A stretch of DNA of 64,000 bases from the NCBI GenBank assembly GCA_037482215.1, contig CP148074.1, positions 3,968,001 to 4,032,000 of the forward strand, read 5' to 3'. The translations under genes and the position numbers were made by a program. Positions 1 through 64,000 of the stretch are shown here, piece by piece. Source of the stretch: Pseudomonas mendocina. Its GTDB lineage: Bacteria; Pseudomonadota; Gammaproteobacteria; Pseudomonadales; Pseudomonadaceae. Each line of letters starts with the position of its first letter. The first letter of the stretch is position 1. The notes beneath the pieces are model-generated. The model did not search any database, was not told the origin of the DNA, and saw nothing but the letters and a program-made list of their open reading frames with translations.

Positions 1-83
1 ATGGCCCGGGCAGCGTCAGTCAGTGCTGGGAGGGTGTGCACCACATCGCCAAGCGAGGAGGTTTTGATCAGTAAAACGCGCAA
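1..83 (-). CDS. waaC: Lipopolysaccharide heptosyltransferase I (WaaC/RfaC), N-terminal fragment
   Basis: Only the first 27 or so codons are in the window; the gene runs off the left edge. Read on the minus strand from a TTG start at 83 the product begins (M)RVLLIKTSSLGDVVHTLP, the classic amino end of ADP-heptose:LPS heptosyltransferase I, with the Rossmann-type strand and SLGD motif. The enzyme adds the first heptose to Kdo2-lipid A at the inner membrane. The TTG directly follows the TAG stop of waaF with no spacer, so the two are translationally coupled; no in-frame ATG or GTG is available nearby. A waaF-waaC order is normal for Pseudomonas. Confidence 0.88.
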   Translation of the reverse strand, partial: MRVLLIKTSSLGDVVHTLPALTDAARA

Positions 84-1118
84 CTATTGGACCTCAACCG
101 GATCAACAACCAGACGACTCAGCGCCTCAATCACCGCCCGTGGCTTGAGTTGCCCCAGGCAGTTGTAATGGCCGAAACGGCAAGTCCGTTCAAAACACGG
201 GCTGCACTCAAGCCCAAGGCGTACCACCTCTACCTGCTCGGCTAACGGCGGGGTAAAGCCCGGCGAAGTGGAACCATACACGGCCACCAGCGGACGATTC
301 AGCGCCGCCGCCACATGCATCAACCCGGAGTCATTGGACACCACTGCATCAGCGCAGGACAGCAGATCAATCGCCTCCGCCAAACTGGTTTCCCCTGCCA
401 AGTTGTACGACTCTTCGCGCAGCCCCGGAATCAGGCGGGCACGAATGTCCTCACCGACCGGGTGATCATTCTTCGAACCAAACAGCCATACCTGCCAACC
501 CTCGCGGATTTTCAGCTCCGCCACCTTGGCGTAATGCTCGCTCGGCCAGCGTTTGGCTTCACCAAACTCAGCCCCGGGGCACAGCGCCAGCACCGGACGA
601 TCCAAGGTCAGACCGAACTTGCTCAGCGCGGCCACGCGACTGGCAGGATCAATTTGCAAGCTGGGGCGCGGATACGGCTTGGGCAGCTCGGCGTTGGCGT
701 CATAGGCCAGCGCCATAAAGCGCTCGATCATCAGCGGATAGCGTTCTTTATCCAGCGCACGGATGTCGTTGAGCAGGCCGTAACGCAGCTCGCCCTTCCA
801 GCCGGTGCGTTTAGGAATGCCAGCGAAGAACGGCACCAGCGCAGACTTCAGCGAGTTAGGCAGCAAAATCGCTTGGTCGTATTGCCCGGCCAGGCTCTTG
901 CCGATTTTGCGCCGCGTGGCCAGCTCCAGCACGCCATGCCCGAGCGGGAAGCTCAGCGCCTGACGCACCTCGGGCATACGCTCAAGAATCGGGCGGCTCC
1001 AGTCCGGCGCCAGCACGTCGATTTCGCAGCCGGGATGGCGTTGTTGCAGGCACTGAAACAGTGTCTGCGCCATCACCATGTCACCCACCCAACTCGGGCC
1101 TACGATCAGTATTTTCAT
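84..1118 (-). CDS. waaF: ADP-heptose:LPS heptosyltransferase II
   Basis: 344-residue GT9-family glycosyltransferase that adds the second L-glycero-D-manno-heptose to the LPS inner core. The start MKILIVGPSWVGDMVMAQ is the family signature; an upstream Met would add seven residues with no family counterpart, so 1118 is chosen. The C-terminal half has the nucleotide-sugar site (LCPGAEFGEAKRWP, then a SNDSGLMHVAAAL motif that includes the acidic and His residues typical of GT9). It lies downstream of ilvE with about 95 bases between and is coupled to waaC. Confidence 0.95.
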   Translation of the reverse strand: MKILIVGPSWVGDMVMAQTLFQCLQQRHPGCEIDVLAPDWSRPILERMPEVRQALSFPLGHGVLELATRRKIGKSLAGQYDQAILLPNSLKSALVPFFAGIPKRTGWKGELRYGLLNDIRALDKERYPLMIERFMALAYDANAELPKPYPRPSLQIDPASRVAALSKFGLTLDRPVLALCPGAEFGEAKRWPSEHYAKVAELKIREGWQVWLFGSKNDHPVGEDIRARLIPGLREESYNLAGETSLAEAIDLLSCADAVVSNDSGLMHVAAALNRPLVAVYGSTSPGFTPPLAEQVEVVRLGLECSPCFERTCRFGHYNCLGQLKPRAVIEALSRLVVDPVEVQ

Positions 1119-1213
1119 GCCACTTCCAGAAACGACCAAGGAGGCTTGCGCCCCCTTGTTGTTACTTAGATTAGTTTTTGCGCAACCAATAGCGCGTCAG
1201 CAAAGGCTAGACC

Positions 1214-2146
1214 TTACTTGACCAGCGTACGCCATTCAGCGTGAGCGTCGGTCTTGCCGGTAACCAGATCAAAGTAAGCGGTTTGCAGCTTCTCAGTAAT
1301 CGGGCCACGACGACCAGCGCCAATCTGACGACCGTCGACTTCACGGATCGGCGTCACTTCAGCCGCAGTACCGGTGAAGAAGGCTTCATCAGCAATGTAC
1401 ACCTCGTCACGGGTGATACGCTTCTCAACCACCTTCAGACCATGCTCTTCAGCCAGGGTCAGGATGGTGCTGCGGGTGATACCGTTCAGGCAGGAGGTGA
1501 CTTCCGGGGTGTAGATCACGCCATTTTTCACCAGGAAGATGTTCTCGCCCGAACCTTCTGCCACATAGCCTTCCGGGTCCAGCAGCATGGCTTCATCAGC
1601 ACCACCGGAGATGGCTTCTTGCAGGGCCAACATCGAGTTGATGTAGTTGCCGTTAGCCTTAGCACGGGTCATGGCGATGTTGACGTGGTGGCGGGTGAAG
1701 GAGCTGGTGCGCACCTTGATGCCAACTTTCAGGGCTTCGTCGCCCATGTAGGCACCCCAGTGCCATGCCGCCACAATCACCTGAACTTTCAGGCCAGTGG
1801 CGCGCAGGCCCATGGCTTCAGATCCGTAGAACACCATCGGGCGGATGTAAGCGCTTTCCAGGTTATTCTCACGCACCGCAGCACGGGTCGCTTCGTTGAT
1901 TTCTTCTTTGCTGAACGGAATCTTCATACCCATGATGTGGGCAGAGTCGAACAGACGGTCGGTGTGCGCTTCCAGACGGAAAATCGCAGTGCCTTGCGGC
2001 GTGTTGTAAGCACGCACGCCCTCAAACACGCCCATGCCATAGTGCAGGGTGTGAGTCAGTACGTGAGTAGTCGCCTCGCGCCACTGCACCAGTTCGCCGT
2101 CATACCAGATCACGCCGTCACGATCGGCCATAGACGCTATCGACAT
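1214..2146 (-). CDS. ilvE: Branched-chain amino acid aminotransferase
   Basis: 310-residue fold-type IV PLP aminotransferase that makes the last step of valine, leucine and isoleucine synthesis. Seen: HTLHYGMGVFEGVRAY near the amino end, the PLP lysine in TRAKANGNYINSML, EAMLLDPEGYVAEGSGENIF, and FFTGTAAEVTPI for cofactor phosphate binding. Length and ends match Pseudomonas IlvE. A GAGGAG Shine-Dalgarno sits eight bases upstream of the chosen ATG. The gene lies between glnE and waaF on the same strand, with 64 bases between it and glnE. Confidence 0.96.
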   Translation of the reverse strand: MSIASMADRDGVIWYDGELVQWREATTHVLTHTLHYGMGVFEGVRAYNTPQGTAIFRLEAHTDRLFDSAHIMGMKIPFSKEEINEATRAAVRENNLESAYIRPMVFYGSEAMGLRATGLKVQVIVAAWHWGAYMGDEALKVGIKVRTSSFTRHHVNIAMTRAKANGNYINSMLALQEAISGGADEAMLLDPEGYVAEGSGENIFLVKNGVIYTPEVTSCLNGITRSTILTLAEEHGLKVVEKRITRDEVYIADEAFFTGTAAEVTPIREVDGRQIGAGRRGPITEKLQTAYFDLVTGKTDAHAEWRTLVK

Positions 2147-2210
2147 AGTTCCTACTCCTCAATTCTTATTACTGGATTCACTGGCCTGCTTCAGGCCAGC
2201 GCGAAAGTCT

Positions 2211-5150
2211 TTAATTAAGGCCCAGTTCCCGCCAGATGCGCATCACCGTGCGCCGCTCGCTCTCGAACTGATCCCCGCTTACCACCCCAGGTTGCTTCTG
2301 CAACGCCTGGCGGTGCGCCACCGAACGGTAGGCTTTGTAAATATCCTGTAGCAGACGGGCATCTTCACCCGGCAGCAAACCCACTCGTTCCAGCCCTTCC
2401 AGAATGCGGATGTTATCAGTGAACTCCAGCAGTTCCGGGTACTGATTCGACCAGGCAAGAGCCGCGTATTGCACCATAAATTCGATATCGACGATACCAC
2501 CGGCGTCCTGCTTGAGGTCATAGCTGGTACTGGCGTCAAAGGCATTACTCGCCGTACCGGCCACCGTGGACTTGGAACCCAGGTTATCGCGCATCTTGGC
2601 ACGCATCTCACTGACTTCCGTTCGCAGCTTATCAAGATCGCGCTCACGCCCGAGCACCTGCGCCCTGACGGCCTCAAAGGCTTTGCCCACGCGCTCGCTC
2701 CCCACCAACACCCGCGCCCGCACCAGCGCCTGATGTTCCCAGGTCCAGGCCTCGCCTTGTTGATAGCGCTCAAACGCACCGAGGGAACTGACCAACAGCC
2801 CGGCAGCCCCGGAAGGACGCAGACGCATATCCACTTCGTACAACTGCCCGGAGTTGGTCTGGGTGGTCAGCAAATGAATGATGCGCTGGCCGAGGCGATT
2901 GAAGAACTGCGCGCCGTCGATGGACTTGGCACCATCGGTCTCCGCCTGCGGATCACCATCGTGGATAAACACCAGATCCAGATCGGAACCATGGCCCAGT
3001 TCGATACCGCCCACCTTGCCGTAGCCAATCACGATGAAGTCCGGATCGCACAAACTGCCATCGGCACGGCGCGGCGTGCCGTATTTGCTCACCATATGCC
3101 GCCATGACAGCGCCAGCACCTGATCCAGAATGGCCTCAGCCAACCAGGTCAGGTAGTCGCTCACCTTCATCAACGGCAAGGTTCCGGTGATTTCCGAAGC
3201 AGCAACGCGCAGGCCATGGGCCAGCTTGAAGTGGCGCAAGGCCTCCATCTGCTGTTCCAGATCCTCCTCAGGAATACGCATCAACCGCTCACGCAGCTGT
3301 GCCGCCAACTCTGGCGCCAATGGCGGTTTGAACAAACGACCTTCGTTGAGCAGCTCGTCGAGCAACAGCGGGAAACGCGCCATCTGCTCGGCAATCCACG
3401 GGCTTGCCGCACACAGCGTCAGCAGGCGCTGCAAGGCATTGGGGTTTTCTGTCAGCAGTACAACATAAGCCGAACGTCGGGCAATGGCCTCGATCAGCGG
3501 CAAAACCCGCTCAAGCACCAGATCAGGATTATCCTGCTCGACGATCTTCGCCAGCAGACGCGGCATAAACGCGTCCAAACGCTCACGCCCCAGACGCTGC
3601 ATGGTGCGCACCTGCACGCTGCTACGCAGGCCCATCAACCGTTGCCAGGCGGATAGCGGTGACTGGAACCCGGCTTCTTCAAGTTGGCGGCAGGCGTCGT
3701 CCTCTTCCTGACGGTCTTCCCAGAGCGGCAGCCATTCGCCCCCCACGATGTCTTCAGAGTCGTCGTCTTCGTCCGGGTCAGAAATCACCCCACGGAAATG
3801 CCAATCCACCCGACCACGCCAGAACATCAGCTTGTCGTGGAAGGCTTCCCAGCTGTCGAAACCCATAATGAACGCCACACGGGCACGGGTCAGATCGTCC
3901 TCGGGGAGCATTTGCGTCTGGCGGTCATCAATCGCTTGCAGCGCATGCTCAACGTAACGCAGGAAGATATAACCCTCGCGCAGCTCATCCGTCACCGCTT
4001 CCGGCAGATAACCTTGGTACTCCAGGGTTTGCAGCACCACAAACAGCGAGCGCTGTTGCAGGCTGAGGTCGCGGCCGCCGTGGATTAACTGGAACGCTTG
4101 CGCCACAAACTCCACTTCACGGATACCGCCCGAGCCGAGTTTGATGTTCTCGGACATGCCCTTGCGCCGCACCTCCTGTTGAATCAGCTGCTTCATCGAG
4201 CGCAGCGCTTCAATGGCAGAGAAGTCCAGATAACGCCGGTACACGAACGGCCGCAGCATATTCAGCAACTGCGCCCCCGCAACCTGATCACCACCGACCA
4301 CACGGGCCTTGATCATGGCGTAGCGCTCCCAGTCGCGCCCCTGATCTTGGTAATACTGTTCCAGCGCATTAAAGCTGTAGACCAAAGGCCCGGCTGAGCC
4401 ATAAGGCCGCAGGCGCATATCGGTACGGAACACAAAGCCGTCTACGGTGATCACATCCAGAGCTTTGATCAGCTTCTGACCAAGCCGGGTGAAAAACTCC
4501 TGATTATCCAGCGAGCGTTTGACCCCCTCCGTCTCGCCGCCTTCGGGATAGCCGAAGATCAGGTCAATATCCGAGGACAAGTTGAGTTCATGCGCCCCCA
4601 GTTTGCCCATCCCCAGAATGACCATGTGCTGCGGCTGCCCGCTACGGTTGCCGATGGGCGTTCCACTTTGAGCACACAGGCGCTGATACAGCCAGTGGTA
4701 GGCCAGATCGACACAGACATCAGCCAGATCAGACAAGTCCCGACAGGTTTCCACCAAATCAGCCTGGCGACTGATATCGCGCCAGATGATGCGCAACTGC
4801 TGGCGGTTACGGAAACGCCGGAGTCGCCGCCCGAGCTCATCTTCATCCTCACAATCTTGCAAAATCTGCTCAAGCTGAGTGCGCAAACTACCGCTGGTCA
4901 GGCTGGCCTCCAGTTCGCCAGCAGCCGCCAATTGCAGAAACATTTGTGGATCACGCTGAGCCTGCTCAAGGACAAAGTCGCTGGCCGCAACCACTCGTCG
5001 CAAGGTTTCGCGACGATGCTCCGGCCAGCTGTCGAACTGCTCCACAGCTTCAATGGAATGAGCAGCAAATGCTTGCTGCAAAGACTGTTCGCCACGGGCG
5101 ACAAGGGGGAGCAACGCAGCAGGTAAAGCGGCCAGCGCGGGCAGGCTCAT
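2211..5150 (-). CDS. glnE: Bifunctional glutamine synthetase adenylyltransferase / deadenylylase
   Basis: 979-residue enzyme that adds AMP to, and removes it from, glutamine synthetase in response to PII and glutamine. It has the two expected nucleotidyltransferase domains: an amino-terminal one with LSSDIDLIFGY (deadenylylation) and a carboxy-terminal one with GHGSDLDLVFIHDGD (adenylylation), each followed by a helical PII-responsive domain (ending GGIREVEFVAQ and GGIVDIEFMVQ). Length is normal for the family. AAGGA precedes the ATG by about seven bases. It is divergent from aceE. Confidence 0.97.
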   Translation of the reverse strand: MSLPALAALPAALLPLVARGEQSLQQAFAAHSIEAVEQFDSWPEHRRETLRRVVAASDFVLEQAQRDPQMFLQLAAAGELEASLTSGSLRTQLEQILQDCEDEDELGRRLRRFRNRQQLRIIWRDISRQADLVETCRDLSDLADVCVDLAYHWLYQRLCAQSGTPIGNRSGQPQHMVILGMGKLGAHELNLSSDIDLIFGYPEGGETEGVKRSLDNQEFFTRLGQKLIKALDVITVDGFVFRTDMRLRPYGSAGPLVYSFNALEQYYQDQGRDWERYAMIKARVVGGDQVAGAQLLNMLRPFVYRRYLDFSAIEALRSMKQLIQQEVRRKGMSENIKLGSGGIREVEFVAQAFQLIHGGRDLSLQQRSLFVVLQTLEYQGYLPEAVTDELREGYIFLRYVEHALQAIDDRQTQMLPEDDLTRARVAFIMGFDSWEAFHDKLMFWRGRVDWHFRGVISDPDEDDDSEDIVGGEWLPLWEDRQEEDDACRQLEEAGFQSPLSAWQRLMGLRSSVQVRTMQRLGRERLDAFMPRLLAKIVEQDNPDLVLERVLPLIEAIARRSAYVVLLTENPNALQRLLTLCAASPWIAEQMARFPLLLDELLNEGRLFKPPLAPELAAQLRERLMRIPEEDLEQQMEALRHFKLAHGLRVAASEITGTLPLMKVSDYLTWLAEAILDQVLALSWRHMVSKYGTPRRADGSLCDPDFIVIGYGKVGGIELGHGSDLDLVFIHDGDPQAETDGAKSIDGAQFFNRLGQRIIHLLTTQTNSGQLYEVDMRLRPSGAAGLLVSSLGAFERYQQGEAWTWEHQALVRARVLVGSERVGKAFEAVRAQVLGRERDLDKLRTEVSEMRAKMRDNLGSKSTVAGTASNAFDASTSYDLKQDAGGIVDIEFMVQYAALAWSNQYPELLEFTDNIRILEGLERVGLLPGEDARLLQDIYKAYRSVAHRQALQKQPGVVSGDQFESERRTVMRIWRELGLN

Positions 5151-5241
5151 GGTCTATCCTTTTTAGCGTTCTGCGAGAGCCAGGACACACCTCAGAGTGG
5201 GACGCGACTGATGCGGTTTACCTGGAACTGGCAAATTAATA

Positions 5242-5256
5242 TGTAGTGTAACTACG
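5242..5256. promoter_or_regulatory. Palindromic operator candidate, copy 1
   Basis: TGTAGT-GTA-ACTACG, a near-perfect 15-bp palindrome in the glnE-aceE intergenic region. The same half-sites with a three-base centre recur at 5294-5308. The TGTnGTnnnACnACA shape is typical of GntR/FadR-family operators; PdhR of that family controls aceEF in Escherichia coli. That this is a pyruvate-dehydrogenase regulator site is inference. Confidence 0.5.
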
Positions 5257-5293
5257 CACATTTGTGTCTAGAGGGCTGAAATTAGCGTCGGAA

Positions 5294-5308
5294 TGTAGTA
5301 AAACTACA
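5294..5308. promoter_or_regulatory. Palindromic operator candidate, copy 2
   Basis: TGTAGT-AAA-ACTACA, a perfect palindrome with the same half-sites as 5242-5256. The centres are 52 bases apart, close to five helical turns, so two bound dimers would lie on the same DNA face. It lies 108 bases upstream of the aceE start. Regulator unknown; probably GntR family. Confidence 0.55.
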
Positions 5309-5415
5309 ACTAGCCGCTTATACCCGGCCAACCCAATAATTTGCGCAGCCGCTCACAAAGCTGGCTGCGGTATCTGGCCTCCGATTCTGGAAGCCTTTGA
5401 GCCCTGGAGCAAGCC

Positions 5416-8061
5416 ATGCAAGACCTCGATCCCGTCGAAACCCAGGAATGGCTGGACGCCCTTGAGTCCGTCCTCGAAAACGAGGGTGAAGACCGCGCAC
5501 ATTATTTGATGACCCGCATGGGCGAACTGGCCACCCGTAGTGGCTCACAATTGCCATACGCAATCACCACGCCCTACCGCAACACCATCCCGGTGACTCA
5601 CGAAGCACGCATGCCGGGTGACCTGTTTATGGAGCGCCGTATCCGCTCCTTGGTGCGCTGGAACGCACTGGCCATGGTGATGCGCACCAACCTTGAGGAT
5701 TCCGACCTCGGTGGTCACATCTCCAGCTTCGCCTCCTCGGCCACGCTGTATGACATCGGCTTCAACTATTTCTTCCAGGCCCCGACCGAAGAGCACGGCG
5801 GCGACCTGATCTTCTTCCAAGGCCACGCCAGCCCAGGCGTTTATGCCCGCGCCTTTATGGAAGGCCGCATCAGCGAAGACCAGATGAAGAACTTCCGTCG
5901 TGAAGTCGACGGCAAAGGTCTTTCCTCTTACCCGCACCCATGGCTGATGCCGGACTTCTGGCAGTTCCCGACCGTATCCATGGGCCTTGGCCCGATTCAG
6001 GCCATTTACCAAGCCCGCTTCATGAAGTACCTGGAAGCGCGTGGCTTTATCCCCGCTGGCAAGCAGAAAGTCTGGTGCTTCCTGGGTGACGGCGAGTGTG
6101 ACGAGCCGGAATCCCTCGGCGCCATCTCCCTGGCGGGCCGCGAGAAGCTGGACAACCTGATCTTCGTCATCAACTGCAACCTGCAGCGCCTCGACGGCCC
6201 GGTTCGCGGCAACGGCAAGATCATCCAAGAGCTGGAAGGCGTGTTCCGTGGCGCCCAGTGGAATGTAAACAAAGTGGTCTGGGGCCGTTTTTGGGACCCG
6301 CTGCTGGCCAAAGACGTCGACGGCCTGCTGCAACGCCGCATGGACGAAGTGGTCGATGGTGAATACCAGAACTACAAAGCCAAAGACGGCGCTTACGTAC
6401 GTGAGCACTTCTTCAACACCCCAGAACTCAAGGCCATGGTTGCTGACCTGTCCGACGACGAGATCTGGCGTCTGAACCGTGGCGGCCACGACCCGTACAA
6501 GGTCTACGCGGCCTACCACGATGCGGTTAACCACGAAGGTCAGCCGACCGTTATTCTGGCCAAAACCATCAAAGGCTACGGCACCGGCTCCGGTGAAGCG
6601 CAGAACACCGCGCACAACACCAAGAAAGTCGACGTGGAAAGCCTGCGCCAGTTCCGCGACCGCTTCGACATCCCGGTCAGCGACGACCAGCTTGAGCACC
6701 TGCCTTTTGTTAAACCCGAGGAAGGCAGCGCCGAAGCCCGTTACATCGCCGAACGCCGCGCCGCGCTCGGTGGCTTTGTGCCGCAGCGTCGCCGTAAGAG
6801 CTTCAGCATCCCGACACCGCCGCTGGAAACCCTAAAGGCCATCCTCGACGGCACCGGCGAGCGCGAAATCTCCACCACCATGGCCTTCGTGCGCATCCTC
6901 GCGCAGCTGGTCAAAGACAAAGACATCGGCCAGCGCATCGTTCCGATCATCCCGGACGAAGCCCGTACCTTTGGTATGGAAGGCATGTTCCGTCAGCTCG
7001 GCATCTACTCATCCGTAGGCCAGCTGTACGAGCCTGTGGATAAAGACCAGGTGATGTTCTACAAAGAGGACAAGAAAGGTCAGATCCTCGAAGAAGGCAT
7101 CAACGAAGCGGGCGCAATGAGCTCCTTCATCGCCGCAGGTACCTCGTACTCCACCCACAACCAGCCGATGCTGCCGTTCTACATCTTCTACTCGATGTTC
7201 GGCCTGCAACGTATTGGCGACTTGGCCTGGGCCGCTGGCGACAGCCGCACCCGTGGTTTCCTGATCGGCGGCACCGCTGGCCGTACCACCCTGAACGGTG
7301 AAGGCCTGCAGCACGAAGACGGTCACAGCCACGTACTGGCTTCCACTATCCCGAACTGCCATTCCTATGACCCGACTTACGGCTACGAGCTGGCGGTGAT
7401 CATTCAGGACGGCATGAAGCGCATGACCGAGCTTCAGGAAGACGTTTTCTACTACATCACCGTGATGAACGAGTCCTACCAGCAGCCAGCCATGCCGGCC
7501 GGTGTAGAGCAAGGCATCATCAAGGGCATGTACCTGCTCGAAGAAGACAAGCGCGAAGCCGCCCACCACGTGCAACTGCTGGGCTGCGGCACCATCCTGC
7601 GTGAAGTCCGCGAAGCCGCGAAGATTCTGCGTGACGAGTACAACATCGGCGCCGATGTCTGGAGCGTCACCAGCTTCAACGAACTGCGCCGCGACGGCCT
7701 GGCCGTTGAGCGTTACAACCGTCTGCACCCTGGCCAGAAGCCGAAACAGGCCTACGTACAAGAGTGCCTCAGCGGCCGTAACGGCCCGGTTGTAGCCAGC
7801 ACCGACTACATGAAGATCTTCGCTGAACAGATTCGCCAGTGGGTACCGAGCAAAGAATACAAAGTGCTGGGCACCGACGGTTTCGGCCGCAGTGACAGCC
7901 GCAAGAAACTGCGCCACTTCTTCGAAGTGGATCGTCAGTGGGTTGTTCTGGCTGCACTGGAAGCACTGGTTGACCGTGGCGAAATCGAAGCCAAGGTTCT
8001 GGCCGATGCCATCGCCAAGTTCGGCATTGATCCTGAAAAACCAAACCCACTGGACTGCTAA
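5416..8061 (+). CDS. aceE: Pyruvate dehydrogenase E1 component (homodimeric type)
   Basis: 881-residue thiamine-diphosphate enzyme that decarboxylates pyruvate and transfers the acetyl group to lipoyl-E2 in the cytoplasmic pyruvate dehydrogenase complex. The TPP/Mg motif FLGDGECDEPES is near residue 222 with the closing NLIFVINCN about 25 residues on. Transketolase-like pyrimidine-binding and C-terminal domains follow. The start MQDLDPVETQEWLDALESV is the usual family start and has GGAG six bases upstream. aceF follows after 11 bases with its own Shine-Dalgarno AGGAG, so the two form an operon. Confidence 0.97.
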   Translation: MQDLDPVETQEWLDALESVLENEGEDRAHYLMTRMGELATRSGSQLPYAITTPYRNTIPVTHEARMPGDLFMERRIRSLVRWNALAMVMRTNLEDSDLGGHISSFASSATLYDIGFNYFFQAPTEEHGGDLIFFQGHASPGVYARAFMEGRISEDQMKNFRREVDGKGLSSYPHPWLMPDFWQFPTVSMGLGPIQAIYQARFMKYLEARGFIPAGKQKVWCFLGDGECDEPESLGAISLAGREKLDNLIFVINCNLQRLDGPVRGNGKIIQELEGVFRGAQWNVNKVVWGRFWDPLLAKDVDGLLQRRMDEVVDGEYQNYKAKDGAYVREHFFNTPELKAMVADLSDDEIWRLNRGGHDPYKVYAAYHDAVNHEGQPTVILAKTIKGYGTGSGEAQNTAHNTKKVDVESLRQFRDRFDIPVSDDQLEHLPFVKPEEGSAEARYIAERRAALGGFVPQRRRKSFSIPTPPLETLKAILDGTGEREISTTMAFVRILAQLVKDKDIGQRIVPIIPDEARTFGMEGMFRQLGIYSSVGQLYEPVDKDQVMFYKEDKKGQILEEGINEAGAMSSFIAAGTSYSTHNQPMLPFYIFYSMFGLQRIGDLAWAAGDSRTRGFLIGGTAGRTTLNGEGLQHEDGHSHVLASTIPNCHSYDPTYGYELAVIIQDGMKRMTELQEDVFYYITVMNESYQQPAMPAGVEQGIIKGMYLLEEDKREAAHHVQLLGCGTILREVREAAKILRDEYNIGADVWSVTSFNELRRDGLAVERYNRLHPGQKPKQAYVQECLSGRNGPVVASTDYMKIFAEQIRQWVPSKEYKVLGTDGFGRSDSRKKLRHFFEVDRQWVVLAALEALVDRGEIEAKVLADAIAKFGIDPEKPNPLDC

Positions 8062-8072
8062 GGAGCGTCGCA

Positions 8073-10067
8073 ATGAGTGAATTGATTCGCGTCCCCGACA
8101 TCGGCAGCGGTGAGGGTGAAGTCATTGAACTGTTCGTTAAGGTTGGCGACCGCATTGAGGCTGATCAAAGCCTGCTGACGCTGGAGTCGGACAAAGCGAG
8201 CATGGAAATCCCGGCCCCGAAAGCCGGTGTGATCACCGCACTGAAAGTCAAACTGGGCGACAAGCTCAAAGAAGGCGACGAGCTGCTTGAGCTGGAAGTC
8301 GAAGGCGACGCCCCAGCCGCAGCACCTGCAGCCGAAGCCCCGTCAGCCGCTCCGGCTGCTGAGCCAGCGCCAGCTGCTGCCCCTGCTCCGGCCCCAGCGG
8401 CCGCTGCCAGCAGCAGCGTGCAAGACATTCACGTCCCGGATATCGGCTCGGCGGGCACCGCCAAAGTCATCGAGATTCTGGTCAAGGCAGGCGACACCGT
8501 TGAGGTTGATCAGTCCCTGATCACCCTGGAGTCCGACAAAGCCAGCATGGAGATTCCGTCTCCAGCTGCGGGCGTAGTTGAGGAAGTGCTGGTCAAACTG
8601 GATGCCGACGTCGGCACCGGCGACCTGATCCTCAAGCTCAAAGTCGCAGGCGCTGCACCGGCCGCCGCCGAGCAACCAGCACCAGCCGCAGCAGCTCCGG
8701 CTCCTGCTCCAGCTGCCGCCGCCCCGGCTGCGGCTCCAGCCGCTGCTCCCAGCAGCAGCGTGCAGGACATCAACGTCCCGGATATCGGCTCAGCAGGCAC
8801 CGCCAAAGTCATCGAGATTCTGGTTAAGGCAGGCGAAACCGTTGAGGTGGACCAGTCCCTGATCACCCTGGAGTCCGACAAAGCCAGCATGGAGATTCCG
8901 TCTCCAGCTGCAGGCGTAGTTGAAGAAGTGCTGGTCAAACTGGATGCCGACGTCGGCACCGGCGACCTCATCCTCAAACTCAAAGTCGCAGGCGCTGCAC
9001 CGGCCGCCGCTCCGGCTGCTGCTGAACCCGCCAAGCGTGAAGTGCACCGCGTACCGGAAGGCGCAGCCCCGCACATCGCCGCCGAAGTTCGCGCGATTGC
9101 CGCCCTTTCAGCTGCTGCTGAAAACGCCGGCATCGCCAAGCGCGAAGGCGTCAAAGTGCACGCTGGCCCGGCTGTACGCCTGACCGCCCGCGAGTTTGGT
9201 GTCGACCTGGCAGACGTGACCGGCACAGGCCCTAAAGGCCGCATCCTCAAAGAGGACGTGCAGGCTTACGTCAAAGCAATGATGAGCAAGGCCAAGGCCG
9301 CGCCGGAAGCTGCTGCAGCCACTGGCGGCGCAGGCATTCCGCCGATCCCGACCGTGGACTTCAGCAAGTTCGGTGAAGTTGAAGAAGTACCGATGACCCG
9401 CCTGATGCAGGTCGGTGCCGCCAACCTGCACCGCAGCTGGCTCAACGTACCGCACGTAACCCAGTTCGACAGCGCCGACATCACTGAGCTGGAAGCTTTC
9501 CGCGTTGCGCAGAAAGCCGTGGCTGAAAAGGCTGGCGTCAAACTCACCGTACTGCCACTGCTGCTCAAAGCCTGTGCCTTCCTGCTCAAGGAACTGCCAG
9601 ACTTCAACAGCTCACTGGCCCCAAGCGGCAAAGCGCTGATCCGCAAGAAATACGTACACCTCGGCTTCGCCGTGGATACTCCGGACGGTCTGCTGGTTCC
9701 GGTGATCAAAAACGTCGATCAGAAGAGCCTGCTGCAACTGGCTGCCGAAGCGGCTGAGCTGGCCGACAAGGCCCGTAACAAAAAGCTCTCAGCAGACGAC
9801 ATGCAAGGCGCTTGCTTCACCATCTCCAGCCTCGGCCACATCGGCGGCACCGGCTTTACGCCGATCGTCAACGCGCCGGAAGTGGCGATCCTCGGTGTCA
9901 GCAAAGCCACCATGCAACCGGTGTGGGACGGCAAAGCCTTCCAGCCACGCCTGATGCTGCCGCTGTCGCTGTCCTACGACCACCGCGTGATCAACGGCGC
10001 CGCCGCGGCCCGCTTCACCAAGCGCCTGGGCGATGTCCTAGCCGACATCCGCACCCTGCTGCTGTAA
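8073..10067 (+). CDS. aceF: Dihydrolipoyllysine acetyltransferase, E2 of pyruvate dehydrogenase, three lipoyl domains
   Basis: 664-residue E2 core. Three lipoyl domains carry DKASMEIP with candidate lipoyl lysines K41, K156 and K270, separated by Ala-Pro-rich flexible linkers. The peripheral subunit-binding domain (about 365-400, GPAVRLTAREFGVDLADV) docks E1 and E3. The catalytic domain ends with SYDHRVINGAAAARF, which holds the active His. Domains 2 and 3 are almost identical in protein and DNA, so one arose by recent duplication; many Pseudomonas E2 proteins, as I recall, have only two lipoyl domains. An intrinsic terminator follows the gene. Confidence 0.97.
   Translation: MSELIRVPDIGSGEGEVIELFVKVGDRIEADQSLLTLESDKASMEIPAPKAGVITALKVKLGDKLKEGDELLELEVEGDAPAAAPAAEAPSAAPAAEPAPAAAPAPAPAAAASSSVQDIHVPDIGSAGTAKVIEILVKAGDTVEVDQSLITLESDKASMEIPSPAAGVVEEVLVKLDADVGTGDLILKLKVAGAAPAAAEQPAPAAAAPAPAPAAAAPAAAPAAAPSSSVQDINVPDIGSAGTAKVIEILVKAGETVEVDQSLITLESDKASMEIPSPAAGVVEEVLVKLDADVGTGDLILKLKVAGAAPAAAPAAAEPAKREVHRVPEGAAPHIAAEVRAIAALSAAAENAGIAKREGVKVHAGPAVRLTAREFGVDLADVTGTGPKGRILKEDVQAYVKAMMSKAKAAPEAAAATGGAGIPPIPTVDFSKFGEVEEVPMTRLMQVGAANLHRSWLNVPHVTQFDSADITELEAFRVAQKAVAEKAGVKLTVLPLLLKACAFLLKELPDFNSSLAPSGKALIRKKYVHLGFAVDTPDGLLVPVIKNVDQKSLLQLAAEAAELADKARNKKLSADDMQGACFTISSLGHIGGTGFTPIVNAPEVAILGVSKATMQPVWDGKAFQPRLMLPLSLSYDHRVINGAAAARFTKRLGDVLADIRTLLL
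8409..8666 (+). repeat. Lipoyl-domain direct repeat, unit 1
   Basis: Codes for aceF residues 113-198. Nearly identical at DNA level to 8751-9008, with scattered silent changes and a few substitutions such as Asp to Glu after the KAG motif. An in-frame tandem duplication with a 342-base period. Confidence 0.9.
8751..9008 (+). repeat. Lipoyl-domain direct repeat, unit 2
   Basis: Codes for aceF residues 227-312 and repeats the unit at 8409-8666. Recombination between the units would delete one lipoyl domain while keeping the reading frame. Confidence 0.9.
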
Positions 10068-10097
10068 CGCTTTCGAGCTGCCACGCTCGTTAACCTC

Positions 10098-10124
10098 AAC
10101 CCCGCCAATTGGCGGGGTTTTTTT
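10098..10124 (+). terminator. Intrinsic terminator of aceEF
   Basis: Nine-bp GC-rich stem AACCCCGCC / GGCGGGGTT with an AATT loop and an unbroken run of T after it, 30 bases past the aceF stop. Confidence 0.92.
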
Positions 10125-10322
10125 ATGCTTGGGATTACCCACATGCCTGATAGCGTGCGGGCCATCTATGGCGAAAATCCATATCCAGAGCAGCTGAGTT
10201 ACAGGAAAACCAACTTCTCAAGCAGCAAAAAAGTGACACCTCCTACAGCTCGGCACATTGTGTTAAACCTCAACGAAAAGAAAAAGTACTATGCATTTCC
10301 TGCGTATCTAAGGAGCATCACC

Positions 10323-10868
10323 ATGAGCGGAAAACCGGCTGCTCGCCAAACGGACCCAACATCCTGTCCCCTGCCAGGCCATGGCATAAACCCAATCGCC
10401 ACCGGCTCACCCAACGTACTTTTTGACAATCTACCGGCAGCACGCGAGACAGACAGCAGCGCTTGCGGTAGCCCTCTAGTTTCGGGTTTGTCCTCCACCG
10501 TATTCATCAATGGGTTGCGTGCCGCCAGCGTGGGCAGCAGCGGCGCTCATGGGAATACAGTCATCATGGGCTCTGGCACCGTGATCATTGGAGATAGCCA
10601 CACTCCAGCGCCCTTCACAGCACCAGCGCCCCTTCAGTTCCAGAAAACTTACGCCCAAGTATTCAATATTGCCGATAGTGAAACTGGTGCTCCACTCACC
10701 TATCGGGAATTCATTGTAGTGGTAGATGGACGAAAAATATCTGGAGTGACGGATGCCAACGGTCTAGCCCACGTACAGGCTCCCTCAGCAGACTCGGTTA
10801 TTTCATTACACGTCCCGTTCAAGTCCCCTCTACGTACGCTCACTGAGCTGTCTGAGGAGGTCCAATGA
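10323..10868 (+). CDS. PAAR-domain protein (type VI secretion spike tip) with C-terminal adaptor domain
   Basis: 181 residues. The first 95 form a PAAR domain (KPAARQTDPTSCPLPGHG, repeated Gly-Ser-Pro turns, VIMGSGTVIIGDSH), the metal-binding cone that caps VgrG. The rest (NIADSETGAPLTYREF...VTDANGLAHVQAP) looks like the small beta-sandwich linker found on T6SS tip proteins. The ATG at 10323 has AAGGAG at the right distance and starts MSGKPAARQTD as PAAR proteins do; longer in-frame starts lack this. It overlaps the amidase gene by four bases, so it probably carries that enzyme as cargo. No T6SS structural genes are in the window. Confidence 0.88.
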   Translation: MSGKPAARQTDPTSCPLPGHGINPIATGSPNVLFDNLPAARETDSSACGSPLVSGLSSTVFINGLRAASVGSSGAHGNTVIMGSGTVIIGDSHTPAPFTAPAPLQFQKTYAQVFNIADSETGAPLTYREFIVVVDGRKISGVTDANGLAHVQAPSADSVISLHVPFKSPLRTLTELSEEVQ

Positions 10869-11587
10869 GCGGTAAATCTTTCGTGACAACAGCCCAAGCT
10901 CAAGAGGTGAAGGCTGAACAACCGCTCATTCCAGTAACAATCACCATTGATGACCGAGCCGCAACTCGAGAAGCAATCATCCGAAGAGTCCGCGCCTCGG
11001 GACGTCAATTTATCGAACGCTCTGAATGGGGAGCCCTCAAAGCAAAAGACGGGATGGAATCAGACTGGAACTATTCAATGATTGCTGTTCACCATGCCGG
11101 ACGCAGTTATAGCTGTGCGAGTGGTGCAGACCAGATGAAAGACACTCAAGGAGAGCACCTTGATAGTAAATACGACGACATTGCCTATCACTTTGGCATT
11201 GATTGCAGCGGCGCTATTTATGAAGGCCGCGATATTCGCCTGAAAGGTGGCAGCGTTCGTGGATATAACACCGGTGTTATTGGGATTGTTTTCTTAAACA
11301 ACCTGACCACGGCTGCCGAGGGTGATGACTTATGGGCAATGAGTCGTGAGGCCATTGAACGATTGGGTATCAATACAACAAACACAATCCCAACCAACCA
11401 AATAGATGCCGCCCACGAATTGATAAATACACTTAAAAGCGTTTTTCTGATTACCCAATTGGGCGGGCATCGTGAATACCCAGGGCAAGCAGCCGACGGA
11501 AAAATCTGCCCGGGGAATGTCGGGATGGAGTTTGTAATAAATATGAGGAAGGTTACCGGCTTGTTCCCGCCACCTAAACCACTATGA
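10865..11587 (+). CDS. Putative T6SS effector: N-acetylmuramoyl-L-alanine amidase / PGRP-type
   Basis: 240 residues. About 50-230 match the amidase_2 / peptidoglycan-recognition fold: RSEWGALKAKDG, VHHAGR, DDIAYHFGIDCSGAIYEGR, GGHREYPG, KICPG. Zinc ligands are probably H76 or H77, H202 and C215, and Y108 fits the catalytic Tyr, so it should cleave the amide bond between MurNAc and L-Ala in peptidoglycan. There is no signal peptide, in keeping with delivery by the T6SS. The start overlaps the PAAR gene and the stop overlaps the next small gene (ATGA), giving a tip-effector-immunity layout. A self-directed cell-wall amidase is less likely, since no export signal is present. Confidence 0.82.
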   Translation: MSGKSFVTTAQAQEVKAEQPLIPVTITIDDRAATREAIIRRVRASGRQFIERSEWGALKAKDGMESDWNYSMIAVHHAGRSYSCASGADQMKDTQGEHLDSKYDDIAYHFGIDCSGAIYEGRDIRLKGGSVRGYNTGVIGIVFLNNLTTAAEGDDLWAMSREAIERLGINTTNTIPTNQIDAAHELINTLKSVFLITQLGGHREYPGQAADGKICPGNVGMEFVINMRKVTGLFPPPKPL

Positions 11588-11880
11588 AAAAAATCATAAT
11601 CATTGCTTTGATCATTATCGTTTTGTTATGCCTATGGTTGAACGTAGGCTTTTATAAAACGCACTTCGCTGAAGATAACCGATCTGTGTTGTTTATCAAA
11701 AAGCAGCCGACATTACAGTTTCAGTTCGAGAATATCTTCCTGACAGATGAGGATGACAAGGCGCTTGACCGGCTGAGCGACGAAGAAAAGGGGTTAGTAA
11801 TCAACTACTGCAAGTACCGGCTAGGTATTAATACTGAGCTGAAAACGCAGGAAGAGTTGAATGCCTGCAAGAAGATGTAA
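11584..11880 (+). CDS. Small membrane-anchored protein, candidate immunity protein for the amidase
   Basis: 98 residues, family not recognised. One strong transmembrane helix (about 3-24, nearly all Ile/Leu/Val) with the remainder predicted to face the periplasm, where an amidase would act. It contains a pair of cysteines near the C-terminus. The ATGA overlap with the amidase gene and the periplasmic topology are what make it an immunity candidate; sequence alone gives no function. Confidence 0.6.
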   Translation: MKKIIIIALIIIVLLCLWLNVGFYKTHFAEDNRSVLFIKKQPTLQFQFENIFLTDEDDKALDRLSDEEKGLVINYCKYRLGINTELKTQEELNACKKM

Positions 11881-11979
11881 TTCCTCTCTGTAGATCACGA
11901 AAAATTCAGTTGTGACGTCAAGACAGGAATAACGGGGAATAACGGGACAGATTTATTTTCAGGCGAACACCCTTCTCCC

Positions 11980-12558
11980 TTATTGGGCAACAGGGCAGCT
12001 TTGGGCTGCTGCTTGCAAGGCCTTTGCGTAGTCCACGTAGGTCTCAGGGTTATAGGGTTCAGCAGTTACTTTGAAGCGGGATACGCCATCGTTGCCTATA
12101 TTCTGGCGCACCCTCAACGCCCATAGCTCGGCATCATGTTTAACAATCATGTCAAAAACATAAGTCTTTAGATTGCTGCTTTCATTCAGACTGGAGTAAA
12201 GATAACGTAGATTTTCGTACCACCTTGGTAATGCAGTAATTTTTCTGACAACCTCACTGGCCAATATTTGTTCATCATCATTTAAACTATAAAGCCTATC
12301 CATGGTGAACTTCTCGGCTCGCTCTAGCTCCGCGACAGGCACCGGCAAGGGTTGACGACTAACTAAGCGACTATACTCACAATCAAAGACTCACTTGCCA
12401 GTTTTGACATATTCATCGGCATAAATAACCACGCCATTACCTAGATCAGTTTTGTAAACACTTGCCATCACTTTTACTTCGCAATTCACCGTAAACAGCA
12501 GTAACGGAACCCAAATAGCAGAGGCAGCCCAAAAGCATTTACTTCGGTATAAATTCAA
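11980..12558 (-). pseudogene. Immunity-like gene, copy C, broken by an in-frame stop
   Basis: Third copy of the tandem family at 12669-13244 and 13355-13933. Reading from a TTG at 12558 (LNLYRSKCFW) the frame is intact to VKTGK, then TGA replaces the TGG codon of the Trp found in both other copies (TGVWVFDC, TGKWVFDC). After the stop the same frame continues with VFDCEYSRLVSRQ through to SCPVAQ. So one base change kills it, and the rest has not drifted: a recent pseudogene. The Shine-Dalgarno is also weaker (AGAGG in place of AGGAGG). Its C-terminal half is closer to copy A than to copy B. Confidence 0.82.
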
Positions 12559-12668
12559 AACAATCCAGCCTCTACGGAATGAATATTGATTACGGACTAA
12601 AACTGTGTCGCCCACAAAGAATCGGCCCCGCTTTCGCGGGCTAGGCTTAGCCAATCTGGATGATTAAT

Positions 12669-13244
12669 TCACTGAGGTATCGGGCAGCTTTTAGCTGCCA
12701 CTTGAAGCGCCTTAGCGTAGTCTACATAGATCGCATTATTGTAGGGTTCCGCCGTTATTTGGAAGCGAGATTGTCCATCATTACCTATGTGCTGGATGAC
12801 ACTCACTGCCCATTGCTGCCCATCTTTACTAGTAAGCATGTCAAACATATGGGTTTTGAGACTACTGTCTTCACCTAAGATAGAGTAAAGATAGCGAAGC
12901 TGTTTTTGCCACTGAGGTAATTTAGTAACACTTTCAATAACATCCCTCGCCAGCACCAATTCATCTTCAGTTAAGGGCGAGTCATATACGGCGATCTTAT
13001 TATTTCCTTCTAGCTCTGCAATAAGGACTGAAAGGGGTTCCCGACTAATTAAACGGCTATACTTACAGTCGAATACCCAAACTCCTGTTTCGACATAATC
13101 ATCGGCATAGATTACTACACCATTACCCAAGTCTTTTTTATGAACACTTGCAACTACTTTGATTTCGTAGTTCACCGCAACCAGCAGTAAAACTGCCAAG
13201 ATGGCAAAGGCGATCCAAACCCATTGGCTTCGGTAAAAATTCAA
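12669..13244 (-). CDS. Membrane-anchored immunity-like protein, copy B
   Basis: 191 residues, family not recognised. An N-terminal transmembrane helix (WIAFAILAVLLLVAVNY) precedes a soluble domain with the shared features DLGNGVVIYAD, VFDCKYSRLISR, LPQWQKQLRYLYS, GNDGQSRFQITAEPYN and a C-terminal SCPIPQ. Two conserved cysteines (FDC, SCP) suggest a disulfide, hence periplasmic location. The TTG at 13244 is chosen because AGGAGG lies five bases upstream, exactly as in copy A. It is the most divergent of the three copies. Confidence 0.65.
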   Translation of the reverse strand: MNFYRSQWVWIAFAILAVLLLVAVNYEIKVVASVHKKDLGNGVVIYADDYVETGVWVFDCKYSRLISREPLSVLIAELEGNNKIAVYDSPLTEDELVLARDVIESVTKLPQWQKQLRYLYSILGEDSSLKTHMFDMLTSKDGQQWAVSVIQHIGNDGQSRFQITAEPYNNAIYVDYAKALQVAAKSCPIPQ

Positions 13245-13354
13245 AATGGCCTCCTGGCCCCTACAAATCATTCCTGATACGGGATGACACTGTGTCAGTT
13301 GCAAAGACATAGTCCGCACTCACGGGCTAGATCTATCCAATCAGGATAATAAAA

Positions 13355-13933
13355 TCACTGGGGTACTGGGCAGCTTTTAGCCGCCGCCTGCAAGGCTTTT
13401 GCGTAGTCCACATAGGTCGCTGGGTCGTAGGGTTCAGCAGTTACTTTGAAGCGGGACACGCCATCATTGCCTATATTCTGCCGCACCCTCAATGCCCATT
13501 GCTGGCCAGCATGTTTAATAATCATGTCAAAAACATGAGTTCTAAGGTCGCTGTATTCATCTAGTACGGAGTAAAGATAACGCAGATTGTCGTACCACCT
13601 TGGCAATGCAGTAATAGCCTTAACAACCTCATCCGCCAGTTTTTGCTCACCATCATTTAACGCATAAACCCTATCTATAGGAAGTTCCTCAGCTCGCTCC
13701 AGTTCAGTAATAGGCGGCTGTAAGGAATCGCGACTAATCAAACGGCGGTATTTGCAGTCAAATACCCATTTCCCTGTTTTTACGTAGCCATCAGCATAAA
13801 TTACTACGCCATTACCTAGGTCTTTTTTAAAGACACTTGTCATTACCTTTATTCCATAGCTTGCCGTAAGCAGCAATAAAGGGGCCAAGATGACAAAGCC
13901 AATCCAAAAAACTTTACTTCGGTAGAAATTCAA
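13355..13933 (-). CDS. Membrane-anchored immunity-like protein, copy A
   Basis: 192 residues starting LNFYRSKVFWIGF with one transmembrane helix, then a probably periplasmic domain sharing all family landmarks (GVVIYADGYVKTGKWVFDC, LPRWYDNLRYLYS, GNDGVSRFKVTAEPY, SCPVPQ). The TTG at 13933 is preferred over an upstream GTG at 13951, since AGGAGG stands five bases before the TTG. The start lies inside the end of the PAAR-effector gene (20-base overlap), so the two are translationally coupled. This adjacency is the reason to call it the cognate immunity protein; no function is visible from the sequence itself. Confidence 0.68.
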   Translation of the reverse strand: MNFYRSKVFWIGFVILAPLLLLTASYGIKVMTSVFKKDLGNGVVIYADGYVKTGKWVFDCKYRRLISRDSLQPPITELERAEELPIDRVYALNDGEQKLADEVVKAITALPRWYDNLRYLYSVLDEYSDLRTHVFDMIIKHAGQQWALRVRQNIGNDGVSRFKVTAEPYDPATYVDYAKALQAAAKSCPVPQ

Positions 13934-15182
13934 AGAAACCTCCTGGCACACCTATGGGGGTATCACCTGAGGCTACAGGGTTAATGGCTCCCATGCTTTG
14001 ATACGTAAAATCGTACAATTCATCACTGTAGCTGCGCTCTTCTTTGAGCATGTTCCATTTCCTACACCACTCCACATTTGGCTCGGTGTTATTACTGATC
14101 TCGCACAGCTTACCAAGCTGCCGCTCTTCAACTGATCCCCAAGTGTTCTTGTAGTCAGAACGACGAATAAAAGCCCGTACCTTGATCTGCAAATGGTTGG
14201 CCAATAACTGCGCCAGACTCTCATTGGTTTGCGGGTAGAGTTGCAGCGCCTCCTCAATAAGGTAGTCAGGGGTATTGCCCATGCCAGTCCGGCAGGCATA
14301 GCTATCGATCTGTGCAGTGCTGGAAAAAGCCAACACCGAAATCTGCTTGTAGCTAAGAACATCCAATGACATTTGGCTGCTTTCCGGAAGCAGGTAGCCG
14401 AAGGCAACGCTTTGCGGGACGCCATGACTGAATAGTGAAAGGTGTTCGATGGGAGATTGCTTCCGATCTTGACCTTGGTTCAGGTAGTCGAAAAGCGCCT
14501 GTGCACTCGCGACTTCAACATATCCGGCCTCGTATGCTTGAGCAGATCCACGGGCAGCATTGAGCATCTCGGGGCTGTATCCAGGTGTAAAGACAATCAG
14601 TGTTCGTTTCAGGTCGGGCTTGTTGCGTTTAAATTCGGCCAGCTCACGTACTGCTTGTGCAATAAACATCATTTTATTACCTGAACTGCTGTCATGCTGA
14701 CTCCCCGCTACTGCAATCAGTTCCGGAGTAATGGGTTCATTCTGTGTTGTGGGCGAATCTCCCGGCTTAACCAATGCTCCTGCCAGTAAGGCCCGCTGAT
14801 TCAACTGCGGGTCGGCTAGCAGCTCAGCCATTACTTGATCATCCACCACACCATCCGGGCGGATCGCGCCGAGCTTTGCGAAGTTGATGATGCTTTGCGT
14901 AGCTCCACCGCCACACTGGAAGCCGCCGAAAGTATCCGTGCTGCCAGTCACAATGGTGCCGCCATGGCTGGTTGGGCTACCCAAATGAGCTAACGGCCGG
15001 TGATCAACGACAATGGACGGAAAACCTGTGGTGATAACCGCGCCACAGCCGCATACATCGCCCACACGGGCTGCGCCTAAAAAGTTGATTTGTGTATCGG
15101 GTGAAGCTGAAACGATTGGTGATGAGCCGTGGCCGAGCATCGGGCACACATGCATGTCACCGAGTCGAGCGGTGGGAGTCAT
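13914..15182 (-). CDS. PAAR-fused T6SS effector with a putative clan-CD (caspase-like) cysteine-peptidase domain
   Basis: 422 residues. Residues 1-90 are a PAAR domain (TPTARLGDMHVCPMLGHG, CGCGAVITTGFPSIVVD, SHGGTIVTGS). A linker of about 70 residues follows. From about 165 on, an alpha/beta domain has TLIVFTPGY, EHLSLFSHGV with H253-G254, and QIDSYACRTG with A296-C297. A hydrophobic strand ending in His-Gly followed later by one ending in Ala-Cys is the hallmark of clan-CD peptidases (caspases, gingipains, separase, CHAT). Family assignment beyond that is not made. The ATG at 15182 has AAGGA upstream and begins like other PAAR proteins; an upstream Met adds 17 unrelated residues. Immunity-like genes follow at once. 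Confidence 0.78.
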   Translation of the reverse strand: MTPTARLGDMHVCPMLGHGSSPIVSASPDTQINFLGAARVGDVCGCGAVITTGFPSIVVDHRPLAHLGSPTSHGGTIVTGSTDTFGGFQCGGGATQSIINFAKLGAIRPDGVVDDQVMAELLADPQLNQRALLAGALVKPGDSPTTQNEPITPELIAVAGSQHDSSSGNKMMFIAQAVRELAEFKRNKPDLKRTLIVFTPGYSPEMLNAARGSAQAYEAGYVEVASAQALFDYLNQGQDRKQSPIEHLSLFSHGVPQSVAFGYLLPESSQMSLDVLSYKQISVLAFSSTAQIDSYACRTGMGNTPDYLIEEALQLYPQTNESLAQLLANHLQIKVRAFIRRSDYKNTWGSVEERQLGKLCEISNNTEPNVEWCRKWNMLKEERSYSDELYDFTYQSMGAINPVASGDTPIGVPGGFFEFLPK

Positions 15183-15445
15183 GCCATTCCTTGGAAATGT
15201 CGCTTTATGCGGGCGCGCAATACTAGCCAGCATTAACCACTGATTGGCCCAGACACGTCCTGAATTGTGTTTTGAGGCACATTATTAGTGGCAAAGGGAT
15301 CAACCTGCTGCTTGGATCAGCAGCAGGCGTAATCCGGGGAACGTTGACCACTGAAATGCGTTGAGCATCCTTGCATCTGCGCAAGACCAAAAACCGGAAG
15401 GCGGAAACGCTTTGCGGTTCCGTCCTACTGGCTAACTACGCACCC

Positions 15446-15979
15446 TCACCCTTTCTGCAAATTCCGAATCAAATAACTCAACGCCTTGGCCAGCTCACTC
15501 GCGCCGCTATGGTCACGGACGATTGTGAGCAGCGTGCTGCTACTGTCGCCCGGTGTGCGGAGGGTGCAGGTGATGCCGGAGTTTGGGCATTCGTAGCGGA
15601 CGAAGGGGTCTACGCCGAAGAGTGGGACGACGCGGTTGCTGACGGACAGGGTGTGGTTTTGCGGGTCGCGTTTTTCTTCGCGCAGGAGCAGTTCGCCGCT
15701 GTCGCCTTCGCGCAGTTGGTAGGAGAGGTCTTCGCGTTTGGCCTGGCCGACTTGGTAGCCCGCAGTGAGTGCGTAGGTTTTGAGCAATTGATTGCAGTGG
15801 GCGAGCAGCGCCTGGCGTTCGTTTTGGGTTTGGTAGGTGCGTTTGAGTTCTTGCAGGTATTGGCCTTGTTCGCTGCTGCTAAGGATGGGCCCAGGATCGG
15901 TGGCAAAGGCCAGTGGCGCGGCCAGCCAGCAACTCAGGATTAACGCCGATAGTCGCGATCTTGTCAGTCGTGGTTGCAT
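15446..15979 (-). CDS. Exported protein of unknown function
   Basis: 177 residues, family not recognised. The N-terminus MQPRLTRSRLSALILSCWLAAPLAFA is a good Sec signal peptide with cleavage after AFA. The mature part is mostly helical at first (SSSEQGQYLQELKRTYQTQ) and has three cysteines, two of them in YECPNSGITC. The ATG at 15979 is preferred over one 14 codons upstream, because AAAGGTG precedes it and the signal peptide then starts properly. It stands alone between the effector island and msrA, divergent from msrA. Confidence 0.7.
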   Translation of the reverse strand: MQPRLTRSRLSALILSCWLAAPLAFATDPGPILSSSEQGQYLQELKRTYQTQNERQALLAHCNQLLKTYALTAGYQVGQAKREDLSYQLREGDSGELLLREEKRDPQNHTLSVSNRVVPLFGVDPFVRYECPNSGITCTLRTPGDSSSTLLTIVRDHSGASELAKALSYLIRNLQKG

Positions 15980-16154
15980 GATGCACCTTTGCTCGTAGGC
16001 TATTGCTGTTATTGGGTTCATCTGGCCCGGCAGCTTACTGCAAGTTGCAGGTTTATTGAAAAGCCGCCAGTTGCCCTCATTTATCCGATGCCGATTTCTT
16101 ATTACAGCCGCTCACGTTGTTGGCCCGGCTGTTCCGCCATTCAAGGACACCGCT

Positions 16155-16802
16155 ATGGTTCTGCGCTCACAGATTCTTACTGAAAAAAGCCACCTGCCCA
16201 CCCCGGAGCAGGCGCTGCCCGGCCGCGCCGATGCCATGCCTGTTCCCGAGCAGCATTACGTCAACGGCAATCCCCTGAAAGGGCCGTTCCCAGAGCATCT
16301 GCAACAGGCAGTGTTTGGCCTGGGTTGTTTCTGGGGCGCGGAGCGGCGCTTCTGGCAACAACCGGGAGTATGGACCACAGCAGTAGGCTATGCCGGTGGT
16401 TTTACGCCCAACCCGACTTATGAGGAAACCTGCTCAGGCCTGACCGGCCACACCGAGGTGGTGCTGGTGGTGTTTGATCCGCAGGTGATCAGCTATGAAG
16501 ATTTGCTCAAGCTGTTCTGGGAGGTGCACAACCCGACTCAGGGCATGCGTCAGGGCAACGACATCGGCACCCAGTACCGCTCGGCTATTTATTGCACAAC
16601 GGACGAACAACTGGCCGCCGCCGAAGCCAGCCGCGAGCAGTTCCAGCAAGCACTGGAGGCTCAAGGTTTTGGGGCGATCACCACGGAAATCCAAATGGCG
16701 CCGACCTTCTATTACGCCGAGGCTTATCACCAGCAGTATCTGGCGAAAAACCCCGGCGGCTATTGCGGTCTGCGTGGCACGGGCGTGTGCTTACCTGCCT
16801 GA
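16155..16802 (+). CDS. msrA: Peptide-methionine (S)-S-oxide reductase
   Basis: 215-residue repair enzyme that reduces methionine-S-sulfoxide. The catalytic GCFWG is at residues 57-61 (C58), and resolving cysteines lie in the tail [12 protein letters not shown]. Further family marks are [17 protein letters not shown] and [12 protein letters not shown]. The N-terminal extension of about 45 residues is usual in Pseudomonas and Escherichia MsrA. AAGGA lies about nine bases before the ATG at 16155. Confidence 0.96.
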
Positions 16803-16822
16803 GTCTGGAATAACGTCTGTGT

Positions 16823-16854
16823 GCCTTGACCGGCAAACTTTTGCCGGTCAAGGC
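16823..16854. terminator. Long inverted repeat after msrA, terminator-like
   Basis: Perfect 15-bp inverted repeat, GCCTTGACCGGCAAA and its complement, with only two bases between the arms, 20 bases past the msrA stop. There is no T run after it on either strand, so it may be a bidirectional RNA-end structure or a repeat element and not a classical intrinsic terminator. Confidence 0.5.
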
Positions 16855-17076
16855 AAGAGCCTCCCAGATAGCCATCTGAAAAAAGCACCCTTGTACCCAA
16901 TTAAGTGACAAGTAAGGCTTCACCACCCAACAGCGCCACTATTTTGCCTTCACATGATTGCCTTAAATCACTGTCACTCTCTTTTTTGAGCGCTTTGGCC
17001 TGTTTAATGCTTTCAAGCCATCCAGCTCATATTGAAACCAATTCGACATTGGATATCAGTTCAAAAGGAGTTTGAC

Positions 17077-17505
17077 ATGCATATCTCTGCCTTAATCAAA
17101 ACCTTCGCACCAGTATTGCTATGTGTTGCTACATCCGCTGCGTTCGCAGATGGAGCCTACGTCAGCGACAAAGTGTTAGAGACAATAAACCGCCCCAACA
17201 CTTGGTTTAGAACTGACTTTCCCATTGTTGGCCCATCCCTGCCATCCAACGCAAGGGTTAATTCAGTTAGTTGGAGGTATGACGTAGGCAGCATACCGGC
17301 TGGAGGTACATTACAGGCTCAGATTTGCCATGGAACAGCCCAAGCTTGCCATGACATTTCTACAAGCAGATCTGGCACAACAGATGTTTTCAAAAGCAAA
17401 CCGGCATCTACCCCGTTTTTTATGCAATATCGAATAAACCGAACGTCCTCTTTTCCACCCGTAAGTGGGAAAGCTGCACAAGTAATCATTAACTGGGGCC
17501 AGTGA
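17077..17505 (+). CDS. FlhE-like exported protein
   Basis: 142 residues. MHISALIKTFAPVLLCVATSAAFA is a Sec signal peptide. The mature part shows the pattern I associate with flagellar protein FlhE: GPSLPSNARVNSVSWRYDV, GGTLQAQICHG, a second Cys a few residues on, then PFFMQYRI and QVIINW at the end. FlhE is a small periplasmic protein tied to flagellar export in enterics. No flagellar gene is nearby, so a role in motility cannot be inferred from context. AAAAGGAG precedes the ATG at 17077; the upstream GTG-type extension lacks a signal peptide at its front. Confidence 0.55.
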   Translation: MHISALIKTFAPVLLCVATSAAFADGAYVSDKVLETINRPNTWFRTDFPIVGPSLPSNARVNSVSWRYDVGSIPAGGTLQAQICHGTAQACHDISTSRSGTTDVFKSKPASTPFFMQYRINRTSSFPPVSGKAAQVIINWGQ

Positions 17506-17564
17506 TCTGACGGATTGATGCTCTGGCAATCTGAAGGTAATCCCACGAGCAAGGAGATGCAGAA

Positions 17565-18107
17565 ATGGGCATTACGGATATTGGCGCATATTTAACGAGA
17601 ACCGGCACAGTTATAAGCAAGCCGAGCATAGGCACTTCAGCCACACTCAAAATTGCTAGTCCTGCTCAAGCTGGGGCATCACCGAGCATAGAAGTGTCAC
17701 TGTCCCCACAAGGGCAATTTCTGGCAAGTGGTGATCTGCCCGGTTGGATTGGCGAGCGTCTTGAATTCCTGCGCAGCGATCCGGATCAGACCTCGGCGAT
17801 GAAATGGGTGGAGTCGCTGGCCACAGGTCAGGGGGGCGGGTTGATTTCCAACGGGCCTAACTCGGACGGTGTTAACGATGTTTACTGGGCAGCAACAGGT
17901 GAACCAGTGACACCTGAAAGCAAAGCCCGAGTGGAAAGAATTAGCTTACAGATTCAGCAGGCAACCACCGCGATTTACCAAAACCTGCGGGCTGAAGGTA
18001 AATCAGCGGCGGATATATTTGCCAGTATCAGCCAGTACATGAGCACCCAGCCGAAAGACTATCTGGAGATCAATAACTGGTATCGTCCAACCTACGCTAC
18101 GGCCTAA
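17565..18107 (+). CDS. Hypothetical protein
   Basis: 180 residues, family not recognised. No signal peptide or membrane helix. The first 65 residues are rich in Ser, Thr, Ala and Gly; the rest has a Gly-rich loop (TGQGGGLISNGPNSDGVND) and a helical end (RVERISLQIQQATTAIY). AAGGAG stands eight bases upstream of the ATG. It may be co-transcribed with the FlhE-like gene 60 bases before it. An accessory gene of uncertain role. Confidence 0.65.
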   Translation: MGITDIGAYLTRTGTVISKPSIGTSATLKIASPAQAGASPSIEVSLSPQGQFLASGDLPGWIGERLEFLRSDPDQTSAMKWVESLATGQGGGLISNGPNSDGVNDVYWAATGEPVTPESKARVERISLQIQQATTAIYQNLRAEGKSAADIFASISQYMSTQPKDYLEINNWYRPTYATA

Positions 18108-18109
18108 AT

Positions 18110-19726
18110 TCAGGCTACGTCAGCAGGCTCAAACGTATGGGTTTGAGCCGCTTTCCACATGCGTGAGTAGAACTCGCCTGAGACTTCCCCGGTGAGCAAT
18201 TCACCGGGTTTCAGGAACACGTGCAGCTGCGAGTAGAGTTTGATCTCACTGGCAGACATGCGACGCACCAGGTGCTTGGCTTCGATCTGTTCCGGGTGCT
18301 GTAGGCCTGCGGCGGCAAGCATTTCGGCCAACGCCTTGAGGGTGTTGGTGTGGAAGCTGTAGACGCGCTCGGCCTTGTCCGGCACTACCAGCGCGCGCTG
18401 GCGCAGCTCATCCTGAGTGGCGACGCCGGTCGGGCATTTGTTGGTGTGGCAGGACTGGCTCTGGATGCAGCCGATGGCGAACATAAAGCCGCGCGCTGAG
18501 TTGGCCCAGTCGGCACCCAGTGCCATAACGCTGGCGAGGTCGAAGGCGCTGACGATCTTACCGCTGGCGCCAATACGAATTTTGTCGCGCAGGCCGACTC
18601 CGACCAGGGTGTTATGCACAAACAGCAGGCCTTCACGCAGGGGCACGCCGATGTGGTCGGTGAATTCCAGCGGCGCCGCGCCGGTGCCGCCTTCTTTACC
18701 GTCCACCACGATAAAGTCCGGGAGGATGCCGGTTTCCAGCATAGCCTTGGCGATGCCCATAAACTCCCACGGATGCCCCAGGCAGAACTTGAAGCCGACT
18801 GGCTTGCCATCGGACAGCTCACGCAGGCGCTGAACGAATTGCAGCAGCTCAGTGGGGTTGGAGAACTCGGAGTGGCTGGCTGGGGAAACGCAATCCTGCC
18901 CCATCGGGACGCCACGGGTGCTGGCGATTTCAGCGGTGATCTTATGCTTGGGCAGGATGCCGCCGTGGCCCGGTTTGGCGCCTTGGCTGAGTTTGATTTC
19001 GATCATCTTCACTTGCGGGTCAGCAGCTTGCTCGGCAAAGCGCTTGGGATCGAAACGGCCGTCTTCGGTACGGCAACCGAAATAACCACTGCCCAGCTCC
19101 CACACCAGATCACCACCGTTTTCACGGTGATACGGGCTGATGCTGCCTTCGCCAGTGTCGTGGTAGAAGCCGCCCATTTTCGCGCCACGGTTAAGGGCGC
19201 GGATGGCGTTGGCGCTGAGCGAGCCAAAACTCATGGCGGAGATGTTGAAGACAGAGGCCGAATACGGATGCTTGCACTGCGGGCCGCCGATGGTGATGCG
19301 GAAAGTAGCCGGATCACAATGAACAGCCGGTGCCATGGAGTGGCCAATAAACTCGAAGCCGTTCTCATAGACATCAGTCAGCGTACCGAAGGCTTTTTCC
19401 GAACTCTGCTTTTTAGCGCGGGCATATACCAGCGAGCGCTGGGCACGGGAGAACGGCAGTTGTTCTTTGTCGCTCTCGAGCAAGTATTGGCGAATTTCCG
19501 GGCGAATCGCTTCGATCATGTAGCGAAAGTGGCCAAGAATCGGATAGTTACGCAGAACAGCATGACGAGTCTGGAGCAGATCTCGCACACCCACCAAGCT
19601 CAGTACCGCTGTGATCAAGGTCACCAACCACAGCCACTCATGGCTGCCCAGAAACGGCAGGCTGAGTAGGGTGAAAATGATGCAGAAACCAAGAAAGGCA
19701 TAGCGGTTCAACAAAGAGAAACTCAT
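18110..19726 (-). CDS. FMN-binding glutamate-synthase-like protein, membrane-anchored
   Basis: 538 residues. Two hydrophobic helices (about 8-25 and 32-48) precede a domain homologous to the FMN-binding synthase domain of GltB: MSFGSLSANAIRAL, EIKLSQGAKPGHGGILP, VDGKEGGTGAAP, and a 3Fe-4S-type cysteine set CIQSQSCHTNKCPTG, which parallels [12 protein letters not shown] in the gltB gene of this window. It lacks the glutaminase domain, so it cannot be a full glutamate synthase. Substrate unknown; similar stand-alone proteins occur widely. It converges with the hypothetical gene at 18107, leaving two bases between. Confidence 0.85.
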   Translation of the reverse strand: MSFSLLNRYAFLGFCIIFTLLSLPFLGSHEWLWLVTLITAVLSLVGVRDLLQTRHAVLRNYPILGHFRYMIEAIRPEIRQYLLESDKEQLPFSRAQRSLVYARAKKQSSEKAFGTLTDVYENGFEFIGHSMAPAVHCDPATFRITIGGPQCKHPYSASVFNISAMSFGSLSANAIRALNRGAKMGGFYHDTGEGSISPYHRENGGDLVWELGSGYFGCRTEDGRFDPKRFAEQAADPQVKMIEIKLSQGAKPGHGGILPKHKITAEIASTRGVPMGQDCVSPASHSEFSNPTELLQFVQRLRELSDGKPVGFKFCLGHPWEFMGIAKAMLETGILPDFIVVDGKEGGTGAAPLEFTDHIGVPLREGLLFVHNTLVGVGLRDKIRIGASGKIVSAFDLASVMALGADWANSARGFMFAIGCIQSQSCHTNKCPTGVATQDELRQRALVVPDKAERVYSFHTNTLKALAEMLAAAGLQHPEQIEAKHLVRRMSASEIKLYSQLHVFLKPGELLTGEVSGEFYSRMWKAAQTHTFEPADVA

Positions 19727-20063
19727 ACAGACTCCTAAGTACTCGGCTCATCAGGTTTGCTCCGGCACGCAGGCCCTCCCCTTGGGCACAACGCTTGCCA
19801 CAACTTCGCTGGTTGTGGCTAATCAAACCGAAACGGTGCGCCAACAGGCTTCAGCCGGATGGCGCAACACAGCTTGGGCCTGAGTTAATGGCGTTGGTTC
19901 AACAGGAACGGCATAACATTTATGGCTGCGGGACAGTCGCCCACTCAAAGCGCGCACTGCCCACCTGAACGCAGATGCTGGGCATGGCTTATAGCGGAGC
20001 ACGCCGTCGCCGCCACAGCTGTTGGGGAAACTATAGGCAGTCTTACCTCTTTGTGCCGCCCGA
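19727..20063. other. Gene-free spacer
   Basis: 337 bases between the start of the glutamate-synthase-like gene and the end of rlmJ. Short open frames on the minus strand here have no ribosome-binding site or recognisable product. It presumably holds the promoter of the glutamate-synthase-like gene; I see no clear terminator for rlmJ. Confidence 0.5.
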
Positions 20064-20900
20064 TTACTCGGCAATCAGCCAATCGAGGCGCCAGTCGCCG
20101 TGAGTCTGCCCGAGCAGTTTGGCCAGCCATGGCAGCACTTCGCGCAGCTCATCTTCAAGGCCCCATGGTGCATTGCTGATGACCAGGCCCGAGCCATTCA
20201 GGCGCTGGGCGTCGTCAGCCGGATGCACAAACAGCTCGACGCGCAGCAGCTTGGGCGCGCTGCTTTTTTCCAGATCGCTGTAAAAGCGCTTGAGCTGGCG
20301 CAGGTCTTTGATCGGGTACCAGACAGCAACGATGGCCTGGCGCATGCGGCCAATGGCTTCGTTAAGGGACTCAACGCAGCGTTGCAGCTCATCGGCCTGC
20401 TCAAAGGGCGGGTCGATCAGCATCAGCATGCGCTTTTCACGGGTTGGCAGCAGCGCCCGAGCCACATACCAGCCCTCGCCCCGATGCACGGCCACGCGCG
20501 GGTCGCGGGCCATATTTTCTTTAAGCAAGGCGCCGTCTTCGGGGTGTTTTTCGTTCAGTTGCAGGCGGTCTTGCTCGCGGCACAGGCGCCGGGCCAGTTC
20601 TGGCGAGCCAGGGTAATGACGCAGCACGCCGTCTTTATTCATGCGGCGGACGATGTTCAGGTAATCCTGCAGGGCTGCTGGCACGTCTTCGGCCTGCCAC
20701 AGTCGGCTGATCCCTTGCAGGTATTCGCCCGTGCGGCTGGCCTGATCGCCCAATAAGTCGTACAGGCCAACGCCCGCATGGCTGTCGAGGTAGGCAAACG
20801 GCGCCTCTTTGCGCGACAGCAGGCGAATAATGCTACTAAGAACGTAGTGTTTGAGTACGTCGGCATGGTTACCGGCGTGGAAGGCGTGGCGGTAGTTCAT
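20064..20900 (-). CDS. rlmJ: 23S rRNA (adenine(2030)-N6)-methyltransferase
   Basis: 278 residues starting MNYRHAFHAGNHADVLKH, the conserved start of RlmJ (formerly YhiR). The SAM-dependent N6-adenine methylase signature is LIDPPFEQADE (DPPF). The enzyme methylates A2030 of 23S rRNA before ribosome assembly. Length is normal. It is divergent from the nitronate monooxygenase gene. Confidence 0.95.
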   Translation of the reverse strand: MNYRHAFHAGNHADVLKHYVLSSIIRLLSRKEAPFAYLDSHAGVGLYDLLGDQASRTGEYLQGISRLWQAEDVPAALQDYLNIVRRMNKDGVLRHYPGSPELARRLCREQDRLQLNEKHPEDGALLKENMARDPRVAVHRGEGWYVARALLPTREKRMLMLIDPPFEQADELQRCVESLNEAIGRMRQAIVAVWYPIKDLRQLKRFYSDLEKSSAPKLLRVELFVHPADDAQRLNGSGLVISNAPWGLEDELREVLPWLAKLLGQTHGDWRLDWLIAE

Positions 20901-21011
20901 TGGGCAGGCTCCTGTGGCCCCATAGTTTACCCGCTTGGATTAGAATTCCGCAGCCGCAACGCGCCTTCCTTCTTATTCAACCTGCACAAGCAGGGGCTGG
21001 AGTGACGACTG

Positions 21012-22055
21012 ATGAGCCTGAAAGACCTGCTGCAAATCGACATTCCATTGATCCAGGCGCCGATGGCCGGTGTGCAACTGCACGAACTGGCGGCAGCCGT
21101 TTCCAATGTGGGGGCATTGGGCTCCCTACCCTGCGCGATGCTGGATGCAACAGGGCTTGAGCAAGAGCTGATGGCACTGCACAGCAGGACCGACAAGCCA
21201 TTCAACCTCAACTTTTTCTGCCACACGCCCGCCCATGCGGACGCCGAGCGTGAGGCGCAATGGCGCGCTGCGCTGGCGCCCTACTACGCCGAACTGGGCA
21301 TCGACCCGGCGAGCATTCCCAGCGGGCCGTGGCGTCAGCCGTTCAGTACAGAGCTGGCGGAAGTGCTGGAGCGTTTTAAGCCTGCAGTGGTGAGTTTCCA
21401 CTTCGGTCTGCCTGCGCCGGAGCTGTTGCAGCGCGTCAAAGCCACCGGAGCCAAAGTGCTCAGCTCGGCAACCACGGTTGAAGAGGCGATCTGGCTCGAA
21501 CAACACGGTGCCGACGCCATCATCGCTCAGGGCCTTGAGGCCGGTGGTCATCGTGGCATGTTCCTGAGTGAGGACATCACCACCCAACTCGGCACCTTCG
21601 CCCTGCTGCCGCAAGTGGTGGCCGCCGTACAGGTGCCGGTGATTGCCGCGGGCGGCATTGCCGATGCGCAAGGCGTGCGCGCCGCGATGAGCCTCGGCGC
21701 CAGTGGAGTGCAGATCGGCACCGCTTACCTGTGCACCCCACAGGCCAGCACCAGCGCGATCCACCGTGCCGCGCTGCAAAGCCCGGCAGCACGCCATACC
21801 GCCCTGACCAATCTGTTCAGTGGCCGCCCGGCGCGCGGCATCGTCAATCGGGTGATGCGTGAGTTGGGGCCGATCAGCAAGGTGGCGCCGGGCTTCCCGC
21901 TGGCAACCGCTGCCATTACGCCGCTGCGCAGCAAAGCCGAAAGCCAGGGCAGCGGCGACTTCACCCCCTTGTGGTCAGGCCAGAACGCCAGCGGCTGTAA
22001 AGACGTTGATGCCGCGCAACTGACGCTGGAACTGGCTCAAGGCTTCACGTACTGA
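21012..22055 (+). CDS. Nitronate monooxygenase family FMN enzyme
   Basis: 347-residue TIM barrel related to 2-nitropropane dioxygenase: IDIPLIQAPMAGV at the front, SSATTVEEAIWLEQHGADAII, AQGLEAGGHRG (with the catalytic-type His), PVIAAGGIADAQGVRAAM and GASGVQIGTAYL for FMN phosphate binding. It probably oxidises nitronates such as propionate-3-nitronate with O2 in the cytoplasm. The exact substrate is not clear from sequence. It is single in its strand context, 81 bases before the acyl-CoA dehydrogenase gene. Confidence 0.88.
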   Translation: MSLKDLLQIDIPLIQAPMAGVQLHELAAAVSNVGALGSLPCAMLDATGLEQELMALHSRTDKPFNLNFFCHTPAHADAEREAQWRAALAPYYAELGIDPASIPSGPWRQPFSTELAEVLERFKPAVVSFHFGLPAPELLQRVKATGAKVLSSATTVEEAIWLEQHGADAIIAQGLEAGGHRGMFLSEDITTQLGTFALLPQVVAAVQVPVIAAGGIADAQGVRAAMSLGASGVQIGTAYLCTPQASTSAIHRAALQSPAARHTALTNLFSGRPARGIVNRVMRELGPISKVAPGFPLATAAITPLRSKAESQGSGDFTPLWSGQNASGCKDVDAAQLTLELAQGFTY

Positions 22056-22135
22056 TCGCGTATCACGCTTATTGATGATGCTGGGAGGGCTCGGCCAGTC
22101 TGTTTAGACTCCACGGATTGATTGTGGAGGAACCC

Positions 22136-23938
22136 ATGTCCGAGACCCTGCTCTGCTCACGTAACCTGGCGTTTGAACTGTACGAAGTGCTCGACGCCGA
22201 AAGCCTGACACAGCGCGAGCGTTACGCCGACCACAGCTGCGAAACCTTTGACGCGGCCCTCAGCACAGCCCGCAGCATCGCGGAAAATCTGTTTGCCCCG
22301 CACAACCGCAAAAACGATGAGCACGAGCCGCAATATGTGGACGGCGCAGCGGTGTTGATTCCGGAAGTAAAGCCTGCGGTGGACGCCTTCCTTGAGGCGG
22401 GCTTCCTCAACGCCACCCGTGACTTTGAGGTCGGTGGCATGCAGTTACCGACGTTGCTGTCACAAGCGTGCTTTGCCCATTTTCAGTCGGCCAACGCGGC
22501 CACCACGTCTTACCCGTTTTTGACCATGGGCGCGGCCAACCTGATCGAGAACTTCGGCAGCGAAGAACAAAAGCAGCGCTTTCTCCAGCCGATGATCGAG
22601 GGCCGCTTCTTCGGCACCATGGCGCTGACAGAGCCCCATGCAGGCTCGTCTCTCTCCGATATCCGTACCCGTGCTGAACCGGCAGCGGACGGCACCTACC
22701 GCCTCAAGGGCAACAAGATTTTTATCTCCGGTGGTGATCATCCGCTGTCGGAGAACATCATCCATCTGGTGTTGGCCAAGCTGCCCGATGCACCGGCAGG
22801 CGTTAAGGGCATCAGTCTGTTTATCGTGCCGAAGTTTCTGGTGAATGAAGATGGCAGCCTCGGCCCGCGCAACGACGTAACCTTGGCCGGGCTGTTCCAC
22901 AAAATGGGCTGGCGCGGCACCACCTCCACCGCGCTGAATTTCGGTGATAACGGCGAGTGCGTCGGCTATCTGGTGGGCAAGGCGCACCATGGCCTGTCTT
23001 ATATGTTCCAGATGATGAACGAAGCGCGCATTGGTGTCGGCACCGGCGCGGCGATGCTCGGTTATGCCGGCTATCTGTACTCGCTGGAGTACGCCCGCCA
23101 GCGCCCACAAGGGCGCCAGCCAGATGGCAAAGACCCGGCAGCACCGCAAATCGCGATCATCGAACACGCCGACGTGAAGCGCATGCTGCTGGCGCAGAAA
23201 GCGTATGTGGAGGGAGCGTTTGACCTGTGTCTGTATGCCGCCCGACTGTTCGACGACACACAGACCTTGCCTGAGCCCGAGCAACGCGCCAGCGCCCTGG
23301 AGCTGCTGGATTTGCTCACGCCTATCGTCAAATCCTGGCCCTCGGAGTTCTGCCTCAAGGCTAACGAGCTGGCGATCCAGATTCTCGGCGGCCACGGCTA
23401 CACCCGCGAATACCCGGTGGAGCAGTATTACCGCGACAACCGCCTCAACCCGATTCACGAAGGCACCCATGGCATCCAGTCCCTCGACCTGCTCGGGCGC
23501 AAAGTCACTCAGAACGGCGGTGCAGCGCTGAAGCAACTGGTTAAGCTGATCCAGAATTGTTGCCACCGTGCAGAAGCCTACGAATCCCTGACCGCCCTGC
23601 GTCAGCCACTGGAGCAACACCTGTCGCGCCTGAGCAACGTCACCCTGGCGCTGATCGGTGACTTAATGAGCGGCAAGATCAGGCAAGGCCTGGCCAATTC
23701 GGCGCTTTACCTGAAGGTGTTTGGCCATGCGGTGATTGCGTGGCGCTGGCTGGAGCAGGCAATTCACGCGACTGAGGGCCTCGCTAACGGCAGCCCAGCC
23801 GACGCAGACTTTTACCAAGGCAAGTTGCAGGCTGCCCGCTACTTCCTGACTTGGGAACTCCCCGCCTGCCAGCACGAACTAAGCCTGCTTGAAGCCCGTG
23901 ACGACACCTGCCTGAACATGCAAGACGGATGGTTCTGA
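22136..23938 (+). CDS. Acyl-CoA dehydrogenase with C-terminal extension
   Basis: 600-residue flavoprotein of the long acyl-CoA dehydrogenase type. Seen: FFGTMALTEPHAGSSLSDIR (substrate and flavin loop), the FAD-binding region around KMGWRGTTSTALNFGD, and QILGGHGYTREYPVEQYYRD followed by GTHGIQSLDLLGRKV. The last roughly 130 residues form the extra helical domain of this subfamily. It acts in beta-oxidation or in a related acyl-CoA desaturation. TGGAGG lies five bases before ATG 22136, which decides the start against one six codons upstream. As I recall, the same gene precedes the K+/H+ antiporter in P. aeruginosa. Confidence 0.92.
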   Translation: MSETLLCSRNLAFELYEVLDAESLTQRERYADHSCETFDAALSTARSIAENLFAPHNRKNDEHEPQYVDGAAVLIPEVKPAVDAFLEAGFLNATRDFEVGGMQLPTLLSQACFAHFQSANAATTSYPFLTMGAANLIENFGSEEQKQRFLQPMIEGRFFGTMALTEPHAGSSLSDIRTRAEPAADGTYRLKGNKIFISGGDHPLSENIIHLVLAKLPDAPAGVKGISLFIVPKFLVNEDGSLGPRNDVTLAGLFHKMGWRGTTSTALNFGDNGECVGYLVGKAHHGLSYMFQMMNEARIGVGTGAAMLGYAGYLYSLEYARQRPQGRQPDGKDPAAPQIAIIEHADVKRMLLAQKAYVEGAFDLCLYAARLFDDTQTLPEPEQRASALELLDLLTPIVKSWPSEFCLKANELAIQILGGHGYTREYPVEQYYRDNRLNPIHEGTHGIQSLDLLGRKVTQNGGAALKQLVKLIQNCCHRAEAYESLTALRQPLEQHLSRLSNVTLALIGDLMSGKIRQGLANSALYLKVFGHAVIAWRWLEQAIHATEGLANGSPADADFYQGKLQAARYFLTWELPACQHELSLLEARDDTCLNMQDGWF

Positions 23939-23943
23939 AGCTC

Positions 23944-23970
23944 GGCGGGCGCCGAATGGAGGCGCCCGCC
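23944..23970. terminator. Terminator-like hairpin after acyl-CoA dehydrogenase
   Basis: Ten-bp GC-only stem GGCGGGCGCC / GGCGCCCGCC with a seven-base loop, a few bases after the stop. No T tract follows directly. Confidence 0.55.
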
Positions 23971-24120
23971 ACTTACTTGAAACAACTGGAAAAAAACCTG
24001 TGGAAACACTCAGTTGTGTTTTTTTCCAGACGAATAAACGTCACACCGGCTAGAATCAACTGTTGCATTCGGCGCTAAACCTGTATAGCGCCAGTAGATT
24101 TTTGTCCGGGAGTAGACGAT

Positions 24121-25866
24121 TTGGATGCCAGTGCTATCAACAACCTGTTTCTGATTGGTGCACTGTTGGTTGCGCTCAGCATTCTGGTCAGCCCACTCTC
24201 GAACAAGGTCGGCGTCCCGATTCTGGTGATCTTCCTCGGTGTCGGCATGCTTGCTGGCGTCGATGGTATCGGCGGCATCGTGTTCGACGATTACTCCCTC
24301 GCCTATCTGGTCAGTAACCTTGCACTGGCAGTCATCCTGCTCGACGGCGGTATGCGCACCCGCGCCGCCACCTTCCGTGTAGCCCTTTGGCCTGCGCTAT
24401 CCCTGGCCACGCTGGGCGTGGTGTTAACCGCAGGCTTGACCGGCATTGCCGCTGCCTGGCTGTTCAACCTGTCGCTTATCGAAGGCTTGTTGATTGGCGC
24501 CATCGTTGGCTCTACCGACGCAGCCGTGGTGTTTAACCTGCTCAACGGCAAAGGCTTGAACGAGCGGGTCGGCTCGACACTGGAGATTGAATCAGGCAGT
24601 AACGACCCGATGGCGATGTTCCTCACCGTGACGCTGATCGCGATGATTGCAGCCGGTGAAAACAGCTTTAGCTTCAAGATCCTCACCAGCCTGTTTGAGC
24701 AGTTCGGCATCGGTATCGCCCTGGGTCTGGCGGGCGGCTGGCTATTGCTGCAGCTGATTAACCGCCTGAGCGTAGCCGACGGCCTCTACCCGCTGCTGGC
24801 AGTGGCGGGTGGCATCATGATTTACGCCATTTCCGGCGCAATCGGCGGTAGCGGCATCCTCGCCGTGTATGTGTGCGGTTTGGTGCTGGGCAACCGCCCA
24901 ATCCGCAACCGCCACGGCATTCTGCACATGTTCGATGGCCTGGCCTGGCTCAGCCAGATCGGCATGTTCCTGGTTCTCGGCCTGCTGCTGACGCCGAGCG
25001 AGTTGTGGCCGATTGCGGTGCCTGCACTGCTGCTGTCACTGTGGATGATTCTGTTTGCGCGGCCGCTGGCGGTGTTCATTGGCCTACTGCCGTTCAAGGG
25101 CTTCAATCTGCGCGAGCGCACCTTTATTTCCTGGATCGGCCTGCGTGGCGCGGTACCGGTCATTCTTGCGGTGTTCCCGCTGATGGCCGGCCTTGAGAAC
25201 GCCCAGCTGTTCTTCAACGTGGCGTTCTTTATTGTGCTGGTTTCCCTGCTCCTGCAAGGCACCACCCTGAGCTGGGCTGCGCGCAAAGCACGGGTTGAAG
25301 TACCGCCGATTCCGTCACCGATCTCCCGCGCCGGACTGGAGGTTCACGTGACCAGCCAGTGGGAGCTGTTTGTGTACCACCTGGGGCCGGAAAAGTGGTG
25401 CATCGGCGCCCAGCTGAGGGAGCTGAAAATGCCCGAGGGCACCCGTATCGCCGCCTTGTTCCGCAACAAAGAACTGCTGCACCCCTCGGGCAGTAGCACC
25501 TTGGAAGAAGGCGATATTCTCTGCGTAATCGGCCACGAGCGTGATTTGCCTGCGCTGGGCCAGCTGTTCAGCGAACCACCAAAACGGGCGCAAGACCTGC
25601 GCTTCTTCGGTGACTTCGTGCTTGAAGGCGATGCAGAACTGGCCGCAATCGCCGCCCTGTATGGCCTGAAGCTTAATGAAGAGGCCGAGTACAGCACCCT
25701 CGCCCGCTTCATTGCAGCAGAGATTGGTGGCGAGCCCGTAATCGGTGACCAAGTGGAATGGCAAGGCCTGACCTGGACCGTGGCCACCATGGAAGGGAAC
25801 AAGATTCGCAAGGTGGGCGTCAGATTTCCCGAAGGCAACCGCCCCGGCCCTGCTCTGATGCTCTGA
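24121..25866 (+). CDS. cvrA: Potassium/proton antiporter, CPA1 type (NhaP2/CvrA)
   Basis: 581-residue inner-membrane K+/H+ antiporter. About 12 transmembrane helices fill residues 1-395, with the transport-site helices [16 protein letters not shown] and [12 protein letters not shown] (ND motif). A cytosolic tail follows with a TrkA-C (RCK-C) domain ([19 protein letters not shown]) and a CorC-type domain ending [17 protein letters not shown]. The frame opens with TTG at 24121 (M)[12 protein letters not shown], matching NhaP2 starts; GGGAG is upstream and no ATG fits. Length is normal. Confidence 0.94.
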
Positions 25867-25888
25867 TTTACGACAACATGGCACAGAT

Positions 25889-25917
25889 AACAGGCAGCGA
25901 ATTTGTGGCTGCCTGTT
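25889..25917 (+). terminator. Terminator-like hairpin after cvrA
   Basis: Ten-bp stem AACAGGCAGC / GCTGCCTGTT with a nine-base loop, between cvrA and the mechanosensitive channel gene. Only two T close the stem. Confidence 0.55.
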
Positions 25918-25954
25918 AAACTCAGCTCACCTTTCGGGTCCTGTGATAATTGCC

Positions 25955-28900
25955 ATGACGTCGCTTCGTTTCCTTCTGCCTTGCCTCCTTCTAAGTCTTG
26001 CCCTGAACGCGTTTACCGCTCAGGCCGCTGAAATTCCCAAAGCTGAAAACATTCAGAGCAGTCTTGACCAGTTGGCCGAGCGCAAACTGCCCGAAGCCGA
26101 GCAGGCGGCGGCTAAGCAAGCGCTGGAAAAAACCCTGGCACTGTTGACTGAACGTGACGACATCCTCAAACGTCTATCAGCCCTTGAGGAACAACTGAGT
26201 AAAGCGCCTAGCCAAATCCGTGAAGCTCAACGGGAGCTGGAGCAGCTGCAAAGTACCAAGCCTGTGAACGTGCGCCAGCAGTTTGCAGACAGCTCGCTGG
26301 CCTCTCTGGAGCTGCGCCTGGCCGAGCGCAATGCACAGCTCGGGGACTGGCAACAGCTACTGATCGAAGCCAACAGCCAGCTGATTTCCAGCAAGACCCG
26401 GCCTGAGCGCACCCAAACAGAACTGAGCAACGATCAGGCTCGCTCACAAGCCATCATGGTCAGTCTGAAAACCGAGCGCGATGCGGGCAAACCACTGACC
26501 CGTGAACGCCGTGACCAGCTTCTGGCGGAATTGGCCATGCTGGAAGCCAAAACCCGTGTGAGCCGTCAGGAACTGGCTGGAAACACCCAGCTACAAGACC
26601 TCAGCAATAGCCGTCGTGCCTTGCTGGAAGAGCGTATTGCCCGCGTCCTTGTGGAGTTGCAGGACCTGCAAAGCCTGATCAACGACAAGCGCCATGATAT
26701 CTCTGAACAGACCCTGGCCGAGCAATCGGACGAGGTGAAAAAGGCCGGCAAGGACAACCTGCTGGCCCAGGAAAGCAGCCGTAACCTAAAACTCTCTGAC
26801 CAGTTGCTGCAAGTCACCGAGCGCCTCAACCGCCTCACCCATAAAAACCTAGAAACCAAGCAGCAGCTGGATAACCTGAGCCAAAGTGATCAAGCCCTAG
26901 AAGAGCAGATCAATGTGCTGCAGGGCAGCCTGTTGTTGTCCCGCATTCTCTACACCCAGCAGCTGTCGTTGCCGCAATTGCGGCTGGACGGCAACCTGAC
27001 CGAGCAAATTGCCGACCTACGTCTGAATCAATTTGAACTGGGGCAACACCGCGAGGAAATCTCCAACCCGGAACAATATGTCGACAAGTTGCTAGCCAAG
27101 TCAGGCGATGAGGCAGTGAGCCAGAACAACGAGCTGCGCGACAAGCTGATTGTCATCATCAACAGTCGTCTGGAGCTGATTGATCAGCTCAACCGTGAAC
27201 TTAACGCCCTGCTCAATGAGTCCATTACCCTGCAACTTAACCAGAAACAGTTGCAGAACACGGCCGACACCCTGCGCAAAACGCTGGATGAGCAGATGTT
27301 CTGGATCCCCAGCAATAAGCCACTGGATCTGGAATGGCTGAAGAGCGCACCACATCGCCTTGAACAGCAGTTCATGGAAATGCCCTGGGGCGCCAATATC
27401 CAGCAATTAATCAGCGGGCTGACCAGCCGCCCGCTGATCTTCCTGCCACTGCTGTTGTTAATTGGTCTGCTGCTGTGGAAACGCACCTACCTGCAACGCA
27501 AGCTGGATGAACTGCATCAAGACATTGGCCATTACAAGAACGACAGCCAGTTGCATACGCCGCTAGCCATTACCCTGAACCTTCTGCTGGCCCTGCCAGG
27601 CACACTGTTCCTCGCGCTGTGCGGCTATGCCTTGGAGCTGGACGCTCAGGGCCAGAACGCAAATCTGAGCTTGGCGTTCTATCAAATGGCCGAGGCTTGG
27701 CTGTTGTTTTACACCCTGTACCGCATTCTCTGCCCCAGCGGAGTGGCTGAGCTGCACTTCCGCTGGGCCAGACCAAACGTCGCTTACCTGCAACGCTATG
27801 TGAAGTTGCTGGGCTTAGTGGTGTTGGCAATGGTGGCGGTAGTCAGCATTGCCGAACATCAACCAGCCATGCTGGCAGATGATGTCATTGGTATCGCGAT
27901 CATGCTGATCGGTCTTGCGCTGATGACCTGGCTGATGGGCCGTTTGTTGCTAGCAGGCCCGCTGCGCGAACACGGTACTCGCATCACTCTGCTGGTGGGT
28001 TTCGCCTTCACTGCCACGCCTGTCATCCTGATTTTTGCTATCGGCTTCGGCTATTACTACACCTCGCTGAAGTTAACCGATCGCCTGATCGACACCCTGT
28101 ATCTGCTGATCATTTGGCTGATCCTCGACAGCGGCTTTGCCCGTGGTTTGGCGGTTGCAGCCCGTCGCCTGGCCTACCAGCGTGTGCTGGCTAAGCGTCA
28201 GGCGCAAATCAAGGAAGCCGAAGACGGCACCGAGATTCCAGCTGAAGAACCCAAACTCGATATCGAACAGATCAACCAACAGTCCCAACGCATGATTCGT
28301 CTGGCACTGCTGGGCTGCTTTATTGGGGCGCTGTACCTGATCTGGGCCGACCTGCTCAGCGTGCTGACCTACTTGGATGGTTTCGTGCTCTACGAATACA
28401 CCAGTGGCGCCGGCGCCGAAGTCTCCATGGTGCCAATGAGCGTACTGGATGTGCTCGGCGCGCTGCTGGTTTCCGCCATCACCATCATCATGGCGCGCAA
28501 CCTGCCGGGCTTGCTTGAGGTTTTGGTGTTGTCGCGCATGTCGTTGGCACAAGGCAGCGCCTATGCCACCACCACACTGCTGTCCTACGCCATCGCCGGT
28601 CTGGGCATCGCCAGCACCCTGTCGATCCTTGGGGTGAGCTGGGACAAACTGCAATGGCTGGTCGCCGCCCTCTCCGTCGGTATCGGTTTCGGTATGCAGG
28701 CGATCTTCGCCAACTTTATCTCCGGCCTGATCCTGCTGTTCGAGCGCCCGATCCGCATTGGTGACACCGTCACCATTGGCACGGTAACTGGCACCGTTAA
28801 CCGCATCCACATTCGCGCGACGCACATCACCGACAGTGACCGTAAAGCCGTGGTGGTGCCTAACCAGATCCTGCTGACCAGCCAGCTGATTAACTGGACC

Positions 28901-29269
28901 CTGACTGACACAGTCACCCGTGTGGTGCTGACTTTCAGCGTCAGCCGTGGTGCCGATCTGGATCAGGTTAAGGAACTGCTCCTGCAAGCCGCTCAGGAAA
29001 ACTCCCGCGTACTGCGCGAACCTGCACCGTCAGCGCAACTGACGCTGTATGGCTCAAGCCAAAACTTTGAGCTGAAAATTTACGTGCGCGAGCTGGGTGA
29101 CCGCAGCCTCGCCACAGACGAGCTGAACCGCCGGATAGACCAGCTGTTCTCTGAAAATGGCATTAACCTCTCCAGCCCGTCGAAAGTGGAAGTGACCTTG
29201 GCCAACAACCAAGGCCAAACCCACAAGCTGGAGGAATTCATTGAGCAACAGGCCGAAAACCGGACCTGA
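25955..29269 (+). CDS. Large mechanosensitive channel, MscK/KefA type
   Basis: 1104 residues. A signal peptide (MTSLRFLLPCLLLSLALNAFTAQA) is followed by a long periplasmic coiled-coil region (to about 480), then about ten membrane helices and the conserved MscS pore and beta domain near the end (SVGIGFGMQAIFANFISGLILLFERPIRIGDTVTIG). It opens under membrane tension to release solutes in hypo-osmotic shock. An in-frame GTG 12 bases upstream is also possible; the ATG at 25955 is chosen since it puts the signal peptide at the very front. Confidence 0.92.
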   Translation: MTSLRFLLPCLLLSLALNAFTAQAAEIPKAENIQSSLDQLAERKLPEAEQAAAKQALEKTLALLTERDDILKRLSALEEQLSKAPSQIREAQRELEQLQSTKPVNVRQQFADSSLASLELRLAERNAQLGDWQQLLIEANSQLISSKTRPERTQTELSNDQARSQAIMVSLKTERDAGKPLTRERRDQLLAELAMLEAKTRVSRQELAGNTQLQDLSNSRRALLEERIARVLVELQDLQSLINDKRHDISEQTLAEQSDEVKKAGKDNLLAQESSRNLKLSDQLLQVTERLNRLTHKNLETKQQLDNLSQSDQALEEQINVLQGSLLLSRILYTQQLSLPQLRLDGNLTEQIADLRLNQFELGQHREEISNPEQYVDKLLAKSGDEAVSQNNELRDKLIVIINSRLELIDQLNRELNALLNESITLQLNQKQLQNTADTLRKTLDEQMFWIPSNKPLDLEWLKSAPHRLEQQFMEMPWGANIQQLISGLTSRPLIFLPLLLLIGLLLWKRTYLQRKLDELHQDIGHYKNDSQLHTPLAITLNLLLALPGTLFLALCGYALELDAQGQNANLSLAFYQMAEAWLLFYTLYRILCPSGVAELHFRWARPNVAYLQRYVKLLGLVVLAMVAVVSIAEHQPAMLADDVIGIAIMLIGLALMTWLMGRLLLAGPLREHGTRITLLVGFAFTATPVILIFAIGFGYYYTSLKLTDRLIDTLYLLIIWLILDSGFARGLAVAARRLAYQRVLAKRQAQIKEAEDGTEIPAEEPKLDIEQINQQSQRMIRLALLGCFIGALYLIWADLLSVLTYLDGFVLYEYTSGAGAEVSMVPMSVLDVLGALLVSAITIIMARNLPGLLEVLVLSRMSLAQGSAYATTTLLSYAIAGLGIASTLSILGVSWDKLQWLVAALSVGIGFGMQAIFANFISGLILLFERPIRIGDTVTIGTVTGTVNRIHIRATHITDSDRKAVVVPNQILLTSQLINWTLTDTVTRVVLTFSVSRGADLDQVKELLLQAAQENSRVLREPAPSAQLTLYGSSQNFELKIYVRELGDRSLATDELNRRIDQLFSENGINLSSPSKVEVTLANNQGQTHKLEEFIEQQAENRT

Positions 29270-29277
29270 TTGGCCAC

Positions 29278-29300
29278 CGCCCGGCCATGCACCGGGCGGG
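29278..29300 (+). terminator. Terminator-like hairpin after the mechanosensitive channel gene
   Basis: Eight-bp stem CCGCCCGG / CCGGGCGG with a seven-base loop followed by GTTTAA. Confidence 0.6.
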
Positions 29301-29309
29301 TTTAACTGA

Positions 29310-30791
<1,482 letters not shown>

Positions 30792-30796
30792 CCGAT

Positions 30797-30824
30797 GGTG
30801 GGTAAGCCTTCGGCCTTACCCACC
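30797..30824. terminator. Hairpin after selO
   Basis: Ten-bp stem GGTGGGTAAG / CTTACCCACC just past the selO stop. No T tract; it could be a terminator or part of the repeat region that follows. Confidence 0.5.
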
Positions 30825-30913
30825 CTACAAAACTACAACTCCTGAGTATTCGCGGTTGTGTGGACGCCACCCGAATCCCCGTCAGTAGGCCAAACGCAGG
30901 TGCTGCGCAGGGG

Positions 30914-31347
30914 GCGAGCCGCATGGATGCGGCGAGAGCCATAAAGGGCCATGGACGGCCCTTGTATGGCGACCCCGGAGCAGTGCCGGAGTGCGGGAAG
31001 TTTCGCGCAGCGAAACCCGGATGTCGGGGTGCATTTCTTTTGCTTACTTTTCTTTGTGCAAGCAAAGAAAAGTAAGGCGTCCGTAAGGGACGCAACCCGG
31101 AAATGCAGGCAACTCGGTGCTGATAGTTATGTCCGTTCGCTCGGCTGGCCTGGCGTGTCAGGACTTGAGAATGGGTTTCGCCCTTTCCGGGCGAGCCACT
31201 TTGTCTTGACAAAGTTGGCCAAACCGCTTGTCCCGTCATACGGCCCTACGCTCCGCTGCGGGTTCGTGCCCAGAATCACCACTCCAGAGGCGCGTCACGA
31301 AGGGCCGTCCATGGCCCATCGCGACTCTCGCGGCATCCATGCCGCTC
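30914..31347. repeat. Non-coding repeat element with long terminal inverted repeats
   Basis: In the 674-base gene-free stretch between selO and the racemase gene, bases 30914-30964 and 31299-31347 are imperfect inverted copies of each other (about 50 bases, including the perfect core GGGCCATGGACGGCCCTT). Inside are strong hairpins: 31043-31076 (14-bp stem CTTACTTTTCTTTG), 31077-31093 (six bp) and 31198-31215 (eight bp). No transposase is encoded. The inner A/T-rich hairpin resembles an intergenic repeat I have seen in many pseudomonads; treating the whole as a miniature mobile element is inference. Open frames crossing it have no ribosome-binding site or known product. Confidence 0.72.
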
Positions 31348-31465
31348 AACCTCTTCCACGGTAATTCTGGTCACCCTCCTGAAGGGACAATTGCGTCGCC
31401 CCTGATACATTCACCTGACTCAAAATCTGAAAAACTCCTACTGCCACCCGAGTTACGTCCAGATT

Positions 31466-32161
31466 TCACTCCCGCAACACCCACTCCACGCCCACCCCCA
31501 CATGTAGCTCGGTGCTGTCCACCAGCGGTAACGCTGCATGGCTTCCTTCCAGCAGCATACCGATCTCGGTACAACCCAGAATTGCGGCCTGAGCGCCCTG
31601 TGCTTTCAGCTCATCCACAGCGGCCAGATAGAAATCACGGGAGGCCGGTAGGCACTGTCCTTGGCATAGCTCGGCAAAAATCACCCGGTCGATTTCGCCC
31701 ATTTGCGCCACCGACGGCGTGATCACTTCGATCCCAAAGCGTTCCTGCAAACGCAGCCGGTAGAAGTCTTCCTGCATGGTGAAGCGCGTCCCGAGCAGTG
31801 CGGCACGACTGACACCTTGAGCCTGCAACGCCTGCCCCACGGCATCGCCAATGTGCAGCAACGGGATATCCACAGCGGACTCTATTGCCGCCGCAACCTT
31901 GTGCATGGTGTTGGTAGCCAACAGTAATGCAGTCGCGCCAGCCCGTTGCAGGCCCAATGCCGCATTGGCCAAAAGCTCACCGGCAGCCTGCCAGTCCCCA
32001 CTGCGTTGCAGAGCCGCCACTTCGGCGAAATCCACCGAATGAATCAGCAAAGGCGCTGAATGCAGCCCACCTCGCGTATCACGAATCGCCTGATTCAACA
32101 GTCCATAGTAAGTGGCCGTGGACTCCCAGCTCATACCGCCCAATATGCCCAGTGTGTGCAT
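31466..32161 (-). CDS. Aspartate/glutamate racemase family protein (YgeA-like)
   Basis: 231 residues, starting MHTLGILGGMSWESTATYY, a typical Asp/Glu racemase start. Two-domain cofactor-independent racemases use a pair of cysteines; here the second is present (ILGCTEIGML), while the first position reads LLATNTMHK with Thr. That Thr/Cys pair is what I recall for the Escherichia coli YgeA broad-specificity racemase, so the enzyme may still be active, perhaps with strand bias for one enantiomer. It presumably supplies D-amino acids. Confidence 0.85.
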   Translation of the reverse strand: MHTLGILGGMSWESTATYYGLLNQAIRDTRGGLHSAPLLIHSVDFAEVAALQRSGDWQAAGELLANAALGLQRAGATALLLATNTMHKVAAAIESAVDIPLLHIGDAVGQALQAQGVSRAALLGTRFTMQEDFYRLRLQERFGIEVITPSVAQMGEIDRVIFAELCQGQCLPASRDFYLAAVDELKAQGAQAAILGCTEIGMLLEGSHAALPLVDSTELHVGVGVEWVLRE

Positions 32162-32406
32162 TGTCTCTCCCTGCTAACTAACGCCCCAAGCCATCACGGC
32201 GCGGGCTATGCAGATAAAGCCTATTGGGCTGGGCAGAATAGACATAGCCACAGCTGGCGACTGAAACAGGCGAACAGCTTATCTGTTAAACCGAAAAGCT
32301 ATATAAACCTTCCCAAACATTCTTAGACCATATAAACAAAGGCGTTTATCCTCGCCGCCTGTTTTTCGCCCTGTTCTACCACCCTCTGTCAGGCGCGCCT
32401 GTTGTT

Positions 32407-33387
32407 ATGAAAATCCGCAATCTCGACCTCAGCCAAAGCCCGCTCAATGAAGAGCATGAGGCGCTGGGGTTACCTCCTGTTGAAGACTTCGTCACCCATC
32501 CTGACAACCATCCTGTACTGCGAGCGGCTGTGTGGCTTGCTGCGCTGATCATGATCGGCCTGCTGTCGTTTCTGGCTTGGCGTTTATTTTTTGGTGAAAA
32601 CGGCGGCCATAGCGGCCTTGAAATCATCGAAGACACTCTGCACAGCTCGGCGTTTTGGAGTGCGGTTGCCGTTGGCTTCCTCGCCCAAGTGGTTGATGGC
32701 GCACTGGGCATGGCCTACGGCATCACGGCGACCAGTTTTCTGCTGACTGCCGGTGCATCACCAGCAGCGGCCAGTGCCAGCGTGCACATTGCTGAAGTGT
32801 TCACCACCGGCCTTTCAGGTATCTCCCACGCCAAGCTGGGCAATGTGAATAAGTCACTGTTCCTGCGCCTGCTGCTGCCGGGCATGATCGGTGCAATTTT
32901 GGGTGCGGTGCTGATCACCACGTTCGACGGCGAGGTGATGAAGCCCTTTATCTCCGCCTACCTGCTGATCATGGGCTTGTACATCCTGCGCAAGGCCTAT
33001 CGTCATGCGCAGCAACAGCGTAAAGAGCCCAAGCACGTAGCCAAGCTGGCCATGTTCGGTGGTTTTGTCGATGCTGCCGGTGGCGGTGGCTGGGGCCCGG
33101 TTGTAACCAGCAGCCTGCTGGGTTCGGGTAGTGATCCGCGCACCACGATTGGCTCTGTTAACTTCGCTGAGTTCTTCCTGACCATCACCAGTGCGGCGTC
33201 CTTCATCATGCTCGCGGGCGAGCCTGCAACCTGGCAAATGGTGGCGGGCTTGGTGCTCGGCGGTATGTTCGCTGCGCCGTTCGCCGCACTGTTGTGCAAA
33301 CACTTGCCAGCCCGTGTGCTGATGACAATTGTGGGCTGCCTGATCACCGCGATCAGTGCCTTCAACATCTTCCAGGCGCTGAATTAA
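32407..33387 (+). CDS. TauE/SafE-family membrane exporter
   Basis: 326 residues with an N-terminal cytosolic segment (about 40 residues), one helix, and then the TauE/SafE core: VDGALGMAYGITATSFLLTAG and, in the second half, FVDAAGGGGWGPVVTSSLLG, the repeated glycine-rich motifs of this family. These proteins export sulfite or sulfonate-derived anions. The metY sulfhydrylase gene 135 bases downstream fits a link to sulfur metabolism, though a terminator lies between. Confidence 0.88.
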   Translation: MKIRNLDLSQSPLNEEHEALGLPPVEDFVTHPDNHPVLRAAVWLAALIMIGLLSFLAWRLFFGENGGHSGLEIIEDTLHSSAFWSAVAVGFLAQVVDGALGMAYGITATSFLLTAGASPAAASASVHIAEVFTTGLSGISHAKLGNVNKSLFLRLLLPGMIGAILGAVLITTFDGEVMKPFISAYLLIMGLYILRKAYRHAQQQRKEPKHVAKLAMFGGFVDAAGGGGWGPVVTSSLLGSGSDPRTTIGSVNFAEFFLTITSAASFIMLAGEPATWQMVAGLVLGGMFAAPFAALLCKHLPARVLMTIVGCLITAISAFNIFQALN

Positions 33388-33428
33388 GCCGGGCGATCGC
33401 TATAAGCCTCAGTCAAAACGTTCTAGTA

Positions 33429-33469
33429 AAAGAGCCGGTTCATTGCTTTTGCGCATTGACCGGCTCTTT
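33429..33469 (+). terminator. Terminator after the TauE/SafE gene
   Basis: Eleven-bp stem AAAGAGCCGGT / ACCGGCTCTTT with a 19-base loop, 42 bases past the stop; the 3-prime arm ends in TTT. Confidence 0.75.
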
Positions 33470-33522
33470 GCCATTAGCGATGCTGCGATTTTTCTTAACT
33501 GCCACAGTAAAGGAACACGCGC

Positions 33523-34797
33523 ATGAAACTGGAAACCCTGGCCATCCACGCCGGTTACAGCCCAGATCCAACAACAAAAGCGGTTGCAGTCCCGATTTAC
33601 CAGACCAGTTCATTCGCCTTTGACGACACCCAGCACGGCGCCGACCTGTTCGACCTGAAGGTCGCAGGCAATATCTACAGCCGCATCATGAACCCCACCA
33701 ACGCCGTGCTTGAAGAGCGCGTCGCTGCCCTTGAAGGCGGTGTTGCAGCGCTGGCTGTAGCCTCTGGCATGGCCGCCATCACCTACGCAATTCAGACCGT
33801 AGCTGAAGCCGGCGACAACATTGTCTCCGTGGCCAAACTTTACGGCGGCACCTACAACCTGCTGGCCCATACCCTGCCACGCATCGGCATCGAAACCCGC
33901 TTTGCCTCCCACGACGATATCGCCGGGCTGGAAGCACTGATCGACGACAAAACCAAAGCCGTTTACTGCGAATCCATCGGCAACCCGGCGGGCAACATCG
34001 TTGACCTGCAAGCCCTGGCCGACGCCGCTCACCGTCATGGCGTACCGCTGATTGTGGATAACACCGTGGCCACGCCAATTCTGTGCCGCCCGTTCGAACA
34101 CGGCGCGGACATCGTCGTGCACTCGCTGACCAAGTACATTGGCGGCCACGGCACCAGTATCGGCGGCATTGTGGTCGACTCCGGCAAGTTCCCGTGGGCC
34201 GAGAACAAAGAACGCTTCCCGCTGCTGAACACACCGGACCCGTCCTACCACGGTGTGACCTACACCGAAGCCTTCGGCCCGGCAGCCTTTATCGGCCGTT
34301 GCCGCGTGGTGCCACTGCGTAACACCGGCGCGGCACTGTCGCCGTTCAACGCCTTCCTGATCCTGCAAGGCTTGGAAACCCTGGCCCTGCGCATGGAGCG
34401 TCACACCGAGAACGCCCTGAAAGTCGCCCACTACCTGCAAAACCACCCGCAAGTCGCGTGGGTGAAATACGCTGGTCTGCCGGATCATCCAGAGCATGAA
34501 CTGGCTCAACGCTACACCGGCGGTAAACCAGCGGCGATTCTGTCGTTCGGCATTAAAGGCGGCCAGGAAGCTGGCGCACGCTTTATTGATGCACTGAAGC
34601 TGGTAGTACGCCTGGTCAACATCGGCGACGCGAAGTCCCTGGCCTGCCACCCAGCCTCGACCACGCACCGCCAGCTCAATGATGAAGAGCTGGAAAAAGC
34701 CGGCGTTCCCCGCGACATGGTGCGCCTGTCGATCGGTATCGAGCACAGCGACGACATCATCGCTGACCTGGAGCAGGCGCTGGAAGCGTCTAAGTAA
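33523..34797 (+). CDS. metY: O-acetylhomoserine / O-acetylserine sulfhydrylase
   Basis: 424-residue PLP enzyme of the Cys/Met metabolism family that makes homocysteine from O-acylhomoserine and sulfide. Start [21 protein letters not shown] and the PLP lysine in [16 protein letters not shown] are diagnostic, with [21 protein letters not shown] and the C-terminal [21 protein letters not shown]. It is longer than MetB/MetC proteins, as MetY is. The upstream AAAGGA fits a ribosome-binding site. Confidence 0.95.
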
Positions 34798-34869
34798 AGC
34801 CTGCATTAGTGCCTTGTGAAGTTGGTTTAATCCACAGGGCACAGCTTGCGCACTTGATATCCGAGTAAA

Positions 34870-34905
34870 AGACTCCAGATTAAGGCTAATCCTGCTCTGG
34901 AGTCT
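34870..34905 (+). promoter_or_regulatory. Hairpin masking the trxC ribosome-binding site
   Basis: Perfect 10-bp inverted repeat AGACTCCAGA (34870-34879) / TCTGGAGTCT (34896-34905) with a 16-base loop. The right arm contains the GGAG Shine-Dalgarno of trxC, six bases before its ATG at 34909. If the transcript starts upstream of 34870, ribosome access would depend on this stem opening. No measured evidence. Confidence 0.5.
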
Positions 34906-34908
34906 CTC

Positions 34909-35343
34909 ATGTCCAATCCGCTGCTTATACCTTGCCCCAGCTGTAATGGCCTCAATCGCATCCCGTCTGACCGTCTTGCCGATGGCCCACGCTGCGGCCG
35001 CTGTAAGAGCGAAGTGCTGCCTGCATCGCCATTCGAATTAAGCCAAGCCAACTTCGCCAGCCAGCTCAAGGGCGACCTTCCCTTGTTGGTGGATGTCTGG
35101 GCGGACTGGTGCGGGCCTTGCCGCAGCTTTGCCCCAACCTTTCAGCAAGCTGCTCAGCAACTGCAAGGTCGCTGCCGCCTAGGCAAACTCGACAGCGAGA
35201 ATAACCAGCCACTCTCCGCTCAATTGGGTATTCGCTCTATCCCCAGCTTGATCCTGTTTAAGGGTGGTGTCGAAGTCGCCCGTCAGAGCGGTGCCATGCC
35301 GCTGCCGCAACTGCTCGGATGGCTGCGACAACAGAGAATTTGA
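34909..35343 (+). CDS. trxC: Thioredoxin 2 (TrxC), zinc-ribbon thioredoxin
   Basis: 144 residues. The first 35 residues carry two CxxC pairs (CPSC, CGRC) that bind zinc, as in TrxC. The thioredoxin fold follows with the active site WADWCGPCRSF and the cis-Pro region IRSIPSLILF. A cytosolic disulfide reductase, often induced by oxidative stress. Its Shine-Dalgarno lies in a hairpin. Confidence 0.94.
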   Translation: MSNPLLIPCPSCNGLNRIPSDRLADGPRCGRCKSEVLPASPFELSQANFASQLKGDLPLLVDVWADWCGPCRSFAPTFQQAAQQLQGRCRLGKLDSENNQPLSAQLGIRSIPSLILFKGGVEVARQSGAMPLPQLLGWLRQQRI

Positions 35344-35437
35344 GCGATTCGGTCAACCCGACGGGGCGCCTTGGTCATTACGTGCCGTCCGGTCTGCCAT
35401 TACGCTGGCAGGACAACAACAAGACCGGAGTCGCCCT

Positions 35438-35881
35438 ATGTCTATGCCCATCGAACTGGTGCGCCAGCTGACTGAAGAGCAGATCGCCTTTATCAAACGC
35501 ACTGACTTAAAAGCTGAAGTGCTAGAGCCTGGCTTTGTGCGGCTGCGCATGCCCCTGGCGGGCAACCAGAACCACATAGGCAGCATGTATGCAGGTGCCT
35601 TGTTCACCCTCGCCGAACTACCCGGCGGTGCGCTGTTCCTGACCAGTTTCGATGTGCAGCACTTCTACCCCATCGTTAAAGAGATGAACCTGCGCTTTCG
35701 ACGCCCCGCGACCGGCGACATTTGGGTTGAGGCACGCCTCAGTGACGACGAGATAGAGCGCTTGCAAAGCCAAGCCAGCAGCGACGGAAAAGCCGAGTTC
35801 ACCCTTGAGTTGCAACTGACCAATGCTGCGGGCGAGGTGGTGGCAGAGAGTGTTGGGCTCTACCAGCTGCGGAAGCACTGA
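35438..35881 (+). CDS. Hotdog-fold thioesterase-like protein (PaaI/DUF4442 type)
   Basis: 147 residues. NQNHIGSMYAGALFTLAELPGGALF is the central helix region of PaaI/YiiD-type hotdog proteins, followed by VKEMNLRFRRPATGDIWVEA. It probably hydrolyses or binds an acyl-CoA; substrate unknown. The ATG at 35438 (MSMPIELVRQLT) has GGAG nine bases upstream; an earlier in-frame Met would overlap trxC by 80 bases. Confidence 0.8.
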   Translation: MSMPIELVRQLTEEQIAFIKRTDLKAEVLEPGFVRLRMPLAGNQNHIGSMYAGALFTLAELPGGALFLTSFDVQHFYPIVKEMNLRFRRPATGDIWVEARLSDDEIERLQSQASSDGKAEFTLELQLTNAAGEVVAESVGLYQLRKH

Positions 35882-35900
35882 GAGCCCACCCAACAAGCGA

Positions 35901-36671
35901 TTAATCCGCCTCGTTCAGCAAATCATGTAATTCAACAAACTGCTGCGTCAGTTTGTGGCTGCGGTCGAGGTAGATCAGCGGTGTGCAAGCCTGATGGGAT
36001 TCGCGCATTTTCACCGAGCTCATCAGGTGTACCGGCAACACCGGCAATTCCTCTTCGATCAATTCATCAATGATCTGCTGCGGCAGGCTGGCACGGGGTT
36101 GGAACTGGTTAACAACAATCCCCTCCACCTCCAGCCCCTCATTGTGGTCTTCCTTGAGTTCCTCAATTTCTGCCAACAGGCCATAGAGCGCCTGACGAGA
36201 AAAACTGTCGCAATCAAAAGGGATCAGGACGCGATCCGCAGCGATTAGGGCAGAAACCGTATAGAAGTTAAGGGCTGGTGGCGTATCCAGATAAATACGC
36301 TCGTAATCCTCACTCAAGCTATCTAACAGCTTCGCCAGCTTGTTGATCTTGTGCTTTTGCTCAAGTTTGGGTTGAAGCTCTGCCAACTCCGCTGTGGCGG
36401 TGACCACATGCAAGTTATCGAACGGGGTTTCGTAAATATCCACTTTGTTCTTACGGAACGAGGTCGAAGCCAACGTTTGCTTGAAGAACTCGGCAATGCC
36501 CATGGGGATGTCGTCCCCAGTTAAACCCGTTAAGTACTGGGTGGAGTTGGCTTGAGCATCCAGGTCGATCAAAAGCGTCCGATACCCCTGTGAAGCGCTG
36601 ACCGCCGCCAGGTTGCAGGCAATACTGGACTTACCCACACCGCCTTTCTGATTAAAGATAACGCGTCGCAT
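35901..36671 (-). CDS. ParA-family ATPase
   Basis: 256 residues with the deviant Walker A motif KGGVGKSS near the front, DLDAQANST (Walker A-prime) and LDTPPALNF (Walker B). No ParB or parS-like gene accompanies it, so this is one of the solitary ParA/MinD-like ATPases that position protein cargo and not the chromosomal partition protein. The start [15 protein letters not shown] and upstream AGGAGG fit. It diverges from the aryl polyene cluster; as I recall, a matching gene occupies the same place in P. aeruginosa. Confidence 0.9.
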
Positions 36672-36777
36672 CGTGACCTCCTAAACCCCGGACTGAAGTG
36701 ATTCTATGCACAATTACAGAAAAGGATGAAGGATTTACGGAATCGTCTGATTGACAATCTTTTTCATAGAATTTGCG

Positions 36778-36795
36778 CAGTCCCGAGCGGGACTG
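36778..36795. promoter_or_regulatory. Hairpin in the leader of the aryl polyene cluster
   Basis: Seven-bp stem CAGTCCC / GGGACTG with a GAGC loop, 80 bases upstream of the first cluster gene in the 203-base region between parA and the cluster. It may be an operator or attenuator; no T tract. A TTGACA stands at 36751, but no good -10 box follows at 16-18 bases, so I do not call a promoter. Confidence 0.35.
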
Positions 36796-36874
36796 GATAA
36801 TGCGACCATAATGCCAACGAAAAAGCCGTCCTAAGCGGGTTTGACTGGGCGTAGGAATATTTGGACTTACCCGC

Positions 36875-37591
36875 GTGACACACTTCCGGATCGAACAATG
36901 GCGCGCCTGGGCACCAGGCGTGGACAGTACGGCTGACTGGCTTGCCTGGCACCAGGCACCGTCGTGCCTGCCCGATCTTGGCCAGCAGCCCGATGTCAGT
37001 GCATTGCCTGCGATGCAACGCCGCCGCCTTAGCAGGCTGGCACGCATGGCATTCCATGTGGCCTGGCCACTGGCAGAAGATTTGCCGCAAGTGCCTATGG
37101 TGTTCACCAGCCGACACGGTGAAACACCACGTACGTTGGCGATCCTCAGCGATCTTGCACATAACGAGCCGCTGTCTCCCACCCAATTCAGCCTTTCGGT
37201 GCACAACGCCATTATCGGCTTGTGGTCGATCCAGCGTAGCGACACCAGCGAAATGACGGCCCTAGCAGGCGAAGGTGATGGTCTGGAAACCGCCGTACTG
37301 GAAGCCTGCGGCCTGCTTCAGGAAGGCGCGCCGGCCGTGTTGCTGGTCATTGCCGAAGAAACACCGCCCGAACTGTATCGCCCCTATATAGATGACGTGC
37401 CATTCCCCTATGCCGTTGCCCTGCTGCTTACGCCCGGCAATGACTGGAACCTGCAATTGAGCAAGGAAAGCGGACCACGCTCGCAGTGGCCCCACGCTCT
37501 GAATCTGGTACGCGCGCTGTGCGGTGGCCAGACGGTATTGCAGCATCATTGGAAGAACCGGAAGTGGACATGGTCGAACGAAAAGGTCTGA
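36875..37591 (+). CDS. Ketoacyl-synthase-like protein, chain-length-factor type (ApeC-like)
   Basis: 238 residues, matching the short beta-ketoacyl synthase N-terminal-like family found first in aryl polyene clusters. It has the front-half fold (VFTSRHGETPRTLAIL, FSLSVHNAIIGLWSI) but no active-site Cys or the two His of a working ketosynthase, so it should pair with the true ketosynthase at 51277 as a chain-length factor. GTG start at 36875 (M)THFRIEQW. First gene of the cluster; it overlaps the next by 22 bases. Confidence 0.82.
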   Translation: MTHFRIEQWRAWAPGVDSTADWLAWHQAPSCLPDLGQQPDVSALPAMQRRRLSRLARMAFHVAWPLAEDLPQVPMVFTSRHGETPRTLAILSDLAHNEPLSPTQFSLSVHNAIIGLWSIQRSDTSEMTALAGEGDGLETAVLEACGLLQEGAPAVLLVIAEETPPELYRPYIDDVPFPYAVALLLTPGNDWNLQLSKESGPRSQWPHALNLVRALCGGQTVLQHHWKNRKWTWSNEKV

Positions 37592-38373
37592 GCACATACA
37601 GCCATCCTTACTGGTGGCGCTTGATCGCAACTGCTTTGAGTTTCAGCCTATTCGGAATCGGCGGCTTCCTCCTGCGCGTTCTGGTCTTCCCACTGCTGCG
37701 ACTGCTGCCCGGTGATGCCGTCACCCAGCGCACTCGCTCCCGTGCCGTGGTCAGTGCGACCTTCTACTACTTTGTCCGCTTTATGTACCGCACTGGCGTG
37801 CTGACCTATGAAGTAGAAGGCATCGAACGCCTGGGGCAACCGGGGCAAATGGTCATTGCCAACCATCCATCCCTGATCGACGTGGTGGTGCTCATTGCCT
37901 TTATCCGCGACGCCAACTGCATCGTTAAAGAAAGCCTCTGGCACAACCCCTTTATGCGCGGGCCTATCCGCGCCGCGCAGTACATCAGCAACAGCGGCAG
38001 CGTGGACATGCTGGAAGAAGCAGCAGGCGCCTTGCGAGAAGGCCAAACCCTGATCGTATTCCCCGAAGGCACCCGCACCACGCCGGGTGAGTTTCGTGAG
38101 TTTCACCGTGGTGCTGCGGCCATTGCCCTGCGCGGTGCCCGCGTGGTGACACCGGTTGTGATCGATGTCACCCCCACGACCCTGACCAAGGCTGAACCTT
38201 GGTACAGCATTCCGTCGCGACGTTTTCACTTCCGCCTGCGCGTGGGTGAGGATATCGACGTACAAGCGTTCAATGGCGCCGACCCTGCCCCGGTGGCCTC
38301 ACGCAAACTTAATCAATTCCTGCACCAGCACTTCCTTAAGGAGCTCGCCCGAGATGAGCAATCTAGAACTTGA
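37570..38373 (+). CDS. PlsC-type 1-acyltransferase of the aryl polyene cluster
   Basis: 267 residues. One N-terminal hydrophobic segment (LIATALSFSLFGIGGFLLRVLVF), then the glycerolipid acyltransferase motifs ANHPSLIDVV (HX4D) and FPEGTRTTPGEF. In aryl polyene clusters such enzymes help attach the polyene to a lipid-like anchor. The ATG at 37570 (MVERKGLSTYSHPYWW) is chosen; a longer frame would run 106 bases into the previous gene. It overlaps the next gene (ACP) by 20 bases. Confidence 0.85.
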   Translation: MVERKGLSTYSHPYWWRLIATALSFSLFGIGGFLLRVLVFPLLRLLPGDAVTQRTRSRAVVSATFYYFVRFMYRTGVLTYEVEGIERLGQPGQMVIANHPSLIDVVVLIAFIRDANCIVKESLWHNPFMRGPIRAAQYISNSGSVDMLEEAAGALREGQTLIVFPEGTRTTPGEFREFHRGAAAIALRGARVVTPVVIDVTPTTLTKAEPWYSIPSRRFHFRLRVGEDIDVQAFNGADPAPVASRKLNQFLHQHFLKELARDEQSRT

Positions 38374-38614
38374 AATTAAGAATCTGATCATCGACGCCCT
38401 GGGCCTTGAAGACATGACCGCCGAAGACATCGCCGCCGACCTCACCCTGTTCGGTGAAGGTTTAGGCCTGGACTCGGTAGACGCCCTGGAGCTAGGCCTG
38501 GCCATCCAGAAACGCTTCGGCATCAAGATTGACGCTGAAGCCAAGGACACCCGCAAGCACTTCGCCAACGTGGCCAGTCTGGCGGCATTCGTTTCTTCGC
38601 AACAACCCGCCTGA
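38354..38614 (+). CDS. Acyl carrier protein 1 of the aryl polyene cluster
   Basis: 86 residues, acidic, with the phosphopantetheine site LGLDSVDALEL; the modified Ser is S41. Start at 38354 (MSNLELEIKNLIIDALGLED) overlaps the acyltransferase end and gives a normal ACP length. Carries either the aryl starter or the growing chain. Confidence 0.93.
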   Translation: MSNLELEIKNLIIDALGLEDMTAEDIAADLTLFGEGLGLDSVDALELGLAIQKRFGIKIDAEAKDTRKHFANVASLAAFVSSQQPA

Positions 38615-38625
38615 GGATCGCGCCG

Positions 38626-38886
38626 ATGCAAACCCGTGACGATATTTTCAACACCCTGCGCGACGCCCTCGTTGAACTGTTTGAACTGGAACCTGAGCGC
38701 ATCACGCTTCAGGCCAACCTGTATCAGGACTTGGAAATCGACAGCATTGATGCCGTCGACCTGATCGACCACATCAAGCGCCAGACCGGCAAAAAGCTCG
38801 CGGCCGAAGAGTTCAAAGCCGTGCGCACCGTGGGCGATGTGGTTGAAGCCGTATTCCAACTGGTCAACAGCCCAGCCGCTGAATAA
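38626..38886 (+). CDS. Acyl carrier protein 2 of the aryl polyene cluster
   Basis: 86 residues with the site LEIDSIDAVDLIDH (S40). GAGGA is eight bases before the ATG. Only distantly similar to ACP 1, which fits the two-ACP scheme known for aryl polyenes (one for starter activation, one for chain extension). Its stop overlaps the next start (TAATG). Confidence 0.93.
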   Translation: MQTRDDIFNTLRDALVELFELEPERITLQANLYQDLEIDSIDAVDLIDHIKRQTGKKLAAEEFKAVRTVGDVVEAVFQLVNSPAAE

Positions 38887-39431
38887 TGGCGCGCCTGTTT
38901 GGCCTGCTGTTGCTGATTGCCGGAGTGCTCTACCCGTTTGCCGTGTATTACGGCATGGAGCACCTGTCGCCCCAGTGGTTTGCCGTATGCCTCGGCGTGC
39001 TGTGGCTCGCCCGTGCGCTTTCGCAGCGGGGCAAGCCCGGCAACCTGTGGATGACGGCGGTTGCACTGTCGTTCTGCCTGCTACTGGGCTTGTCGGCACA
39101 AGAACAGCTGCTGCGCTGGTATCCAGTGCTGCTCAACGGCTTGCTGATGGTGACATTTGGTCTGAGCTTAAAGTATGGCCCGCCGCTGATTGAGCGACTG
39201 GCACGTATTCGTGAGCCGTACTTGCCCGAGGTCGCTATCCGCCATATACGGCGGGTCACACAGGTGTGGACACTGTTTTTCCTGCTCAACGGCTTGGTGG
39301 TTGTGGCGCTGAATTTCTGGGCCCCACTAAGTTGGTGGACGCTGTACACCGGCCTGATTGCCTATGTGTTGATGGGCCTGTTGTTTGTCGGTGAGTGGCT
39401 GGTACGCCAGCACGTAAGGAGACACGAATGA
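38886..39431 (+). CDS. Integral membrane protein of aryl polyene clusters (COG4648-like)
   Basis: 181 residues with about five to six transmembrane helices (LFGLLLLIAGVLYPFAVYYG, WFAVCLGVLWLARAL, and others) and the motif LERIREPYLP-like RIREPYLPEVAIRHIRRVTQ in a loop. Such proteins occur in almost every aryl polyene cluster; their job is not known. Coupled to the genes on both sides by one- and four-base overlaps. Confidence 0.8.
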   Translation: MARLFGLLLLIAGVLYPFAVYYGMEHLSPQWFAVCLGVLWLARALSQRGKPGNLWMTAVALSFCLLLGLSAQEQLLRWYPVLLNGLLMVTFGLSLKYGPPLIERLARIREPYLPEVAIRHIRRVTQVWTLFFLLNGLVVVALNFWAPLSWWTLYTGLIAYVLMGLLFVGEWLVRQHVRRHE

Positions 39432-41113
39432 ACTGGCTGCCCCTTGAGCGCCTGTTAGAAACTGCCCAGCCTGGCCGTCAGGTGACGCCACAGCTGGAGC
39501 ATCCCGCACTGCTGCAACAGGCCCTGCAATTGGCCTTTGTTCTGCAACAGCGCGGCGTACAGCGTCTGGCCCTGCATATGGAAGACGCCGGTGAGCTGGC
39601 CATTGCCCTGCTGGCCGCTTGGCGCGCTGGCATCGCCGTTGTGCTACCGGCTGATGCGCAAGCCAACACCCGTCAGCGCCTGGCCACCAGCTGTGACCTG
39701 TGGCTGGACACCCTCGACGGCCTGTTCACAGCGGCCAGCCCGGCACTCGATCCCGCCCTGCTGGCGGTGGATAACTGCCGTCTGACCCTGAGCACTTCGG
39801 GCTCCAGTGGTGAAGCCAAGCTGATCGACAAATCCCTGCGTCAGCTCAGCAACGAAGTCGAAGCACTGGAAGCCCTCTGGGGCGAACAAGTTGCCGGTGC
39901 GACCATTTTCGGCAGCGTTGCCGCGCAGCATATTTACGGGCTGCTATTCCGCGTGCTGTGGCCGCTGTGCGCCGGGCGCTGTTTTATCCCCCGTGCCTTG
40001 CCGTTCCCAGAAGATTTACAGCGCGAAAGCCTGAACCTGATCCGCGAAGACAGCAGCAAGCGTTTCGCTTGGGTAGCCAGCCCCGCCCTGCTCAAACGCA
40101 TGGGTGACAACCTCGACTGGGCCGCGCTGCAACAGGTGCGTCAGGTGTTTTCCTCCGGCGGTGCGTTGCCTGCTGAAACCGCCACGGAGCTGCACCGCCT
40201 GCTCGGTCAGTGGCCGACTGAAATCTACGGCAGTTCGGAAACCGGCGGCATCGCCTGGCGCCAAGGTGGCGAGCTGTGGACGCCGTTTGCAGGGATTGAA
40301 ACCGGCAGCAATGAGGACGGCGCGCTCAATCTGATCTCCCCTTATTTGCCGGAAGGCCACCGCGAGCAGACTGCCGATGCTGTGAGCTTTGAAGCCGATG
40401 GCCGTTTCCGCCTGCTGGGTCGTCTGGATCGCATCATCAAGCTGGAAGAAAAACGCATCTCCCTGCCCATGTTGGAGCAAGCACTGATCAATCATGAATG
40501 GGTCAGTGATGCCCGTTTAGGCGTGATTCAGCAGGGCCGCGCCTACCTCGGCGCACTGGTCAGCCTGTCGCCTGCAGGCCTGCATGCGTTGCGCAATCAG
40601 GGCCGCCGTACACTGACGGAAACCCTGCGCCAGCACCTCACACAACACACCGAAGCCATCGCCCTGCCGCGTCGCTGGCGGCTGCTCGCACAGCTGCCGT
40701 ACAACGCACAAGGCAAGCTGACGCAAGTCTGTGTGGATGAATTGCTCGCAGCACCGCGTCCCAAACTGGTCGAGCCACTGTCGGCCGTCGAGCAGGATGG
40801 CGAGTGGCAACTGGAGCTGGATATCCCGCTGGATTTGGCCTACTTCACCGGCCACTTCCCGCAGACCCCGGTGCTGCCTGGCGTAGTGCAGGTGGACTGG
40901 GCCCAGCAACTGGCTCGGCGCCTGATCCCCGATTTGCCACCCCGTTTCGGCGGCATGGAAGTGCTTAAGTTTCAGCAACTGGTGCGCCCCGGCGACCGCC
41001 TGCAACTGACCCTGCGTTTCGATGCCGAGCGCGGCAAGCTGTATTTCGCCTTCCGCAATGGCGAGGCAGCCTGTTCATCTGGCCGCATTCTGCTGGGGGC
41101 TGCCGGTGTATAA
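39428..41113 (+). CDS. AMP-dependent aryl-acid ligase fused to a hotdog dehydratase (ApeH-ApeI-like fusion)
   Basis: 561 residues. Residues 1-440 are an adenylate-forming ligase: P-loop STSGSSGEAKLIDK, IYGSSETGGIAWRQ, and RLDRIIKLEEKRIS with the hinge. It should activate an aromatic acid and load it on the cluster ACP. Residues 445-561 are a FabZ/FabA-like hotdog domain with the catalytic-type loop YFTGHFPQTPVLPGV. In Escherichia coli these are two proteins, ApeH and ApeI. The ATG at 39428 overlaps the previous stop by four bases; an earlier Met has no family support. Confidence 0.88.
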   Translation: MNWLPLERLLETAQPGRQVTPQLEHPALLQQALQLAFVLQQRGVQRLALHMEDAGELAIALLAAWRAGIAVVLPADAQANTRQRLATSCDLWLDTLDGLFTAASPALDPALLAVDNCRLTLSTSGSSGEAKLIDKSLRQLSNEVEALEALWGEQVAGATIFGSVAAQHIYGLLFRVLWPLCAGRCFIPRALPFPEDLQRESLNLIREDSSKRFAWVASPALLKRMGDNLDWAALQQVRQVFSSGGALPAETATELHRLLGQWPTEIYGSSETGGIAWRQGGELWTPFAGIETGSNEDGALNLISPYLPEGHREQTADAVSFEADGRFRLLGRLDRIIKLEEKRISLPMLEQALINHEWVSDARLGVIQQGRAYLGALVSLSPAGLHALRNQGRRTLTETLRQHLTQHTEAIALPRRWRLLAQLPYNAQGKLTQVCVDELLAAPRPKLVEPLSAVEQDGEWQLELDIPLDLAYFTGHFPQTPVLPGVVQVDWAQQLARRLIPDLPPRFGGMEVLKFQQLVRPGDRLQLTLRFDAERGKLYFAFRNGEAACSSGRILLGAAGV

Positions 41114-41840
41114 GGCCTGCGCGGTGATTCCGGTCTACAACCACGGGCGTACCCTGCCTGCGGTGGTGGCCGAGTTGCACAAAGCCGGTTTGCCCTGCGT
41201 ACTGGTGGATGATGCCTCTGCTGCCGAGTGCGCTGCCGTGATGGATCAGCTCGCCACTCAGGCCGACACTCACCTGCTGCGGCTGCCGCAGAACCAAGGC
41301 AAAGGCGGCGCGGTGATGGCCGGCCTACGCGAAGCCGCTCGCCTCGGTTTTACCCATGCCTTGCAGGTAGATGCCGACGGCCAGCACAACCTGAGCGATG
41401 TCAGCGTGTTTGTCAGCGCCTCGCAAACTGCGCCGGATGCACTGATCTGCGGTTATCCACAGTACGACGCCAGTGTGCCGAAAGGCCGTCTGTATGCGCG
41501 CTACCTGACCCACGTGTGGGTGTGGATCAACACCCTGTCGCTGCAAATCCGCGATTCAATGTGCGGCTTCCGCGTATACCCACTGGCGCAGACTCTGGCG
41601 CTGATCAACCACGTCAATATCGGTAAACGAATGGATTTCGACACCGAGGTACTCGTGCGTCTGGCCTGGCGCAATCAGCCCATGCACTGGCTGCCCACCC
41701 GCGTGCACTACCCGGAGGATGGCCTGTCCCACTTCCGCCTGTGGCACGACAACGCGCTGATCTCAAAAATGCACGCCAAGCTCTTCTTCGGCATGCTCCT
41801 GCGCGCCCCGCGTATCCTCTGGCAAAGGTGCTGGCGATGA
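41106..41840 (+). CDS. Family 2 glycosyltransferase
   Basis: 244 residues with the GT2 (GT-A) fold: ACAVIPVYNHGRTL at the front, VDDASAA, NQGKGGAVMAGLREA and LQVDADGQHN (DxD metal site). It probably adds a sugar to the polyene head group or anchor. The GTG at 41106 is chosen: it has GGGGG upstream, overlaps the ligase stop by eight bases and puts the first beta strand at the front; the ATG further up lies deep in the ligase gene. Confidence 0.84.
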   Translation: MYKACAVIPVYNHGRTLPAVVAELHKAGLPCVLVDDASAAECAAVMDQLATQADTHLLRLPQNQGKGGAVMAGLREAARLGFTHALQVDADGQHNLSDVSVFVSASQTAPDALICGYPQYDASVPKGRLYARYLTHVWVWINTLSLQIRDSMCGFRVYPLAQTLALINHVNIGKRMDFDTEVLVRLAWRNQPMHWLPTRVHYPEDGLSHFRLWHDNALISKMHAKLFFGMLLRAPRILWQRCWR

Positions 41841-42772
41841 GCAGTCAACACTGGGCCAGACAGCGCGAACGCGGCAGCTATATCCTGATGAAGCTGACGG
41901 TCATGCTCTCGCGCCTGCTCGGCCGTCGCCTAATCAGCCCGCTGCTGCACCTGATCGTTGCCTACTTTTACCTGTTCGGCAGCACCGCCCGACGCAGCAT
42001 TTTCGAATACCAGCAGAACCTGGCGCAGTGGAGCGCCCGCCCTGATCTCAAGCCCACCCAGCTGACCGTGTTCCGCCAGTTCATGGCCTTTGCTGACACG
42101 CTGCTGGACAAGCTTGATGTGTGGAGCGGCAGGATTGGCCTGGAGCGCCTGGAGCTGGTCGACCCGGAGAACATCTGCGGCAAGTTATATGAGCAAGGCC
42201 GCGGGCAGATTCTGGTGGCTTCGCACTTAGGCAACCCGGAAGTCTGCCGCGCCCTGGCCGAAATCGGCGAAGACGTGACCATGAACGTCCTGTTGCACAC
42301 CAAACACGCCGAACAATTCAACCGGTTGCTCAGTGAGTCCGGTGCCAGTCAAATGCGCCTGATCCAGGTCAGCGAACTGGACGCCGCAACCATGATGCAA
42401 TTGTCCGAACGCCTGGATCGGGGCGAGTGGCTGGCCATTGCCGGCGACCGCGTCCCGCTGCGAGGCAGCCGCAAAGCCATTGTGGAGTTTCTCGGCAAGC
42501 CCGCCGCGTTCCCACAAGGCCCATGGCTGATGGCGGGACTGTTGCAATGCCCGGTCAACCTGATTCATTGCCTGAAGTTCGATGGCCGCTACAAGGTCAC
42601 CATCGAGCCGTTTGCCGAGCGCATCGAATGGAAGCGCAGCGAGCGTGATCAGGTGATTCAACACTGGGCCCAACGCTATGCCGACAGCCTGGCACAGCGC
42701 TGCCTGAGTGCCCCTTTGCAGTGGTTCAACTTCTACCCGTTCTGGAATAAAGATGACGACACACCAGCCTGA
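41837..42772 (+). CDS. LpxL/HtrB-type acyltransferase
   Basis: 311 residues of the lysophospholipid / lipid A late acyltransferase family: start MSSQHWARQRERGSY, one membrane helix, the motif ASHLGNPEVCRA (HX4E), then AGDRVPLRGSRK and a hydrophobic PQGPWLMAGLL. It may transfer the polyene or a fatty acyl chain to a glycolipid acceptor in the inner membrane. ATGA overlap with the GT2 gene. Confidence 0.87.
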   Translation: MSSQHWARQRERGSYILMKLTVMLSRLLGRRLISPLLHLIVAYFYLFGSTARRSIFEYQQNLAQWSARPDLKPTQLTVFRQFMAFADTLLDKLDVWSGRIGLERLELVDPENICGKLYEQGRGQILVASHLGNPEVCRALAEIGEDVTMNVLLHTKHAEQFNRLLSESGASQMRLIQVSELDAATMMQLSERLDRGEWLAIAGDRVPLRGSRKAIVEFLGKPAAFPQGPWLMAGLLQCPVNLIHCLKFDGRYKVTIEPFAERIEWKRSERDQVIQHWAQRYADSLAQRCLSAPLQWFNFYPFWNKDDDTPA

Positions 42773-44294
42773 TCCCGTAGTTTTTGGCGAGCATGCTCTG
42801 AGCATCGAACAGATCGTTGCCCTGTCTCAGCGCCGCGCTCCGGCGCAGCTGCAGAGCGACGCCGCCTACCGGGAGAAAATCGCCAAGGGCGCCCGCTACC
42901 TCGACAGCCTGCTCGACCGCGAAGGCGAGATCTACGGCATTACCACCGGCTACGGCGACTCCTGCGTGGTCTCCGTACCGCTGCATCAGGTTGAAGCCCT
43001 GCCGCGCCACCTGTTCACCTTCCACGGCTGCGGCCTGGGCAAACTGCTGGATGCGCCGAGCACCCGTGCCGTACTGGCCAGCCGTTTGCAGTCGTTGTGC
43101 CACGGGGTTTCTGGCGTACGCGTAGAACTGCTGGAGCGTCTGCAAGCCTTCCTTGAGCACGACATTCTGCCGCTGATCCCGGAAGAAGGCTCGGTGGGTG
43201 CCAGTGGCGACCTCACGCCGCTGTCTTACGTTGCCGCGACCTTAACGGGTGAGCGTGACGTCCTGTACAAAGGCGAACGCCGCACCTCCGCGGAGGTTCA
43301 CGCTGAGCTTGGCTGGACGCCGCTAACCCTGCGCCCGAAAGAAGCCCTGGCCCTCATGAACGGCACAGCGGTGATGACTGCCCTGGCCTGCTTGGCCTAC
43401 TCCCGCGCCGATTACCTGCTGAAGCTGGCGACCCGCATCACCGCACTCAACGTGGTGGCCCTGGAAGGCAACCCGGAGCACTTTGACGAGCGCCTGTTCG
43501 CCGCCAAACCCCATCCGGGCCAGACTCAGGTTGCCGCCTGGCTGCGCCAAGACTTGGCGATTAACGCGCCAACGGCTCCGCTGCATCGCCTGCAAGATCG
43601 CTACTCGCTGCGCTGCGCCCCACACGTACTCGGCGTATTGGCCGACAGCCTAGGCCTGCTGCGCCAGTTCATCGAGACTGAACTGAACAGCGCCAACGAC
43701 AACCCGCTGATTGATGCCGAAGCCGAGCGCGTGCTGCACGGCGGCCACTTCTACGGCGGGCATATCGCCTTCGCCATGGACAGCCTGAAGAATCTGGTGG
43801 GCAACGTTGCTGACCTGCTCGACCGCCAGCTCGCCCTGCTGGTCGACGTGCGCTACAACCACGGCCTGCCGAGCAACCTGTCCGGCGCGCCAGCGGAAAC
43901 CGCGATGATCAACCACGGCTTTAAGGCCGTGCAGATCGGCGCCAGCGCCTGGACCGCCGAAGCGCTGAAAAACACCATGCCGGCTAGCGTGTTCTCGCGC
44001 TCCACTGAATGCCACAACCAGGACAAAGTCAGCATGGGCACCATCGCCGCCCGCGATGCCCTGCGCAGCTTGGAGCTGGCCGAACAAGTGGCCGCCGCCA
44101 CCTTGCTGGCCGCCAACCAAGGCGTATGGCTGCGTCAGCAGGCCGGTAAAGACGACATCCCAGCACCGCTGCTGAGCATGCGCGAGCAGTTGGCCAGCGA
44201 GTTCCCGCCGGTGATCGAAGACCGCGCACTGGAAGCAGAGCTGCGCCTGTGCCTGACCCGTATCCGCGAACAACACTGGAGCCTGTATGCGTAG
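42753..44294 (+). CDS. MIO-type aromatic amino acid / histidine ammonia-lyase
   Basis: 513 residues. A150-S151-G152 in SVGASGDLTPLSYVA forms the MIO prosthetic group, and Y61 in YGITTGYG fits the catalytic Tyr. Further landmarks are NSANDNPLID and STECHNQDKVSMGTIAARD. The two selectivity positions (His-Leu in tyrosine, Phe-Leu in phenylalanine, Ser-His in histidine ammonia-lyase) are F90-H91 here, a mix that fits none cleanly. In this cluster it should deaminate an aromatic amino acid to a (hydroxy)cinnamate-like starter, as tyrosine ammonia-lyase does for flexirubin. Histidine catabolism is unlikely, as no hut gene is near. Overlaps both neighbours. Confidence 0.9.
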   Translation: MTTHQPDPVVFGEHALSIEQIVALSQRRAPAQLQSDAAYREKIAKGARYLDSLLDREGEIYGITTGYGDSCVVSVPLHQVEALPRHLFTFHGCGLGKLLDAPSTRAVLASRLQSLCHGVSGVRVELLERLQAFLEHDILPLIPEEGSVGASGDLTPLSYVAATLTGERDVLYKGERRTSAEVHAELGWTPLTLRPKEALALMNGTAVMTALACLAYSRADYLLKLATRITALNVVALEGNPEHFDERLFAAKPHPGQTQVAAWLRQDLAINAPTAPLHRLQDRYSLRCAPHVLGVLADSLGLLRQFIETELNSANDNPLIDAEAERVLHGGHFYGGHIAFAMDSLKNLVGNVADLLDRQLALLVDVRYNHGLPSNLSGAPAETAMINHGFKAVQIGASAWTAEALKNTMPASVFSRSTECHNQDKVSMGTIAARDALRSLELAEQVAAATLLAANQGVWLRQQAGKDDIPAPLLSMREQLASEFPPVIEDRALEAELRLCLTRIREQHWSLYA

Positions 44295-44712
44295 CAAAGG
44301 TGTGGTGCAGGCTGAGATCGAGCTGCAAGTCCAGTTCTACGACGTCGACATGATGGAAGTGGTTTGGCACGGCCACTACGTCAAATACTTCGAGCAGGCG
44401 CGCTGTGCCCTGCTCGACAAGCTCGGCCACAACTACACGCAGATGCGCGACGCTGGATACGCCTGGCCGATCATCGACCTGCAAGTGCGCTACATGCGTG
44501 GCGCACAGTTCGGCCAGAAGCTGATTGTCCGAGCGGATCTGGTGGAGTGGGAAAACCGCCTGAAGATCAACTACCTGATCGTCGACGCCGAAACCGGCGA
44601 GCGCATGACACGTGGCAGCAGCGTGCAGGTGGCGGTGGAAATCGCCAGCCGCGAGATGCAGTTCGTCTGTCCGAAAGTCTTCACGGATGCCGTCGAGAGG
44701 GCCATGCAATGA
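44287..44712 (+). CDS. 4HBT-type thioesterase (ApeK-like)
   Basis: 141-residue hotdog thioesterase: VQFYDVDMMEVVWHGHYVKY (the Asp of the 4HBT/YbgC class) and FEQARCALLDKLG. In aryl polyene systems this enzyme releases finished or stalled chains from ACP. Eight-base overlap with the ammonia-lyase gene and ATGA-type overlap with the LolA-like gene. Confidence 0.88.
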   Translation: MRSKGVVQAEIELQVQFYDVDMMEVVWHGHYVKYFEQARCALLDKLGHNYTQMRDAGYAWPIIDLQVRYMRGAQFGQKLIVRADLVEWENRLKINYLIVDAETGERMTRGSSVQVAVEIASREMQFVCPKVFTDAVERAMQ

Positions 44713-45317
44713 GCTTAAGGGCAGTCACCAGAAGTTTCTCCATTGTCCTGCTTGGGCTGCTGGCAACCGCCGCCCAAGCCTTCGATCTGGATCAGCTCAG
44801 CGCCCAGTTGGCCAAGCCCGCCGTGGTGCGCGGCCCGCTGATTCAAGAGAAACACCTGCGTGCCCTGCCCAAGCCACTGACCAGCCGTGGCCAGTTCGTG
44901 CTCAGTGGCGAACACGGCCTGCTCTGGCAACTGCAAAGCCCGCTTAAGCAGGATTACCGCATTACCCAAAACGGCATCGCCAAGCGCACCGCCGCAGGCT
45001 GGCAACAACAGCCGGGGCAGGATGTAGCGGCCCAGCAAAGCCGTCTGTTTCTGGCCGTACTCAAAGGCGACCACAGCGGCCTTGCCCGTGACTTTCAGTT
45101 GGAGCTGAGCGGCACGGCGGACAACTGGCAACTGAACCTGACGCCCAACTCGCTGCTGCTGAAACAAATCTTCAGTCGCATTCAGATTGAGGGTGGCGCG
45201 CTGGTTAAGCAGATCGAACTGAGCGAAACCCAGGGCGATCGCACCGTGCTGCGTCTGCCAGACAGCCAGACCGGTGATGCCCTGAGCGAACAGGAGCTGC
45301 GCGACTTTGAACAGTGA
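44709..45317 (+). CDS. LolA-like periplasmic carrier (ApeL-like)
   Basis: 202 residues. A Sec signal peptide (SFSIVLLGLLATAAQA) is followed by a LolA/LolB-fold domain: VVRGPLIQEKHLRALPKPLTSRG matches the outer-membrane lipoprotein carrier pattern, as does GLLWQLQSPLKQDYRI. It presumably shuttles the lipidic polyene across the periplasm, with the MMPL protein encoded next. The ATG at 44709 gives the signal peptide; upstream starts lie inside the thioesterase gene. Confidence 0.86.
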   Translation: MSLRAVTRSFSIVLLGLLATAAQAFDLDQLSAQLAKPAVVRGPLIQEKHLRALPKPLTSRGQFVLSGEHGLLWQLQSPLKQDYRITQNGIAKRTAAGWQQQPGQDVAAQQSRLFLAVLKGDHSGLARDFQLELSGTADNWQLNLTPNSLLLKQIFSRIQIEGGALVKQIELSETQGDRTVLRLPDSQTGDALSEQELRDFEQ

Positions 45318-47646
45318 GCGTCTGCTGCCCCGCGCCTTTTTGCTGTTGCTGCTGGCCCTATTGGCGCTGGCAGCATGGCAGTGGCGTGCCGGTCCGCCGG
45401 TGGCAGCCGACATGCTCGCGTTACTGCCCAAAGACAGCGACGACGCACTGATCCAGCAAGCCGAAGAGCGCATGCAAGCACCGCTTAACCGCGAGCTGCT
45501 GCTGTTGGTCGGCCACGCCCAACGGGATCAAGCCATCGCTTTAGCGCAACACGTCGCCGGGCAATTAGAGGCCAGCCAGCGCTTCAGCCAAGTGCAGTGG
45601 CAGGTCAATGATGACCTCGCCAGCCTGCGCGACTACCTGCGCAGCAATCGTCTGGCCCTGCTGCCTGCGGCTGACCGCGAACTGCTGCTGAATCACCCGC
45701 AACAGCTGATTGAACAACGTGCCGCGCAGTTCTTTGATCCGTTCAACAGCTTCAGCCTGTTGCCCACAGAAGAAGACTGGTTCGGCTTTGCCGCCCGCGC
45801 CCAACAGGCGCTCAACCACGGCAGCCGCGTACAGCCTGACCTCAGCAGCGGCGCACTGTTGATTGAAGACAACGGCACCACCTGGGCCTTGCTGCGTGCC
45901 AGCGCCCACGGCAGCGCCTTTGATATGCAGGAACCGCCGCTGATTGCCGAGCAAGTGGCCGCCAGTCGCGCTCAGGTTGAAGCCGCAGGCGGTGAGCTGC
46001 TGGCCACGGGCGGCGTGCTCTACGCGGCTGCTGGGCAAGCCAAAGCCACCCGCGAGATTAGCCTGATCGGCGGTGGCGCGACCCTCGGCACCTTGCTGCT
46101 ACTCCTGTTCGCCTTCCGCCGCCTGCGCGTGTTGGTCAGCTTGCTGCCGATTGGCATGGCGCTGCTGGCAGGCATCAGCGCTTGTGTGCTGGTGTTCGGC
46201 CAGATCAACGCCCTCACCCTGGTGCTCGGCGCCAGTCTGGTCGGGGTCGCGGCAGATTATCCGCAGCACTACTTGAGCAAGAGCTGGGCACAAAACGCCG
46301 AGAGCCACACCTGGGACAGTTGGGCCGCGGTGCGCGCCACGCTGCCGGGCCTGAGCTTGAGCTTGGGCACCAATCTGGTCGGTTATCTAGCCTTGGCCTT
46401 CACCCCGTTCCCGGCCTTGACCCAAGTCGCGCTGTTCTCAGCAGCCGGTTTAGTGGCGGCGTACCTGTGTTCAGTGTGCCTGCTGCCTGCCTGGCTGCGC
46501 GGCCTACAGCTGAGGCCGGCGCCGAGTCTGATGAACCTGAGCACGCGCCTGCTCAGCCTGCGTGAGCGCCTACTGCGTAAAACCGGCAGCACACCGCTGT
46601 TCCTACTGCTCATGTTGTTCTGTGCAGGCGGCATCTGGCAGTTGCACACTCAAAACGATCTTCGCCAATGGCTAGGCAAAGAGCCGCAACTGGCGGCACA
46701 GGCGCAGCGCATTGCCGAGCTGACCGGTCAGCAACCCACCAGCCAGTTCTTTCTGGTGCGGGCTGATAACACTGAACAACTGCTGCAACGTCAGGCCGAA
46801 TTGAGCCTGCGTCTGGATCAAGCCATCAGCGCAGGCAGCCTGCGCGGTTATCAAAGCCTGACTCAACTGGTCGCCCCACAAAGCCAGCTGCAGCCGCTGC
46901 ACGATGCGCTGCACAAGCTCCCTGAACACTGGCAGCCGCTGCTCGACCTTGGCCTTGAGAGAAGCGCGCTGGAGCAGGAGCTGAACCTGCTCAGCACCCG
47001 CACGCCAGCGACACTGCAACAGGCGCTGGCCAGCCCGATTGGCGAGCCGTGGCGAGCGCTGTGGCTGGGGGACAATGAGCAAGGCGTCGCGGCCATCGTC
47101 AGCCTGCAAGGGCTGAACAGCAGCGCCGAACTGCAAACGCTTGCGGCTGGCCTGCGGGGCGTGCAGGCAGTGGATCGCATCGGCGAACTCAATGCCCTGT
47201 TCAGCGTCACCCAACTGACCGCGGCTGAACTCAAACTGATCTCCTCAGCCGCCATTCTGGTGCTGCTGTGCATCCCCTTTGGCTTCGGCGGCGCGCTGCG
47301 TGTGGTCTGCCTGCCGCTGCTGGCCGCCTGCGCCGCGCTGGCCTGCCTTGGCTGGTTGGGCCAGCCCCTGACCTTGTTCAGCCTGTTCGGCCTGCTGCTG
47401 ATCACTGCGATTGGCGTTGATTACGCGATTCTGATGCGGGAGAACATTGGTGGCGCGGCAGTGAGCCTGCTCGGCACCTTGCTCTCAGCGATCACCAGTT
47501 GGCTGTCCTTCGGCTTGCTACTGATCAGTGATACTCCGGCCATTGCCAACTTCGGTCTGGCCATCAGCCTCGGCCTGCTGTTCTGCTTCCTGCTCGCGCC
47601 ATGGGCCGGGCACGCCCAGGCTAAAACTGCCGGAGCTGTCCTATGA
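45307..47646 (+). CDS. MMPL/RND-type exporter of the aryl polyene cluster (ApeM-like)
   Basis: 779 residues, two repeats of a large periplasmic domain followed by five to six membrane helices. Each half has the MMPL helix signature: LVGVAADYPQHYLSKSW in the first and ITAIGVDYAILMRENIG in the second, with the proton-relay Asp. It probably extracts the polyene lipid from the inner membrane for outer-membrane delivery. The frame begins with TTG at 45307, overlapping the LolA-like stop; AGGAG lies upstream. Confidence 0.9.
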   Translation: MNSERLLPRAFLLLLLALLALAAWQWRAGPPVAADMLALLPKDSDDALIQQAEERMQAPLNRELLLLVGHAQRDQAIALAQHVAGQLEASQRFSQVQWQVNDDLASLRDYLRSNRLALLPAADRELLLNHPQQLIEQRAAQFFDPFNSFSLLPTEEDWFGFAARAQQALNHGSRVQPDLSSGALLIEDNGTTWALLRASAHGSAFDMQEPPLIAEQVAASRAQVEAAGGELLATGGVLYAAAGQAKATREISLIGGGATLGTLLLLLFAFRRLRVLVSLLPIGMALLAGISACVLVFGQINALTLVLGASLVGVAADYPQHYLSKSWAQNAESHTWDSWAAVRATLPGLSLSLGTNLVGYLALAFTPFPALTQVALFSAAGLVAAYLCSVCLLPAWLRGLQLRPAPSLMNLSTRLLSLRERLLRKTGSTPLFLLLMLFCAGGIWQLHTQNDLRQWLGKEPQLAAQAQRIAELTGQQPTSQFFLVRADNTEQLLQRQAELSLRLDQAISAGSLRGYQSLTQLVAPQSQLQPLHDALHKLPEHWQPLLDLGLERSALEQELNLLSTRTPATLQQALASPIGEPWRALWLGDNEQGVAAIVSLQGLNSSAELQTLAAGLRGVQAVDRIGELNALFSVTQLTAAELKLISSAAILVLLCIPFGFGGALRVVCLPLLAACAALACLGWLGQPLTLFSLFGLLLITAIGVDYAILMRENIGGAAVSLLGTLLSAITSWLSFGLLLISDTPAIANFGLAISLGLLFCFLLAPWAGHAQAKTAGAVL

Positions 47647-48803
47647 GCGTGCTCGGTTTCTGGTTAATCGCTCTGGTGATCTACGCGCTGGTTGCCACCC
47701 TCGGTGGTAAGCGCCTGATCCCAATTGTGGGCCAGTTGCTGGTGGCCAGTCTGGCGATACCTGCCCTGCTGCTGGGCTGGGTTGAACCGCATTGGCAGCT
47801 CAGCGCAACCGACCTGCTCGCCCCGGACTGGCTTCAACTGCTCTACGGCCTGTGCTTTGCCCTGCTGCTGGGTTACATCCTGAGTGATGTGATTGATCTG
47901 GATGTGAGCAGCGCCTGCCTGAAAATCGCCCTGCCGAGCTTCCTTGTGCCGATGCTGGCCGGGCTGGCCTGCGCTTTGTGGCTGTTGCCCGGCGAGCACA
48001 GCTGGCTGAGTGCAGTGGGCATCGGCCTGCTGTTTTCCATCACCGCGATTCCGGTGCTGTACCTGTTTTTGCAGAACATCGGCTACCCGCCGGAGCAAAC
48101 CAAGCGCCTGATGCATGCGGCGATTCTGATGGATTTTCTGTGCTGGAGCCTGTTCGGCTTAGCCCAAGGCAGCAATGATCCGGCGGCCCTGCTGTGGCCG
48201 TTGCTGGCTGCTGCGCTACCTGCCATGTTGCGAGCGCTGGGCTTGCGTCACGGTCTGTTCTACAGCCTGCCGTTCTTTGCCCTGATGGTGCTGTTCCAGT
48301 ACCTGCACCTGAATGCGCTGGTCTTCGGCATCGCTTACATGCTGTGCCTGGCTTGGCAGAAGCAGCCTTTTCAATTACCGCTGAAGGATGCGCATTTCAA
48401 GCGTTTGCTCAACGGCCTAGCGGTGCCGCTGATCCTCACTTACGGCGTGCTCTGGGTGGATTTCCACAACCTCGGCAACGGCCTCACCTGGCAGCACCTG
48501 CTGGCCTTGTTTGTACTGCCGGTGCTGAGCAAAGTCATCGGTAGCTGGCTGGGCCTGCACTGGGCTGATCCGCAAAGCCCGGCGCGGGTGAAATGGCACG
48601 AAAGCATCCTGCTGAATATTCGCGGCCTGACCGAAATCGTCTTCCTCAACTTGCTCCTGCAATTGCAGCTGATCGACTCGCTGGTGTATTTCAGCCTGTT
48701 GCTCATGAGCCTGTTTTCAACACTGCTGCCAGCACTGCTCGGCCGCAGGTCTGCCAAATCCTTAAAGCATAACGAGGCCAGTAGAAGCCATGAACTCACC
48801 TGA
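47643..48803 (+). CDS. CPA2 antiporter-like membrane protein
   Basis: 386 residues with about 11-12 transmembrane helices. It shows the Kef/CPA2 layout: GKRLIPIVGQLLVASLAIP at the front, GIGLLFSITAIPVLYLFLQ, HAAILMDFLCWSLFGLAQ and, near the end, LLNIRGLTEIVFLNLLLQ. The ion-binding aspartate pair of electrogenic CPA2 transporters is reduced to MD. It may set local ion or proton balance or have been recruited to move the product; the role is unknown. ATGA overlap with the MMPL gene makes it part of the same operon. Confidence 0.75.
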   Translation: MSVLGFWLIALVIYALVATLGGKRLIPIVGQLLVASLAIPALLLGWVEPHWQLSATDLLAPDWLQLLYGLCFALLLGYILSDVIDLDVSSACLKIALPSFLVPMLAGLACALWLLPGEHSWLSAVGIGLLFSITAIPVLYLFLQNIGYPPEQTKRLMHAAILMDFLCWSLFGLAQGSNDPAALLWPLLAAALPAMLRALGLRHGLFYSLPFFALMVLFQYLHLNALVFGIAYMLCLAWQKQPFQLPLKDAHFKRLLNGLAVPLILTYGVLWVDFHNLGNGLTWQHLLALFVLPVLSKVIGSWLGLHWADPQSPARVKWHESILLNIRGLTEIVFLNLLLQLQLIDSLVYFSLLLMSLFSTLLPALLGRRSAKSLKHNEASRSHELT

Positions 48804-50034
48804 AGTTGAACGGCGTAGTGTCGTAGTCATTGGTGCGGGCCCTTCCGGTTCAATCGCCGCCGCCATCCTCAAACGCAAAGGTCACGATGTCCTGATTCTG
48901 GAGCGTCAGCGTTTCCCACGCTTCTCCATCGGCGAAAGCCTGCTCTCGCACTGCCTGGACTTCGTTGAAGAAGCCGGGATGCTGGAGGCCGTGCGTGCAG
49001 CCGGTTTCCAGACCAAGCACGGTGCAGCGTTCGGCTGGGGCGAGCGTTACAGCGAGTTTGACTTCCGCGATACCTTTACGCCGGGCATGGGCTCGACCTA
49101 TCAGGTGCTGCGTGCTGATTTCGACAAGCTGCTGGCTGATCAGGCCGAGCTGCAAGGCACGGAGATTCGCTACGAAGAGGAAATCTACGCGGTGGATTTT
49201 GACCGCGCCCAGCCGCGCCTGAGTGTGCGCCGCTTGCAGGATGGCCATGAGTATCAGATCGAGTGCGATTTCGTCCTCGATGGCAGTGGTTACGGCCGCG
49301 TGCTGCCGCGCCTGCTCGACCTTGATACGCCGTCCAGTTTCCCGGTGCGTAAAGCCGTGTTCACCCACGTGGAAGACCGCAGCGCAGGCACTGGCTTTGA
49401 CCGCGAAAAAATCCTCATCACCACCCATCCGACCCTGCGCGATGTGTGGTTCTGGACCATCCCATTCAGCAATGGTCGCTGCTCGGTTGGCGTGGTGGCC
49501 GCTGCGGAACGCTATGAGGGCCGCCCGGACGATCTGGATGCCTGCCTCAAGCAGTTCATCGAAGAGACCCCAAGCCTTAACAAGGTGCTGAAAAACGCCG
49601 TGTGGGACACCCCGGCGCGTACCATTGGCGGTTACTCGGCCAACGTCAAATCCCTGCACGGCCCAGGCTTTGCACTGCTGGGCAACGCAGCGGAGTTCCT
49701 CGACCCGGTGTTCAGCTCTGGCGTGACCATCGCCATGCGCTCCTCCAGCATGGCCGCGAACCTGCTCGACCGTCAGTTGAAGGGCGAAAGCGTGGACTGG
49801 GAAACCGAGTTCGCCATTCCCCTCAAGCGCGGCGTGGACACCTTCCGCGTGTACGTTGAAGGCTGGTACGACGGCAGCTTCCAGGACGTGATTTATTACG
49901 AGAAAGCCCAACCGGAAATCCGCCGCATGATCAGCTCGATCCTTGCCGGTTACGCTTGGGACGAAAAGAACCCTTACGTCGCCGAACCGCGCCGCCGTTT
50001 GCGGGTACTCGCTGAAGTCTGCGCCAGCAACTGA
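48790..50034 (+). CDS. Flavin-dependent halogenase-like oxidoreductase
   Basis: 414 residues. FAD-binding GAGPSG (15-20) at the front, GESLLSHCLDF, then FQTKHGAAFGWG with K76 where flavin halogenases keep the catalytic Lys, and VWFWTIPF giving the halogenase hallmark WxWxIP at 220-225. LGNAAEFLDPVFSSGVTIAM closes the FAD domain. Xanthomonadins are brominated aryl polyenes, so ring halogenation of the product is plausible; related proteins in other polyene clusters are often named only as FAD oxidoreductases and may act otherwise. No flavin reductase gene is in the cluster. Overlaps the previous gene by 14 bases. Confidence 0.83.
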   Translation: MNSPEVERRSVVVIGAGPSGSIAAAILKRKGHDVLILERQRFPRFSIGESLLSHCLDFVEEAGMLEAVRAAGFQTKHGAAFGWGERYSEFDFRDTFTPGMGSTYQVLRADFDKLLADQAELQGTEIRYEEEIYAVDFDRAQPRLSVRRLQDGHEYQIECDFVLDGSGYGRVLPRLLDLDTPSSFPVRKAVFTHVEDRSAGTGFDREKILITTHPTLRDVWFWTIPFSNGRCSVGVVAAAERYEGRPDDLDACLKQFIEETPSLNKVLKNAVWDTPARTIGGYSANVKSLHGPGFALLGNAAEFLDPVFSSGVTIAMRSSSMAANLLDRQLKGESVDWETEFAIPLKRGVDTFRVYVEGWYDGSFQDVIYYEKAQPEIRRMISSILAGYAWDEKNPYVAEPRRRLRVLAEVCASN

Positions 50035-50051
50035 CTTAACCAAGGACTGTT

Positions 50052-50777
50052 ATGAACAACCCGGCCGCTACCTACGTTGAAGAAACCCGCTTTGGCTTCT
50101 GGTTCCTGCGCAGCCATGTGTGGCACCACCATGTGCTGCGTGTGGCGATCAACGACCTGCTGACCCGCTTTGACACGCCACTGCCTGAGGCACCGGTGAT
50201 TCTCGATGCAGGATGCGGTCAGGGCCGCTCATTCGGCCTGCTGGCTAATGCATTTAGACCGTCAAAGATCATCGGTCTGGACGCCGACCCGCACAGCCTC
50301 GACTGCTCCCGCGCCGAGGCTCAGCGTCTGGGTCTGGACGTGGATCTGGTGCTCAGCGATTGCGGCAAAATCGACCTGCCTGATGCCAGCGTTGACCTGC
50401 TGTTCTGCCATCAGGTATTCCATCATCTGGTGGAACAGGAAAAGGCCTTGGCCGAGTTCTGGCGCGTGCTGAAACCGGGCGGCCGCCTGTTGTTTGCCGA
50501 GTCCACTAAGTACTACATCGACACGTGGGTAATCCGCTGGCTGTTCCGTCACCCGATGCACGTGCAAAAGAGTGCCGACGAATACCTGGCCATGCTGCGC
50601 GGCCAAGGCTTCCAATTCACTGAGCAAAACATCTCCTACCCTTATCTGTGGTGGAGCCGCTCGACTGACTTCGGTCTGCTGGAGCGCTGGGGCCTGCAAA
50701 AGCCCAAGCCGTTCGGCCAACGTAATGAAACCCTGGTCAACGTGGTCGCGACCAAACCGCTGGAGGCAACTGCCTGA
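50052..50777 (+). CDS. SAM-dependent methyltransferase (ApeB-like)
   Basis: 241-residue class I methyltransferase with motif I ILDAGCGQGRSFGLLA, acidic IGLDADPHSLDC and LFCHQVFHHLV, then LKPGGRLLFAES. In aryl polyene systems a methyltransferase decorates the aromatic head. AAGGAC is upstream of the ATG. The stop overlaps the next start (TGATG). Confidence 0.87.
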   Translation: MNNPAATYVEETRFGFWFLRSHVWHHHVLRVAINDLLTRFDTPLPEAPVILDAGCGQGRSFGLLANAFRPSKIIGLDADPHSLDCSRAEAQRLGLDVDLVLSDCGKIDLPDASVDLLFCHQVFHHLVEQEKALAEFWRVLKPGGRLLFAESTKYYIDTWVIRWLFRHPMHVQKSADEYLAMLRGQGFQFTEQNISYPYLWWSRSTDFGLLERWGLQKPKPFGQRNETLVNVVATKPLEATA

Positions 50778-51277
50778 TGCTACGCGCCCTGTTGTTAAGC
50801 CTGAGCCTGCTGCTGAGCGCCTGCGCCAGCCACACCGCCCTGCCTGAACGGCAGACCGCATTGGTGGCTGAGTTGCCGCTAACCTTGCAGGTGCAACGGC
50901 AAACAACAGCCGACCAGCAAGACTGGCTGCTCGTGCTGCAAGACGAAAACGGCAGCCTGCGCGCCTCACTGTTTGACCCGATTGGCGTACCGCTTGCGCG
51001 CCAGCAACTGCGTGACGGCTCCTGGCATAACGACGGCCTGCTGCCGCCCAATTACGAAGCCCGTGAGCTGTTCAGTGCCCTGCTGTTTGCCCTGACACCG
51101 GCTGATCAGCTAAACGCAGCCTACCCAAGCGACAACTGGCAGGTGCAGGCAACGGGCAGCCGCCAGCTCGCACCGCAGTGGCGTATCGACTACCGCACGC
51201 CGCTGGATTTCACCCTGTATCAACCGGCTGACCTGCGTTACCAGATCAGCCCGCTCCCTGACGACAAGGCACCTTAA
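50777..51277 (+). CDS. DUF3261-type lipoprotein
   Basis: 166 residues with a lipoprotein signal (LRALLLSLSLLLSACASH; lipid-modified Cys at 16). The rest is beta-rich (LPLTLQVQRQTTADQQDW, DWLLVLQDENG-like) and resembles the outer-membrane LolB-like lipoproteins that accompany the LolA-like protein in these clusters. Probably the outer-membrane receptor for the exported polyene. Coupled by one-base stop/start overlaps on both sides. Confidence 0.8.
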   Translation: MLRALLLSLSLLLSACASHTALPERQTALVAELPLTLQVQRQTTADQQDWLLVLQDENGSLRASLFDPIGVPLARQQLRDGSWHNDGLLPPNYEARELFSALLFALTPADQLNAAYPSDNWQVQATGSRQLAPQWRIDYRTPLDFTLYQPADLRYQISPLPDDKAP

Positions 51278-52491
51278 TGGCTACTTACTTGAACGCCCTG
51301 GGGCTCAATTGCGCACTCGGCCAAGGCAAAGCTGCCGTGGCCCGCGCCCTGTTTAGCGGCGACAGCAGCGGCATGCGCCGCGAAAGCGGCTGGGTTCCCG
51401 AACTCTCGCTCACCGTGGGCGCCGTGCCCGGCGAGCTACCGCCCCTACCAGAGCTGGCAGAGCACCCGCTGTGTCGCAACAGCCAGCTGCTGCTGGCCGC
51501 CGCACTGGAGATTGAAGACAGCCTGCGTGCAGCTGTGGCCCAGTTCGGAGCCGAACGTGTTGGCGTGGTACTCGGCACCAGCACCACCGGCATCGACGAA
51601 GCCAGCCAGGGTATCGCCCACTTTCTGCACAACGGCGAACTGCCGCCCAGCTATCACTATGCCCAGCAGGAGCTGGCAGAACCGGCCAGCTTCCTCAGCG
51701 ACTGGCTGGGCGTCTGCGGCCCCAGCTACAGCATCTCCACCGCCTGCACCTCCGGTGCCCGCGCCCTGCTCAGCGCCCAGCGTCTGCTCAATCTCGGCGT
51801 ATGCGATGCGGTGATCTGCGGTGGCGTGGACAGCCTGTGCAAGCTCACGCTGAATGGTTTCTCGGCTCTGGAAGCCGTCAGCCCGGAACTGTGCAACCCG
51901 TTCTCGCGCAACCGCAAAGGCATCAACATCGGCGAAGGTGCAGCGCTGTTCCTGATGACCCGTGAACCGCTGGACGCAAGCAGCGCGCCCATCGCCCTGC
52001 TTGGCGGCGGCGCCAGCTCGGATGCGCACCATATTTCCGCACCGCACCCGCAAGGCACCGGTGCGCAAACCGCCATGAGCAAAGCCCTGACGGCAGCTGG
52101 CATCACTGCCGAGCAAATCGACTACCTCAACCTGCACGGCACCGCGACCCAGCACAACGACGCCATGGAAAGCATCGCTGTGCAGGCCATCTTCCCCCAC
52201 GGCGTGCCCTGCTCCAGTAGCAAGCCGCTCACCGGGCATACCTTAGGTGCTGCGGGCGCGCTGGAGGCGGCGTTCTGCTGGCTGAGCCTGAGCACTTACA
52301 ACGCCGACAACCTGCTGCCCCCCCAGCGCTGGGATGGCGAGGCCGATCCGGCCCTGCCTGCACTCAACCTGGTGAAGCCCGGCACACATCTGACAACACG
52401 CAACGGACGCGCATTGATGAGTAACTCTTTCGCCTTTGGCGGCAACAACATCAGCCTGATCATCGGCGACGCCCAAGGAGAACGCCCATGA
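51277..52491 (+). CDS. Beta-ketoacyl-ACP synthase (ApeO-like)
   Basis: 404-residue condensing enzyme with a complete Cys-His-His triad: C157 in STACTSG, H287 in NLHGTATQHND and H321 in PLTGHTLGAAG. It should extend the polyene chain with malonyl-ACP and, by analogy with known systems, pair with the triad-less protein at 36875. TAATG overlap with the lipoprotein gene; four-base overlap with the dehydratase gene. Confidence 0.92.
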   Translation: MATYLNALGLNCALGQGKAAVARALFSGDSSGMRRESGWVPELSLTVGAVPGELPPLPELAEHPLCRNSQLLLAAALEIEDSLRAAVAQFGAERVGVVLGTSTTGIDEASQGIAHFLHNGELPPSYHYAQQELAEPASFLSDWLGVCGPSYSISTACTSGARALLSAQRLLNLGVCDAVICGGVDSLCKLTLNGFSALEAVSPELCNPFSRNRKGINIGEGAALFLMTREPLDASSAPIALLGGGASSDAHHISAPHPQGTGAQTAMSKALTAAGITAEQIDYLNLHGTATQHNDAMESIAVQAIFPHGVPCSSSKPLTGHTLGAAGALEAAFCWLSLSTYNADNLLPPQRWDGEADPALPALNLVKPGTHLTTRNGRALMSNSFAFGGNNISLIIGDAQGERP

Positions 52492-52952
52492 CCTTGTGGC
52501 CAGTTGCCGAGCTAGTGCCCCATGCAGGGGACATGATCCTGCTGGATCAAGTCCAGCGCTTTGGCGATGAAGACATCGAAACCCGCCTCACCGTGCGCGA
52601 CGGCGGCCTGTTCAATCAGGACGACGGCAGCCTGCCCGCCTGGGTCGGCATCGAAATCATGGCGCAAAGCGTCGCGGCCTACGCGGGCTGCCATGCCCGC
52701 ACACGCGGCGAGCCAGTTGAGCTGGGCTTTTTGCTCGGCACTCGCAACTACCAGTGCAATGTTGAGCGCTTTCCGCTTGGCGCCGAGCTGCACATCCACG
52801 CCACCCGCTCCCTGCAAGACGACAACGGCATGGGCGTTTTCGAATGCCACTTAACCGGCACTGGCATTGAAGCCATCGCCCGGCTTAACGTATTCCGCCC
52901 GCCGCAGGTGGCCAGTTATCTACAAGAAGAATTTCAGGATACACAACGATGA
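52488..52952 (+). CDS. 3-hydroxyacyl-ACP dehydratase (ApeP-like)
   Basis: 154-residue single hotdog domain: LVPHAGDMILLDQ (His in the FabZ-like position) and WVGIEIMAQSVAAYAGCHA (Glu-containing central helix). It removes water after ketoreduction to make each double bond. A second dehydratase domain is fused to the ligase at 39428. ATGA overlaps on both sides. Confidence 0.9.
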   Translation: MTLWPVAELVPHAGDMILLDQVQRFGDEDIETRLTVRDGGLFNQDDGSLPAWVGIEIMAQSVAAYAGCHARTRGEPVELGFLLGTRNYQCNVERFPLGAELHIHATRSLQDDNGMGVFECHLTGTGIEAIARLNVFRPPQVASYLQEEFQDTQR

Positions 52953-53677
52953 GTGAAACCATTCTGGTCACAGGCTCCAGCCGGGGTATCGGCCGTGCGA
53001 TTGCCTTGCGTCTGGCCAAAAGCGGCTACGACATCGTCCTCCACTGCCGCTCCCGTATCGAAGAAGCGCAGGCCGTGCAGAGCCAGATCGAAGCACTGGG
53101 CCAACAGGCGCGCATCCTTCAGTTCGATGTCTCCGACCGCGCTGCCTGCCGCGCCACACTGGAAGCCGATGTTGAACAACACGGCGCTTATTACGGCGTG
53201 GTCTGCAACGCTGGCCTGACCCGCGACGGTGCGTTTCCCGCCCTGAGTGAAGATGATTGGGACAGCGTGCTGCGCACCAACCTCGATGGTTTCTATAACG
53301 TCCTGCACCCGCTGACCATGCCGATGATCCGCCGCCGCAAGGCCGGGCGCATTGTCTGCATCACCTCGGTGTCGGGTTTGATCGGTAATCGCGGCCAGGT
53401 CAACTACAGCGCCAGCAAAGCCGGTGTGATCGGCGCTGCCAAAGCCCTCGCCATCGAGCTGGGCAAGCGCAAAATCACCGTCAACTGCGTCGCGCCGGGG
53501 CTGATTGATACGGACATCGTTGATGACGACGTGCCGATTGAAGAAATCCTCAAAATGGTCCCGGCAGCCCGCATGGGCACACCGGAAGAAGTGGCCGGTG
53601 CAGTTAATTTTCTGATGTCTGAGGAGGCGGCTTACATCACCCGCCAGGTCCTCGCAGTGAACGGTGGGTTGTGCTGA
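52949..53677 (+). CDS. 3-oxoacyl-ACP reductase (ApeQ-like, FabG family)
   Basis: 242-residue short-chain dehydrogenase: TGSSRGIGRAIAL (NADP-binding), CNAGLTRDG, the catalytic Ser in ITSVSGLIGNRGQ and YSASK, with FabG-type end ITRQVLAVNGGLC. It reduces the beta-keto group in each elongation round. Confidence 0.93.
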   Translation: MSETILVTGSSRGIGRAIALRLAKSGYDIVLHCRSRIEEAQAVQSQIEALGQQARILQFDVSDRAACRATLEADVEQHGAYYGVVCNAGLTRDGAFPALSEDDWDSVLRTNLDGFYNVLHPLTMPMIRRRKAGRIVCITSVSGLIGNRGQVNYSASKAGVIGAAKALAIELGKRKITVNCVAPGLIDTDIVDDDVPIEEILKMVPAARMGTPEEVAGAVNFLMSEEAAYITRQVLAVNGGLC

Positions 53678-54912
53678 TGAGTGGATTCAAACGCGTTGTA
53701 GTCACCGGCATGGCAGGCGTGACCTCACTGGGCAGCGACTGGCCGACCATCAAGGCGAACTTCGCTGCGGGTAAAAGCGGCATCCGCTACATGCACGAGT
53801 GGGAACGCTACAGCGAATTGAACACGCGCCTAGGCGGCCCGGTGGATGACTTTGAAGCCCCCAAACACTGGACCCGCAAGCAACTGCGCAGCATGGGCCG
53901 TGTCTCCAAGCTCGCGGTGTACGCCGCTGAGCGTGCACTGGAGCATGCCAACCTGCTGGGCAACCCGATCATTGCGGATGGCCGCATGGGCGTAGCGTGC
54001 GGCTCCTCCACCGGCAGCACCGAAGAAGTCAAAGCCTTCGGCAACATGCTGCTCAACTCGGTGGCCGATGGCCTCAACGCCAACTCCTATATCCGCATGA
54101 TGCCGCACACCACCGCGGCCAACATCAGCATCTTCTTCGGCCTTAAGGGCCGCCTGATCCCGACCTCCAGCGCCTGCACCAGCGGCAGCCAGGGCATCGG
54201 CTATGCCTACGAGGCAATCAAATTTGGTCGCCTGAAAATGATGCTCGCAGGCGGCGCAGAAGAACTCTGCCCCACCGAGGCCATGGTCTTCGATGCGCTG
54301 TACGCCACCAGCCTGAAAAACGACACGCCGCACCTGTCGCCACGCCCGTATGACAAAGACCGCGACGGTCTGGTGATCGGCGAAGGCGCAGGCATGCTGG
54401 TATTGGAGGAACTGGACCACGCCCTCGCCCGTGGCGCGACCATCTATGCCGAAATCGTCGGCTTCGGCTGCAACTCAGACGGCCAGCACGCCACCAAACC
54501 GGAAAAAGCCACCATGCGCGGCGCGATGGAACTGGCACTGGAAGATGCCGGGCTTGAGCCTTCAGTCATCGGCTACGTCAACGGCCATGGCACCGCAACC
54601 GATCAAGGCGATGTGGCTGAGTCCCAAGCCACCCAGGAACTGTTCGGCCCGCATATGCCCATCAGCTCGCAAAAGAGCTACTTCGGCCACACCCTCGGTG
54701 CCTGCGGTGCCCTGGAATCCTGGTTCAGTATCGAGATGCTCAACAGCAACCAGTACGTGCCCACGCTCAACCTCGACAACATCGACCCAGCCTGCGCTGA
54801 ACTGGACTACCTGCGCGGTGAATTCCGCGAAATGAACAACCAGTACGTGATGAACAACAACTTCGCGTTCGGTGGCGTGAACACGTCACTGATTTTTAAG
54901 CGCTGGGCCTGA
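53677..54912 (+). CDS. Beta-ketoacyl-ACP synthase II type (ApeR-like, FabF family)
   Basis: 411 residues. Triad C167 (SSACTSG), H304 (VNGHGTATDQ) and H338 (YFGHTLGACG); end NNFAFGGVNTSLIFKRW. The last of the polyene enzymes. ATG at 53677 (MSGFKRVVVTG) shares its A with the reductase stop; a GTG two codons upstream is the alternative. The operon spacing opens to 85 bases after this gene. Confidence 0.92.
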   Translation: MSGFKRVVVTGMAGVTSLGSDWPTIKANFAAGKSGIRYMHEWERYSELNTRLGGPVDDFEAPKHWTRKQLRSMGRVSKLAVYAAERALEHANLLGNPIIADGRMGVACGSSTGSTEEVKAFGNMLLNSVADGLNANSYIRMMPHTTAANISIFFGLKGRLIPTSSACTSGSQGIGYAYEAIKFGRLKMMLAGGAEELCPTEAMVFDALYATSLKNDTPHLSPRPYDKDRDGLVIGEGAGMLVLEELDHALARGATIYAEIVGFGCNSDGQHATKPEKATMRGAMELALEDAGLEPSVIGYVNGHGTATDQGDVAESQATQELFGPHMPISSQKSYFGHTLGACGALESWFSIEMLNSNQYVPTLNLDNIDPACAELDYLRGEFREMNNQYVMNNNFAFGGVNTSLIFKRWA

Positions 54913-54997
54913 CAGCCCCACAGACTGAATTACACTAAACGCACAACAGTACCAGCCAGAACAGATCAATCAGTCGTTTCAACAAGGAGTAGAAGCT

Positions 54998-55438
54998 ATG
55001 AAAATAAAATCGTTGATTGCAGCAGCAATCGTTCTGAGTCTCGCCCCGGCCATCAGCCAAGCCCGCGACACGGCTCATTTCCTGCCCTTCGACCAAGTGG
55101 TCCAGGAAGCCACCAGCGCAGGCCGCCTGGATGGCAGCGTTAAGTTCTACTTGGCTGGCAAACCGGGCGGCAAAGTACAAATCGTACGCCCGGGCGTGAC
55201 CACGAGCCAGAAGACCAACGCCTTCAACAAGAGCGATGAAGCAGCCTGCAGCTGGGCCCTGCAATCTGCGCTGGTGCGCCTGCAAAACGCAGCCAAATCC
55301 GCTGGCGCCAACGCCGTGGTTAACTTGGCCAGCAACTACAAAAACGTCGAGTACAAAGACTCCCAGAAATACGAATGCCACGCCGGTGCCGTCATGGCAG
55401 GCGTAGCCCTCAAAGGCGACCTCGCAATTGTTAAGTAA
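54998..55438 (+). CDS. Small exported protein, function unknown
   Basis: 146 residues. Sec signal peptide MKIKSLIAAAIVLSLAPAISQA, then a compact domain with SWALQSALVRLQNAAKSAGANAVVNLASNYKN and a C-terminal AVMAGVALKGDLAIVK. The 'LQ-A--GANAVVN' stretch resembles YbjQ-like and similar small folds; database entries of this kind are often mislabelled excinuclease subunit. It has two cysteines. AAGGAG precedes the ATG. Perhaps transcribed from the polyene operon. Confidence 0.65.
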   Translation: MKIKSLIAAAIVLSLAPAISQARDTAHFLPFDQVVQEATSAGRLDGSVKFYLAGKPGGKVQIVRPGVTTSQKTNAFNKSDEAACSWALQSALVRLQNAAKSAGANAVVNLASNYKNVEYKDSQKYECHAGAVMAGVALKGDLAIVK

Positions 55439-55757
55439 GGCTGTTTGGCCCGGCCTCACAGCCGGGCTACTGCTCTTGGCGAGCCTGCCTGCCGTTGCTG
55501 AAACAGACGGCAAGCAGCTCTACCAGCAGCGCTGCGCCAAATGCCACGGCGACAACGGCCGCGCCAACACCCTGCGCGGCTGGCTCTCGTTTGCCCAAAA
55601 CCTGAGCAAAGCCAAGTGGCAGGATCGCACCAGCGATGACGAGATCATCGCCGCCATCCAACAAGGCCCCGGCGCCATGCCCGCCTACGCTGACAAGCTC
55701 AGCACAGACGAACAACAGGCGCTCGTGCAATACGTGCGTGGGTTGCGTAAACCTTGA
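55428..55757 (+). CDS. Periplasmic c-type cytochrome
   Basis: 109 residues. Signal peptide (WPGLTAGLLLLASLPAVA), one heme site CAKCH and a distal Met in GPGAMPAYADKLS, so a class I cytochrome c. TTG start at 55428 overlapping the previous gene by 11 bases. It probably passes electrons in the periplasm; a link to the polyene system is only positional. Confidence 0.82.
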   Translation: MLSKAVWPGLTAGLLLLASLPAVAETDGKQLYQQRCAKCHGDNGRANTLRGWLSFAQNLSKAKWQDRTSDDEIIAAIQQGPGAMPAYADKLSTDEQQALVQYVRGLRKP

Positions 55758-55763
55758 TCCAGA

Positions 55764-55793
55764 GCGTGTGGATAACCTGAGTTATCCACACGC
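55764..55793. terminator. Perfect 13-bp hairpin containing two DnaA-box sequences
   Basis: GCGTGTGGATAAC / GTTATCCACACGC with a CTGA loop, right after the cytochrome gene. Each arm holds a perfect consensus DnaA box TTATCCACA in opposite orientation. Position between the cytochrome gene and the convergent minus-strand gene fits a bidirectional terminator, though there is no T run. Confidence 0.6.
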
Positions 55794-55814
55794 CTGCTTA
55801 TGTTTAACGGCCCA

Positions 55815-56726
55815 TTAGCCGAACAACGAATCCTGCGTTTTTAACGTGCTGCTATACTGCTCAAACACGCGCTCCAGCTCATCCTTAAACGCCTCAACCT
55901 GCGCTGACAGATGCGTTTGCAAGTAGGCTGATGCATCCTGCCAGATCACTTCGGCCCTGCCATCGAGCAGGCCTAAGCGCTCCAGTTGCCAACGTACATC
56001 CCGCTCCCACCAGCGCGAAGGCTCCAGATTGCGGCAAAGCCCTCCTTCTAAGTAGTACTGGATAGTCCCCAGGGTTCTGTACTCCACGTGCAGTGCTTCG
56101 GCACATTGCTGCAACGCCTGCTTGCCCGGCTCTGTGTGCTTGTCGATGGCGATCCAGTAGGGAAACGCTTCAGCAACGTACTCAGGCATTGAGAGCGCGG
56201 GGATCTGGTTGATCACCGCCAGATAAGCGCTGGCCAGCGAAAACACCTTATCGCCCGGCAGGCCAGAGCCACGAAACGCAGTCTCGGCTTTTTCGATCAC
56301 GCTCAGGTTGCTGCCTGCAACTGGCTGGCTATGAATCCATTGCCAGAAAGCATCGGGGCGGCGAATCGCCTCGGCGACGATCCTCAGGTCTTTGCTGGTT
56401 GGATCGCCCTTAACCAGCAGGCTGCGATAACCGTTCTCCAACTCCGCCGCCAGGCTGCCCAGCCCCGCCGCGTTCTTATTCTTCGCAGCACGGGCCATCT
56501 CGGTGTATTGGCGGATCAGTGCATCTTCCTGCGTCGTAAATTCAAGCTGGACAACGTAGGCCAAGACTTCCTCACAGGCGATAACCCCCAGACGATTACG
56601 CAGCCACACCGCCCCACCCTGTTGCAACAGATAAACAACCGCCTTCTCCGCCACCTCCACAGCACCGCGCCGCACCGCCTTCTGCAATAGAGACCGGCAG
56701 ATTTGCTCAGTGGCCAGGGTTTTCAT
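55815..56726 (-). CDS. Hypothetical protein
   Basis: 303 residues, family not recognised. All-helical, no signal peptide or membrane helix. The first 70 residues (LLQKAVRRGAVEVAEKAVVYLL, WLRNRLGVIACEEVLAYV) vaguely resemble the clamp-loader collar domain of RarA/MgsA and DnaX, but this is too weak to assign. Codon use is like the core genes. It stands between the cytochrome gene (convergent) and a lipoprotein gene (divergent). Confidence 0.7.
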   Translation of the reverse strand: MKTLATEQICRSLLQKAVRRGAVEVAEKAVVYLLQQGGAVWLRNRLGVIACEEVLAYVVQLEFTTQEDALIRQYTEMARAAKNKNAAGLGSLAAELENGYRSLLVKGDPTSKDLRIVAEAIRRPDAFWQWIHSQPVAGSNLSVIEKAETAFRGSGLPGDKVFSLASAYLAVINQIPALSMPEYVAEAFPYWIAIDKHTEPGKQALQQCAEALHVEYRTLGTIQYYLEGGLCRNLEPSRWWERDVRWQLERLGLLDGRAEVIWQDASAYLQTHLSAQVEAFKDELERVFEQYSSTLKTQDSLFG

Positions 56727-56933
56727 TCATCAAAACCATTAGAAGCCATACACACATTATCTATTCGCAGCATTTCGGCATTCGGCTATAAGCCGTTTAG
56801 CCAACAAGCGCCGAGAGAGCCTCTTAAGTGCCCGCTTAGGGTGCAACCGTCAATGATGACAATTCGACATCCCTTGTGCGAGTCTTGGCCCGCAACAAGC
56901 ATCAAGCACCACTCTTTATAAGAAGAACACAGC

Positions 56934-57551
56934 ATGCATTTCGCACTTAAAGCTCAGGGCAAACTGCTCACGGTCGCGGCACTATTCACGTTGCTCGGCG
57001 GCTGCACAGCGGTCCAGGTTTCACCACTGCACAGCATCAACCAGCACGTTTGCATCGAAGAAAATCCCGCGGTAAAGGTTGATGACTTTATCCCGGTACT
57101 GCAATCCGGCTTCGCCCGCCATGGTATTCAGACCAAGGTTCATTCAACCATCCAATCTGGCGAATGCAGCCATATTGTCACCTACACCGCACGCCGCAGC
57201 TGGGATATGGCCCCTTACCTTTCCTCAGCGGAAATCAACGTGCTCGATAGCCAGCGCCGCCAACTCGCCAGCGGCACCTATCACTTACGCGGAAAAGGCG
57301 GGCTTTCTCTAATGAAGTGGCAGGGAACCGAAGCCAAGATCGGCCCAGTAATTGATGAAATGCTGGCTCGCACACAGGTTGAGAACCTACCAATGGTGCA
57401 GAAAGCGTCTACTGCCCCAAGTCCCGCTGCGGCCCAATCTACTGCTGTGCAAACACTGGAACAGCAGTTGTATCAGTTGAGCCAAGAAAATCTAGATTAC
57501 CCAGAGTATCAGCGCCGTTATCAGCAAATCATGAATAACGTTGGGTACTAA
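56934..57551 (+). CDS. Sbal_3080-type lipoprotein
   Basis: 205 residues. Lipoprotein signal with lipobox LLGGC (Cys at 24), then VQVSPLHSINQHVCIEENPAVKVDDF, which recalls the Sbal_3080 lipoprotein family, two further cysteines (HVC, GEC) and a low-complexity Ala-rich stretch before a helical tail. Function unknown; cell-envelope location by the lipobox. It faces hemE and shares a bidirectional terminator with it. Confidence 0.75.
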   Translation: MHFALKAQGKLLTVAALFTLLGGCTAVQVSPLHSINQHVCIEENPAVKVDDFIPVLQSGFARHGIQTKVHSTIQSGECSHIVTYTARRSWDMAPYLSSAEINVLDSQRRQLASGTYHLRGKGGLSLMKWQGTEAKIGPVIDEMLARTQVENLPMVQKASTAPSPAAAQSTAVQTLEQQLYQLSQENLDYPEYQRRYQQIMNNVGY

Positions 57552-57631
57552 AGGGCTGCCGTAGGGCAGATTAGAACAGCCTCACCCGTCCTTTACCGCA
57601 AAGTACAGCTTCAGCTCCTGTCCCCACAAAA

Positions 57632-57660
57632 GCAAAGAGGCCAAATAGCGGCCTCTTTGC
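57632..57660. terminator. Bidirectional intrinsic terminator
   Basis: Eleven-bp stem GCAAAGAGGCC / GGCCTCTTTGC with a seven-base loop, between the convergent lipoprotein gene and hemE; A/T steps at the foot of the stem on both strands. Confidence 0.8.
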
Positions 57661-57677
57661 TTATGGGAGTTCCCAAC

Positions 57678-58745
57678 TTATTGGTGATACTGCGCCGACA
57701 GCTCGTGCACAGCCTCGAAGAAGGCACCGGCATGGGCCGGGTCAACTTCCGGGGTGATGCCGTGGCCGAGGTTGAAGACCTGGCCGCTGCCTTTGCCGTA
57801 GCTGGCGAGGATGCGGCCGACTTCAGCGCGGATGGCGGCCGGGTTGGCGTAGAGCACGCTAGGGTCCATGTTGCCTTGCAGGGCCACTTTGTCGCCGACG
57901 CGGGCGCGGGCGCTGCCGATGTCGCAGGTCCAGTCCAGACCCAGGGCTTCTGCGCCGCTGTCGGCCATGGATTCCAGCCACAGACCACCGCCCTTGGTGA
58001 ACAGGATGACCGGCACGCGGCGGCCGTCGTGTTCGCGGATCAGGCCGTCAATGATCTGTTTCATATAGCGCAGGGAGAATTCCTGATACGCCGCAGCGGA
58101 GAGCGAGCCGCCCCAGGAGTCGAAAATCTGCACGGCTTGGGCACCGGCTTTGATCTGGCCGTTGAGGTACGCGGTGACCGACTTCGCCAGCTTATCCAGC
58201 AGCGCATGCATGGCCTGCGGGTTGTCGTAGAGCATGGCTTTGGATTTGCGGAAGTCCTTGGAGGAGCCGCCTTCGACCATGTATGTGGCCAGTGTCCATG
58301 GGCTGCCGGTGAAACCAATCAGCGGCACGCGGCCATTGAGCTCGCTGCGGATTTTGCGCACAGCGTCCATCACATAGCCGAGGTCTTGCTCCGGGTCCGG
58401 GATCGGCAGGGCTTCGATATCAGCCAGGCTGTTGATGACCTTTTTGAAACGCGGGCCTTCGCCGGTTTCAAAGTACAGGCCCTGGCCCATGGCATCCGGG
58501 ATGGTGAGGATGTCGGAGAAGAGGATCGCGGCGTCCAGCTGTGGATAACGGTCCAGCGGCTGAATGGTGACTTCGCAGGCCAGCTCGGGGTTCTTCATCA
58601 GGTTTACGAAGTTGCCAGCCTTGGCACGGGTTGCGCGGTACTCCGGCAGGTAGCGGCCAGCCTGACGCATCATCCACACGGGGGTGACATCAACGGGCTG
58701 CTTGAGCAGAGCACGGAGGAAACGGTCGTTTTTCAAGGCGGACAT
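57678..58745 (-). CDS. hemE: Uroporphyrinogen decarboxylase
   Basis: 355-residue heme-pathway enzyme that decarboxylates uroporphyrinogen III to coproporphyrinogen III. Signature [18 protein letters not shown] near the front and [24 protein letters not shown] further on. The ATG at 58745 ([14 protein letters not shown]) is the usual start and has AGGA upstream; an upstream GTG-type start adds 17 residues with no family match. Confidence 0.96.
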
Positions 58746-58779
58746 CGGCAAGATTCCTGGCAATTCGACGGAAACGTCA

Positions 58780-58794
58780 GCACACAAAGTGTGC
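58780..58794. promoter_or_regulatory. 15-bp palindrome upstream of hemE
   Basis: GCACAC-AAA-GTGTGC, perfect, 35 bases before the hemE start. It could be an operator or a leader hairpin; no regulator is assigned. Confidence 0.35.
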
Positions 58795-58893
58795 AAGCTT
58801 ATACCACGAGTTGGCGCCCACCTCAGGGAGGGGACTTAAGTAAAAGCGGTGACGTACAACTGTAAAGGGCGGCATTGTCGCAAAGCACAAAAC

Positions 58894-58921
58894 AAAAGGC
58901 ACGGCGAGAGCCGTGCCTTTT
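58894..58921 (-). terminator. Intrinsic terminator of gltBD
   Basis: Twelve-bp stem AAAAGGCACGGC / GCCGTGCCTTTT with a GAGA loop, 37 bases past the gltD stop, with further T after the stem on the minus strand. Confidence 0.9.
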
Positions 58922-58957
58922 ATCTATAGCCTTGATACATATCAGTCCATCGAGAAC

Positions 58958-60385
<1,428 letters not shown>

Positions 60386-60407
60386 TCATCAAGCTTCAGG
60401 CGCATTG

Positions 60408-63400
60408 TTATTGCGGGTTGGCACGGGTGCTGGAGAGCAACGACTTGAGGCTGGCAGCCTTCGGCTTCACGAGCCAGAACTTGCGCAGGTAGTCGTCGAG
60501 GTTTTCCAGCAGTTCAGCGCCCCACTCACTTCCGGTTTCAGCCACGTATTCGGCCAGCACGTCTTCCAGGTGGCTGCGGTAAGCCTCCATGGCTTCGTTG
60601 CTGATGCGCTGGATTTCCACCAGCTCGTGGTTCACACGGTCATAGAAGCTGTTATCCAGATCCAGTACGTAGGCGAAACCACCAGTCATACCTGAACCGA
60701 AGTTGTAGCCGGTTTTGCCCAGGACGCAGACAAAGCCGCCGGTCATGTATTCGCAGCAATGGTCACCCGTGCCTTCAACCACGGCGTGAGCACCGGAGTT
60801 ACGCACTGCGAAACGCTCGCCCGCGGTACCTGTAGCGAACAGCTTGCCGCCGGTTGCACCGTACAGGCAGGTGTTGCCGATGATGGCTGATTCCTGCGTT
60901 TTGAACGGGCTGCCGGCTGGCGGAACGATGACCAGCTTGCCGCCAGTCATGCCCTTGCCGACGTAGTCGTTGGCGTCGCCTTCCAGGCGCAGGTTGAGGC
61001 CACCGGCGTTCCACACACCGAAGCTCTGCCCAGCCGTGCCTTTGAAGCGGAACGTGATCGGCGCGCTGGCCATGCCTTGGTTACCGTGTTTACGGGCGAT
61101 TTCGCCGGACACACGGGCGCCGATAGATCGGTCGCAGTTGCAGATGTCCAGGTCAAACTCGGCACCGCTGGCGGACTCGATTGCAGGCTTGGCCAGCTTG
61201 ACCATGTCTTCAGCCAACTTGCCTTCATCGAACGGCGGGTTGCGGTCAACCTGGCAGAACTGTGGTTTGTCCGCCGGGATGTGATCGCTCCCGAGCAGCG
61301 GCGTCAGGTCCAAGTGGCCTTGCTTGTCGGTTTCACCCGGCAGGATGTTGAGCAGATCAGTACGGCCGATCAGCTCTTCCAGGCTGCGTACACCCAGCTT
61401 GGCCAGCCACTCGCGGGTTTCTTCGGCGACGTAGGTGAAGAAGTTCATCACCATCTCAACAGTGCCGATGAAGTGATCCTTACGCAGTTTGTCGTTCTGA
61501 GTCGCAACACCAGTGGCGCAGTTGTTCAGGTGGCAGATGCGCAGGAACTTACAGCCCAGGGCGATCATCGGCGCGGTACCGAAGCCGAAGCTTTCTGCAC
61601 CGAGGATGGCAGCCTTGACCACATCCAGACCGGTTTTCAGGCCACCGTCAGTTTGTACACGGACTTTGCCACGCAGGTCGTTGCCGCGCAGGGTCTGGTG
61701 AGTTTCGGCCAGGCCCAGCTCCCACGGTGCACCGGCATATTTGATCGAGGTCAGCGGCGATGCACCGGTGCCACCGTCATAACCGGAGATGGTGATCAGG
61801 TCGGCGTAAGCCTTGGCCACACCGGCCGCAATGGTGCCAACGCCAGCCTCTGCCACCAGCTTGACCGATACCAGCGCCTGCGGGTTGACCTGTTTGAGGT
61901 CATAGATCAGCTGCGCCAAATCTTCGATGGAGTAGATGTCATGGTGCGGCGGCGGCGAAATCAGGGTCACGCCCGGTACGGCGTAACGCAGACGCGCAAT
62001 CAGGCCGTTGACCTTACCGCCGGGCAGCTGACCGCCTTCACCCGGCTTAGCACCCTGAGCGACTTTGATTTGCAGCACTTCAGCGTTAACCAGGTATTCC
62101 GGGGTCACACCGAAACGGCCAGTCGCCACCTGCTTGATTTTCGAACTCTTCACGGTGCCGTAACGGGCTGGGTCTTCACCGCCCTCACCGGAGTTGGAGC
62201 GCGCACCGAGGCGGTTCATCGCTTCGGCAATGGCTTCGTGAGCCTCCGGCGACAGCGCGCCGAGGGAAATACCAGCAGAGTCAAAGCGGCTCAGAATAGC
62301 GCTCAGCGGCTCGACCTCATCCAGCGGCAGCGGTTTGTCTGCCAACTTCAGGGTGAACAGGTCGCGCAGCATCGACACCGGACGCTTATCAACCAGCGTG
62401 GTGTATTCCTTGAACTTGGCGTAGTCGCCCTGCTGTACAGCCGCTTGCAAGGTGTTGACCACATCCGGGTTGTACGCATGGTACTCGCCGCCATGCACAA
62501 ACTTGAGCAGACCGCCCTGCTGGATCGGTTTACGCGCGCTCCAGGCCTCGTTGGACAGCAGTTTCTGCTCAGACTCGATATCGACGAAGCGTGCGCCCTT
62601 GATGCGGCTGGCGACACCACGGAAGCACAGCTCGGTGACTTCATCTGACAGGCCTACGGCTTCGAACAGCTGCGCACCGCGATACGAGGTGACTGTGGAG
62701 ATACCCATCTTCGACAGGATCTTCAGCAGGCCTTTGGCGATACCTTTGCGGTAGTACTTGAACACCTCATACAGATCGCCCAGCACTTCGCCGGTGCGGA
62801 TCAGATCGCCCAGCACTTCATAGGCCAGGAACGGATAAACCGCCGACGCACCAAAACCGATCAGCACCGCATAGTGATGCGGATCACGGGCGGTAGCCGT
62901 TTCGACCAAAATGTTGCAGTCGCAGCGCAGCCCCTTGTCGGTCAGGCGATGGTGAATAGCACCGGTGACCAGCGCAGCATGGGCTGGCAGCTTACCCGGC
63001 GCGATATGGCGGTCAGACAGCACCAGCAACACTTTGCCTGCGCGCACCGCTTCTTCAGCCTGATCGGCCATATTGCGCACGGCGGCTTCCAGACCAATCG
63101 ACTCGTCGTAGTTCATGTCGATGACATGACGCTCGAAGCCCGGACGGTCCAGCTCCATCAATGCACGCCACTTGGCTGGCGAGATGACCGGGCTGCTGAG
63201 AATCACACGGACAGCATGCTCTGGCGACTCTTCAAAGATATTGCGCTCAGCGCCCAGGCACACTTCCAGCGACATCACAATCGCTTCGCGCAGCGGGTCG
63301 ATTGGCGGGTTGGTCACCTGCGCGAACTGCTGGCGGAAGTAGTCATACGGCGAACGGATACGCTGGGACAGCACCGCCATCGGGGTGTCGTCACCCATCG

Positions 63401-64000
63401 AGCCGACCGCTTCCTGCCCTTGCTCACCCAGCGGACGCAGCACCTGATCACGCTCTTCGAAGGTGACCTGGAACATCTTCATGTACTGCTTGAGCTGGTC
63501 CTGATCGTAGAACGAAGAGCCGTGGTCGGTGTCGTCCAGACGCGCTTTGATGCGGTACGCGCCTTTACGCATCCACTGTTTGTAGGGATGGCGTGATTTG
63601 AGGCGATTGTCGATATCGCTGCTGTTGAGGATCTCGCCAGTTTCGGTATCCACCGCCAGGATTTGCCCCGGCCCAACGCGCCCTTTGGCCAATACATCTT
63701 GCGGCTCGTAATCCCACACACCAATTTCAGAGGCCAGGGTGATGTAGCCGTTTTTGGTGGTAACCCAACGCGCCGGGCGCAGACCGTTACGGTCGAGCAG
63801 GCACACAGCGTAGCGGCCGTCGGTCAATACGACACCGGCAGGACCATCCCAAGGCTCCATGTGCATGGAGTTGTACTCATAGAACGCACGCAGGTCGGCG
63901 TCCATGGTTTCCATGTTCTGCCAGGCTGGCGGAATGATCATGCGCACGCCACGGAACAGGTCGATACCACCGGTGACCATCAGCTCCAGCATGTTATCCA
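60408..64000 (-). CDS. gltB: Glutamate synthase (NADPH) large subunit, 5-prime end outside window
   Basis: The last 1196 or so residues of a protein usually near 1480; the frame runs past the right edge, where codons for Asp-Asn precede [15 protein letters not shown]. Present are the end of the glutaminase domain ([22 protein letters not shown]), the central domain, the FMN synthase domain ([41 protein letters not shown]), the 3Fe-4S cysteines [12 protein letters not shown], and the C-terminal GXGXG beta-helix. It turns glutamine plus 2-oxoglutarate into two glutamates. No frameshift seen. Confidence 0.97.

Follow-up and report, generated by a model that had tools for sequence, protein, structure and literature searches.

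A predicted Vibrio fischeri-like aryl polyene gene cluster with an accessory antiporter-like gene in Pseudomonas mendocina

Organization of the locus

We analyzed a 64,000-nucleotide stretch of Pseudomonas mendocina DNA, hereafter the window, in which twenty co-directional genes occupy positions 36875-54912 of the + strand (Table 1). All are present as open frames, as an earlier note on this DNA had described. With the starts used for the junction count, 17 of the 19 gene junctions overlap by 1 to 20 bases and the other two are gapped by 11 and 17 bases. Two of these starts need correction: read from the sequence, g7 most likely starts at the GTG at 41106 and g2 at the ATG at 37570, the latter giving an overlap of 22 bases. 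The overlaps described in the note are borne out. Nineteen of the twenty genes match Pfam models over the curated cut-off, and the exception, g5, matches E. coli ApeG. The flanking genes are also those named earlier, with a ParA-type ATPase gene at 35901-36671 and hemE at 57678-58796, both on the - strand.

Table 1. Genes of the cluster. Counterparts are from blastp against E. coli CFT073 apeC-R, with percentages giving protein identity; families are Pfam and NCBIfam models; E. coli ape gene functions follow section 5 and Table 1 of PMC8253772.
Gene	Assignment	Position	Strand	Evidence
g1	ApeC-type chain-length factor, 238 aa	36875..37591	+	PF13723 263 bits; ApeC 34%
g2	ApeD-type lysophospholipid acyltransferase	37570..38373	+	PF01553; ApeD 40%
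g3	ApeE-type acyl carrier protein	38354..38614	+	PF00550; NF006617 over cut-off; ApeE 55%
g4	ApeF-type acyl carrier protein	38626..38886	+	NF003757 over cut-off; ApeF 54%
g5	ApeG-type hydrophobic protein	38886..39431	+	no Pfam family at E<=0.001; ApeG 38%
g6	Fused AMP ligase (ApeH-type) and dehydratase (ApeI-type)	39428..41113	+	PF00501; PF22818; ApeH 32%; ApeI 35%
g7	Family 2 glycosyltransferase, N-terminal half of ApeJ	41106..41840	+	PF00535; ApeJ residues 5-242 55%
g8	LpxL-like acyltransferase, C-terminal half of ApeJ	41837..42772	+	PF03279; ApeJ residues 246-549 37%
g9	MIO aromatic amino acid ammonia-lyase, probably for tyrosine	42753..44294	+	PF00221 525 bits; ASG triad; Gln of motif 2
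g10	ApeK-type thioesterase	44287..44712	+	PF13279; ApeK 52%
g11	ApeL-type LolA-like carrier	44709..45317	+	PF19574; ApeL 29%
g12	ApeM-type MMPL exporter	45307..47646	+	PF03176; ApeM 29%
g13	CPA-fold antiporter-like membrane protein	47643..48803	+	PF00999; structure model best matches NapA
g14	Flavin-dependent halogenase-like flavoprotein	48790..50034	+	PF04820 88.6 bits; nearest solved relative 3nix
g15	SAM methyltransferase	50052..50777	+	PF08241; no blastp match to E. coli ApeB at E<=0.01
g16	DUF3261 protein, ApeN/LolB-like	50777..51277	+	PF11659; E. coli ApeN is DUF3261; no blastp match to ApeN
g17	ApeO-type elongating ketosynthase, Cys157	51277..52491	+	6qsp_A 365 bits; ApeO 48%
g18	ApeP-type dehydratase	52488..52952	+	PF22817; ApeP 37%
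g19	ApeQ-type ketoreductase (FabG2)	52949..53677	+	NF004200 and TIGR01831 over cut-off; ApeQ 58%
g20	ApeR-type initiating ketosynthase, Cys169	53671..54912	+	NF006587 735 bits; ApeR 57%
g21	Possible extra member, 146-aa protein	54998..55438	+	no Pfam family over cut-off; match downstream of apeR in 45/103 loci

The cluster end previously set at 54912 is possibly one gene short. Of 103 loci holding the stretch in question, 45 carry a match to the small gene g21 on the apeR strand, no more than 1.5 kb downstream of that gene; 6 have one elsewhere in the locus and 52 have none, so that g21 may belong to the cluster as a further member. Scans of the cluster found one promoter and 15 terminators against 3.5 and 17.7 expected from shuffles, none of them above the shuffles, and an Rfam search returned no RNA within the cluster.

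Other Pseudomonas genomes contain most of these genes in a conserved arrangement, which places the set far beyond chance. The two flanking genes measured have a third-position GC of 0.70 and 0.73 and fall inside the range of the twenty genes (0.66 to 0.81). Given this likeness and the synteny in Pseudomonas, an origin as a foreign island was rejected.

Cluster identity and predicted pathway

Sixteen of the twenty genes have an E. coli CFT073 apeC-R counterpart, 15 by blastp and the DUF3261 gene by family, and only g9, g13, g14 and g15 have none. The aryl polyene (APE) core is present, with the ApeO ketosynthase, the ApeC chain-length factor and the ApeR starter ketosynthase, as are two ACPs, a ketoreductase, two dehydratases, an AMP ligase and a thioesterase. 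The LolA-like, MMPL and DUF3261 proteins of the export set were recognized by family, the first two also by blastp. The chain-length factor expected by the earlier note is present as the first gene; if g17 was meant instead, that gene is an ApeO-type ketosynthase that retains its Cys.

This gene-by-gene homology gives good support to an aryl polyene cluster, as seen in the earlier note, and to a LolA/MMPL/LolB-like export set. The locus very likely represents a full APE cluster of the V. fischeri type, with a predicted lyase starter and a predicted lipid-linked product taken to the outer membrane, and this product is probably a yellow outer-membrane aryl polyene pigment. FabF/FabG-like enzymes are shared with other type II systems, and hybrid APE-DAR clusters are known in Pseudomonas (PMC10165715, section 18), but a different product such as an unusual fatty acid or a dialkylresorcinol is highly improbable, as counterparts of ApeC, ApeG, ApeI, ApeP, ApeO and ApeR are all present together with an aryl starter lyase. 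Moreover, neither darA nor darB was recognized among the neighbors at 25943-36671 and 55815-63992, some of which have no family. A search for DAR genes beside the P. flavescens locus L109 came to nothing.

The analysis establishes gene identity, order, conservation, active-site residues and the antiporter fold; the reactions and the product described next are all predictions. The MIO lyase g9 would remove the amino group of L-tyrosine to give 4-coumarate, with L-phenylalanine and cinnamate as a possible alternative, and the ligase domain of g6 would load this starter acid onto an ACP. Chain initiation would fall to the ApeR-type g20 and extension with malonyl units to the ApeO/ApeC-type pair g17/g1, each new double bond being formed by g19 and the dehydratases g18/g6. 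The methyltransferase g15 and the flavoprotein g14 would decorate the aryl head, and g2, g7 and g8 would join the polyene acid to lipid. The LolA-like g11, MMPL g12 and DUF3261 g16 proteins are predicted to transport the product to the outer membrane, and g13 may be a dispensable accessory, perhaps for ion balance or export. The missing blastp match between g15 and E. coli ApeB is a point against this scheme.

The ammonia-lyase and the starter unit

The MIO triad and the Gln at motif 2 of the lyase are kept in all 91 sequences compared. Motif 2 carries Gln in TAL and PAL and Glu in HAL (PMC3992019), and histidine ammonia-lyase was therefore rejected as the identity of g9. Against the FlxA tyrosine ammonia-lyase model (NF053541), g9 scores 302 bits, with a cut-off of 700. 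According to PMC3992019, the preference for Tyr or Phe is not readable from sequence, and a lyase and a ligase supply the 4-coumarate starter of C. pinensis flexirubin.

The earlier note had taken the lyase and halogenase-like genes for additions that bring the cluster towards flexirubin and xanthomonadin. This view is not supported, as these genes are the usual state in Pseudomonas, occurring in 116 and 111 of 149 sampled genomes, respectively, and both are also found in Shewanella loci and in the one Aliivibrio locus compared. Furthermore, a Pseudomonas APE-type cluster with ammonia-lyase genes has already been likened to the V. fischeri APE (PMC5851621). Beyond Pseudomonas, many clusters lack the lyase: among 12 class-sample loci with other cluster genes, 5 carry it. 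A lyase starter is therefore not general, which also counts against the scheme above.

The halogenase-like flavoprotein

Flavin-dependent halogenases are usually marked by a catalytic Lys, WxWxIP and FxxPxxSxG, in addition to the GxGxxG of FAD binding. The cluster carries a halogenase-like enzyme in which these signatures are intact: Lys76, WxWxIP and FxxPxxSxG are present in 115/115 sequences (the window and 114 relatives), and GxGxxG in 114, g14 itself among them, the remaining one being a truncated protein. Among solved structures, g14 matches the halogenases 8zop, 3e1t and CmlS at 142-153 bits. Halogenase genes are also found in the xanthomonadin and other related clusters (PMC3691225; PMC3949708, Table 1). 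This would suit an active FADH2-dependent halogenase adding chlorine or bromine to the phenol head, in the manner suggested for xanthomonadin, and a halogenated aryl polyene as product.

By far the best solved match, however, is 3nix (359 bits), named flavoprotein/dehydrogenase in a listing that states no activity, and the printed alignment shows that it carries the same signature residues. These residues cannot therefore separate halogenases from the 3nix clade, and halogenation of the product by g14 is only possible. The V. fischeri aryl polyene is reportedly made without halogen, and literature searches, a weak test of mostly titles, gave none on a halogenated Pseudomonas aryl polyene. Taken together, we hold the halogenated product as a tentative reading with somewhat less than an even chance.

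A non-halogenating flavoprotein with a halogenase fold, serving head-group hydroxylation or a redox step, has about an even chance. The dehydrogenase name of 3nix points this way, as does the occurrence of the g14 gene. Of 14 class-sample loci with a relative, from varied hosts, 12 show it next to other cluster genes and the other two are short contigs; among the 116 Pseudomonas genomes that have the lyase, 6 lack the flavoprotein. Against it stands the invariance of WxWxIP and the Lys. Searches by title brought up no reported activity for a g14-type enzyme in Pseudomonas.

The antiporter-like protein

The structure model of g13 (pLDDT 82) has a NapA/NhaA-type CPA antiporter fold, with NapA as best PDB match (5bz2, TM 0.66). 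The ion site of CPA antiporters consists of two acidic or polar residues, DD or ND. Across 34 sequences, the second position is Asp in 33 and Glu in one, and the first is I, M or V in all; Arg327 and Glu331 are kept throughout.

The gene occurs in 78 of the 149 Pseudomonas genomes. It was discarded as a common feature of Gammaproteobacteria, being found in 0 of 273 other class-sample genomes at E<=1e-15, and all 22 loci with a match in the locus comparison are from Pseudomonadaceae. Many related clusters lack it cleanly, and two closely related clusters, with core proteins 93% identical, have antiporter versions that share only 55% identity. This was the sole unexpected result: the antiporter has been lost in some related bacteria or exchanged for another version.

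One could go further and propose that g13 is a Pseudomonadaceae addition to the pigment machinery whose version matters, deleted in several lineages and swapped gene-for-gene in at least one close pair while its neighbors stay about 90% identical, which we consider unlikely. If true, it would fit a membrane protein under diversifying selection, such as one targeted by phages or competitors, or alternatively one adapted to the ion conditions under which the pigment is exported locally. Among the matches listed by a literature search, no title deals with the aryl polyene antiporter of Pseudomonas. The loss and exchange provide a well-defined genetic entry point to this accessory gene. Together with the occurrence data and the halogenase-like enzyme, they leave the picture of cluster identity unchanged: this is an ordinary Pseudomonas APE cluster of an already described type, and the antiporter-like gene is its sole unusual part.

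Comparison with known systems

There is published precedent for a lyase, a halogenase and an antiporter gene in APE-type clusters (PMC5851621, PMC3691225, PMC3949708). Xanthomonadin and arcuflavin, compared by description, share a halogenase gene with the window cluster. Table 1 of PMC3949708 also lists a Na+/H+ antiporter, arcG, for arcuflavin, and ArcA and ArcG are likened to g14 and g13 by description only. In contrast to the window cluster, arcuflavin appears in that table with chorismatase/XanB2 as starter enzyme and without a lyase; the chorismatase (XanB2) family is absent from all 20 window genes by Pfam and NCBIfam. The C. pinensis flx flexirubin system resembles the window in initiating its aryl polyene by an ammonia-lyase followed by a ligase (PMC3992019), but no dialkylresorcinol genes were recognized beside the window cluster and g9 scores far under the FlxA cut-off.

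With E. coli CFT073 APEEc (apeA-R), the window cluster shares the sixteen genes given above. It differs in the fusion of ligase and dehydratase, in the split of ApeJ in two, and in its lyase, CPA gene, flavoprotein and methyltransferase, which have no E. coli match.

V. fischeri ES114 APEVf (BGC0000837) is of the same class as the window cluster, likened here via one Aliivibrio relative only (L149). This locus has the lyase, the flavoprotein and the core genes, as in the window, and a lyase inside the cluster is a feature of the V. fischeri-like subtype. For the clusters of P. donghuensis SVBP6 (PMC5851621) and P. brassicacearum 3Re2-7 (PMC6722718), both papers report that 40% of genes are similar to APEVf. 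The CPA-type gene is an addition of the window cluster relative to APEVf, known here through the Aliivibrio relative, and to these Pseudomonas clusters.

Layout and gene content of the cluster

All twenty co-directional genes that the earlier note had read as one aryl polyene (APE) cluster are present as plus-strand frames, and the ParA-type and hemE genes that it placed on either side were also found. With the starts used in the junction count, genes g1 to g20 overlap at 17 of 19 junctions, with gaps of 11 and 17 bases at the other two, and 19 of the 20 score above the cut-off for a Pfam family. The genome is a single contig of 4.76 Mb and, going by its relatives, belongs to Pseudomonas. The locus is a real aryl polyene cluster, complete and typical of the genus; it is ordinary and raises one minor evolutionary question. 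Matches to the small gene g21 immediately follow apeR in 45 of 103 loci and lie behind cluster genes in two loci from outside Pseudomonas (L045 and L047); g21 may be a 21st member of the cluster. Elsewhere, G+C content falls to 0.445 at positions 12001-14000, compared with 0.50-0.64 in the remaining 2-kb steps, possibly marking an acquired segment.

Positions of individual features in the window and in two compared clusters
Feature	Sequence	Position	Strand	Remarks
Pseudomonas sRNA P10	window	10346-10417		Rfam
TwoAYGGAY	window	30908-30977	+	Rfam; 43.4 bits, barely over the gathering score of 43
ParA-type gene	window	35901-36671		
Antiporter gene (g13)	window	47643-48803	+	
Elongating ketosynthase (g17)	window	51277-52491	+	Cys157; match to 6qsp chain A, 365 bits
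ApeR-type ketosynthase (g20)	window	53671-54912	+	Cys169
Small protein gene (g21)	window	54998-55438		possible cluster gene
hemE	window	57678-58796		
Antiporter gene	L064	11076-12221		
Antiporter gene	L065	11021-12166		

Distribution across genomes

The APE-type lyase was found in 116 of 149 Pseudomonas genomes, the source genome included (E<=3.7e-174; counted by hand), and the further, distant lyase matches in this sample (33-38% identity) are probably histidine lyases. The flavoprotein g14 occurred in 111 of the 149 genomes and the antiporter-like gene (g13, here called the antiporter) in 78; by hand comparison, every one of the 78 is a lyase-bearing genome, and the antiporter is missing from all 33 Pseudomonas genomes that lack the APE-type lyase. 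Six lyase-bearing genomes lack the flavoprotein, and a single genome outside the 116 (G094) has it, in a cluster (L054) where, among the matches listed, g10 follows g8 with no lyase.

In a class sample of 274 genomes, the flavoprotein was present in 14 others and the antiporter in no other at E<=1e-15. Twelve of these 14 flavoprotein loci have other cluster genes, five of them with the lyase, and the remaining two are short contigs without such genes. Species genomes were also scanned with the flavoprotein as seed. The 80 top-ranking named loci, out of at least 553, come among others from Pseudomonas, Stutzerimonas, Shewanella, Cupriavidus and Aliivibrio; having been selected by the flavoprotein, all 80 contain it, and some do not include the whole cluster. 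By tblastn, these best 80 of at least 553 loci held ApeO-type (73), KR (73), ApeR-type (71), lyase (61) and antiporter (22, including one mere 30% trace) matches.

The ammonia-lyase and the halogenase-like flavoprotein

All 91 lyase sequences, the window's included, carry the ASG MIO triad. All 91 also have Gln at the position where, according to PMC3992019, histidine lyases carry Glu and tyrosine and phenylalanine lyases carry Gln. A second selectivity site, Phe-His in 88 sequences and Tyr-His in three, does not discriminate tyrosine from phenylalanine, a distinction that PMC3992019 describes as not decidable from lyase sequence.

The Lys, WxWxIP and FxxPxxSxG residues are kept in 115 of 115 flavoprotein sequences. 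These residues are halogenase marks. The closest solved relative of g14 is 3nix (359 bits), a "flavoprotein/dehydrogenase" from Cytophaga, while the best solved halogenases score about 150 bits. Because 3nix outscores the halogenases and has the same residues in its printed alignment with g14, halogenation by g14 is only a possibility. In two Neisseria loci (L090 and L131) and one from Paraburkholderia (L142), a flavoprotein relative of 54-59% identity is flanked for about 10 kb in each direction by DNA that matches none of the other window genes.

Structure, position and possible exchange of the antiporter-like g13

The predicted structure of g13 has a CPA fold (pLDDT 82), with NapA (5bz2) as its best match at a TM score of 0.66. 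The second ion-site position is Asp in 33 of 34 antiporter sequences and the first is hydrophobic in all 34. Where present, the gene lies between the MMPL and flavoprotein genes in 31 of 33 loci; of the two exceptions, one has no flavoprotein and the other is at a contig edge. Twenty-eight clusters have the lyase but not the antiporter; from the MMPL to the flavoprotein gene they show a gap of -10 to 355 bases, at most 216 in 27 of them, and antiporter losses, or its ancestral absence, are therefore clean. The 355-base case (L122) retains a 30%-identity antiporter match between the two genes, possibly a decayed remnant.

We compared 25 clusters and the window (325 pairs, 78 for the antiporter) against the mean protein identity of nine core genes. 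Per-gene identity tracks this mean closely, with residual standard deviations of 1.8-5.3, except for the antiporter at 9.5. Clusters L064 and L065 have core proteins 93% identical and antiporters 55% identical. Their DNA identity drops from about 90% to 54-78% across the antiporter gene, apart from a single block of 60 bases that stays at 90%, and then rises again. Lesser dips occur near 10.0-10.5 kb (75-81%) and 18.2-18.7 kb (78-79%) of L064. The antiporter tree puts L065, on a long branch, together with L053 and L061/L129 at 100/100 support; in a lyase and KS tree built by a quick method, L065 falls with L109 and L064 instead.

Over-reading of this exchange should be avoided, since the clear swap is one pair, some compared loci are one genome in duplicate (L061 and L129, the latter from Pseudomonas guryensis SR9, with identical antiporters in the tree), and outlier pairs also occur for LolA, MMPL and DUF3261 (residuals to -13.5, -20.9 and -13.7). 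The LolA and MMPL proteins of L048 and L060 share just 54-65% identity with their window counterparts, against 89-90% for the lyase, a hint that these export genes were exchanged too.

Comparison with known clusters

In a blastp comparison with the ape cluster of E. coli CFT073 (L155), g1-g8 match ApeC, D, E, F, G, H+I, the N half of J and the C half of J, g10-g12 match ApeK, L and M, and g17-g20 match ApeO, P, Q and R, each in that order. Unlike in E. coli, ligase and dehydratase are fused (g6, ApeH+I) and ApeJ is split into two genes (g7 and g8). By this map, the chain-length factor is the short first gene, g1. Gene g16 shares the DUF3261 annotation of ApeN, with no blastp match between the two. 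The pathway order is as in PMC8253772, which in turn cites in vitro work on Xenorhabdus. Four genes have no E. coli ape match: the lyase (g9), the antiporter-like gene (g13), the flavoprotein (g14) and the methyltransferase (g15), by family an ordinary SAM enzyme.

Of the gene-cluster families in Pseudomonas type strains, the aryl polyenes are the largest, with 58 clusters, and clusters generally mirror the species tree (PMC8942027). Pseudomonadaceae APE clusters have been classed as E. coli/V. fischeri-like variants (PMC10165715). We found no single paper listing all the added gene kinds together in the literature looked at. A cluster described from P. donghuensis resembles V. fischeri APE in 40% of its genes, which include ammonia-lyase genes (PMC5851621), and the 40% figure was also given for P. 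brassicacearum (PMC6722718). A flexirubin lyase and ligase make a 4-coumaroyl starter (PMC3992019). Halogenase genes occur in xanthomonadin and related clusters but not in Lysobacter, whose pigment lacked a bromine pattern (PMC3691225), and the arcuflavin gene list includes a halogenase and a Na+/H+ antiporter (PMC3949708). There is therefore precedent for each added gene kind.
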